IMG/VR virus record: IMGVR_UViG_3300047472_000046
Coordinates: 1 to 31,971 of that record
DNA from: a virus
Reading direction: 5' to 3' (one strand)
DNA: 31,971 bases
The translations under genes and the position numbers were made by a program. Within the stretch, counting starts at the first letter, position 1; the number at the start of each line of letters is the position of its first letter. The notes beneath the pieces are model-generated. The model made no database searches. It was not told the origin of the DNA and saw only the letters and a list, made by a program, of their open reading frames with translations. Below, piece by piece: positions 1-31,971 of the stretch.

Positions 1-1
1 A

Positions 2-145
2 TCAAGGATGGCCGAATGAATCTTCGGGCCGAGCTATTGGCTTTGGTTCGGAAAAATACCAGTCCGCCGCCGTTCTGAGCAGGCCGGTGTTATTCAGGAC
101 GACGAGCGCGCCGACGAAGGCAATGGTAGCGAGAGCGTATTTCAT
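2..145 (-). CDS. Small single-pass membrane protein (47 aa)
   Basis: Starts at ATG 145 (MKYALATIAF) and stops at TGA 4-2, so it is complete. Residues about 4-22 form one hydrophobic helix, followed by a short polar tail with the proline-containing stretch EPKPIARPED. I see no lipobox. It begins two bases after the stop of the neighbouring 35-residue membrane peptide, and no strong Shine-Dalgarno is visible, so translation is probably coupled. I do not recognise a family. Small membrane proteins like this occur in phage lysis or superinfection-exclusion loci, but nothing here decides the function. A longer reading of this frame starting near position 400 would overlap two better-supported genes and is rejected. 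Confidence 0.5.
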   Translation of the reverse strand: MKYALATIAFVGALVVLNNTGLLRTAADWYFSEPKPIARPEDSFGHP

Positions 146-147
146 GA

Positions 148-255
148 TCACCAGGGAAGCATGATGCCGGGCGCCGACCGCTTGTAGGCCCAGTAGAGCC
201 CGCCTGCGATCGCGCCGATCGTCGTCACGACGCCAAGGATGAAGCCGATCAACAT
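148..255 (-). CDS. Tiny membrane peptide (35 aa)
   Basis: The peptide MLIGFILGVV...PGIMLPW starts at ATG 255 and stops at TGA 150-148. The ATG overlaps the TGA of the upstream gene (TGATG), a typical coupling arrangement. Residues about 2-24 are a hydrophobic, Gly-rich transmembrane helix, followed by a short basic segment (YKRS) and a hydrophobic end. By the positive-inside rule the C terminus would face the cytoplasm. No family is recognised. It forms a mini-operon of three short genes with the inhibitor-like protein before it and the 47-residue membrane protein after it. Confidence 0.45.
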   Translation of the reverse strand: MLIGFILGVVTTIGAIAGGLYWAYKRSAPGIMLPW

Positions 256-467
256 CAGCCGACCGTGAAGCGGACGACGTGCGAGCCGTCGTCGACCCAG
301 ACGTTGAGCCGGTTCGGGTTGACGTCGATGTTGCTGGAGATGCCGTTGGCGGGATCGAGCACGTTGACCGAGAGGTGATGCCCGTGCGCGACGACCGCAA
401 TGGTGTCGACGCAGTCGATGAGCTGGCGACCGATGAAGGGCTTATAGAGACGAAGATCCTGGGCCAT
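255..467 (-). CDS. Small protein resembling peptidase inhibitor family I78 (70 aa)
   Basis: ATG 467 is preceded by AGAGGA at a good Shine-Dalgarno distance. The C-terminal half reads D-x-N-P-N-R-L-N-V-x-V-D-D-G-x-x-V-V-R-F-x-x-G. This closely follows the hallmark end of the I78 (potato-inhibitor-like) family, which typically has D-x-R-x-x-R-L-N-x-x-x-D-x-x-G-x-I-x-R-x-x-C-G. The earlier F-I-G-R-Q-L segment matches the family's L-x-G-K region, and the length fits. The terminal Cys-Gly of many members is replaced by Val-Gly, and no signal peptide is visible, so it is probably cytoplasmic. The target, possibly a host or phage serine protease, is inference. Confidence 0.5.
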   Translation of the reverse strand: MAQDLRLYKPFIGRQLIDCVDTIAVVAHGHHLSVNVLDPANGISSNIDVNPNRLNVWVDDGSHVVRFTVG

Positions 468-563
468 GCTTCCTCTTACTGGTTAGGCAAGGGAGGACGA
501 GGCTTGCTGACCATCTCGCCTTTGCAGCCACGCGCCTCCCGACGCGAGCCCCCTATTTGAACT

Positions 564-640
564 TGGTTGCGGGAGCGGGATTTGAACCCGCGACCTCCTG
601 GTTATGAGCCAGGCGCGCTACCGGACTGCGCCATCCCGCG
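564..640 (-). tRNA. tRNA-Met (CAU), initiator-like, with encoded CCA
   Basis: The complement folds into a complete 77-base cloverleaf: acceptor CGCGGGA/TCCCGCA, D stem GCGC/GCGC, anticodon stem CCTGG/CCAGG with loop CTCATAA, T stem GCGGG/CCCGC with loop TTCAAAT, discriminator A and an encoded CCA. The anticodon CAT lies at 606-604. The first acceptor pair is a C1-A72 mismatch, the hallmark of bacterial initiator tRNA, and the anticodon loop matches initiator tRNA. The stem has two of the usual three G-C pairs (29-41 is U-A), and pair 11-24 is C-G as in elongators. It lies 7 bases after the stop of the structural gene at 648 and is probably processed from that transcript. Confidence 0.92.
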
Positions 641-647
641 TTGATCG

Positions 648-1331
648 TTAGGCGATGGTGACGCTCGAGTTCACCAGCACGACCCACTGCGCGCCGAGCC
701 ACTTCAACTTGATGAAGTCGCCGGCGGTGTCGAAGGTCAGCGAGGTGCCGCCCTGGAACACGCCCGACACGACGGCATTGGCGCCGGTGCCCTTCGTCGC
801 GAAATAGAGCGTGGTCTCCTGGGCCTCTTCGCCATTCGGCAGAGCGAAGCTCATGGCCGCACCCGCGGTCGTGACGAGCGCGTAGGTCTCAGCGTCGAGC
901 TTGATCGACTCGATGCCGGCGCCGCCGGTCAGGGTTGCAGCCGAAACGGTCGCAGTCGCGCAGGCCTCAGCCAGGGTGAAGGCGTTGCCAGCGTAGTCCT
1001 TGGTGTCATAGGTCACCGACAGGCCGGTGCCGGCCGCGTTCGCGTAGGTCGCGACGCTGACCTTGGGGTCGACCGAGGCATTGAGGACGGCCGCGAGCGC
1101 ATCGATCGACAGCGTCAACGACGCGCCGATGTTGAACTGGTTGCCGGCCGCGCCGGACGCCTTGGCCGTGAACACGACACCGTTGATGGTGAAGGTGTCG
1201 TTCGCCACGGGCTGGCCCGTGAAGTTGATCGCGCCAGTCGCCACGCGGGCGCCGGTCAGCTTGTGGGACACGCGCTTGCCGGCCGCGATGGCCGCTTCAC
1301 GGGAACCCGGATGAGTTTGACTACGAAGCAT
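648..1331 (-). CDS. Putative virion structural protein (227 aa)
   Basis: ATG 1331 (MLRSQTHPGS) is preceded by GGAGGG eight bases upstream. An in-frame GTG further upstream at 1379 would place the start above the TAAGTCA repeat and has no Shine-Dalgarno, so it is rejected. After a basic N-terminal segment, the protein is Ala/Gly/Thr-rich and beta-predicted, with a D-T-F-T-I-N-G-V-V-F-T-A motif often seen in phage head-decoration or fibre proteins. The C terminus has the pattern F-I-K-L-K-W-L-G-A-Q-W-V-V. No enzyme motif is visible. It forms its own transcription unit behind inverted repeat site 1 and a terminator, and the tRNA follows. The exact structural role is unknown. Confidence 0.6.
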   Translation of the reverse strand: MLRSQTHPGSREAAIAAGKRVSHKLTGARVATGAINFTGQPVANDTFTINGVVFTAKASGAAGNQFNIGASLTLSIDALAAVLNASVDPKVSVATYANAAGTGLSVTYDTKDYAGNAFTLAEACATATVSAATLTGGAGIESIKLDAETYALVTTAGAAMSFALPNGEEAQETTLYFATKGTGANAVVSGVFQGGTSLTFDTAGDFIKLKWLGAQWVVLVNSSVTIA

Positions 1332-1356
1332 TTTTGGCCCTCCAAGCCGGTTTGTG

Positions 1357-1374
1357 TAAGTCAGTATTGACTCT
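1357..1374 (-). promoter_or_regulatory. TAAGTCA inverted repeat, site 1 (putative operator/promoter)
   Basis: The plus strand reads TAAGTCA-GTAT-TGACTCT: one perfect arm and one diverged arm around a 4-base spacer. The near edge is 25 bases from the start codon at 1331. The arm nearest the promoter side is degenerate, and a -10-like GCTAGAGT overlaps it rather than sitting one base away as at sites 5-10. A rho-independent terminator lies immediately upstream, which supports this as the start of a new transcript. Confidence 0.65.
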
Positions 1375-1390
1375 AGCACAAGCCCAAAGA

Positions 1391-1428
1391 AATAAAAAGG
1401 GGCGGGCCATTAAGTGGCGACCCGCCCC
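1391..1428 (-). terminator. Rho-independent terminator after the ligase operon
   Basis: On the minus strand a perfect 8-bp stem, GGGGCGGG/CCCGCCCC (1428-1421 and 1406-1399), encloses a 14-base loop. It is followed directly by TTTTTATT (1398-1391). This is a canonical intrinsic terminator for leftward transcripts. It ends the replication/ligase transcription unit about 100 bases after the ligase stop and insulates the next promoter (site 1). Confidence 0.8.
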
Positions 1429-1481
1429 GAGCACAACAGAGGAGAAACACGACTTAACCCAGTCGCCGGGGTAATTTAGTT

Positions 1482-1519
1482 GCGCGAAATAGGTAAGTCA
1501 ATGCTTACTTATTGCGCGC
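1482..1519 (-). promoter_or_regulatory. Extended hairpin containing TAAGTCA inverted repeat, site 2
   Basis: Positions 1482-1497 and 1504-1519 form a 16-bp inverted repeat with two mismatches and a 6-base loop (TCAATG). Inside it lies a variant of the phage-wide repeat, TAAGTCA-ATGC-TTACTTA, at 1494-1511. It starts 8 bases after the ligase stop codon and, unlike the other nine copies, has no gene start just downstream and no -10-like sequence next to it. No T-run follows, so it is not a classical intrinsic terminator. It could be an orphan operator, an mRNA 3'-end stabiliser, or a roadblock site. Confidence 0.5.
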
Positions 1520-1526
1520 CCCTATT

Positions 1527-2639
1527 TTAATCCACCCTCCCCTCGGCCCCGTGGAAGTCGATCGCGACCGGGAAGCGGAGCGAGCCGTCGGGCGTGCGGC
1601 CGAAGTGCCGGATCGTCGCCAGCTTGTAGCGGTCGGCCTGGGCCAGGAGCTTCTTGGCGAAGTCCTGGGTGCCGCGCATGCCGGCGCCGACCTCGCCCTC
1701 GGGCGCTTCCGGAATGTCCAGGACGACGCGCTTGGCGTAGCCGGCCCAGTTACCGTTGCCCTCCTCGATCCGCTTGATCGGGAATTCCTCGGTGATGAAC
1801 TCCTTGCGCTTGAGCAGGCTCTTGGAGCGGGCGTCGAAGTCGTAGGGCGCGTCCAGGCGCACCATCTGGCCTTCGTAACCCTGCTGCGTGTATTCGCCGT
1901 TCAGATGATCAAGCAGCGCCTGAGTGCCGATGTGAGACGTCGTCACCGGCACCAGAGGCTCACAGAGCTCGAACTCCGAAAAGACCTTCATCAAGTCTGC
2001 GTTGCGCTCCTTGAATGGCTTCTCGCTCGGCAGATCGTAGACGTGATACTGGATCAGCTTTGCGGCCTCGGCCTTCTGGGCGTCGGTCGGCTTCTGCTTG
2101 CGGACCACCGAGACGATCTTGTTGAAATCGTCCTTCAGGTCGTGGTTGTAGAACTCGCCGTCCAGGATCAGGTCCGGATACTTCGCGAACACCGGCGCCA
2201 GGGCCGCGAGGATGTGGTCGCAATTGTAGTGCGGCTGGAGCTCGCGCGAGAACGCGCCGTGCCGGGAGATCACGGCGCGGATGCCGTCGAGCTTCGGCTG
2301 CGAGAACACTGGGAAGGCAAGCGGCTTCTTGAGCTTGCCGTAGTCGTGGGCGAGCATCGGGCCAACACCGACACTGTCGAGCTCGGCGATCGTCATGCGG
2401 TATTCGCGCTTGAGCTTCTTGCCACGCTCGGCCTGCGCCTCAATGACCGCTTGGGAATCGCGCGAGGTTTCGTTGGCGCGGCCGACGTTCTTGGCCTCGC
2501 ATTTCGTCCAGCCGGTGGTGACGAGCGCCCCGCCCTGCACGCCGGCGATGGTGCGATAGCTGTCGCCCTGGACCTCGTATTGCCAGGTGCGGATCTTGCC
2601 GCTGGTGTCGCGCTTGTAGATCGGATCGGAAATGCTCAA
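1527..2639 (-). CDS. ATP-dependent DNA ligase (370 aa)
   Basis: Seals nicks in DNA through an enzyme-adenylate intermediate. Motif I, K-L-D-G-I-R, places the AMP-accepting lysine at residue 116. D-G-E-F-Y fits motif III, Y-E-G-Q-M-V-R motif IV and L-L-K-R-K-E-F motif V. Residues 1-85 are an N-terminal extension (W-Q-Y-E-V, G-W-T, K-N-V-G-R-A-N-E-T) that I take as a phage-ligase DNA-binding or WGR-like region. The start is probably TTG 2639: it overlaps the upstream TGA and has GGAGG seven bases before it. The frame stays open further upstream but then overlaps a well-supported gene. It is the last gene of the replication operon. Phage ligases commonly join lagging-strand fragments. Confidence 0.88.
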   Translation of the reverse strand: MSISDPIYKRDTSGKIRTWQYEVQGDSYRTIAGVQGGALVTTGWTKCEAKNVGRANETSRDSQAVIEAQAERGKKLKREYRMTIAELDSVGVGPMLAHDYGKLKKPLAFPVFSQPKLDGIRAVISRHGAFSRELQPHYNCDHILAALAPVFAKYPDLILDGEFYNHDLKDDFNKIVSVVRKQKPTDAQKAEAAKLIQYHVYDLPSEKPFKERNADLMKVFSEFELCEPLVPVTTSHIGTQALLDHLNGEYTQQGYEGQMVRLDAPYDFDARSKSLLKRKEFITEEFPIKRIEEGNGNWAGYAKRVVLDIPEAPEGEVGAGMRGTQDFAKKLLAQADRYKLATIRHFGRTPDGSLRFPVAIDFHGAEGRVD

Positions 2640-3184
2640 GACTGGTCCTCCATTGCTGCGTTGACTGCTGCGCTCATATCGCCCGACTGGGCGGCCTTCA
2701 TGAGTTCGGATGCGTCGGTCGACGCCGGCGCGGCCGCGGGCTTCTCGACGTTGTCGAGCTCCATCGCGCGCGCCTTGACGATGCGCGGTTGCTTGCTGGC
2801 CTTGCCGACGTAGTTTCTGGCGTTCTCGTTGTGCTCGACCAGGTATTTCTGCTCGGCTGCCGAGAGCGCGAAGCTGTTCAGCATCTTGTCGGTGATGAGA
2901 ATCTTGCCGGTCGCGTCCAGGAGATCCGCATCGAAGCTGCGCTCCTTCGGCTCGGCCGAGTGATATTCGTCGCTGCCATCGCGAACCATGCGCTTGACCA
3001 GACGGTCGATCGGGCACTTACCGCAGTGCATCGCAGCCTGACACCCGATGCGCTTGTCGGTCGGGCCATCGCCGCGCCAGACCAGGTCGCGGAGAATGAA
3101 GCAGGCGGCGATCCGGCTCTTGGTCGGAAACACCGGACAGTTGATGACGAGCTGGTTGTCGTGCTGTAGCGTCTTGTTGATCAT
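2636..3184 (-). CDS. Cys-rich protein of unknown function (182 aa)
   Basis: ATG 3184 (MINKTLQHDN) overlaps the upstream stop (ATGA) and has GGGGGA before it; an in-frame TTG at 3190 is less likely. The N-terminal third has five cysteines at about residues 16, 28, 48, 54 and 57, the last three as C-x5-C-x2-C, which suggests a zinc-binding or structural metal site. The middle is charged, and residues 130-182 are Ala/Ser/Pro-rich and likely flexible. It lies between a WGR-like protein and DNA ligase, with a 4-base overlap onto the ligase start, so a DNA-metabolism role is plausible by context only. I do not recognise a family. Confidence 0.6.
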   Translation of the reverse strand: MINKTLQHDNQLVINCPVFPTKSRIAACFILRDLVWRGDGPTDKRIGCQAAMHCGKCPIDRLVKRMVRDGSDEYHSAEPKERSFDADLLDATGKILITDKMLNSFALSAAEQKYLVEHNENARNYVGKASKQPRIVKARAMELDNVEKPAAAPASTDASELMKAAQSGDMSAAVNAAMEDQS

Positions 3185-3684
3185 CCCCAAATCCCCCAGT
3201 TTGAATTTTCAGCGACACGGTCTTCGATCGGCTCCGGCGGTTCGGGCACCTCGGCGACGAGTTTGCGCGCGCGCTCCGAATAGCGACCCGCCCCCTCATC
3301 CCATTGAGCCTCGTGCTGCCCGTCCTTCATGCCGCTCGTATCGACACCAGGCAGGAGCTCGGCCCATTTCGGGCCTCCGATCGCGTTGATGAGCTGGGGA
3401 CCGAGCGCCTTGCGAAGCTGAGCCTCGTCGAAGACGTCCTTGGTGCTGTCGATAAAGTGGGTGCTGTATTCACCCTGGAGCTTTTCGCGATGTTTCTTGT
3501 TGTAGGCGGTGCGAGCCTCTTCGGCGTCGGCATAGTGCTCGCAGAACCAGCCGTTGCCCCACTGGGACTTCTTGGCCCAACGGTTGATGTAAAGCGCGCG
3601 GCCATCGGCAGTCGTGATCAGGATCAGATGGTAATCCTTCGTGACCGCGCGACCCGACTGTTTGACGATCGTCATGGGGAACAT
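3181..3684 (-). CDS. WGR-like domain protein (167 aa)
   Basis: ATG 3684 (MFPMTIVKQS) follows an AGAGAGAG Shine-Dalgarno about 8 bases upstream. A GTG at 3735 in the same frame lacks one, and ATG 3675 is an alternative. Residues about 15-75 resemble a WGR fold: a beta-rich Y-H-L-I-L-I segment, then R-W-A-K-K-S-Q-W-G in place of the usual R-W-G-R-x-G, then E-E-A-R-T-A-Y-N-K-K-x-R-E-K. WGR domains bind DNA ends and nicks in PARPs and related proteins. The C-terminal half is polar and ends in an acidic, proline-rich tail. It is the first gene behind inverted repeat site 3 and is coupled to the Cys-rich gene and ligase. The assignment is by motif reading only. Confidence 0.6.
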   Translation of the reverse strand: MFPMTIVKQSGRAVTKDYHLILITTADGRALYINRWAKKSQWGNGWFCEHYADAEEARTAYNKKHREKLQGEYSTHFIDSTKDVFDEAQLRKALGPQLINAIGGPKWAELLPGVDTSGMKDGQHEAQWDEGAGRYSERARKLVAEVPEPPEPIEDRVAENSNWGIWG

Positions 3685-3759
3685 GACCGAAACTCTCTCT
3701 GTGCTGTTGTGCGCTTTCGCGCTGCTCTTGATCACATATAGCGTTTTAGTTCAGGATTG

Positions 3760-3777
3760 TAAGTCAAAACTGACTGG
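3760..3777 (-). promoter_or_regulatory. TAAGTCA inverted repeat, site 3
   Basis: The plus strand reads TAAGTCA-AAAC-TGACTGG. The left arm is perfect and the right arm matches in five of seven positions. It occupies the 98-base gap between the primase stop (3783) and the WGR-like gene start (3684), 75 bases from that start, the longest distance of the set. There is no good -10 hexamer one base upstream. A TACAAT sequence lies at the downstream edge of the repeat in the transcription direction and could serve instead. Confidence 0.6.
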
Positions 3778-3782
3778 AACGA

Positions 3783-4895
3783 TCAGGCAGCTTTGAACGG
3801 GTTTTGCAGCATCCATTTGATGTGCTGGGTCTGGCTATAGGGAACCCGCTCCCAGAACGCACGCCGGACGACGTCTCCCGTGACCTCGTTCGGGTCGCGA
3901 TCGGCCGGCAACAGGGCGATGTAGGCCTTGAGCCCGATCCGGATCAGCAGCTTCGCCGCCTCGCAGGCCGCGAGCAGCGCCTTGTGCTCACCGTCCCACA
4001 TGATCGTCACCTCCTCGAGCCCTTGGCTCTTGAGGGTTCGGAAGCGGGAGAGCTGGTCGTTGCCGTCGGTATGACCGAAGGATAGGTGCTTGCCGAACGA
4101 GCCGACGGGCACCACGTCGCGCAAGGCGACTTCCTCGTCGAAGGCCTTCTTCATGGCGAAGACGTCGAAGCCGCCCTCGCCCATGGCCACGCGCCTGGCC
4201 CGCTGCACCGATTGCCCGTTCAGGAGATATCGACCCGTTCCTGGCAGACCTTTCGGGAAAAGGTATTTGCGACCACCGTCCTCGCCGGTGATGTCGCGAC
4301 CCTGGAAGGTGACGAACTCGCCGTCGAGATCGTAGACCGGGATGATGACGCGGCCGTCGAACTTCTGGTAGCCAGGCGTGCCGTCTTCCTTGGTGTAATT
4401 CCACCAGCCCTTCTCACAGAAGCGCAGATGGAAGAACTTGGCGAACTCGCCGCCGATGCCGCGGTCCTCGAGGTATTGCAGATTGCAGCCCTCGGGGGTC
4501 GGCAGTTCGAATGAATTGGGGAACTTGGCCGTTTCATAGGCGACGGCGACCTGGACGGTCTGCTTCGGGCGCCAGCCCTGCTCCTTGATGCAGTCCGTGG
4601 CGTGCTCGAAGGTCGCGCGCCAGGACTTGCGATCGTCCGGATCGTTGCCGAGGTAAAGGTGCATGAACTTGAGCTTGTTGAAGCCCGCGTTGCACACGAA
4701 GCAGTTGCCGATGCCGCTCTCGGCATTTAGATAGACGCGCCAGCGCGAATCGCCGCACGCCGGGCAATCCTTGACGTTGAGCTGCATGCCGCTCGAGCCG
4801 CGACCCAGCTTGTGGGCGATGCTCTCGCGATCCATCCAGTATTCCAGGTCGAGAGTCTCGACCAGCTCGTCCTTGTCAACGCGAGCGTGCATCAT
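3783..4895 (-). CDS. DnaG/T7-type DNA primase with zinc finger and Toprim domain (370 aa)
   Basis: Makes RNA primers for phage DNA replication. A zinc-finger pattern C-x2-C-x17-C-x2-C (Cys 44, 47, 65, 68) is followed by a core with G-R-V-I-I-P-V-Y-D and T-F-Q-G-R-D-I-T-G, typical of phage primases. A Toprim domain then gives G-E-G-G-F-D (Glu240, Asp244) and M-W-D-G-E (Asp301). The C terminus carries no helicase domain; the helicase is the separate gene just upstream, with a 4-base overlap. ATG 4895 overlaps the helicase stop, and the next codon is also ATG, so the start could be one residue later. An open frame to 5000 would overlap the helicase further and is rejected. Confidence 0.88.
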   Translation of the reverse strand: MMHARVDKDELVETLDLEYWMDRESIAHKLGRGSSGMQLNVKDCPACGDSRWRVYLNAESGIGNCFVCNAGFNKLKFMHLYLGNDPDDRKSWRATFEHATDCIKEQGWRPKQTVQVAVAYETAKFPNSFELPTPEGCNLQYLEDRGIGGEFAKFFHLRFCEKGWWNYTKEDGTPGYQKFDGRVIIPVYDLDGEFVTFQGRDITGEDGGRKYLFPKGLPGTGRYLLNGQSVQRARRVAMGEGGFDVFAMKKAFDEEVALRDVVPVGSFGKHLSFGHTDGNDQLSRFRTLKSQGLEEVTIMWDGEHKALLAACEAAKLLIRIGLKAYIALLPADRDPNEVTGDVVRRAFWERVPYSQTQHIKWMLQNPFKAA

Positions 4896-6247
4896 AGAAT
4901 GCCCAGCACCTTGGTTGCGAATTTCATCTGCTCGCGCTTCTGCTGAAGGCGCAGAGTGACTTCCTTCTGGTTGCGGCTGGCCGCGAAGTGCAGCCGGCAC
5001 TCGCCGGCCGAGATTTCGGGGTCTGTCGCATTGCCCGACAACAGGAGATCGGCGATGCGGGTCTTGTTGTAGTCCTCGGCGACGTCAGTGCCCTTGGCCA
5101 CGGTGGCCTTGGCGCCCTCGCGGTTGGTCTGTGTGGCCGTCAGAACGGCTGCATTCTGCTCGAAGGCAACGTCGCGCAGGTCGATCCAGATCGACCGGCT
5201 ATCCTCACGGATCTCGCCAGTCAGCCGTTCCGGACACATGATGTCGGCATAGTCGACGATGATCAGGTCGAAGATGATGCCCTGGTCGCGATACCACTCC
5301 AGGCGCCGGCGGAGCTGGCTCGGCTTGAGCCGGCCGGAGGAATATTCTTCCATCTTGATGACGCCGCCGGCCGCCTTCGCGCGCGCCTCGGCCGCCTTGA
5401 TCTTGGCCTCGACAGCGAACGCCGAGCCGGTCAGCGCGTTCATCGCGGTGTCGGCGAAGTTGGCGTCCATACGGTCGGCGTAGATGCGGCAGGAGACTTC
5501 GCAGGTCGCGATGAAGACCTTGTAGCCGGCCATCGCGGCGCCCTTGCCGAAGTCGCCCAGCGCCATCGACTTGCCGAACTTCGCGCGACCCATGATCGCG
5601 GAGAGCTCCTTGCGACCCCATCCGCCGTGGTAGAGGTGCTTGTCGATCTCGGGCAGGCCCGTGGTGATGCCGTCGGGCTTGATCAGGCCGGTGGCCAGGG
5701 CGTTGCGGTGCTTGGTGCGGGCCTCGATCTCGGTGAAGTAGTCGTATTCGCCGCTACCCGTGACGGCGCCGACGTTCACGGCTGCCTTGATCAGTTGCTC
5801 GATCTTGGAATAGTCGCCCTTGGCCAGCAGCCCGACCGAGGACATGATCGCGCCCTCCATCGCCTTGTGCTTGGCGAAGTCGGCGACCTGGTCGATCGCA
5901 TAGTCGCGGTTGGACAGCGACGTGCCCAGCAGTGCCCCGAGGCGCGGCTTGATGTCCGGCCACATATCCTTGGGGATCTTCTTGTCGTCCTTGGCCTGCT
6001 TGATCACCCGCACCAGAGTTGCGGGATCCGGTGCCTGCTTATAGGTCCGGAAGTGGTCCTGGGTGATTTTGACGAGGACCGCGTCGATCTCGTTCTCGAA
6101 ATAGGTGGGCTCGATCAGGCCCTCGGTGCGCTGCACGAAGACGGGATCGCGGAGCGCGAGCGCCGCAATCTTCGTCTGAAACTTCTCGTCGAACTCGAAG
6201 GTCGCCTCCTCGGCGGCCTCCGGCTCTTTTTCGGCAACGTCCGACAT
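4892..6247 (-). CDS. DnaB-type replicative helicase (451 aa)
   Basis: A RecA-fold hexameric helicase that would unwind the phage fork with the adjacent primase. Residues 20-160 look like an N-terminal DnaB-type domain. Walker A is G-R-A-K-F-G-K-S (Lys226), Walker B is L-I-I-V-D-Y-A-D (Asp332), and T-A-T-Q-T-N-R-E-G near residue 370 is the sensor motif H4. The start is ATG 6247 with GGGTGG upstream, overlapping the Hfq-like gene stop (TGATG); an overlapping TTG at 6250 is possible. Inverted repeat site 4 lies 36 bases upstream, inside the end of the previous gene, so the helicase and primase may have their own promoter. Length is normal for phage DnaB-like helicases. Confidence 0.88.
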   Translation of the reverse strand: MSDVAEKEPEAAEEATFEFDEKFQTKIAALALRDPVFVQRTEGLIEPTYFENEIDAVLVKITQDHFRTYKQAPDPATLVRVIKQAKDDKKIPKDMWPDIKPRLGALLGTSLSNRDYAIDQVADFAKHKAMEGAIMSSVGLLAKGDYSKIEQLIKAAVNVGAVTGSGEYDYFTEIEARTKHRNALATGLIKPDGITTGLPEIDKHLYHGGWGRKELSAIMGRAKFGKSMALGDFGKGAAMAGYKVFIATCEVSCRIYADRMDANFADTAMNALTGSAFAVEAKIKAAEARAKAAGGVIKMEEYSSGRLKPSQLRRRLEWYRDQGIIFDLIIVDYADIMCPERLTGEIREDSRSIWIDLRDVAFEQNAAVLTATQTNREGAKATVAKGTDVAEDYNKTRIADLLLSGNATDPEISAGECRLHFAASRNQKEVTLRLQQKREQMKFATKVLGIL

Positions 6248-6558
6248 CAAACCACCCGGTAATGACGAATGCTGTGCTTAAATACAGTCAGAACTGACTT
6301 ATATGTTCCGTCAGGATTAGACACTTCGACCTTGAGCGAGAATTGATCCGCTTCGAGAAGAACGCCGGTGAAGCCGACGGTCTCGGCAAAGTCGATCTCC
6401 ACCCGCTTGCCCTTGGCCGCGGTTAGATCCTGCTGGTGGCTCCACGGCTTCGGCCTGAAGGGCTTGCGATCGCGGCTGTTCTCACGCTGGAAGTCGCCCG
6501 TGGGCTTGCGGAACTGTGCGCTGTTGCGCGGCGGCAGACGGGTGGTCTCGGAGGGCAT
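6247..6558 (-). CDS. Hfq/Sm-like RNA-binding protein (103 aa)
   Basis: The C-terminal 60 residues read like Hfq. Q-Q-D-L at 42-45 matches the conserved Hfq N-terminal Q-D-L. G-K-R-V-E-I-D-F then F-T-G-V-L-L-E-A-D-Q-F-S-L (residues 50-75) matches Sm1, including the D-x-F of the Hfq proximal face. V-F-K-H-S-I (92-97) matches the diagnostic Sm2 motif Y-K-H-A-I, keeping Lys and His. Residues 1-40 are a basic, probably disordered tail not found in typical Hfq. The start is ATG 6558 with GAGAGA upstream. Hfq forms hexameric rings that pair small RNAs with mRNAs; this protein may form its own ring or modify host Hfq. Its last codons contain inverted repeat site 4. Confidence 0.72.
   Translation of the reverse strand: MPSETTRLPPRNSAQFRKPTGDFQRENSRDRKPFRPKPWSHQQDLTAAKGKRVEIDFAETVGFTGVLLEADQFSLKVEVSNPDGTYKSVLTVFKHSIRHYRVV
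6284..6301 (-). promoter_or_regulatory. TAAGTCA inverted repeat, site 4 (intragenic, before helicase)
   Basis: The plus strand reads ACAGTCA-GAAC-TGACTTA: one perfect arm and one matching in five of seven positions, with the same 4-base spacer as elsewhere. It lies inside the last codons of the Hfq-like gene (residues about 86-92, Y-K-S-V-L-T-V) and 36 bases before the helicase start at 6247. A weak TATAAG-like -10 overlaps the upstream arm. It is the only copy embedded fully in coding sequence, so part of the match may reflect codon constraint. Confidence 0.55.
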
Positions 6559-6581
6559 GTCGTTTCTCTCTCGTTGCTGAG

Positions 6582-7400
6582 TTAGCTATAGCGCTGCATG
6601 ATCGGTTCGCTGTTGGCGAACGACAGGAAATGTTCGAACCGATGGGGCTCGAGCTCGGCCTTGACCTTCTCGATCGGCAGCACCTGGTCGTGGAACACCA
6701 TCTGGGCGAGGATCTCGTGACCGTTGACGCGGTCCTTGCACTGGGTCAGCAACCATTCGTGGTGCTGGTTCTGCGCTTGCAGGATCGTGCCTTCGAGCCG
6801 ATCGTCGGCCGCGATTAGGGCGTTGGCCTCGCGCCAGGCCATGTTCTTGTATTGCGGCAGGGTCGAATAGAAGAACTCGGCGCCCTGGCGCTCCTCCCAG
6901 CCGATTGTGGCGCGATCGACCACGAGGTCGGAATAGAGCTGCTGCGGGCGCGGCAAGTGGCGCTGGTTCCAGAAGCGCAGCGACCAGTGGAAGGCGAGCT
7001 CGAGATAGATGGCGTATGGAATGCCCATGGCGTCGGCGACCATGCGACCGCGCCAGATCCCTGTGGTCCGCATCTTGTGCGAAGCGACCCGTTTCCGGAA
7101 CGCCTTTTCGGTCTCGTCCTGCTTCTGCTCGGGCTCCACGAACATCTGTTCGACGTTGAGCGGCTTCACAAACTGCGCGGTCGCGGAATCGATATTGACG
7201 GAGAAGGCCTGCTTGTAGGCTTTGACGAACTCGTGGGCGTAGAGGTAGGTCGCCTGGACGGGGTTCATGAAGCGGTAGTCGAACCACTTGCCGCGGTAGA
7301 GCGCACTCTCGACGGCCTGCCAGTCGTTCTTCACCCAACGGTTCATGATCCGGGCGGCTTCATTCCGCCCGGTCTCCAGTCCAAACAATGCTTCGGTCAT
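6582..7400 (-). CDS. Conserved-looking phage protein of unknown function (272 aa)
   Basis: ATG 7400 overlaps the PhoH stop (TAATG), indicating coupled translation; the frame ends at TAG 6582. The protein is soluble, mixed alpha/beta and rich in aromatic residues, with many Trp, Tyr, His and Gln. Runs such as Y-R-F-M-N-P-V-Q-A-T-Y-L-Y-A-H-E-F and A-F-H-W-S-L-R-F-W-N-Q-R-H stand out. It has no signal peptide, transmembrane helix or nucleotide-binding loop that I can see. Its place between PhoH and the Hfq-like and helicase genes suggests a role in nucleic-acid metabolism, by context only. I do not recognise the family. Confidence 0.65.
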   Translation of the reverse strand: MTEALFGLETGRNEAARIMNRWVKNDWQAVESALYRGKWFDYRFMNPVQATYLYAHEFVKAYKQAFSVNIDSATAQFVKPLNVEQMFVEPEQKQDETEKAFRKRVASHKMRTTGIWRGRMVADAMGIPYAIYLELAFHWSLRFWNQRHLPRPQQLYSDLVVDRATIGWEERQGAEFFYSTLPQYKNMAWREANALIAADDRLEGTILQAQNQHHEWLLTQCKDRVNGHEILAQMVFHDQVLPIEKVKAELEPHRFEHFLSFANSEPIMQRYS

Positions 7401-8215
7401 TACGCTCTCAGAGTTCGCGCGAGACCGGTCTGATCAGTCTCGCTGTCGTGCTCTCTATAGCGCTCGCTTACAGGGCTGCTGTCGATTTCGTATGCCTCGA
7501 CGATCGCCTGGCAGACCGGATCTCGGACGATGTCGCCGGTATGGAACCTGATAGCTGTGACGAAGGGCAGAACGCCGATGCGCCGCACGGCGTCGACCAG
7601 ACCGGACGGGCCGGGAATGTCCTTCTGCGTCGGATCGCCGTTGATGATGAAGCGGCTGTTCTCGCCGATCCGGGTCAGGAACATCTTCATGCCCGCCGGC
7701 GTGGCGTTCTGCATCTCGTCTGCAATGACCCACGCATTCTTGAGCGTAGCGCCCCGCAGAAACGCGAGCGGGCGCACCTCAATCGTTTTGGACTTGATCA
7801 GGTATTCGAGCTGCCCCGAACCCAGTCGCTCCTCCAGCGCGTCCCTAACGGGCCGGAAATACGGCTCAATCTTCTCGTCCAGCTCGCCAGGCAGGAAGCC
7901 CATCTTTTCGTCTGCGGCCTCCTGGGCCGGCCGAGTGATGATGATGCGCTCGATCTCGCCAGCGAGCAGCGCCTCGGCCGCGAGTGCCGCGGCAAACCAG
8001 GTCTTGCCGGTGCCGGCCGGGCCGATGCCGAAGGTGACGCGCGAGGAGCGGATCGCGGCGCCGTAGAGGCGCTGTGCCTCGGTGAGCGACTTGAGGGGCG
8101 CGCGAGAGGCGCGCACAGGCGCTCTGGCGACTTCTTCCTGGACGAGTTGCAGTAGCGGGCCGTGGTCTTTCCTTTTTTCCTTGCGACGTTCGTGACGGGC
8201 GGCGGCTCGCGACAT
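7400..8215 (-). CDS. phoH: PhoH-like P-loop ATPase (271 aa)
   Basis: PhoH proteins are cytoplasmic ATPases, widespread in phages and linked to RNA metabolism or phosphate stress; their exact phage role is unsettled. Walker A is G-P-A-G-T-G-K-T (residues 65-72), Walker B is A-W-V-I-A-D-E-M-Q-N (161-170), and N-G-D-P-T-Q-K-D at 192-199 is characteristic of the family. I-I-I-T-R-P and G-F-L-P-G-E-L-D-E-K between them are also typical. Residues 1-20 are strongly basic. The start is ATG 8215, nine bases after the HslV-like stop. The gene overlaps the next by one base. No second (PIN or KH) domain is present, so this is the short phage form. Confidence 0.9.
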   Translation of the reverse strand: MSRAAARHERRKEKRKDHGPLLQLVQEEVARAPVRASRAPLKSLTEAQRLYGAAIRSSRVTFGIGPAGTGKTWFAAALAAEALLAGEIERIIITRPAQEAADEKMGFLPGELDEKIEPYFRPVRDALEERLGSGQLEYLIKSKTIEVRPLAFLRGATLKNAWVIADEMQNATPAGMKMFLTRIGENSRFIINGDPTQKDIPGPSGLVDAVRRIGVLPFVTAIRFHTGDIVRDPVCQAIVEAYEIDSSPVSERYREHDSETDQTGLARTLRA

Positions 8216-8224
8216 GGTCTCAAC

Positions 8225-8728
8225 TCACTTTGGTCTTGGGGGCTTTGGCTTGGTGGTCTTCGGGGTGAACGACATCGAGTTCACCGGAAGCTTGGAGTTG
8301 TTGTCGATCTTGCAGGCGATGGAGACCGCCTCGCGCGCGCTTTTACCAGCCAGCATGGCACCGAGCGCCAGATGCGAGCCGGAGCCGATCGCGGCCGCGC
8401 CGAGATTGCAGACATTGACGTAGCCATGATACCGGCCGCTATCGTCCTCGTCGCAGCCGACGATGTAGAGGGAGTTGGGGCCGAATGCGATCAGCACCTG
8501 GCAGTCGGTCAGGCACGCCGCAATCTCCTGCTTGGTGGGGAGCTGCGCGGGCTTTTTGACCTTGTCGATCAGCGTCAGGACTGCGCGATTATCGGCCTCG
8601 CCGCACCAGCCGATCAGGGCGCCGGCCGAGGTGCGCTGCACCTTGTTCACGGAGGCGCCGTAATAGCCCCCGCCCGAGATGCAGGAATCGGAGGCCATGA
8701 TGCCGTCCTTGAACGCGATGGTCGTCAT
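8225..8728 (-). CDS. HslV/proteasome beta-like Ntn-hydrolase (167 aa)
   Basis: The N terminus M-T-T-I-A-F-K-D-G-I-M-A-S-D-S matches the HslV/proteasome pattern, in which Met is removed to expose a catalytic threonine. Downstream, N-K-V-Q-R supplies the lysine, and G-S-G-S-H-L-A-L-G-A-M-L-A-G-K-S-A-R-E-A-V fits the conserved G-S-G and A-x-x-A-V helix. The last 20 residues are a Lys/Pro-rich tail. The start is ATG 8728, preceded by AGGAGG; an upstream GTG at 8752 in frame is unlikely. It is the first gene behind inverted repeat site 5. No HslU ATPase is visible, so it may act alone or with a host unfoldase. Whether it processes virion proteins or others is unknown. Confidence 0.82.
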   Translation of the reverse strand: MTTIAFKDGIMASDSCISGGGYYGASVNKVQRTSAGALIGWCGEADNRAVLTLIDKVKKPAQLPTKQEIAACLTDCQVLIAFGPNSLYIVGCDEDDSGRYHGYVNVCNLGAAAIGSGSHLALGAMLAGKSAREAVSIACKIDNNSKLPVNSMSFTPKTTKPKPPRPK

Positions 8729-8755
8729 GAGGCCTCCTGAAGATCCCCACAAGTG

Positions 8756-8780
8756 TAAGTCAGTGATGACTGACAGTATA
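8756..8780 (-). promoter_or_regulatory. TAAGTCA inverted repeat, site 5, with -10-like TATACT
   Basis: The repeat at 8756-8773 reads TAAGTCA-GTGA-TGACTGA on the plus strand. One base beyond it, at 8775-8780, the minus strand reads TATACT within GCTATACT, a good -10. The start of the HslV-like gene is 27 bases downstream. Upstream of the -10 is AAGTTCCCGC, shared exactly with site 6, and I see no -35 hexamer. A perfect hairpin (8795-8825) lies just upstream. Confidence 0.72.
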
Positions 8781-8794
8781 GCGGGAACTTGGAG

Positions 8795-8825
8795 CCCTGC
8801 GCGTCTTAATTTTTGACGCGCAGGG
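8795..8825 (-). terminator. Perfect 11-bp hairpin after the esterase fibre gene
   Basis: CCCTGCGCGTC (8795-8805) and GACGCGCAGGG (8815-8825) form a perfect stem with a 9-base A/T-rich loop. It begins 9 bases after the stop of the gene ending at 8835. No T-run follows on the minus strand (GGGCTCCAAG comes next), so termination would need a factor. It may act as a terminator or as an mRNA 3'-end stabiliser. Confidence 0.5.
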
Positions 8826-8834
8826 TTGACAGGT

Positions 8835-11012
8835 TTAGCGCCAAGAAACGGCGATCAGGCCAATCTTACCGGCATTGCTCCATGTGACCGTGATCGGGTC
8901 CGCCGTCTGACCATTGAGCCCTGAAGCATCGGCGGACAGGTTTTGCGCGCCAGAGGCACCCGCATTGGCGCGGATGGCAAACGCCTCGTTGGGGCTCGTG
9001 ATGGTCTTGATGGTCTGGGTGAGCTGATCGGTCGCCGTCACAGCAATGACAAAGCCACCCGTCGTCGTTTTCGGGCTAACCGACAGCGTCGTCGCTGTCC
9101 CGGTGCCATCGAAGAGATACTTCACATCGACCGGGGTGGTCGACAGAAGATCTCCGCTCGGAACCGTCCAGATGGTCGTGTATGCCGTCGAAAACGGATT
9201 GCTGCCATAGTTGATCACAACGTTGACGGTGGTCGCGGTATCGGCGTCCGCGTCGAGGACGGCGTAAGCAACTTGAGGCCTCGGACCGGTCGTAACGGTG
9301 TTCGCCGCAATCGTCGCCGTCTTGGCCGTGCCGACGTTTGGCGTGAACACGATCGATGTCGGCAGGGCGCCGCCGTTGGATGAAATGCCCATCATGATCA
9401 TACGGCGTGACGCAGCATTGCCAATCGAAATCGCTGTCAGCGTCTGCGCCGTCGAAACAGCCGCGTTGGCACTACCGACACTCCGGAAGGTCGGAACCGG
9501 CAGTGATGCGAGCGGCGCCGGAGTGATCGGGCCCGCGCTGACAATCATCGGGGCATTCAGTGCACTGTTGTCTTTCACCATCGCGCTGACGTCGGGGCGC
9601 ATGCCGTAGAGATACCGGATCAGTCGTCCCGTCGAGGTCGTCACGCTGGCATGGGTCAGGTCGATAGTCGTCGCATTCACGCGAGCGCCAGTCGCCGCTG
9701 CCCATGTTGCACCGTTGTCGCCGGACACGTCGAAGCCTTTGATCCCTGTCGTCGGCGCAAAGTCGGTGCCGAGCGCATGAGCGATCGTGACGCGAGTGGT
9801 CGTCGCATCGACGGTCGCGGCCGAGACGATCTGCGATCGCGGATAGCCCGTCGAAACGCCAAGCACCGTGCCAACGGTCTTGGCGAAACGTGCGCCATTG
9901 CGACCCTGGCTAGGCGCATCGTAATGATAGCCGTCGCCCGTCAAGCGGACCACGTCCATGTTGGAGTGCGAGTAGTAGGTGGAGGGATTGGTCGTCGCGC
10001 AATCCATGAGCTTGCGCTGCATCTGATCCCAGAAATCGTCAGTTCCGCTAACATCGGCATTGCCCATGCCGCCGATAACAAAGGGCATCTGCGCCTTCGT
10101 GCGTCCGGCAGCCGCGCAGAGCTGACTGTGCAGGGTCGACTGATTAGCGATGTAGGTCGGAATGCCACCGCCGGCGCCGGCCGCGTCACCCTCGCCGTGC
10201 TGCCACACGATCATCTCGGCGCCGCCGACCGCCTGGATCTGAGCCGCCATCGCCTCGAAGTAGCCCTCGCCATGCCCCGCCATCAGATAGGACAGCGCGA
10301 CACCCGCAACCGCGCCGCACATCGCGGCGGTCGGCACGCCGGTCTGAGATGCCACGCTATTGCATAGGGTGCGCGAGCCGTTGCCGGGAGGCGCGCTCCA
10401 GGTGCCGTTGACGTTGTAGTAGGTCACATTTGCGGCAGTCGCAGGAATCGAACCGTCGGCCGTGCCGGCGAGACCGCCCGCATTTGACTGACCGTAGATA
10501 ACGATCATGATGCCGACGAAACAGCCATTGGTGCCGGTCTGCGCGAGGGACGGGACGTTTGCCGGACGGGCCTTGACGTAGTAGCTGCCGCCTTGAGGAA
10601 CACCGGTCACGGTTGCAGCCCACGAGCCTCCAGCGATCGCCGCCGAGCTCGCAGCGGTCCAGTCCTTGACGACCGTGTTATCAGCCTTCTTCAGAACCTG
10701 AATCTCGATCGCGGTCGGATCACCACCGCTATACGTGCCGGACAGCGATACGGGGCCAACCGTTGCGCCGGCAGCGCGCTGAAAGAGTCGCCCGTTCGGC
10801 ACGTCGGTCAAAACAAAGGCGCTCGTCGGCATGGCGGCGGCGCCAGCCGAAGTGACGATGGTGCCGCCGTTGTTCCACAGCAGCCCCGTCACACCAGGAT
10901 CGAACGTCGGCAGGACGCTGGCCTGAATCCGACGATAATCAGGAATGCTGTTCAGCACACGATTGGGCACCCGGTCGTCGGGCGACAGGGTGTTGCCAGT
11001 TTCTTTAGCCAC
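8835..11012 (-). CDS. Tail fibre/spike-like protein with sialate-O-acetylesterase-type SGNH domain (725 aa)
   Basis: A likely receptor-binding or glycan-modifying virion protein. After a ~170-residue beta-rich N-terminal region, I-V-I-Y-G-Q-S-N (Ser176) matches the catalytic block of SASA-type carbohydrate esterases. W-Q-H-G-E-G-D (270-276) matches their W-x-x-G-E motif, and G-D-G-Y-H-Y-D supplies Asp360 and His363. Such enzymes remove acetyl groups from surface polysaccharides. The C-terminal ~350 residues are Thr/Ser/Val-rich beta repeats. The start is GTG 11012 with AAGGAG seven bases before it; the frame is open to 11117 but would overlap the upstream gene. It follows another esterase-type fibre gene by 11 bases. 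Confidence 0.75.
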   Translation of the reverse strand: MAKETGNTLSPDDRVPNRVLNSIPDYRRIQASVLPTFDPGVTGLLWNNGGTIVTSAGAAAMPTSAFVLTDVPNGRLFQRAAGATVGPVSLSGTYSGGDPTAIEIQVLKKADNTVVKDWTAASSAAIAGGSWAATVTGVPQGGSYYVKARPANVPSLAQTGTNGCFVGIMIVIYGQSNAGGLAGTADGSIPATAANVTYYNVNGTWSAPPGNGSRTLCNSVASQTGVPTAAMCGAVAGVALSYLMAGHGEGYFEAMAAQIQAVGGAEMIVWQHGEGDAAGAGGGIPTYIANQSTLHSQLCAAAGRTKAQMPFVIGGMGNADVSGTDDFWDQMQRKLMDCATTNPSTYYSHSNMDVVRLTGDGYHYDAPSQGRNGARFAKTVGTVLGVSTGYPRSQIVSAATVDATTTRVTIAHALGTDFAPTTGIKGFDVSGDNGATWAAATGARVNATTIDLTHASVTTSTGRLIRYLYGMRPDVSAMVKDNSALNAPMIVSAGPITPAPLASLPVPTFRSVGSANAAVSTAQTLTAISIGNAASRRMIMMGISSNGGALPTSIVFTPNVGTAKTATIAANTVTTGPRPQVAYAVLDADADTATTVNVVINYGSNPFSTAYTTIWTVPSGDLLSTTPVDVKYLFDGTGTATTLSVSPKTTTGGFVIAVTATDQLTQTIKTITSPNEAFAIRANAGASGAQNLSADASGLNGQTADPITVTWSNAGKIGLIAVSWR

Positions 11013-11023
11013 GGCGAAACTCC

Positions 11024-12427
11024 TTAGCTGTAGCGACGCTTGCCGGCCGCCCGACGAATGCGAGCGGTCACGGTGCCGGCCTTCGACGCGCGGAATTCGA
11101 AGTGCTGGGTGACCCACGTCTTCGTGGTGTAGGCGGGAACCACGAGCTTCTCGGTCAGGAGCGAGATCTTGAGCGCGCCGGTCGTAGCCTGCGAGCTGTC
11201 GATCGGGCTCAGATCCATCGTGGTTCGGGCTCCGAGGCCATTGCCCGAGCCGTTGGCCTGGAGATAGAGCTGCGCGCCGGCGAGGCCCGTGGCGTCGTCG
11301 ATCGCGATCTCACCGCTCGCCTGGATGATGTCGCCGGGGCCCCACGCCGCGATCGGCCAGTCCTGGACGAGAGCGAAGGTGTCGCCGGCTGCCGCGAAGG
11401 TCATAGCCAGAATAACTTCCGAGCCGGGGGACCCGTCAGCGGGCGTGCCCTGGGACACGGCGCAGGTCTGGGTGCCGCCGCCGTTGCCGAGCGAGCTCAC
11501 GCGCGTCACCGTCCAGCCCAGCGGAACCGAGCCCGTAACGCCGCCGCCAGCGACGCCGCCCGTAGCCGTCGTGAACATCGGGTTGGTCAGCACCTGAATG
11601 TTGCCGTTGGCCGCGACCTCGAACACGTTGCGCAGCTCGCGGGGCATCACGGGGTAGAGCTGGGTGATGAGCGCAGCCAGGCCGACGCCGGCCGCATAAG
11701 CGCCCGCGGCAGCTTCATGGGTGGTGTCGCGCATGTAGCCCGTCTTGAAGACGATGGTCGAGGCGGTCGAAGCGCTGGCGTTCCAGAGGTAGGACGGCAG
11801 ATCGAACAGGACCTGGTTCGGCGCAGTCTCAGACCAGTTGCGCAGGCGCTCGTTGTATTCCAGCATTGCGCTGATCTGCGCAGCCGAGAAGTTAGATGCG
11901 CCGGCCTCGAGGCAGACGATGACGCGGCTGTAGCCGACAGCGAGCGCGCTCGCATGGGCAAGCTTCACGTTCTCGAGGACGTGGCGTGCCACGTTCGACA
12001 GATTGATCGTCGTTCCGATCATGGTGCCGGCGGTCGAGACGAAGCCGGCCGGGGCCTGGGCGAAATCGTTGGCGCCGATCAGGATGTAGAGGGTGCCGGC
12101 CTTGACCGCCAAGCAATTGCCGAGACGGGCCAGCATCTGGTCCGAGCGATCGCCGGAATTGCCCTGGTTGGTGGCCAGCGTGATACGGTGACCACTGAGC
12201 GAGTTGGCCCAGCCGAGATGATTGGCGTTCGAGATGTTCAGGAAGTTGCCGTGATCCAGATGCACCTGGTCCACCCGGCTGTCACCGAGGATGGCCCAGA
12301 GCGACGGATGACGATCGGTCTTGACCACGAGTTTCGACGGGTAGTCGGCGACAACGCGGTTCGGGGTCATGTCCCGACCAACAGAGGTGCCGGGCGGGCT
12401 GGAAATTCCGTCGTCGACGAAGGGCAT
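11024..12427 (-). CDS. Fibre-like protein with GDSL/SGNH esterase domain (467 aa)
   Basis: A predicted virion-associated deacetylase acting on host surface glycans. Block I is W-A-I-L-G-D-S-R (Ser50). Block II is covered by the N-x-G-N-S-G-D-R-S region, block III is I-L-I-G-A-N-D (Asn120), and block V is R-D-T-T-H (Asp234, His237). All four SGNH blocks are therefore present within residues 45-240. Residues 265-467 form a beta-rich domain with G-W-T-V-T-R and W-V-T-Q-H-F-E-F-R-A, resembling a carbohydrate-binding sandwich. The start is ATG 12427 with CAGGAG seven bases upstream, 26 bases from inverted repeat site 6. It is co-transcribed with the second esterase gene. Confidence 0.78.
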   Translation of the reverse strand: MPFVDDGISSPPGTSVGRDMTPNRVVADYPSKLVVKTDRHPSLWAILGDSRVDQVHLDHGNFLNISNANHLGWANSLSGHRITLATNQGNSGDRSDQMLARLGNCLAVKAGTLYILIGANDFAQAPAGFVSTAGTMIGTTINLSNVARHVLENVKLAHASALAVGYSRVIVCLEAGASNFSAAQISAMLEYNERLRNWSETAPNQVLFDLPSYLWNASASTASTIVFKTGYMRDTTHEAAAGAYAAGVGLAALITQLYPVMPRELRNVFEVAANGNIQVLTNPMFTTATGGVAGGGVTGSVPLGWTVTRVSSLGNGGGTQTCAVSQGTPADGSPGSEVILAMTFAAAGDTFALVQDWPIAAWGPGDIIQASGEIAIDDATGLAGAQLYLQANGSGNGLGARTTMDLSPIDSSQATTGALKISLLTEKLVVPAYTTKTWVTQHFEFRASKAGTVTARIRRAAGKRRYS

Positions 12428-12453
12428 GTAAAACTCCTGAATTTCAATGATTA

Positions 12454-12478
12454 TAAGTCAGGACTGACTGGTAATAAA
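12454..12478 (-). promoter_or_regulatory. TAAGTCA inverted repeat, site 6, with -10-like TTTATT
   Basis: The repeat at 12454-12471 reads TAAGTCA-GGAC-TGACTGG. The minus strand reads TTTATT at 12478-12473, one base from the repeat, preceded by the same AAGTTCCCGCT found at site 5. The esterase gene at 12427 starts 26 bases downstream. It fills almost all of the 60-base gap after the gene ending at 12488. Confidence 0.7.
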
Positions 12479-12487
12479 GCGGGAACT

Positions 12488-12799
12488 TTAAGCTGGCTTG
12501 ACGCAGGTCACAAACGACCAGAGGCTCTTGATGTTGTCCTGGTCGGTCGTCACGGTCGCCATCAGCAGATAACGAGTGCCGGCGATCATCCCGGAGATCT
12601 TCTGAAGCGACTTTGTGCCCTGCATCTGGGCGCCGCCGTTCAGCCGCGCAGCCGGTGTTGCGTCCTTGCCCTCGGCGACGGTGCAGCTCCAGGTGGTCGA
12701 GAGAACCTTTTCGTCCGTCACAAGCTCGCGCGCGAAATCGAAGCCGAACACCTCGACCTCGCCGACGTCCATGTCGCTGAAATCCTGACCGATATACAT
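12488..12799 (-). CDS. Small phage structural protein (103 aa)
   Basis: ATG 12799 is preceded by AGGAG seven bases upstream. The protein has an acidic start (Q-D-F-S-D-M-D-V-G-E-V-E-V-F-G-F-D-F), then T-T-W-S-C-T-V-A and a G-M-I-A-G-T-R-Y-L-L-M-A-T-V-T-T core, and ends L-W-S-F-V-T-C-V. This is a common layout for small beta-sandwich proteins encoded next to fibre genes in tailed phages of Proteobacteria. No enzymatic residues are evident. It follows the repeat-rich fibre-like gene by 9 bases and precedes the two esterase genes. I treat it as a structural or fibre-associated protein; its precise role is unknown. Confidence 0.6.
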   Translation of the reverse strand: MYIGQDFSDMDVGEVEVFGFDFARELVTDEKVLSTTWSCTVAEGKDATPAARLNGGAQMQGTKSLQKISGMIAGTRYLLMATVTTDQDNIKSLWSFVTCVKPA

Positions 12800-12808
12800 G
12801 CCGAGCTC

Positions 12809-13930
12809 CTATGCGCGCAGAACGCGCGTTCTACCGTGACCTTTGAGTGCGCGAGTGCGACCTGTTCCCTTGATGCTCCGGACACGCCGATCGAGGTTCT
12901 GAAGCAGCCGCTGCTTGGTGACAAACAAGGCGGCCGTCCGCAGGTTGCTTTCCACGGTCATGGCCTCGAGGCCAATGACGACCGTGCCTGTGACGGAAAC
13001 TTTGGCCAGTGCGATGACACCAAGGTCGCCAAGGACGATCGCGCCCTGCCCGCGATCCGTAACCTTGCCGGCACCCTGCACCGTCGCGCTGTCGAGCTGG
13101 ACGATTCCGATCGCGCCGATGGTGACCTTGCCGCTGGCGACCGTCGTCACCTGGCCAAGCTGGATCGAGCCCTGGGCGCGGGCGATCGCCGAAGCTGCGG
13201 ACGTAACGGTCATAGCTTCGAGCGTGACGCCAGCGTGCGCCTGGTTGACGCTGCCCACGGTCGCAACGACCGTAAGCGGATCCAGAACGATGTTGGCGTG
13301 CCCACCGTCGGGGTTGGTTGCCGCAGCCGTGACAACCATGGAGACCAGGCCGATCGACGCCTGGACGCGGTCCGGAACCGAAGCGGTTGCCGTGACGGTC
13401 AGTCCCGCAAGCGTTGCGCTGCCCTGCCCCGTCACCTTGATTGAGCCGATTGCGGCCGTCGTCATGGCTGCCAGGGTGAAATTCGCGCCGCCATTGACTG
13501 CACCGGGCGTGAACGAGCCCGTTGCGACGACAGACAGGGGCGACAAGCTGACGCTCGCAGACGCTGTGAGCGTCATCGGGGCGAGCTGGGTCACACCGGT
13601 TGCGCGATCTGTCACCTGGCTCGAGGCAGCGACCGTTGCAGCCGACAGCGTTACCGCGGCAACACCGTTGACACGCACCGAAGCGGTCGCAAGGGTGGTC
13701 GCAGGCGCAAGGGTGGCTGTGCCGGTGCCGCGGATCGTAAGAGATCCGGTAGCCAGAACTGCAAGATCGCCAAGCGTAAGTGCGGCCGACGCGGTGACCG
13801 ACGCACCGGAGAAGCTCGCACCCCAGAAATACGAAGTCAGCAGCGCGCTGGCGTTGCCACGAACCGTCGGACGGGCAAACACATTGCCCGCCGCGTTCCT
13901 TATGCTGACCAGTCCGTGTTGTCTGTTCAT
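12809..13930 (-). CDS. Repeat-rich fibre-like protein with basic C-terminal tail (373 aa)
   Basis: Residues about 40-335 consist of roughly thirteen degenerate repeats of 20-22 residues. The core pattern is G-x-A-x-x-x-L-x-x-M-T-V-x-A-x-x-x-V, for example A-G-V-T-L-E-A-M-T-V-T-S-A. This pattern suggests a beta-solenoid or stacked beta-strand shaft. The last 25 residues are very basic and contain two G-x-G-R-T-R-x-L-K/R units. ATG 13930 overlaps the upstream stop (ATGA). It sits between three paralogous structural proteins and two esterase fibres, so it is probably a fibre shaft or adaptor. No catalytic motif is seen. The basic tail could bind nucleic acid or an acidic partner. Confidence 0.6.
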   Translation of the reverse strand: MNRQHGLVSIRNAAGNVFARPTVRGNASALLTSYFWGASFSGASVTASAALTLGDLAVLATGSLTIRGTGTATLAPATTLATASVRVNGVAAVTLSAATVAASSQVTDRATGVTQLAPMTLTASASVSLSPLSVVATGSFTPGAVNGGANFTLAAMTTAAIGSIKVTGQGSATLAGLTVTATASVPDRVQASIGLVSMVVTAAATNPDGGHANIVLDPLTVVATVGSVNQAHAGVTLEAMTVTSAASAIARAQGSIQLGQVTTVASGKVTIGAIGIVQLDSATVQGAGKVTDRGQGAIVLGDLGVIALAKVSVTGTVVIGLEAMTVESNLRTAALFVTKQRLLQNLDRRVRSIKGTGRTRALKGHGRTRVLRA

Positions 13931-14799
13931 CCGTAAGCCGGGTAAAGGTTCATCGACACGTATGACAAGCTGCCGACGCTACCCACGTTGGCGATGCCCA
14001 TCATGCTGATCACAGCATTGGGCGGTATCAGAGGCATCATCGTTAGCAGCACGTCATCCTGGACCGTTTGGTTGTATGCTCCCACGGCGGGCAAATAGGC
14101 TATGGGGCGCACAATCTCCAATCCGAACGTGCCTGTCGAAGCTGCGGTAGATAGCGTGATGCTCTCCACGGATTTCACACCCGTATCGCCAGCATCCAGA
14201 GAAAGCATCACAGCACGACCGGGCGAGCCATTGAACGACGTCGTCACCAAACTGATTCCTGCGCGGCCAGACACGCCTGCGGAATTGGTATAAGACACGG
14301 TCAAAATAGGCGAGGCGGCCCCACCGGTCACCCAGTTCAAAAAGAACAGCAAGCAGCCCTCGCCGTTCGCCGCCCCGTTTTCATCACGAGAAGGTAAAGT
14401 CGGCGTCACAATAGTCTGTGCGGTCGTAAGCGTGGGGTCGATGGGTCCGCTGGCCCACAACCTGTCAACCAGCACAACAAAACCGCCGGCGGGGGTGGAT
14501 GTAGCACCTAAAGCGATCTCCGCGTGCGCAATGTATGTGTTTTTCCCTGAGCCTGAAGGTGCGTCCTTCCACGGCATTTGCCCCACTGAAGGTTTGGTTA
14601 GAGCATTGCCGTTGATAGATCCCGAGACCACAGTGCCCTGTGGCCACCTGCCAAACGAACTCGTGCCTATGTTCGATACGCCGATGCTATCAAACCAGTA
14701 GCTAGATCCATTTGCGGTGTTCGATCCGGTGTATTTGACATGCGTAAAAGGCGGCGTCACAGTCGCCGCTTTCAGATCAGCCAGAGAATTTATAGCCAT
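13927..14799 (-). CDS. Putative structural protein, paralogue 3 of a tandem triplet (290 aa)
   Basis: ATG 14799 (MAINSLADLK) has GGAAGG nine bases upstream and starts two bases after the previous stop. An open frame to 14886 runs into the neighbour and is rejected. It shares with the next two upstream genes the motifs V-D-R-L-W, R-D-x-N-G-A-A-N-G-E-G, Y-T-N-S-A-G-V-S-G-R, D-T-G-V-x-S-V-x-S-I-x-L-S and R-P-x-A-Y. The same ordered blocks at similar spacing show descent by tandem duplication. The fold is probably beta-rich. Its GC content is visibly lower than that of most of the window. The virion role is unknown; a fibre or decoration component is likely from context. Confidence 0.65.
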   Translation of the reverse strand: MAINSLADLKAATVTPPFTHVKYTGSNTANGSSYWFDSIGVSNIGTSSFGRWPQGTVVSGSINGNALTKPSVGQMPWKDAPSGSGKNTYIAHAEIALGATSTPAGGFVVLVDRLWASGPIDPTLTTAQTIVTPTLPSRDENGAANGEGCLLFFLNWVTGGAASPILTVSYTNSAGVSGRAGISLVTTSFNGSPGRAVMLSLDAGDTGVKSVESITLSTAASTGTFGLEIVRPIAYLPAVGAYNQTVQDDVLLTMMPLIPPNAVISMMGIANVGSVGSLSYVSMNLYPAYG

Positions 14800-14801
14800 A
14801 T

Positions 14802-15620
14802 CTAGCTTCCTTCCACGTAATGCAAACTGCCAACCAACCAGTTGGATGTGGCGCAACTGGCTATGCCATGAAGAAATCCTAAGCACGAACCGGGGAATAT
14901 CTCAGGCATGTCCCCTGAGCTGAAATCAACTAGAGCGGGCACCGCCGATATGTATTTAAGGATGGTGGCCACAGGTCGGTAAGCAAGAATGCCCACGCTG
15001 CCTGAGCCCATGCTTGCGCTCAATTGAACAGACTGCACTGAACGCACACCCGTATCGTCATCTTGAAGCACCAACAACCACCCAGACCCCTGCTGCCTAT
15101 TGACAGACAGACCTGTCAGCGCGCTCGTAGCCACACGGCCCGACACACCCGCTGAGTTAGTGTAGGTGACGACAATGGTGGGCTCTGTTGTGCCTGTAGT
15201 CGAGATGGCCTCGATACAGAGCTGCACCCCTTCACCATTGGCGGCGCCGTTGCTATCCCGCGCAGGCCATGCCGGAGACGTGATCGACTGCAAAGCGGTC
15301 GAAGTTGCAGAAATCGTGTTGGACCAAAGCCTATCGATTAGCTGCGTATAACCTTGGACCGAACCGTCGATCGCAGCGAAGCGTGTGACATAATTATGCT
15401 TCCCAGGCGCGGGGTCGGGAACGTTCAAAGAGCCAGGGATACCGGGCCCGACATAAGTAGCTCCGTTGAGCCCCGATTGCGCAGTGCCAATGCCGGGGAT
15501 GCCTGGATGAAACCAATTAGAAATGACTCCGCCGGTCATGGAGTTGGCCAGCGTCATTTTGTGGAAAAATACAGGAGGCTTCCGACCTGCGATCAAGCCA
15601 TCGTAACTGTTGACTGTCAT
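14802..15620 (-). CDS. Putative structural protein, paralogue 2 of a tandem triplet (272 aa)
   Basis: ATG 15620 (MTVNSYDGLI) follows GGGGTGG. It carries the family blocks I-D-R-L-W-S-N, P-A-R-D-S-N-G-A-A-N-G-E-G, V-T-Y-T-N-S-A-G-V-S-G-R, D-D-T-G-V-R-S-V-Q-S-V-Q-L-S and Y-R-P-V-A. A Gly/Pro-rich segment (H-P-G-I-P-G-I-G, G-P-G-I-P-G-S) near residues 38-62 is shared with the first paralogue. The three genes differ most at their C termini, which may define binding specificity. Codon use and GC content look unlike the flanking tail and replication genes, suggesting later acquisition of the whole triplet. Confidence 0.65.
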   Translation of the reverse strand: MTVNSYDGLIAGRKPPVFFHKMTLANSMTGGVISNWFHPGIPGIGTAQSGLNGATYVGPGIPGSLNVPDPAPGKHNYVTRFAAIDGSVQGYTQLIDRLWSNTISATSTALQSITSPAWPARDSNGAANGEGVQLCIEAISTTGTTEPTIVVTYTNSAGVSGRVATSALTGLSVNRQQGSGWLLVLQDDDTGVRSVQSVQLSASMGSGSVGILAYRPVATILKYISAVPALVDFSSGDMPEIFPGSCLGFLHGIASCATSNWLVGSLHYVEGS

Positions 15621-15629
15621 CGACCACCC

Positions 15630-16454
15630 CTACTTCTGTATTGCGTTGAACACGGCAGAAAGAATCTGCGCAGAAGAATTGGAGGGCATTAGCCACATAA
15701 AAAGCACGGAGTTATCGTAGATCACGGGCAAGCTTAAAGAGGCGGCCTCCAACATGGAAAAATAGGCTCCGGGCACATCCAAAAACGCTAGTGGCCGATA
15801 CGCGATCATGTTCATCGTGCCGCTGGTAAAAACTGTCGAGGTCAACTGCACGCTTTGAACGGATCTCACCCCCGTATCGCCTGCCTGCAGACCAAAAAAC
15901 TGCATACGGCCGACAGTGCCCGTTGCTGAATATGGAGTCGATATCAGCGTGGCTGTTCGCCCCGACACACCGGCTGAATTGGTGTATGTCATGGTCATAG
16001 CCATGGTGTTGCCGCCAGCGGACGGCACCGCATTCTCTATGGCTATGTAAACGCCTTCACCATTGGTGGCGCCATTTACGTCTCGCGCGGGCCATGCGAC
16101 AGAATTGATCGCCTGCACAGAATTGATGGTCAGCGACACGCCGTTATTCTGCCAGAGGCGATCGCACAACATCGCGCCGCCAGAAGATTGGCCCAAAGAT
16201 GCAGCGCGGGCCAAATAGTTAACTTTGCCCGAGCCGGCATTGGCAATCGGCAATCCACCTGGCAACGGCCCCACCAGCGCATCGCCAGCCAATCCGCTGG
16301 TGCTAAAAGCACCTACGCCGGGCACACCGGGAGCCACCCACAAATCGAAAGGTATGCCGCCCGTCTGCACGGGCAAGCTTTTCCACAGTAAGCGCGTGAG
16401 TGAAGGGTTCGCATAGAGAGCCGCGACAATGTCATCGACGCTATTGATCGCCAT
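15630..16454 (-). CDS. Putative structural protein, paralogue 1 of a tandem triplet (274 aa)
   Basis: ATG 16454 (MAINSVDDIV) starts 16 bases after the stop of the small gene at 16470, with only a weak Shine-Dalgarno (GCGAAG). It shares the family blocks C-D-R-L-W-Q, P-A-R-D-V-N-G-A-T-N-G-E-G, Y-T-N-S-A-G-V-S-G-R, G-D-T-G-V-R-S-V-Q-S-V-Q-L and A-Y-R-P-L-A. Its N terminus (MAINS) matches that of paralogue 3, and its Gly/Pro-rich region (V-A-P-G-V-P-G-V-G) matches paralogue 2. The C-terminal ~50 residues are hydrophobic and unlike the others. No enzymatic motif is seen. Confidence 0.65.
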   Translation of the reverse strand: MAINSVDDIVAALYANPSLTRLLWKSLPVQTGGIPFDLWVAPGVPGVGAFSTSGLAGDALVGPLPGGLPIANAGSGKVNYLARAASLGQSSGGAMLCDRLWQNNGVSLTINSVQAINSVAWPARDVNGATNGEGVYIAIENAVPSAGGNTMAMTMTYTNSAGVSGRTATLISTPYSATGTVGRMQFFGLQAGDTGVRSVQSVQLTSTVFTSGTMNMIAYRPLAFLDVPGAYFSMLEAASLSLPVIYDNSVLFMWLMPSNSSAQILSAVFNAIQK

Positions 16455-16469
16455 CTTCGCGGGTCTTTC

Positions 16470-16673
16470 TTACGCATTATAGTCGGGCAGAGGCTCGTCC
16501 GTCTGCTCGAGGAAAATCTCGTCGAAGTCAGCGCCGGGACGCTCTTGATCGTCGTAACCCGGCAGCGCTACGCCGTAGCTGCCGCCGTCGTTGATCCGAA
16601 TGACCTCGTAGACTTCCGGGAAGAAGCGCTGGAACGGAGGCTTGATCCGCACATGGTCTCCGACCGCAAACAT
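16470..16673 (-). CDS. Small SH3/KOW-like protein (67 aa)
   Basis: ATG 16673 overlaps the upstream stop (TGATG). The first half, F-A-V-G-D-H-V-R-I then Y-E-V-I-R-I-N-D-G-G-S-Y-G-V, reads like a compact five-strand SH3 or KOW-type barrel. The C-terminal 25 residues are acidic and proline-containing. Small barrels of this kind occur in phage structural operons and in nucleic-acid-binding proteins. I cannot name the family. It lies between a conserved small structural protein and the paralogue triplet, in the same transcription unit behind site 7. Confidence 0.5.
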   Translation of the reverse strand: MFAVGDHVRIKPPFQRFFPEVYEVIRINDGGSYGVALPGYDDQERPGADFDEIFLEQTDEPLPDYNA

Positions 16674-17071
16674 CAGGCGTTGCCATCCGTCATGGTGAAG
16701 CCGGTGATGTTGATCGGCTGGCTGACGGCGATCGAGGTGTTGTCGACCTGGAGATCGCCCGTGCCGACGCCGACGGTGCCCTGCATGCCGCAGGTAGCGC
16801 CGGTGCTGTCCACGATGCGGAAGTAACCCGCAGTGCCGCCGGCGATGCCGTTGGTCGAGGGCGTGCCGATGAAGGCCTTGGAGCCGGATGCAGCAGCCGC
16901 AGCCCAGTCAGCGGCAAGCGTGAACTCTGCGAGCTTGGTGCCGGACGACGCGGTCGCAGCAGAGGCCGGCATCGAGCCCGACCAGATCTGAAGCTTGGCA
17001 GCGGTGCCGATGATGGTCTCGATTGCGTCGAGCCGCGCGTTGCGCACAGCCACAGAAAGCTGAATAGCCAT
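16673..17071 (-). CDS. Conserved small phage structural protein (132 aa)
   Basis: ATG 17071 has GGAGGG close upstream and lies 29 bases from inverted repeat site 7. The layout matches a protein type I know from many tailed phages and prophages of Proteobacteria: M-A-I-Q-L-S-V-A-V-R-N-A-R-L-D-A-I-E-T at the start, then L-Q-I-W-S-G, A-E-F-T-L-A-A-D-W, G-T-A-G-Y-F-R-I-V-D-S, C-G-M-Q-G-T-V and D-N-T-S-I-A-V. It is usually annotated as hypothetical or as a structural protein next to tail genes. The protein is beta-rich, without signal peptide or catalytic motif. It is the first gene of the operon that continues through the paralogue triplet to the gene ending at 12488. Confidence 0.68.
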   Translation of the reverse strand: MAIQLSVAVRNARLDAIETIIGTAAKLQIWSGSMPASAATASSGTKLAEFTLAADWAAAAASGSKAFIGTPSTNGIAGGTAGYFRIVDSTGATCGMQGTVGVGTGDLQVDNTSIAVSQPINITGFTMTDGNA

Positions 17072-17100
17072 AAAACCCTCCAGGGAAAACTCACTTATTG

Positions 17101-17125
17101 TAAGTCAGGAATGACTTACAATCTA
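17101..17125 (-). promoter_or_regulatory. TAAGTCA inverted repeat, site 7, with -10-like TAGATT
   Basis: The repeat at 17101-17118 is perfect: TAAGTCA-GGAA-TGACTTA. The minus strand reads TAGATT at 17125-17120, one base from the repeat, within GCTAGATTG. The TAG of this hexamer is also the stop codon (17125-17123) of the gene upstream. The structural gene at 17071 starts 29 bases downstream. Confidence 0.75.
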
Positions 17126-19009
17126 GCCCCTGAATTTACCGTTCTGGAGCGTGATGATTGCGCGCTTGCCGTCCGGGTATTGAACGACGCAGGCCACAGC
17201 CCAGGAGCTTGGCCCCTTGTTGTAGCCATGGTTGAGCTCGAGGGCGCCGGCGACATAGACGCCGTCCTCGATCGCCGGCGAATGCTTGTCGCCGATCGTC
17301 ATCTTGACGCCCATACGGGCAAAGCCCGCGACCGTGCCCTTGGCGCCGTTCGGGCCCCGGAAACCATGATGCCCGTGCTCGATGCCGTCGATCTTGTAGG
17401 ACTTGCCGTCGTAGGCCCAGAACACGCCATCCAGCGCCCCGCCCTTCATCCGGCGCCCGAGGGTCTCGAGCAGGCTCCAGTTCGGGGTCTTGGTGAAGGT
17501 GCCGCGGCAGCGCGCGATGACCTCGTGCCGGTCGAGCAGATCGCTCTCGAGCTGGTTGCCCAGGCGCGCGTTGATGCCGTCCATCCGGAAGCGGCCCTCG
17601 ACGACGTAGCGGTTCAGCGCGATATCGTGGTTGGCCTCGATCACGACCGACTTGGTGCCCGGCCGCTTGGTCTGGATCAGGAAGTCGAAGGCCTCGCCGG
17701 CCTCATTGACGACGACGCCCTTGCCCCGGAACGCCTGCTCGTAATCGTGCATCGGGTCTTTGGCGTGGTGGTGATTGCGATCCTCGTTGTCGAAGAAGTC
17801 GTGATAGGTCATCTCCTCGGGATCGAGGACGTCGACCAGACTCTTGCGCTTCTTCCATTCCGGTAGGATTTGCCGGCACGGCTTGCCGGTGAGCGGGTCC
17901 CAGCCCCAGATCGCGCGGGCGTTGGTCGGGCCCATCTTGGCGCGGTGACTGTCAGGCGTCGTCAGCGCGCGGGCGCGGTGCTTTCCGACGATCACCTTGC
18001 CGTCCGCAACATAGCTGTCGAGGTCATAGAAGGCGCCGGTCTTCTTGTCGGCCGAGATGTGCCGGCAGAACACGTCGCCGTCCTGGTCGAATTCGACGAT
18101 CACGGCGCCGAGCACCTGATGGAACAGGGCCTTCATGCCGGCCTTGCGGGGAATGACCTTGGGCTTCGTGACCAGGCCGGTCGACATCACCTGCACGGCC
18201 TGCATGTCGGGGTCTGTCGATGGGACTGACCGAAGTTGGCGCTTGGCGGCGGGAAAGACGGCCCATTTGCCGCGCGAATTGGCGATCAGGTCGTCGATAG
18301 GCTTGGAGGCAGTCGGGATGATGTTCATCTGACCGCAGAACATGAAGTTGTCGCCGATCTCGAGCTGCCCGAAGCAGAGGTGATCCTTCAGGACCGGATC
18401 GTAGGCGCGTGCGGTGGGGTTGTTCTCGCTCCACCACTGGGTCTCGTAGGTGCCAGGGCCGATCGCGATCCTGGCGCCGATCTTCTTAGCGTAGGCCTTG
18501 AGGTTGTCCCAGAAGGGCTTGTGAACCTCGGTGTCGTTCTGAGCGCCGCCGACGATGAACTTCATGCCGCGGGGGTTGGTGATCGGGGCGGCCAGCGGGG
18601 TCGAATTGAGCCAGGTCCGCGGCGTGCTCTCGCGCATGACATGGTGGCCCATGTGGCGATCGTAGCGCCGGACCATGAAGCTCTCGACCTGGATGCACTC
18701 CGGATTGATCAGGGGCCAGTTCGAGCCGGTAGTGAGCACCTGAATCTGCTGGGCGAGATCCAGGGCGCGGGCGTGAGCGTGCTGCTCGGGGGTCTTCTCG
18801 TCGCCCTTCTCCACCACCTTGACCTGGTGACGGTCGATCAGCTTGGGCAGCTTGTCGTCGAGACGGGTTCGGGCGCGGTAGACGGAGCTCTTGTTCCGGA
18901 CGGTCTGATGTGAAAGCTGAAGGCCGGCAGCGAGATCAGCGAGCGTCGGGAACTTCTTCGTGTCGTTGTAGGCTTTGACGAAACGCTTGAGCTCGGCCGG
19001 AAGGGTCAC
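17123..19009 (-). CDS. Large phage protein with N-terminal HTH and metallophosphoesterase-like motifs (628 aa)
   Basis: Residues 21-50 (T-L-A-D-L-A-A-G-L-Q-L-S-H-Q-T-V-R-N-K) form a clear helix-turn-helix, so DNA binding is likely. Further on, V-V-I-E-A-N-H-D (456-462) resembles the G-N-H-D/E block of calcineurin-like phosphoesterases. E-H-G-H-H-G-F (544-550) and G-D-K-H-S-P (573-578) could complete a metal site, and H-D-F-F-D-N-E-D-R-N-H-H-H at 403-415 is strongly metal-ligand-like. A nuclease or phosphatase role follows from family knowledge but is not proven. The start is probably GTG 19009, seven bases after AGAGG; an in-frame TTG at 19015 sits too close to it. It is a single-gene unit between sites 8 and 7. 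Confidence 0.62.
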   Translation of the reverse strand: MTLPAELKRFVKAYNDTKKFPTLADLAAGLQLSHQTVRNKSSVYRARTRLDDKLPKLIDRHQVKVVEKGDEKTPEQHAHARALDLAQQIQVLTTGSNWPLINPECIQVESFMVRRYDRHMGHHVMRESTPRTWLNSTPLAAPITNPRGMKFIVGGAQNDTEVHKPFWDNLKAYAKKIGARIAIGPGTYETQWWSENNPTARAYDPVLKDHLCFGQLEIGDNFMFCGQMNIIPTASKPIDDLIANSRGKWAVFPAAKRQLRSVPSTDPDMQAVQVMSTGLVTKPKVIPRKAGMKALFHQVLGAVIVEFDQDGDVFCRHISADKKTGAFYDLDSYVADGKVIVGKHRARALTTPDSHRAKMGPTNARAIWGWDPLTGKPCRQILPEWKKRKSLVDVLDPEEMTYHDFFDNEDRNHHHAKDPMHDYEQAFRGKGVVVNEAGEAFDFLIQTKRPGTKSVVIEANHDIALNRYVVEGRFRMDGINARLGNQLESDLLDRHEVIARCRGTFTKTPNWSLLETLGRRMKGGALDGVFWAYDGKSYKIDGIEHGHHGFRGPNGAKGTVAGFARMGVKMTIGDKHSPAIEDGVYVAGALELNHGYNKGPSSWAVACVVQYPDGKRAIITLQNGKFRG

Positions 19010-19026
19010 AATCAAACCTCTGTGTA

Positions 19027-19051
19027 TAAGTCAGTAGTGACTTACATAATA
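19027..19051 (-). promoter_or_regulatory. TAAGTCA inverted repeat, site 8, with -10-like TATTAT
   Basis: The repeat at 19027-19044 is perfect: TAAGTCA-GTAG-TGACTTA. The minus strand reads TATTAT at 19051-19046, one base from the repeat. A transcript starting about seven bases past the hexamer would begin inside the repeat. The near edge is only 17 bases from the preferred GTG start at 19009 (11 from the alternative TTG at 19015). Confidence 0.75.
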
Positions 19052-19062
19052 GACAGGCAGAA

Positions 19063-19086
19063 CCGGAAATTCCAAGCTATTTCCGG
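19063..19086 (-). terminator. 8-bp hairpin upstream of site 8
   Basis: CCGGAAAT (19063-19070) and ATTTCCGG (19079-19086) form a perfect 8-bp stem with an 8-base loop. It lies between the lysis gene stop (19133) and the site 8 promoter. On the minus strand the stem is followed by TTCTGCC, not a T-run, so intrinsic termination would be weak. The rest of the 19087-19132 gap is A/T-rich with no further feature that I can support. Confidence 0.4.
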
Positions 19087-19132
19087 GTCCTCACCCTCTC
19101 TATTAGATAATACTAACTTAGTTGTTTGTTCT

Positions 19133-19468
19133 TTACTTCGAGAGTGAGGCTCCGGAGACGCAGCGTTCCGCTCCGTCCCGAGCCTCATAGAAGCAGACCA
19201 GCGCGTTCATGCCGCGCATCCAGTTGTAGATCTCGACCTTGTTGTCGACCTCGGCCTGCGCCTGGCTGGGCGTCAGGCACGCCATCTTACCGCAGCGCTT
19301 GAAGCGCACGGTCGAAATAGCCACCGGGGCCGGCCGCTCCGGCTTTGGTTCCGCGATCTTTTCCGGGACGAACGACTGCTTTTGCTCCCGAAGCGGAACG
19401 GAGCAGTTCGTCAAGGCGAGCATGAGCAGCATTGAGACGCTCAATCGCAGCATCGGATTTTTGTTCAT
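19133..19468 (-). CDS. Rz1: Rz1-like outer-membrane spanin lipoprotein (111 aa)
   Basis: The N terminus MNKNPMLRLS is followed by a hydrophobic stretch ending in lipobox L-T-N-C (Cys22), so the protein should be lipidated and exported to the outer membrane. A proline-rich segment (E-P-K-P-E-R-P-A-P-V) follows, as in many Rz1 proteins. The gene starts inside the Rz-like gene in another reading frame and overlaps it by 182 bases, the classic Rz/Rz1 arrangement. ATG 19468 has GGAG seven bases upstream; a GTG at 19474 is less likely. At 111 residues it is longer than lambda Rz1 and has extra Cys residues in its C-terminal half. It acts in fusion of inner and outer membranes at lysis. Confidence 0.72.
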   Translation of the reverse strand: MNKNPMLRLSVSMLLMLALTNCSVPLREQKQSFVPEKIAEPKPERPAPVAISTVRFKRCGKMACLTPSQAQAEVDNKVEIYNWMRGMNALVCFYEARDGAERCVSGASLSK

Positions 19469-19817
19469 CGTCACTCTCCAAATCCTGTTCCAGGTCGAGG
19501 TGAGCCAGCTCCGAGCGGAGGCTGGTCACTTCGACTGCAATGTCGTAGCGCTGGTGTTCCAGGTCGCTGATCCGGGCAATCTGGACGTCGTGCTCGGCCT
19601 TGAGCGCATTGGTCGTGGCCTCGGCGAGCTGACGAGCCTGCTTCTCCTCGGAGAGCTGTTCGGCCTTGGTCACCAGGTCGCTCTTGAGGTTCTCGATGTG
19701 GAGATAGCCGGCGCCGACGGTCAGCGCGATCGCGAGCGCCGCCAGAGCGATGCCGATCCATTTCCAGGGCACGTCGACCTTGGCGAGGCCCGCGGCAATG
19801 CCGAGAGCCCAGCTCAC
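19287..19817 (-). CDS. Rz: Rz-like inner-membrane spanin (176 aa)
   Basis: One N-terminal transmembrane helix (residues about 20-39, W-I-G-I-A-L-A-A-L-A-I-A-L-T-V) is followed by a long periplasmic coiled coil (about 41-145), rich in Glu, Leu, Ala and Gln. This is the topology of an i-spanin. The tail after residue 145 is Gly/Ala/Lys-rich. The lipoprotein gene embedded in its 3' end supports the assignment strongly. The start is GTG 19817 with GGGAG seven bases before it, overlapping the upstream TGA (GTGA). The pair would span the periplasm and disrupt the outer membrane in the last step of lysis, which implies a Gram-negative host. Confidence 0.78.
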   Translation of the reverse strand: MSWALGIAAGLAKVDVPWKWIGIALAALAIALTVGAGYLHIENLKSDLVTKAEQLSEEKQARQLAEATTNALKAEHDVQIARISDLEHQRYDIAVEVTSLRSELAHLDLEQDLESDDEQKSDAAIERLNAAHARLDELLRSASGAKAVVRPGKDRGTKAGAAGPGGYFDRALQALR

Positions 19818-20167
19818 TTGTCGTCTCCCGTGCCAGGCGGATCGCGATCATCATCGCCGGAGGTATCGCTCGCGGGGCCACAGTCCTCGCCCGACATCGC
19901 GGGGAAGCCGTGCCGGCGCTTGGAGTTGTCGTCCCAGGTGGCGCCGAAGATGTAGAAGCCCATGAGGCCGATGAGCGCTCCGATGAGCGTCATGGCGAGC
20001 TGGACGCCCAAGGCGTTGCCGCCGGCGTAGATCGTCCAGCAGATGATCGCTTCGATATTGGCTGCGAGATAGAAGAACAGCCACTTCATCCAGCGGCGGC
20101 GGATCTTCCAGTTGTCGCCCACGATCGCCGCGAAGGCTTTCGGGTCCATGACTTTGGTGATGGGCAT
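19814..20167 (-). CDS. Putative holin: two-helix membrane protein (117 aa)
   Basis: A basic N-terminal segment (K-I-R-R-R-W-M-K-W) precedes two transmembrane helices at about 29-48 and 54-76, then a 40-residue hydrophilic tail rich in Asp and Gly. Two helices with both ends probably cytoplasmic fit a class II holin, which controls lysis timing. The position directly before the spanin pair supports this. ATG 20167 lies three bases after the upstream stop, with only a weak Shine-Dalgarno, so coupling is likely. No sequence signature proves it, and no endolysin gene lies beside it in this window. Confidence 0.6.
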   Translation of the reverse strand: MPITKVMDPKAFAAIVGDNWKIRRRWMKWLFFYLAANIEAIICWTIYAGGNALGVQLAMTLIGALIGLMGFYIFGATWDDNSKRRHGFPAMSGEDCGPASDTSGDDDRDPPGTGDDK

Positions 20168-20170
20168 GGG

Positions 20171-20662
20171 TTACTTTCGGTCCAAAGGGTGGAGCTGGCC
20201 TTCCAGATAGGCCTGCTTCTTGCCGGTCTCGACTTCGACCTCCCAGAGCCGGCGAACACGATCGTCCAATCGCCGGCCATCTTCGGCCGCTTCGCGCCAG
20301 TAGCGCTCATGCTCGACACGGGGCACCATGACGGACTGCATCTGGTCGATCTTGGTTTCGTGCTTGGTGAGAATGGCGGACAGGCCGGTGTAACCCCAGC
20401 CGCCGAGCGTCAGCAGAGCGCCGATGACGATCGAGATGGGCGTCCACACGCTGGCTGACCGGCTGGCATTGGACGAATTGACGGCGTCGAACTTGCTGTC
20501 GATGCGACCCAGCACCTTGTCGAAACCCATCTGGGTCTTCTGGTCGAGGCTCGCAACTTCACCACGCACGGAGCCGATCTCCTGGCGAAGCTGATCGTGC
20601 CCCGTCTGGAGATTGGTCACCTGGGCTCGGATCTCGCCGAAGTCGGTCATATCGTCCTGCAT
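20171..20662 (-). CDS. Coiled-coil membrane protein in lysis cluster (163 aa)
   Basis: Residues about 8-62 are predicted coiled coil (I-R-A-Q-V-T-N-L-Q-T, L-R-Q-E-I-G-S-V). One transmembrane helix follows at 73-93 (V-W-T-P-I-S-I-V-I-G-A-L-L-T-L), then a second charged helical region with many Arg and Glu. It is the first gene behind inverted repeat site 9 and is followed after three bases by the holin candidate. It could be an antiholin, a second holin or a lysis-membrane scaffold. ATG 20662 is used here; ATG 20650 is an alternative with AGGA just upstream of it. Confidence 0.6.
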   Translation of the reverse strand: MQDDMTDFGEIRAQVTNLQTGHDQLRQEIGSVRGEVASLDQKTQMGFDKVLGRIDSKFDAVNSSNASRSASVWTPISIVIGALLTLGGWGYTGLSAILTKHETKIDQMQSVMVPRVEHERYWREAAEDGRRLDDRVRRLWEVEVETGKKQAYLEGQLHPLDRK

Positions 20663-20680
20663 GATAGTTCCCGGCGTATG

Positions 20681-20705
20681 TAAGTCAATGATGACTTATA
20701 TTATA
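20681..20705 (-). promoter_or_regulatory. TAAGTCA inverted repeat, site 9, with consensus -10 TATAAT
   Basis: The repeat at 20681-20698 is perfect: TAAGTCA-ATGA-TGACTTA. The minus strand reads TATAAT at 20705-20700, an exact -10 consensus, one base from the repeat and inside GCTATAATA. No -35-like hexamer lies 16-18 bases further upstream. The lysis-cluster gene at 20662 starts 18 bases downstream. Confidence 0.78.
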
Positions 20706-20758
20706 GCCGGATGGTTGACCCAGATGGAAGAAGGAACTCTTCCTGTAATGTGATTGGT

Positions 20759-21805
20759 TTACATTCTTGCGTTGGCCGTGAAGTGATAGAGGATTGGCAC
20801 AGTGGAAATGCCGAAGGCGCCGACAACCAAGAACTGCGATTCGCCGATGTTTGAAGGGGCGGCCGCTCGGTTCGCATTGTCATACCCAAACCCTGCGGCG
20901 CCGCCTTGCGGCGAGTAGACCGTGACCGAAGGTGCTGCGCGCTTGCGCTTCAGGAATGTGCCCGTGCCGAGGGCGGTAGGCCCGGAATTCTGGATCGAGC
21001 CGCGGACGCCATTGTTCGTTGTGGTTCCGACGGCCGTTGCGTAATCATAGCTCTTTTCCCAGTAGCGCATGCAACGATCCAGCTCCTGGTCGAAGTCCGG
21101 AAGCTGAAACGCGGGCGCGACAGAGCCCTCGTAGAGGCCAACATCGAACAGTTCGAACACGTTTCCATTCGCGCCCATGAAGTTGAACTGGTTCGCTGAT
21201 GCAAACACGTTTGCGCTGTTCCAAACACCAGATGGCGTCTGGGATGTCGTTCCGGTCATAAGGGCCCAGAGAATCTCAAGCCCAATCGTATTGTCAGTCG
21301 CCCAAGCGCCGGAAGTGTCGAGCTGGATGTTGACCGACTTCACGACCTCCGTATTAGCCTCGCCCGCTGAGATCGTGTATTCCGCGTTGTAGGTGCGGCT
21401 AATCGCAGCGTTGCGAAGCGCGACGCAATACGTGCCCGCGGGGGCCTTAACGCCGAATTGGATGGTTACGGTCTTTGCCGCTGCGCTTCCGATTCGCAGA
21501 TCAGCAACACGGTCTCCTTCAATGGGATGGCGCACGACAAGGTAATCGCCGGCAGCGACGGAGGCATCGGCGACCGTCGCCGTGACGCGCAGCCGATTAG
21601 GCGAACCGCCTGGAGTGGCACTTGCCACCTGTTGGGCCGTTTGCGTTCCAGCATTGCTGAAGCCGATGGAGAACTGGTCGACAGGATACGCGCCAGAGGC
21701 CGTTACCGCGGTCGCGCCATTCTCTTGCGACACTTGCATGCCGCCATTGAGAATGTAGTTCTTCTGCGATTGTCGCTGGAGAGCGCGATCGAGGGCGCGT
21801 GTCAT
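20759..21805 (-). CDS. Free-standing duplicate of the tail-fibre C-terminal domain (348 aa)
   Basis: From residue 16 on it is clearly related to the last ~325 residues of the large fibre gene at 22202-25456. Shared blocks include N-G-G-M-Q-V-S-Q-E-N-G, Y-P-V-D-Q-F, T-P-G-G-S-P-N-R-L-R-V-T, F-G-V-K-A-P-A-G-T-Y-C, E-Y-T-I-S-A-G-E-A-N-T and N-V-F-E-L-F-D-V-G-L-Y-E-G. The fold is probably a beta-sandwich that binds receptor or glycan. Its final ~80 residues differ from the fibre's. It has a short helical N terminus (L-D-R-A-L-Q-R-Q-S-Q-K) but no shaft of its own. ATG 21805 has AAGGA upstream. It could be an alternative tip, a trimerisation partner, or a reservoir for recombination with the fibre. 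Confidence 0.7.
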   Translation of the reverse strand: MTRALDRALQRQSQKNYILNGGMQVSQENGATAVTASGAYPVDQFSIGFSNAGTQTAQQVASATPGGSPNRLRVTATVADASVAAGDYLVVRHPIEGDRVADLRIGSAAAKTVTIQFGVKAPAGTYCVALRNAAISRTYNAEYTISAGEANTEVVKSVNIQLDTSGAWATDNTIGLEILWALMTGTTSQTPSGVWNSANVFASANQFNFMGANGNVFELFDVGLYEGSVAPAFQLPDFDQELDRCMRYWEKSYDYATAVGTTTNNGVRGSIQNSGPTALGTGTFLKRKRAAPSVTVYSPQGGAAGFGYDNANRAAAPSNIGESQFLVVGAFGISTVPILYHFTANARM

Positions 21806-21814
21806 TTCAGTTCC

Positions 21815-22198
21815 TTAGACGAGCGCGGTGGCGCGGATCAGGAGATTGTCTACTTGGGCTTCGGTCAGGCCCAGCGCTGCGATCACGCCCTGGACCAGCG
21901 GATCGACACGCTTGATCTCGGTGGCGAGATCCCACTCCTCCTGGGCATTCGCGTTCGAGGCAATTGCCGCCTTGACGTTGGCCCATTGACCAAGCTCGTC
22001 GAAGGCGCGCTTGAGCCCGAGCTTGGTGCAGGAGGTCGGCACCGGAGCAGGCATCTCGACCCAAGCATCGGGAATACCGCCCGCCGCAAGCCAAGCCTCG
22101 TAGACCTGGCGATCGACATTCGCTGTATCATTGGGAATGCACGCGCTGTCTGCCATGCGAACGACGACATCGCTACCAGTGAGTTGATATTCGGGCAT
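21815..22198 (-). CDS. Small tail-fibre-associated protein (127 aa)
   Basis: The first part has the pattern of small phage fibre-linked proteins: [14 protein letters not shown] then [15 protein letters not shown]. The helical second half reads [25 protein letters not shown] and [21 protein letters not shown]. Such proteins commonly follow fibre genes and may help assembly or cap the fibre. ATG 22198 starts three bases after the fibre stop with GAGG nine bases upstream. It lies between the full fibre and the free-standing duplicate of its tip. Confidence 0.65.
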
Positions 22199-22201
22199 TC
22201 G

Positions 22202-25200
22202 TTACATCCTCGCGTTAAGTGAAAGATCATCCATAAAAACCCCGTTCCCAGTCGCATTTGCAGCCTTATAGAAAAAGGCGGAAGTGTCAGTTGCGCTGAG
22301 GATGCTGGGTATGGTGGTTGGAAAGCTCACAGCAAAAATATTAGAGATTTGCGCGATGGTTGGAACTGCCCTTGTGGCGACAGAAAACATCACTGGCCCC
22401 GGGCCATAGGAACTACCATTTGTAACCGTGCCGCTCTGGTAACCAACCCTGAGTTTCTGCCAATATCTTTTGCAGGCAAGCAACTCACTCGGATAATCCG
22501 GCAACTGGAATGCTGGCGCAACTACCCCCTCATATAGGCCCACATCAAACAACTCGAACACGTTGCCGTTGGTGCCAAAGAGATTGAACTGATTGGCGCT
22601 GCCGAGAGCGAAGGCACTCTGCCAGGAGCCTGGAGATCCTTGCCAAGCCGATCCCGCTCCAAGACACCAATAAACGACCAGTCCGATGCCGTTGTCGGAT
22701 AACCAAGTGCCGGTTTGATCGAGCGAGACAGTCACCGATTTCACAACGTCGGTGTTAGCCTCGCCGGCCGAGATCGTATATTCGGCCACATAGCTGCGAC
22801 CCCCACTGGCGTTGCCGAGGGAGATGCAATAGGTGCCGGCGGGTGCCTTCACGCCAAACTGAAGCGTGACGGTCTTCGCCACTGAAGTGCCCAGCCTGAG
22901 ATCTGCAACGCGAAGCCCCTCCAGCGGCGTGACGACACGAATGCGATCCTGCGCATCCATCGTTGCGTCCGCAGTTGTCACCGTGACGCGCAGACGATTG
23001 GGGGATCCGCCAGGGGTCGGCGACGCGACCTGCGCGACTGAGGCGACGCCGGCCGTATTGACCTTGTAAAAATAGAATTGGTCGACCGGATAGAAGGTCG
23101 ACTGATCAGCAGGCGAAGCGGCGGTCGATCCGTTTTCCTGACTGACCTGCATGCCGCCGTTGATGATGTAGTTCCGCTGCATCACGCCGATATTGGCGCG
23201 AAACTTAGCTTTGTCAGCGATGTCGGCGCCGTTCTGCGAGATCGAGAGCGCATTAGCCGGGGTATAGGCAAGCGAGCAGTCGATATAGACCACGTCGGAG
23301 GCGTTGACGCCTAACGCCAGAGTGACGCTGGTGCCATTGGTCGCCGTGAAGTCGTTCGGCGTCAGGGTCGAGCCGTTAAGCACAACGGTGATGAAGCCCG
23401 GCGTGTAAGCAAGCGTGCGCGAGAACACATCCAGACCCGAGAACGTGGTCTGACCAGCACTCGCGTTGTAGAGAAATTTGCGGACGGTGACGAAGTCAGC
23501 CGTGCCCGGATCACCGGCAAGGTTGATATTCCAGCTCGCAAGCGTGCCGCTGCCAACAGCTTTGTCGACCACGAACGATAAGACACCCGTCGAGGAGTTA
23601 TAGGCCGATGCGATGCCTTCAATGTAGGTGGAAGGCGTTGCCGTCGAGCTCGCGCGCACGCGAGTGCCTGGCAAATACGACAGGTTCGCCTGCGTCGTCA
23701 GGGTCACGGAGCCAGTAGCAACAGGGACCGAGGTGGTGGAAGTGCCTTTGTAGCTGACGCTGGTGCCGTTGGTGCCGGGCGTTCCAGGATCGCCCTTATC
23801 ACCCTTCACGCCCTGCACGCCCTGAAGGCCCTGCGGAATGCCGAAGTTGAAGACGGCATCGTTCGCGGTGCCAGCGTTGACGACGGTTGCGCTGGCGCCC
23901 GCCGCGAGCGTGGACACAGTTCCGGGGGCAACAGTCGCCGTTAGGCCCTTGTCACCCGCGCGCGTGAATAGGACCGAGAGCAGCCGTGCGTCGGTAAAGA
24001 TACCGCCCGCAATCGGCGTCACCGCGAGCTTGCGATATCCCGTGGTGGCGGCGATGCCGGTGACGTTGAAGACTGCGACCTGGGGCTGCGACGGGTCGAT
24101 CAGCGTCAACGTGCCCTTGATAGCGTTGCTTGAGTCGTCCCAAGTGTCGAGGTAGGTCGTCACGTCGACGCCAAACCGCTCGGTGATGTCGATGAAGATC
24201 TGAGTTACGCTGCCGAAAGTTGCACTGTTGAAGCGCAGTTTGCCGGCGCCGGGATCTGCGTCGGTAATGGTGGACGAAAAGGTCCATTGCAGAGCGCTGC
24301 CTGGACCCTGGATCAGGGAGATCGTGTAGAGATCCTGCCAGTTAACGACAGAGACATAGCTCCATTGCAGGATCGCTCCGTTCATTCGGAACTGGACTTT
24401 GTCGCCCTGCGGACCGTTCACATTGACGGCGTCAGTGATAAGCGACACCTGCCCCGTAGCGCCGATATAGGCGCCGGTGGCAGGTTTGGTGCCGTCGCCA
24501 CCTGTCCAGTCAACGATCTTGGCGACCTGCCCGCCGGAGCCGTTGGAGACATAGGCCAGGATCGGTGACCAGCCCTTGAGGCCCGTGCTGCCGCCAGAGC
24601 CTGCGCCGCCGAGCGCGCGCCAGCGCGAGGCCGTGCCGTCATAAACCAGCAACACCGAGCCGCCGGCCGGAATTGCCAGGTCACTCGACAGAGCAAATCG
24701 GTTGGCAGCGGCCGAGAGACCGCTTTCCTTTGAGAGGTCGAGCTCATTGCTGCCGACATTCATCAGTGCCAGCACGCGCCCCGGAGCGCCACCAGTGATG
24801 CCGGTCAGAGCGCGAGCGTTGTCAGTCGTCAGCCGCAGAATGTTGGCCTGCGCCAGGTTTGCCGGCGCATAGTCGTTCGTGGTGGCGGTGATCTGCGTCG
24901 GTGACACAACGTTGCCGAGCAGAAGCTGCGAGTAGATCGAAGTCGCACCGGTCGTCGGGTTGATGCCGAGCGCTTTGGTCCAGGTCGAGGCCAGCAGGTA
25001 GCGAACCGAGAAGTCATCATCCTGGAAAGTGCCGACCTGGAACATATCGACCAGGGCCTTCTGGAGAACCAGCCCTGCCCGGTCGGTCGTCAGCGTCTTG
25101 GAGGTCTTTACGAGCTGATCCGACTGGGTCAGGCTCATCAATTGCCGCCAGAGCGAGCTGATATCCGTGAGCTGCTTGGTCGCCGTGCGAACGGAGTCAC

Positions 25201-25456
25201 GGGAGACGCTGGCGCGGAAGATCACCCAGCCCGAGCCGCCCGCCGAGTTCGTCGCAGTGGCGCCGGCATAGTTGCGGTCGAGCGAAGCTGCCAGATTGTC
25301 GCTGGGAGCCGTGGCGAGCTCATACCATTTGCCGTCCGGAGCCAGGACCGTGTCGCCCTGCTGGAGCCCGATGAAGCTCGTTCCCACGCCAACCAGGTTC
25401 ACAGAACCGTTGGTGAAGGTGATCGTGCCGGTGGTGTAGAGCGTGAGCTGGGACAT
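22202..25456 (-). CDS. Large tail fibre protein with collagen-like segment (1084 aa)
   Basis: The N-terminal ~80 residues (G-T-V-T-F-x-N-G-S-style, G-V-G-T-S-F) resemble phage fibre attachment domains. A long Thr/Ser/Ala-rich beta region follows. Residues about 540-565 contain Gly-x-y triplets (G-L-Q-G-V-Q-G-V-K-G-D-K-G-D-P), a collagen-like trimerisation segment common in fibres. The region A-D-K-A-K-F-R-A-N-I-G-V-M-Q-R-N-Y near 755 is a typical joint before the C-terminal receptor domain. That domain is duplicated in the gene at 20759-21805. ATG 25456 has AGGA upstream and lies 29 bases from inverted repeat site 10. It is expected to be a trimeric receptor-binding fibre. Confidence 0.85.
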   Translation of the reverse strand: MSQLTLYTTGTITFTNGSVNLVGVGTSFIGLQQGDTVLAPDGKWYELATAPSDNLAASLDRNYAGATATNSAGGSGWVIFRASVSRDSVRTATKQLTDISSLWRQLMSLTQSDQLVKTSKTLTTDRAGLVLQKALVDMFQVGTFQDDDFSVRYLLASTWTKALGINPTTGATSIYSQLLLGNVVSPTQITATTNDYAPANLAQANILRLTTDNARALTGITGGAPGRVLALMNVGSNELDLSKESGLSAAANRFALSSDLAIPAGGSVLLVYDGTASRWRALGGAGSGGSTGLKGWSPILAYVSNGSGGQVAKIVDWTGGDGTKPATGAYIGATGQVSLITDAVNVNGPQGDKVQFRMNGAILQWSYVSVVNWQDLYTISLIQGPGSALQWTFSSTITDADPGAGKLRFNSATFGSVTQIFIDITERFGVDVTTYLDTWDDSSNAIKGTLTLIDPSQPQVAVFNVTGIAATTGYRKLAVTPIAGGIFTDARLLSVLFTRAGDKGLTATVAPGTVSTLAAGASATVVNAGTANDAVFNFGIPQGLQGVQGVKGDKGDPGTPGTNGTSVSYKGTSTTSVPVATGSVTLTTQANLSYLPGTRVRASSTATPSTYIEGIASAYNSSTGVLSFVVDKAVGSGTLASWNINLAGDPGTADFVTVRKFLYNASAGQTTFSGLDVFSRTLAYTPGFITVVLNGSTLTPNDFTATNGTSVTLALGVNASDVVYIDCSLAYTPANALSISQNGADIADKAKFRANIGVMQRNYIINGGMQVSQENGSTAASPADQSTFYPVDQFYFYKVNTAGVASVAQVASPTPGGSPNRLRVTVTTADATMDAQDRIRVVTPLEGLRVADLRLGTSVAKTVTLQFGVKAPAGTYCISLGNASGGRSYVAEYTISAGEANTDVVKSVTVSLDQTGTWLSDNGIGLVVYWCLGAGSAWQGSPGSWQSAFALGSANQFNLFGTNGNVFELFDVGLYEGVVAPAFQLPDYPSELLACKRYWQKLRVGYQSGTVTNGSSYGPGPVMFSVATRAVPTIAQISNIFAVSFPTTIPSILSATDTSAFFYKAANATGNGVFMDDLSLNARM

Positions 25457-25485
25457 CGGGATCCTATTTGCCGAGGTTATCAGTA

Positions 25486-25510
25486 TAAGTCAATACTGAC
25501 TTATAATCTA
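25486..25510 (-). promoter_or_regulatory. TAAGTCA inverted repeat, site 10, with -10-like TAGATT
   Basis: The repeat at 25486-25503 is perfect: TAAGTCA-ATAC-TGACTTA. The dyad extends outward with TAT/ATA on both sides. The minus strand reads TAGATT at 25510-25505, one base from the repeat. Its TAG is the stop codon (25510-25508) of the gene upstream, as at site 7. The fibre gene starts 29 bases downstream. Confidence 0.78.
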
Positions 25511-25876
25511 GGTCAGCAGGCCTTGCCCTGCGCCCGCTGATTCAGGCCAGATCTTGTTATCCTCGAGGAGCTGCTCGATCTCGACCGGCGTCTTGGCCGC
25601 CCTCACCTGCACGATCAGCGCGCGGCGGCGATTTTCCGCCGCCATCATCACGTCGGGCTTGGAAACGATAGTCTGTGCAAGGGTTTCAACAGATACGCCC
25701 TCGATCGCGGCTGCCTGTTGAAACTCGGGACTGGCCGTCGCGCCGGCGAGCACCGCCTCGGCGAGCTGCCGCTTGCGGTCGTGAGCCAGATCCTGGGCGG
25801 AGACCACCTTCTGGAAGTTGATGCGGCGTTCGGCGCGCAAAACCAGTTGCGCCAGCGGGTTGATCGAAATCTTCAT
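25508..25876 (-). CDS. Helical tail-module protein of unknown function (122 aa)
   Basis: ATG 25876 overlaps the upstream stop (TAATG). The sequence is predicted mostly alpha-helical: I-N-P-L-A-Q-L-V-L-R-A-E-R-R-I-N-F-Q-K-V, then A-H-D-R-K-R-Q-L-A-E-A-V-L-A-G, then A-A-E-N-R-R-R-A-L-I-V-Q-V-R-A-A. There is no signal peptide or membrane segment. It is the last gene of the tail-tip operon; its stop codon is inside the -10 of the fibre promoter. A role in fibre attachment or assembly is a guess from position. I do not recognise a family. Confidence 0.58.
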   Translation of the reverse strand: MKISINPLAQLVLRAERRINFQKVVSAQDLAHDRKRQLAEAVLAGATASPEFQQAAAIEGVSVETLAQTIVSKPDVMMAAENRRRALIVQVRAAKTPVEIEQLLEDNKIWPESAGAGQGLLT

Positions 25877-26295
25877 TACGAGGCCTCCACAACAAAGGAT
25901 GTGCCGAGCCAGGGGAACTCGCCGCTGACATCGACCCGATAACTGCCGGGATGGTCGGTCGCGAATTCGATCGAGCCGTCGGTCACCTGCTCCTCGTGGA
26001 CCAAGGTCTTGCCGAGCCAGACCTGGACCTTCACTGCGGTCTCTACGGTAAAGGTCAGCATGTCGACGCCGTCGGCAGCGATCGGCCGATTTTCACCCGC
26101 AACGGCAATCACAGGCATGGGAGTGAACTCGCCGTTCTTGACGTAGTGGGTGTAGATGTTTTCCGGACTGTCCGTTTGAACGAGAAGGTGCGGCACCCCC
26201 ATCTCCGTATAGCGCGCGGCGAGCTCCTCGAGCGTCACCGGAGCCTGGATGATGCACTGGTTGATCATTCCGGTCTGGTCGTAGCACACAAGCAT
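25876..26295 (-). CDS. Tail-associated protein with Ig-like C-terminal region (139 aa)
   Basis: ATG 26295 has AGGA eight bases upstream. Residues 1-65 are mixed, with T-L-E-E-L-A-A-R-Y-T-E-M-G-V-P-H-L-L-V. Residues 70-139 read like a small Ig-like beta-sandwich: I-A-A-D-G-V-D-M-L-T-F-T-V then V-K-V-Q-V-W-L-G and D-H-P-G-S-Y-R-V-D-V-S-G. The A-D-G-x-D-x-x-T-F-T pattern is frequent in bacterial and phage Ig-like domains. It lies between small tail-tip proteins and a helical protein in one overlapping operon. A baseplate or fibre-adaptor role is plausible but unproven. Confidence 0.6.
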   Translation of the reverse strand: MLVCYDQTGMINQCIIQAPVTLEELAARYTEMGVPHLLVQTDSPENIYTHYVKNGEFTPMPVIAVAGENRPIAADGVDMLTFTVETAVKVQVWLGKTLVHEEQVTDGSIEFATDHPGSYRVDVSGEFPWLGTSFVVEAS

Positions 26296-26299
26296 TGGT

Positions 26300-26728
26300 C
26301 TATCCTGATGTTCGCTTGAAGAGGGAGAAGGTCAGTCGCACGATCGAGGCGCCCCAGCCGTTGACCATGAAAGTGAGAGAATTGGTTGCGATGCCGACGT
26401 AGAACCACTCGTCGGTGCCGTTGCCGCGCAGCATGTAAGGCGTCGTGCCAACAGGGCTTGTCGGCTGCCCGGTTGCCGGATTGATCAATTGTCCGAAGCC
26501 AAAGAACAGCGGCGGCGCGTCCAGATTTTCGCCGAAGCTGATCTGCTGGAACACATTGCCTCCATTCGAGCCGGTGAGCTGGACGGTGCCCTTCATATAC
26601 GGCGTGAGCCCGGACCAGCGCGAGTCGAAGCAGGTCTGATTGCAATCAGCCGTCGTCACGTCGATGCCGGGGAGACTGACCGTCATAGCAGCGGCTTGCC
26701 CGCCTTGAATGAGGACGCGCTTGACCAT
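26300..26728 (-). CDS. Small tail-tip protein, paralogue C (142 aa)
   Basis: ATG 26728 overlaps the upstream stop (TGATG). The N terminus M-V-K-R-V-L-I-Q-G-G with L-P-G-I-D-V-T-T-A-D and a following F-D-S segment parallels the two genes upstream. The same order is M-x-K-R, then P/A-G-x-D-V, then a phenylalanine/serine-rich strand. The remainder is beta-rich with F-F-G-F-G-Q-L-I and T-F-M-V-N-G-W-G. No membrane helix or enzyme motif is present. Together these genes look like a diverged tandem family placed directly after the J-type tail-tip protein, so they may decorate the tail tip or its fibres. Confidence 0.6.
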   Translation of the reverse strand: MVKRVLIQGGQAAAMTVSLPGIDVTTADCNQTCFDSRWSGLTPYMKGTVQLTGSNGGNVFQQISFGENLDAPPLFFGFGQLINPATGQPTSPVGTTPYMLRGNGTDEWFYVGIATNSLTFMVNGWGASIVRLTFSLFKRTSG

Positions 26729-27144
26729 CAGGTGCCGATGCTCCGATTGAAGACCATGTAGAAGCCGACGATGGTTGATGCGCTCGGGTTGTAGAACTGA
26801 ATGCGGTCGGGGAAGATCAGCGGCGAGAAGACGATCTCATTCCCGCCGGAGCCGCCTGGCGCCGTCGCATTGAGGTCGCAGGGATACTCAAGATTGCCGC
26901 TGGTGTTGGCGGTGAGCATGAGATAGGGCTGCTTGATCAAGTTGATTGGCAGAGCGACGGTGACCTGCTGCCCCGATCCAACTGCCAGGCTGCCGGACAG
27001 AACGATCTGCTCGTATTTGAGATCCGAGCGCAGCAGGAAGTTAGCCGCAGGACCAGCCTGGGTCACGTCGACGCCGGCCCGTGAGAGCCAGATCCCCATG
27101 GCGTTGAAGCCCGCGTGGTAGCCTGCAAGAAAGCGCTTGGTCAT
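26728..27144 (-). CDS. Small tail-tip protein, paralogue B (138 aa)
   Basis: ATG 27144 overlaps the upstream stop (TAATG). It starts M-T-K-R-F-L-A-G-Y and has S-R-A-G-V-D-V-T-Q-A followed by F-L-L-R-S-D, the clearest link to the neighbouring small genes. The later half is beta-rich (Q-Q-V-T-V-A-L-P-I-N-L, P-Y-L-M-L-T-A-N-T-S-G, D-R-I-Q-F-Y-N-P-S-A-S-T). It resembles small beta-sandwich proteins encoded after tail-tip genes in some siphophages. The function is unknown. Confidence 0.6.
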   Translation of the reverse strand: MTKRFLAGYHAGFNAMGIWLSRAGVDVTQAGPAANFLLRSDLKYEQIVLSGSLAVGSGQQVTVALPINLIKQPYLMLTANTSGNLEYPCDLNATAPGGSGGNEIVFSPLIFPDRIQFYNPSASTIVGFYMVFNRSIGT

Positions 27145-27581
27145 TACCAGGTCTGCCAGAGAACGTAATAGGCCCGAAGATGGCCGTCGGCGAGCGACGA
27201 CTGGACGTATTGAACATCCTGGCCGACTACAAAATGGTCGGTAAAACAGCCAAGATAGAAGTGCGATCGGTTGAAGGCGTTCGAGCCCGCATCTCGCATG
27301 ACAACGCCGCGGGCGTAGCCGACATAGTTTCCGAGACCAGCGACGTTGCCGATGTTGTAGACGACGAGATCGACGCCGGGGGTGCCTGCGTAGGTCGTCG
27401 TGTAGTTCACGGTCATGTTGCGCTGGAAACTGGGGATCAGCCCAATCTCCAACGGCCGATTGCTGGTCAGTCGCGAGTCCAGCGCCAGGTATTTGTAATC
27501 GACCGCAGGCGGGTTTTCGGCGTCGTAGCCAGGCTTCGACACCGTCACGCGCGTCGGTGAGATGTAGATCCGCTTGCTCAT
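27144..27581 (-). CDS. Small tail-tip protein, paralogue A (145 aa)
   Basis: ATG 27581 overlaps the J-like stop (TAATG). It starts M-S-K-R-I-Y-I-S-P and continues V-S-K-P-G-Y-D-A, then L-A-L-D-S-R-L, in parallel with the next two genes. The middle has repeated Tyr/Val strands (V-N-Y-T-T-T-Y, V-D-L-V-V-Y-N-I-G-N). There is no signal peptide or membrane helix. Translation coupling to the tail-tip gene suggests it is made in step with J and may bind it. Confidence 0.62.
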   Translation of the reverse strand: MSKRIYISPTRVTVSKPGYDAENPPAVDYKYLALDSRLTSNRPLEIGLIPSFQRNMTVNYTTTYAGTPGVDLVVYNIGNVAGLGNYVGYARGVVMRDAGSNAFNRSHFYLGCFTDHFVVGQDVQYVQSSLADGHLRAYYVLWQTW

Positions 27582-30500
27582 TAGCTGTCCGAAATGATCA
27601 AGGTCTTGGCGGCGAGATCCATCACCATCAGATTATCGGTGCTACGGAGCTTGCCGGCGATGAGCTCCTGGAACACGCCCGTGTAGGCGCTCAAGAAGTT
27701 GGTCTCGAGCTTGTTGACCGACAGCGTGCCGTCGATGATGGTGTCGCCCTCGATCTGGAGCGTGTAGGACACGGTGCCGTCGAGCTTCTTGATGCCTTGG
27801 AACAGGAAGCCGCCGGTGACACCGTCGATCGTGCCGATCACGCCGTATTGCAGCTTCACGCCATCGACGCTCGACTGGATGGTCGAGAGCGATGCGGTGT
27901 TCTGACCGACGGTCGTCGAGACGGTGCTGATGGACTGCGCGAGCGCGCTATCCCCATCGGCGCGCGCCGTCTGCTCGGTCTGGAGAGCTGCCTGGAGATC
28001 GTCGCCGACCTGCGCTTGCAGCGCTGTGACTTGCTGTGCGAGCGCGCTGTCAGCGTCTACGCGCGCGACCTGTTCTGTCGCGATCGCAGCGAGCACGTTG
28101 TCGTTGATCGTGGCCTCTAGCACCTGGCGCGCGGTCGCCTCGGCGAAGTTTGCCTCGATGCGCGCGGTCTGCTCCTGGATGATCATGGCACCGAGACCAT
28201 CCGACTTGACCGAGAGCTGCTGCTCATGGCGCGCATGGAGCTGGTCGTTCCAGTCTCGATCCTGGATGATCTGTCCGAGGATCCCGGCAAGCTGATCGCC
28301 GATATCGTCCACATCCTTGACCGTGACCTGCCCCGCGGCCGACAGCAGGGCGGGCAGCACGCCGGCGAGCGTCGAATTCAGGTCGTTGACGGCGACAGTC
28401 TGCGGGCCGCCGATGTTGAGGCCGATCTTGCCGAAAACGTCGTAGTTCGCGACCCAGACAAAGTAGTTGCCGGCGCCGATGACGAGGTTGGCTTTGGTGT
28501 CCGGGCCGTCATAGAGGAAATTGGTCAGCGTCGGCACGAAGCCGGCGTTGGTCGAGGCCCACACCAGCGCGCCGGCGTAGTCGGGATCGTTGGCCGACCA
28601 GGCGACCTCGAGGGTGCCTACGCCAGGCTTGACGTCGATCGTCGGCGCGGCCGGCGGCGGGTTCGCCAGCACGATCGAGGCCGGTGCGGACTCGGTGCCG
28701 GTGACCGAGAGCGCGGTGACATCGAAGCGCAGGCGCCGCCGCGGGCCGCCGTCATTGACGTTGGCCTCGTAGGAATAGGTGTAAGTGGTCGACTGCACGG
28801 TATCGGTGCGCAGCAGCAGATTGGAGACGCCGTCATAGACCCGAACGACGTTCTTGACCTGGTAGATCACGGACGCCGGCGGGAAGGTGTTGGTCCAGGT
28901 GATCGTCACGGCCCGGCTGTTGAACACGCCCGCGCCATCAGTCGAGGCCAGACCGCTCGGCAACGGACCGTCCACGGCCTCCCAGCCTTCCACGGTGAAT
29001 TCGAGGCTGACGGGCGTCGAGGTGGCTCCGGTCAGTGAGCGGGTCACGACATAGAAGGTCCAGTCGCCGGCCGTTGCGTCGGTGATGTCGAGCGAGGGCT
29101 GGGTCACGGAGTTGAAGTTGACGAAGCCGTGCGGGCTGTCCGCAGTGATCAGGTAGTCGGCGACCTGGAAGTCATTGGGGCCGGTCCAGGACAGCGTCAC
29201 GCGGGAGTGCGAGACGCCGTTCTGGAAGTAGTGCGCTTCGATAGCCTGCAGATTGGTGATCGCGGCGATGACGTTGCGCGGCCGGACATACGGGATCTTG
29301 TCCAGCGCCAGGTTCTGCTCGACGCGGGCGTATTTGTTGGGGTCGTGGATCAGCGCGGTGATCTTGAAGATGTTCTTGGCATCTTCCTGCACAGCCATGA
29401 CGCGATACTGGCGCGCGACCATGTTCGCGGACTGGATGATCCAGTCAGCATTGAGCACCGGCGCCGCCGAAAAGGCCTGCGCAAGCGTGATCGTGGCGTT
29501 GTCGGACCCAAAAGAGGCAATGGTCTTGGTCTCGAACGAGCCGTCGGGCAGCATCGAGCTCAAGGTGTAAGTCTGGCCGGCCTCGGGTTCGAACGGGAAA
29601 TCGAGCGTGACGTGGGTCGTGTCCGTGACGCCGAGCAGTCGGCCGCCCGCGCGATAATTGCCGTTCTTGCGCGGGTCGGACACCATGATGACGTCGCCCG
29701 GCTTGACCTGCTGGTTCTCCTTCAGAACGTAGCCGTCCCAGGAGATCGCGAACTGGATCGTCTCGGTCTGGTTGCGCTCGGTGTCCAGGATCCACTTGCC
29801 GAAGCGGTGCGCCTGGCCGCGCGAGGTGCAGCCCATCAGCGACACGTCAGTCTGGCGCCAGCCAAACCGCTCGATCATGTCGTCGTCCTGGATGACCTCG
29901 GGCGTGTCGCGGAAGTAGTTGTTCGGATCCTGCCAGGTGACGACGGCAACCGAGTGCCGCGCCTTCATGGCCGTGCCGGAATACTTGAAGTGCCCGTCGA
30001 CCACGTTCGTCGGCGAGAAGGCGGCAACCGGATCGGCCGGAATGTCGGCCGCGCAGAACACCTGCCCGAGCGACCAATAGGCCATGCCGCGGAAGGCCGC
30101 GGTGATGTTCTGGAGAACCGTGTAGGCCTCTTCGCGGTTCTTGATGACGCCGTTGAAGGCGAACCGCGGCTCCATGACGTCGGTGCCGTCCTGGTTCTTG
30201 TAACCGGACGGGACGAGCTGGTCGCAATACTGGCCGATCTGGTAGAGCGACCATTTGTCGATCAGGGCGGCATTGACGAATTCACCGAGACCGTAACGGT
30301 TGTTGGTGATGAGGTCGTAGAAGATCCAAGCCGGGTTCGAGGTCCAGGCGGACTTGAAGGAACCATCCCAGACGCCGCTATAGGTCTTGGTCAGCGGATC
30401 GTAGTTCGAGGGAACGTCGATGATCAGGCCGCGGACGTGGTAGCCGCGGGTGCCGACATTGGAGCCGAACAGGAAGGCGTCGACAGCCAGCGCGACGAGC

Positions 30501-31231
30501 GCGGTGTCGTTGTAGGTGAACTTGCTGGAGATGATCGTCGAGTAGCTCTGCCACCAGGTCTGGTTCTGGAGCAGCGTGGCCTCGACCGGATCCGGATCCT
30601 CCGTAATGCGCGAAACACGGATGTCCCAGGGCGATTCCCGATTGAAGGGCGCCGGAACGACATGAGCCTTGTTGTAGGGCGAAGAGACCTTGCCGTTGAT
30701 GGTCGGCTGGGCAATCGTCTCCCAATTGCCGCCGGCTGCACGTCGGTCAATCTGATAGGTCACGGAGGTGCCCGTGACGTCGCCCGTGTTCTGGTCGGCC
30801 AGAACGAGCGCGGGAATGCGGATGATGACCTGAACGGTGGCCGCGTTCGGGTCGTCGATGGTGCGAATGACCGGAACCGACCGCTTGACCTGGGTCTCAA
30901 CCGAGAAGGGCGTCGAGGTCTGCGCGGGTCCGCCGTCGCTGATCGGCGATTGATCCGGCAGGCCGGTGCGCTGGTCCCAGGTGACGCCGACGAAGTTCTT
31001 TTTGCCGTCGACATTCTCAAGCGGCGTGTCGTCGAAATAGATCGAGTTGGCGCCGTTGACGAGGCCGACGATCGGGCCCTCGCCCAGCGCTTCGACGAGA
31101 TAGACCTTGGTCGACGAACGCAGCGTATCGTCCGCGGTCGAGCCCGAACCGCCGCCGCCCTTGCCGCCCCCGCCGCCCGAGCCGCGAATGACGTGCCGCA
31201 ACAGATCGTTGGGGTTTACGATCGCGTTCAT
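27581..31231 (-). CDS. J: Lambda J-type central tail-tip / host-specificity protein (1216 aa)
   Basis: The largest gene of the window and the core of the tail tip in long, flexible-tailed phages. Residues 17-31 are a Gly-rich run (G-S-G-G-G-G-G-K), followed by the J core with S-T-K-V-Y-L-V-E-A-L-G-E-G-P-I-V-G-L-V. The middle (about 650-950) holds fibronectin-type beta domains with G-P-N-D-F and V-S-L-E-F-T-V. Residues about 990-1130 are helical with repeated E-Q-x-A-R-x-D-A/G-D-S-A-L-A-Q. The end has the typical J tail with I-D-G-T-L-S-V-N-K-L. The start is ATG 31231, overlapping the I-like stop (ATGA); the frame is open to 31357 but that overlap is rejected. Confidence 0.92.
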   Translation of the reverse strand: MNAIVNPNDLLRHVIRGSGGGGGKGGGGSGSTADDTLRSSTKVYLVEALGEGPIVGLVNGANSIYFDDTPLENVDGKKNFVGVTWDQRTGLPDQSPISDGGPAQTSTPFSVETQVKRSVPVIRTIDDPNAATVQVIIRIPALVLADQNTGDVTGTSVTYQIDRRAAGGNWETIAQPTINGKVSSPYNKAHVVPAPFNRESPWDIRVSRITEDPDPVEATLLQNQTWWQSYSTIISSKFTYNDTALVALAVDAFLFGSNVGTRGYHVRGLIIDVPSNYDPLTKTYSGVWDGSFKSAWTSNPAWIFYDLITNNRYGLGEFVNAALIDKWSLYQIGQYCDQLVPSGYKNQDGTDVMEPRFAFNGVIKNREEAYTVLQNITAAFRGMAYWSLGQVFCAADIPADPVAAFSPTNVVDGHFKYSGTAMKARHSVAVVTWQDPNNYFRDTPEVIQDDDMIERFGWRQTDVSLMGCTSRGQAHRFGKWILDTERNQTETIQFAISWDGYVLKENQQVKPGDVIMVSDPRKNGNYRAGGRLLGVTDTTHVTLDFPFEPEAGQTYTLSSMLPDGSFETKTIASFGSDNATITLAQAFSAAPVLNADWIIQSANMVARQYRVMAVQEDAKNIFKITALIHDPNKYARVEQNLALDKIPYVRPRNVIAAITNLQAIEAHYFQNGVSHSRVTLSWTGPNDFQVADYLITADSPHGFVNFNSVTQPSLDITDATAGDWTFYVVTRSLTGATSTPVSLEFTVEGWEAVDGPLPSGLASTDGAGVFNSRAVTITWTNTFPPASVIYQVKNVVRVYDGVSNLLLRTDTVQSTTYTYSYEANVNDGGPRRRLRFDVTALSVTGTESAPASIVLANPPPAAPTIDVKPGVGTLEVAWSANDPDYAGALVWASTNAGFVPTLTNFLYDGPDTKANLVIGAGNYFVWVANYDVFGKIGLNIGGPQTVAVNDLNSTLAGVLPALLSAAGQVTVKDVDDIGDQLAGILGQIIQDRDWNDQLHARHEQQLSVKSDGLGAMIIQEQTARIEANFAEATARQVLEATINDNVLAAIATEQVARVDADSALAQQVTALQAQVGDDLQAALQTEQTARADGDSALAQSISTVSTTVGQNTASLSTIQSSVDGVKLQYGVIGTIDGVTGGFLFQGIKKLDGTVSYTLQIEGDTIIDGTLSVNKLETNFLSAYTGVFQELIAGKLRSTDNLMVMDLAAKTLIISDS

Positions 31232-31932
31232 GAATTGCCGTTCCAGTATGCGGGGTTGTTGCCGAAGGCGGTCTCGATCGAGCCGGCGCTGTCGGCGTAG
31301 ACGTTGATGTCCTCGACGTCCGACCAGGCCTCGATCGGGGTCGATCCGACCATGCACTCGCCATAGATCAGCGTGACCGCGTTGCCCTGCTGGCCCGAAT
31401 TGCCGATGTTGCCGCCGTTGACGCTGACGCTGTTGGAGGCGGTATTGACCGCGGGCTTGGAGAGCAGCGTCGAGGCGCCAGCGAGGACCAGGCCTACGCC
31501 GAGCAGCGCGATGTTGCCGTAGGTGATGCTGCCGCCCAGGATCGAGAAGGCAGAGGCGCCCATGCCGGACAGCGGCGCAGCAAGCGTGCCGCCTGAGAAG
31601 AAGATGGCGCCGCCGATCAGCGCCGCGCCAAGCACAACCTTGGCCGTGCCCTTGGCGGTCTGGTTTACCGCGGCGCCCTTGGCGACCGGGATGATGTGCA
31701 GATCGGCGCCGCCCAGGTTAAACTGGTTGATCAGGTCGAGATCGAGCTGCATGCCCGAGCGCTTGTCGCCCCGCACGATCTTGTAATAGCCCTGCTCGAT
31801 CGCTGGGACGAAGCGCTTGGGGAATGCGCAGTTGAGCGCGCGCAACGCTTCAGCGGCCGTCGCTACGTCGAAGCGATGGGACTGGCCAAACTCTTTGCCA
31901 AGCTTGCCGTGCAGGTAAATGGTCCGCATCAT
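31228..31932 (-). CDS. I: Lambda tail assembly protein I homologue (234 aa)
   Basis: Residues 1-80 have a ubiquitin-like pattern (R-T-I-Y-L-H-G-K-L-G-K-E-F-G, then F-D-V-A-T-A-A-E-A-L-R-A-L), as in the lambda I family. A hydrophobic Gly/Ala-rich region follows at about 98-158, typical of I-type proteins and able to span or insert in a membrane. The C-terminal part has G-N-A-V-T-L-I-Y-G-E. In lambda the protein acts in assembly of the tail tip and is not in the finished virion. ATG 31932 overlaps the upstream stop, and a second ATG follows at once. It lies directly before J, matching the lambda order K-I-J. Confidence 0.85.
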   Translation of the reverse strand: MMRTIYLHGKLGKEFGQSHRFDVATAAEALRALNCAFPKRFVPAIEQGYYKIVRGDKRSGMQLDLDLINQFNLGGADLHIIPVAKGAAVNQTAKGTAKVVLGAALIGGAIFFSGGTLAAPLSGMGASAFSILGGSITYGNIALLGVGLVLAGASTLLSKPAVNTASNSVSVNGGNIGNSGQQGNAVTLIYGECMVGSTPIEAWSDVEDINVYADSAGSIETAFGNNPAYWNGNS

Positions 31933-31971
31933 TTGGACGGCCCCTCATATCGAACCCACATCTCGGCGGAG
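31929..31971 (-). CDS. Partial C-terminal end of an upstream tail gene
   Basis: The window edge cuts a minus-strand frame that ends ...E-M-W-V-R-Y-E-G-P-S-K with TGA at 31931-31929, overlapping the ATG of the I-like gene. Only 13 codons are visible. By the lambda gene order this should be the K-type tail peptidase (NlpC/P60), but the visible residues are too few to show it. The coupling overlap is like that of its neighbours, which supports a real gene. Confidence 0.45.
   Translation of the reverse strand, partial: SAEMWVRYEGPSK

Follow-up and report, generated by a model that had tools for sequence, protein, structure and literature searches.

A symmetric dyad, TAAGTCA-N4-TGACTTA, recurs through the 31,971-nucleotide stretch of viral DNA analyzed here (the window), and the question that it raised was what reads it. 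An earlier note offered three options: a repressor site, a site for a phage sigma factor or activator, or the hairpin promoter of a phage RNA polymerase. Our analysis backed the first option and neither of the others. Specifically, the dyads are very probably dispersed operators, predicted to serve the lysogeny repressor of a phage-plasmid. This reading rested on the co-occurrence of the dyad with a Cro/CI-type protein, on covariation between a helix residue of that protein and the dyad, and on the overlap of the dyad with -10/+1 regions.

Dyads and promoter-like elements in the window

All ten dyads listed in the earlier note were present. Four were perfect, two had one mismatch and four had two mismatches; shuffled sequence contained a mean of 0.30 dyads and a maximum of 2. 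Even though the 32-kb window is 95.9% coding, nine of the ten dyads were intergenic (binomial p=3e-12), and the one that had been placed in the end of a gene, at 6284, indeed lay at the 3' end of ORF 6247-6558. Of the nine gaps that measured at least 30 bp, eight contained a dyad, and the ninth held the gene for tRNA-Met(cat) (564-640, minus strand), which was all that an Rfam scan of the window recovered. Nine dyads preceded start codons, as claimed previously, at distances that came to 18 to 41 nt by re-called starts rather than 11 to 75.

All of the dyads were assigned to the minus (gene) strand, and at eight of them a -10-like hexamer, missed in the earlier note, adjoined or overlapped the dyad. 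The perfect dyads stood upstream of a virion structural gene (dyad, 17101-17118; gene, 16673-17071; TAGATT, 17120-17125), a T5-A1-like DNA transfer gene (dyad, 19027-19044; gene, 17123-19009; TATTAT, 19046-19051), an ORF at 20171-20662 (dyad, 20681-20698; TATAAT, 20700-20705) and a tail fibre gene (dyad, 25486-25503; gene, 22202-25456; TAGATT, 25505-25510). Imperfect dyads were found upstream of an HslV-like peptidase gene (dyad, 8756-8773; gene, 8225-8728; TATACT, 8775-8780) and a lipase-like gene (dyad, 12454-12471; gene, 11024-12427; TTTATT, 12473-12478). The dyad at 6284-6301, which was 37 nt upstream of a DnaB-like helicase gene (4892-6247), was overlapped by TATAAG (6298-6303), and the dyad at 1357-1374, which reads AGAGTCA-ATAC-TGACTTA on the gene strand and was upstream of an ORF starting near 1316, was overlapped by TAGAGT (1370-1375). 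The dyad at 3760-3777 preceded ORF 3181-3735. The tenth site, TAAGTAA-GCAT-TGACTTA at 1494-1511, adjoined no gene and sat between the 3' end of the ligase gene and a terminator-like hairpin (1399-1428, minus strand). This hairpin, located between sites 1494 and 1357, was a consensus match only, and such hairpins as a class showed no enrichment over shuffles.

The view that TTGACT inside the dyad cannot act as a -35 element held generally, with a possible exception at site 1494, where a promoter-like TTGACT-N17-TAAATT (1501-1473) overlapped the dyad. Overall, a -10-like hexamer (at least 5 of 6 matches) was found no more than 9 nt from the dyad edge at 160 of 437 sites. Control windows further out gave 13 to 66 such matches, and the highest count was the one nearest the dyad. 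A consensus -35 at a fixed spacing upstream of the -10 gave no clear signal. The dyad often adjoined or overlapped the predicted -10/+1 region, and its position and the adjoining hexamers support the proposal that it marks the starts of putative transcription units.

The dyad arms were kept in relatives of the window. All 14 arm positions were retained at site 6284 in five relatives and at site 1494 in L008 and G005, and 13 or 14 were retained at site 3760 in five relatives. At site 1357, 13 of 14 were kept in L008, G005, G003 and L006, where the flanks kept 21 to 22 of 30 positions. The same arm count was found at site 19027 in G003 and G005 and at site 25486 in G003.

Dyads in related phage-plasmids

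From its gene content, the window is predicted to be a fragment of a phage of about 110 kb that is related to T5-A1, SSU5 and RHEph10 and able to persist as a plasmid. It shares homologous replication and DNA-transfer genes with SSU5/RHEph10/pLM21S1-type phage-plasmids (DnaB, primase, PhoH, ligase and the T5-A1-like protein). The window DnaB was 51% identical to that of V1VFA-S and 38% identical to that of SSU5, and the T5-A1-like protein was 47% identical over its full length to that of RHph_N1_10. A RepC match (191 bits) was found in relative G003, the window itself being only a 32-kb fragment. V1VFA-S was termed phage-plasmid-like by its authors (parA, parB and repC; PMC12509600).

The earlier note had proposed that relatives be scanned, and 10 to 44 dyads were found in nearly all of the scanned related records of 80 to 119 kb. 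Counting plain palindromes missed hybrid sites; in its place, a template whose N4 spacing was fixed was run alongside control spacings. Elements from Methylobacterium, Cupriavidus and Acinetobacter carried the same dyad, and dyads of this form were weak or absent in some enterobacterial members and in one Acinetobacter member (W17). In the case of V1VFA-S, the variant TAAGTAA occurred 42 times, and all 42 copies were intergenic in a genome that is 90.3% coding, at a median of 31.5 nt before the start codon; 24 non-convergent gaps of at least 50 bp held no dyad, and the gaps directly before parA and repC were without one. This variant was also found in pLM21S1, which places the letter switch within one host family. 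A placement of dyads in the loops of larger hairpins, noticed by eye in G014 and G015, was not general (0 to 2 per genome).

A candidate repressor and its half-site letters

The best candidate for the protein that would bind the dyad is a Cro/CI-type helix-turn-helix (HTH) protein of 130 to 150 amino acids. Its representative, V1VFAS_105, matched the HTH_3 domain at 27.6 bits (curated cut-off, 23), and Pfam identified no recognisable C-terminal cleavage domain in it. The AF2 model had a confident HTH (pLDDT 85-91); Foldseek matched it to, among others, HigA and the repressors of lambda and 434, and no match had an E value below 0.001. The gene was absent from the 32-kb window and present in relatives about 92% identical to it in the helicase. 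It neighbored a CobT-like gene, and in rhizobial members it was beside repC. Dyads stood upstream of the repressor gene itself in G003 and W01, which suggests that the protein may regulate its own expression.

Orthologues of V1VFAS_105 were found in the dyad-bearing set, and an orthologous gene was present in RHEph10, pLM21S1 and Cyrano. The Escherichia coli Cyrano orthologue, CYRAN_45, is annotated as a 'putative repressor' and was expressed in the prophage, at 10-fold over the prophage background (PMC9928086). An HMM search of 42 records found the repressor in every dyad-rich record of at least 80 kb. The negative records were nickie, BUCTxx99, BDU-MI-1, SSU5, two with chance-level dyads and fragments of at most 47 kb. 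Three of the four relatives without the repressor (nickie, BUCTxx99 and BDU-MI-1) were dyad-free, and SSU5 kept weak dyads although an orthologue was not detectable; SSU5 was without CYRAN_44-46 but kept CYRAN_47 at 75% identity. We had predicted beforehand that carriers of the gene would carry dyads, and this prediction failed: W21 and W22 carried close homologues and zero dyads, these being plasmids of 38 to 44 kb and not phage-plasmids of about 110 kb. In PLSDB, repressor orthologues occurred on about 929 plasmids, many of them elements of about 105 to 120 kb from Klebsiella, E. coli and Acinetobacter; single-protein scans gave only 1 to 2 loci.

A residue of the putative recognition helix covaried with the dyad. 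Of 93 repressor columns, the one at the start of helix 3 (residue Z) ranked first in tracking half-site position 6; the runner-up had p=3.7e-4. All 19 genomes with Lys or Arg at Z had AGTCA (C fraction, 0.67-0.96), and the 14 genomes with Asn had mostly AGTAA (C fraction, 0.07-0.78). The two groups differed in C fraction (Mann-Whitney p=3.4e-6, to be read with few independent switches in mind): Z changed at least 5 times, with 1 supported independent pair, so phylogenetic independence was limited. Three Asn-type genomes (G027, G036 and G040) were exceptions, being mixed or C-leaning with hybrid half-sites. Z aligned by eye with Gln28 of 434, a specificity residue that likewise lies at the start of helix 3. 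It is an even call whether a one-residue code operates in this phage-plasmid superfamily, in which Lys/Arg versus Asn at Z selects AGTCA versus AGTAA and sets immunity groups, with about 40 operators per genome having changed several times in step with the repressor, via hybrid half-sites.

These letters also bear on the alternatives. A promoter element for a phage-encoded sigma factor or activator would explain why dyads directly precede transcription units, and a sigma-70 region 2 protein (V1VFAS_109 family) is common among the relatives. However, a search for it found none in G015, G016, G028 and W16, all of which bear dyads, a host-type -10 is already present at the dyad edge, and the half-site letters follow the Cro/CI-type protein. 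Activators normally bind upstream of the -35, not over the -10/+1 region where the dyad lies. We consider this explanation improbable. Still less probable is a host regulator exploited by the phage, even though phages with scattered sites for host CtrA are known among those of alphaproteobacteria (PMC9437464). One dyad extends across Methylobacterium, Cupriavidus and Acinetobacter elements, and its letter switches with the phage protein inside one host family, as the TAAGTAA of V1VFA-S and pLM21S1 illustrates.

A hairpin promoter for a single-subunit RNA polymerase resembling N4 vRNAP is suggested by four sites with a perfect 7-bp stem and 4-nt loop, and a hairpin should show the arm co-variation that the earlier note had proposed to look for. 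Instead, across 436 unique sites, 548 deviations left the pair broken and 45 were compensated, in a count whose mismatch limit disfavors double changes. The arm variation was uncompensated and therefore argues against a hairpin, and we regard such a promoter as highly implausible. A PF00940 polymerase gave no match in 19 relatives, in a search whose controls gave no match either. Equally implausible is a 5' hairpin acting on mRNA stability or translation, which the V1VFA-S start-codon distances and a dyad over the predicted +1 region would fit, and which the uncompensated changes and the association with a residue of a DNA-binding domain oppose.

Proposed repression and its relation to known systems

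In the repressor model, the Cro/CI-type protein, encoded elsewhere in the genome, would bind each dyad. It would presumably do so as a dimer whose two subunits contact one 7-bp half-site apiece, leaving the 4-bp center unread. Because the dyad overlaps the -10/+1 region of host-type promoters, the bound repressor would block RNA polymerase there, and nearly every lytic transcription unit would be silenced at once in the plasmid state. From the model we infer superinfection immunity and an inducing signal as well. If the operator and repressor are known, then lysogeny, superinfection immunity and compatibility would be predictable from sequence. The family would also offer a natural experiment in how the specificity of a regulator changes when dozens of sites must follow.

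In the literature on SSU5/RHEph10/pLM21S1-type phage-plasmids that we examined, we found no operator system described. The candidate shares its HTH fold class with the lambdoid 434, P22 and lambda repressors, and an N4-centered dyad with an unread center presumably resembles the 434 and P22 c2 operators. It differs from these systems in having about 40 single dispersed sites rather than two clusters of three, and in being a protein of 130 to 150 amino acids without a recognisable cleavage domain. Cluster A mycobacteriophages carry dozens of dispersed stoperators whose motifs shift from one related phage to the next alongside the repressor, and these are asymmetric 13-bp sites that are mostly not promoter-associated and block elongation (PMC6550527). 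The dyads likewise are many, dispersed and altered along with the repressor, but they are symmetric and often located at promoters rather than asymmetric, oriented and mostly away from them. In phage P1, the C1 repressor keeps lytic genes off through 22 scattered operators, which are asymmetric and 17 bp long (PMC8546580). The operators proposed here differ in being 18-bp symmetric dyads with an N4 center, and their predicted binder is of the Cro/CI type, set beside C1 by class and not by sequence. Like P1, these elements are phage-plasmids with a single putative repressor and many scattered sites, copies of one operator-like dyad at predicted lytic promoters genome-wide.

Dyads and promoter-like sequences in the window and related genomes

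The window, an IMG/VR record of 31,971 bp, contained genes for a ligase, primase, DnaB, PhoH, HslV-like peptidase, and T5-A1-like DNA transfer protein, as well as tail genes. Its closest named relatives were the Rhizobium phages RHEph10, V1VFA-S, and RHph_N1_10 (~115-120 kb), followed by Pseudomonas nickie and SSU5-group elements. A relative of RHEph10, pLM21S1, is a plasmid-like prophage, and V1VFA-S is phage-plasmid-like according to its authors (PMC12509600).

All ten variants of the dyad TAAGTCA-N4-TGACTTA that the earlier note had placed at 1357, 1494, 3760, 6284, 8756, 12454, 17101, 19027, 20681, and 25486 were present; shuffled sequence gave 0.3. Nine were located in gaps of a sequence that was 95.9% coding (p=3e-12), and a dyad was found in eight of the nine gaps of at least 30 bp, the exception being the gap with the tRNA-Met(cat) gene (564-640). 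All long genes were on the minus strand. Reading this strand, we found a -10-like hexamer (TATACT, TTTATT, TAGATT, TATTAT, TATAAT, and TAGATT) one base upstream of six dyads, and two further dyads overlapped such a hexamer. At site 1494, the promoter-like pair TTGACT-N17-TAAATT overlapped the dyad in place of an adjoining -10. In 1511-1399 (minus strand), a terminator-like hairpin came after this site and pair, and no gene separated them; the stretch had no Rfam match and might yield a ~70-nt transcript under repressor control.

When up to two mismatches were allowed, related records contained 40 (G006, 114 kb), 36 (G014), 26 (G015), and, in others, up to 44 dyads, and none were found in the scanned relatives nickie, BUCTxx99, and BDU-MI-1. 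The 42 sites of the V1VFA-S variant, TAAGTAA-N4-TTACTTA, were all intergenic, at a median of 31.5 nt upstream of a start. In close relatives of the window, 13-14 of 14 arm positions were identical, compared to 21-28 of 30 flanking positions. It was rare for a longer stem to hold a dyad in its loop (0-2 per genome; G015 22653 and 106767, G028 14974, and G014 36130, e.g., CCGTCAGG...CCTGACGG). A second dispersed dyad, AAACAA-N1-TTGTTT, occurred in 8-15 copies per 80-100 kb in SSU5 (L083-L088) and the records W06, W18, W19, and W20, often about 15-25 nt upstream of a start codon.

Among 437 sites in 22 genomes, 160 had a TATAAT-like hexamer (at least 5 of 6 matches) starting no more than 9 nt outside the dyad edge, compared to 13-66 in control windows, with dyad letters contributing part of the signal at offsets -2 and +16. 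The higher control values came from windows within about 20-30 nt of a dyad, which indicated that promoters cluster near dyads generally. In the window only, the count was 6 of 10 versus 0.3. The hexamers at dyad edges suggested that the natural mode of action is blocking of -10/+1.

A candidate repressor

The search for a binder set about 115 of the annotated V1VFA-S proteins against other genomes. One of them, the 130-aa HTH_3 protein V1VFAS_105, had orthologues in six compared records (G003, G005, G006, G014, G015, and G016) and RHEph10, and protein comparison found none in SSU5 or the dyad-free relatives nickie, BUCTxx99, and BDU-MI-1. A family HMM was positive in 32 of 42 records, including all dyad-rich records of at least 80 kb, and tblastn located orthologues on 929 plasmids. 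The gene was not encoded within the 31,971-bp window and was present in its close relatives. It was oriented divergently to its neighbors, a small gene plus a CobT-like gene or repC. In one 215,656-bp record (G008, IMGVR_UViG_3300046694_000296), the helicase and repressor genes were each present in two copies about 107 kb apart, reflecting either a pair of related phages or duplication, in tandem or through assembly.

The E. coli LF82 orthologue, CYRAN_45, is annotated as a putative repressor, is expressed 10-fold over prophage background, and belongs to Cyrano, whose inducer is genotoxic stress (PMC9928086). SSU5 (NC_018843.1), which was isolated as a phage, kept CYRAN_47 and the flanking CobT-like gene and lacked CYRAN_44-46 (the repressor and its neighbor CYRAN_46 included) and the integrase; it appears to be a virulent phage derived from a phage-plasmid.

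The AF2 model of the G003 protein had a mean pLDDT of 74 (85-91 in the HTH region), and Foldseek matched it to proteins of the Cro/CI fold, lambda repressor-operator and 434 among them (E about 0.006-0.02). A PDB sequence search matched the immunity repressor 8bny (E=6e-4).

Residue Z and the half-site letter

We compared residue Z of the repressor motif GYxZxN with the letter at half-site position 6, for which the count used an AGTxA template with N4 spacing and tolerated one mismatch elsewhere. In the G003 model, Z is Lys51, immediately ahead of helix 3, which begins at residue 53. In our alignment, Z corresponded to Gln28 of the 434 repressor, a residue that contacts bases. The C fraction was 0.67-0.96 in the 19 Lys/Arg genomes versus 0.07-0.78 in the 14 Asn genomes, a class that was mixed in operator letter (p=3.4e-6), and Z ranked first among 93 repressor columns in tracking this position. 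A tree built with helix-3 columns excluded implied only about five changes of Z and seven of the motif, with one supported independent pair. Gln-type repressors of RHEph10 and Pararhizobium had another operator variant, with ATCAAT/GTCAAT arms; these arms accompanied helix-3 residues Gln-Ser-Asn (RHEph10 and W10). The G020 repressor, with Arg-Ala-Asn, had the operator AATCA (arms AAATCA).

We predicted beforehand that AGTAA dyads would be found on W21 (Asn) and AGTCA dyads on W22 (Lys). The prediction failed: these plasmids contained neither. Both W21 and W22 (L369-L373), alphaproteobacterial plasmids of 38-44 kb, encode a close repressor homologue, and they seem unlike the ~110-kb phage-plasmids, with annotated neighbors that include Cas3 and an aldo/keto reductase. 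Thus, the repressor gene by itself does not predict dyads. Speculatively, the homologue could be a solitary repressor or immunity gene that protects its own plasmid.

Comparison with known systems

Our search, which covered open-access papers, found no description of this proposed dyad/repressor system. Dispersed operators are known as the stoperators of cluster A phages (PMC6550527) and from the phage-plasmid P1, whose repressor has 22 asymmetric 17-bp sites (PMC8546580). The system proposed here would operate in the manner of P1 C1, with a symmetric dyad as its operator instead of an asymmetric site, and it recurs over a wide range of phage-plasmids.
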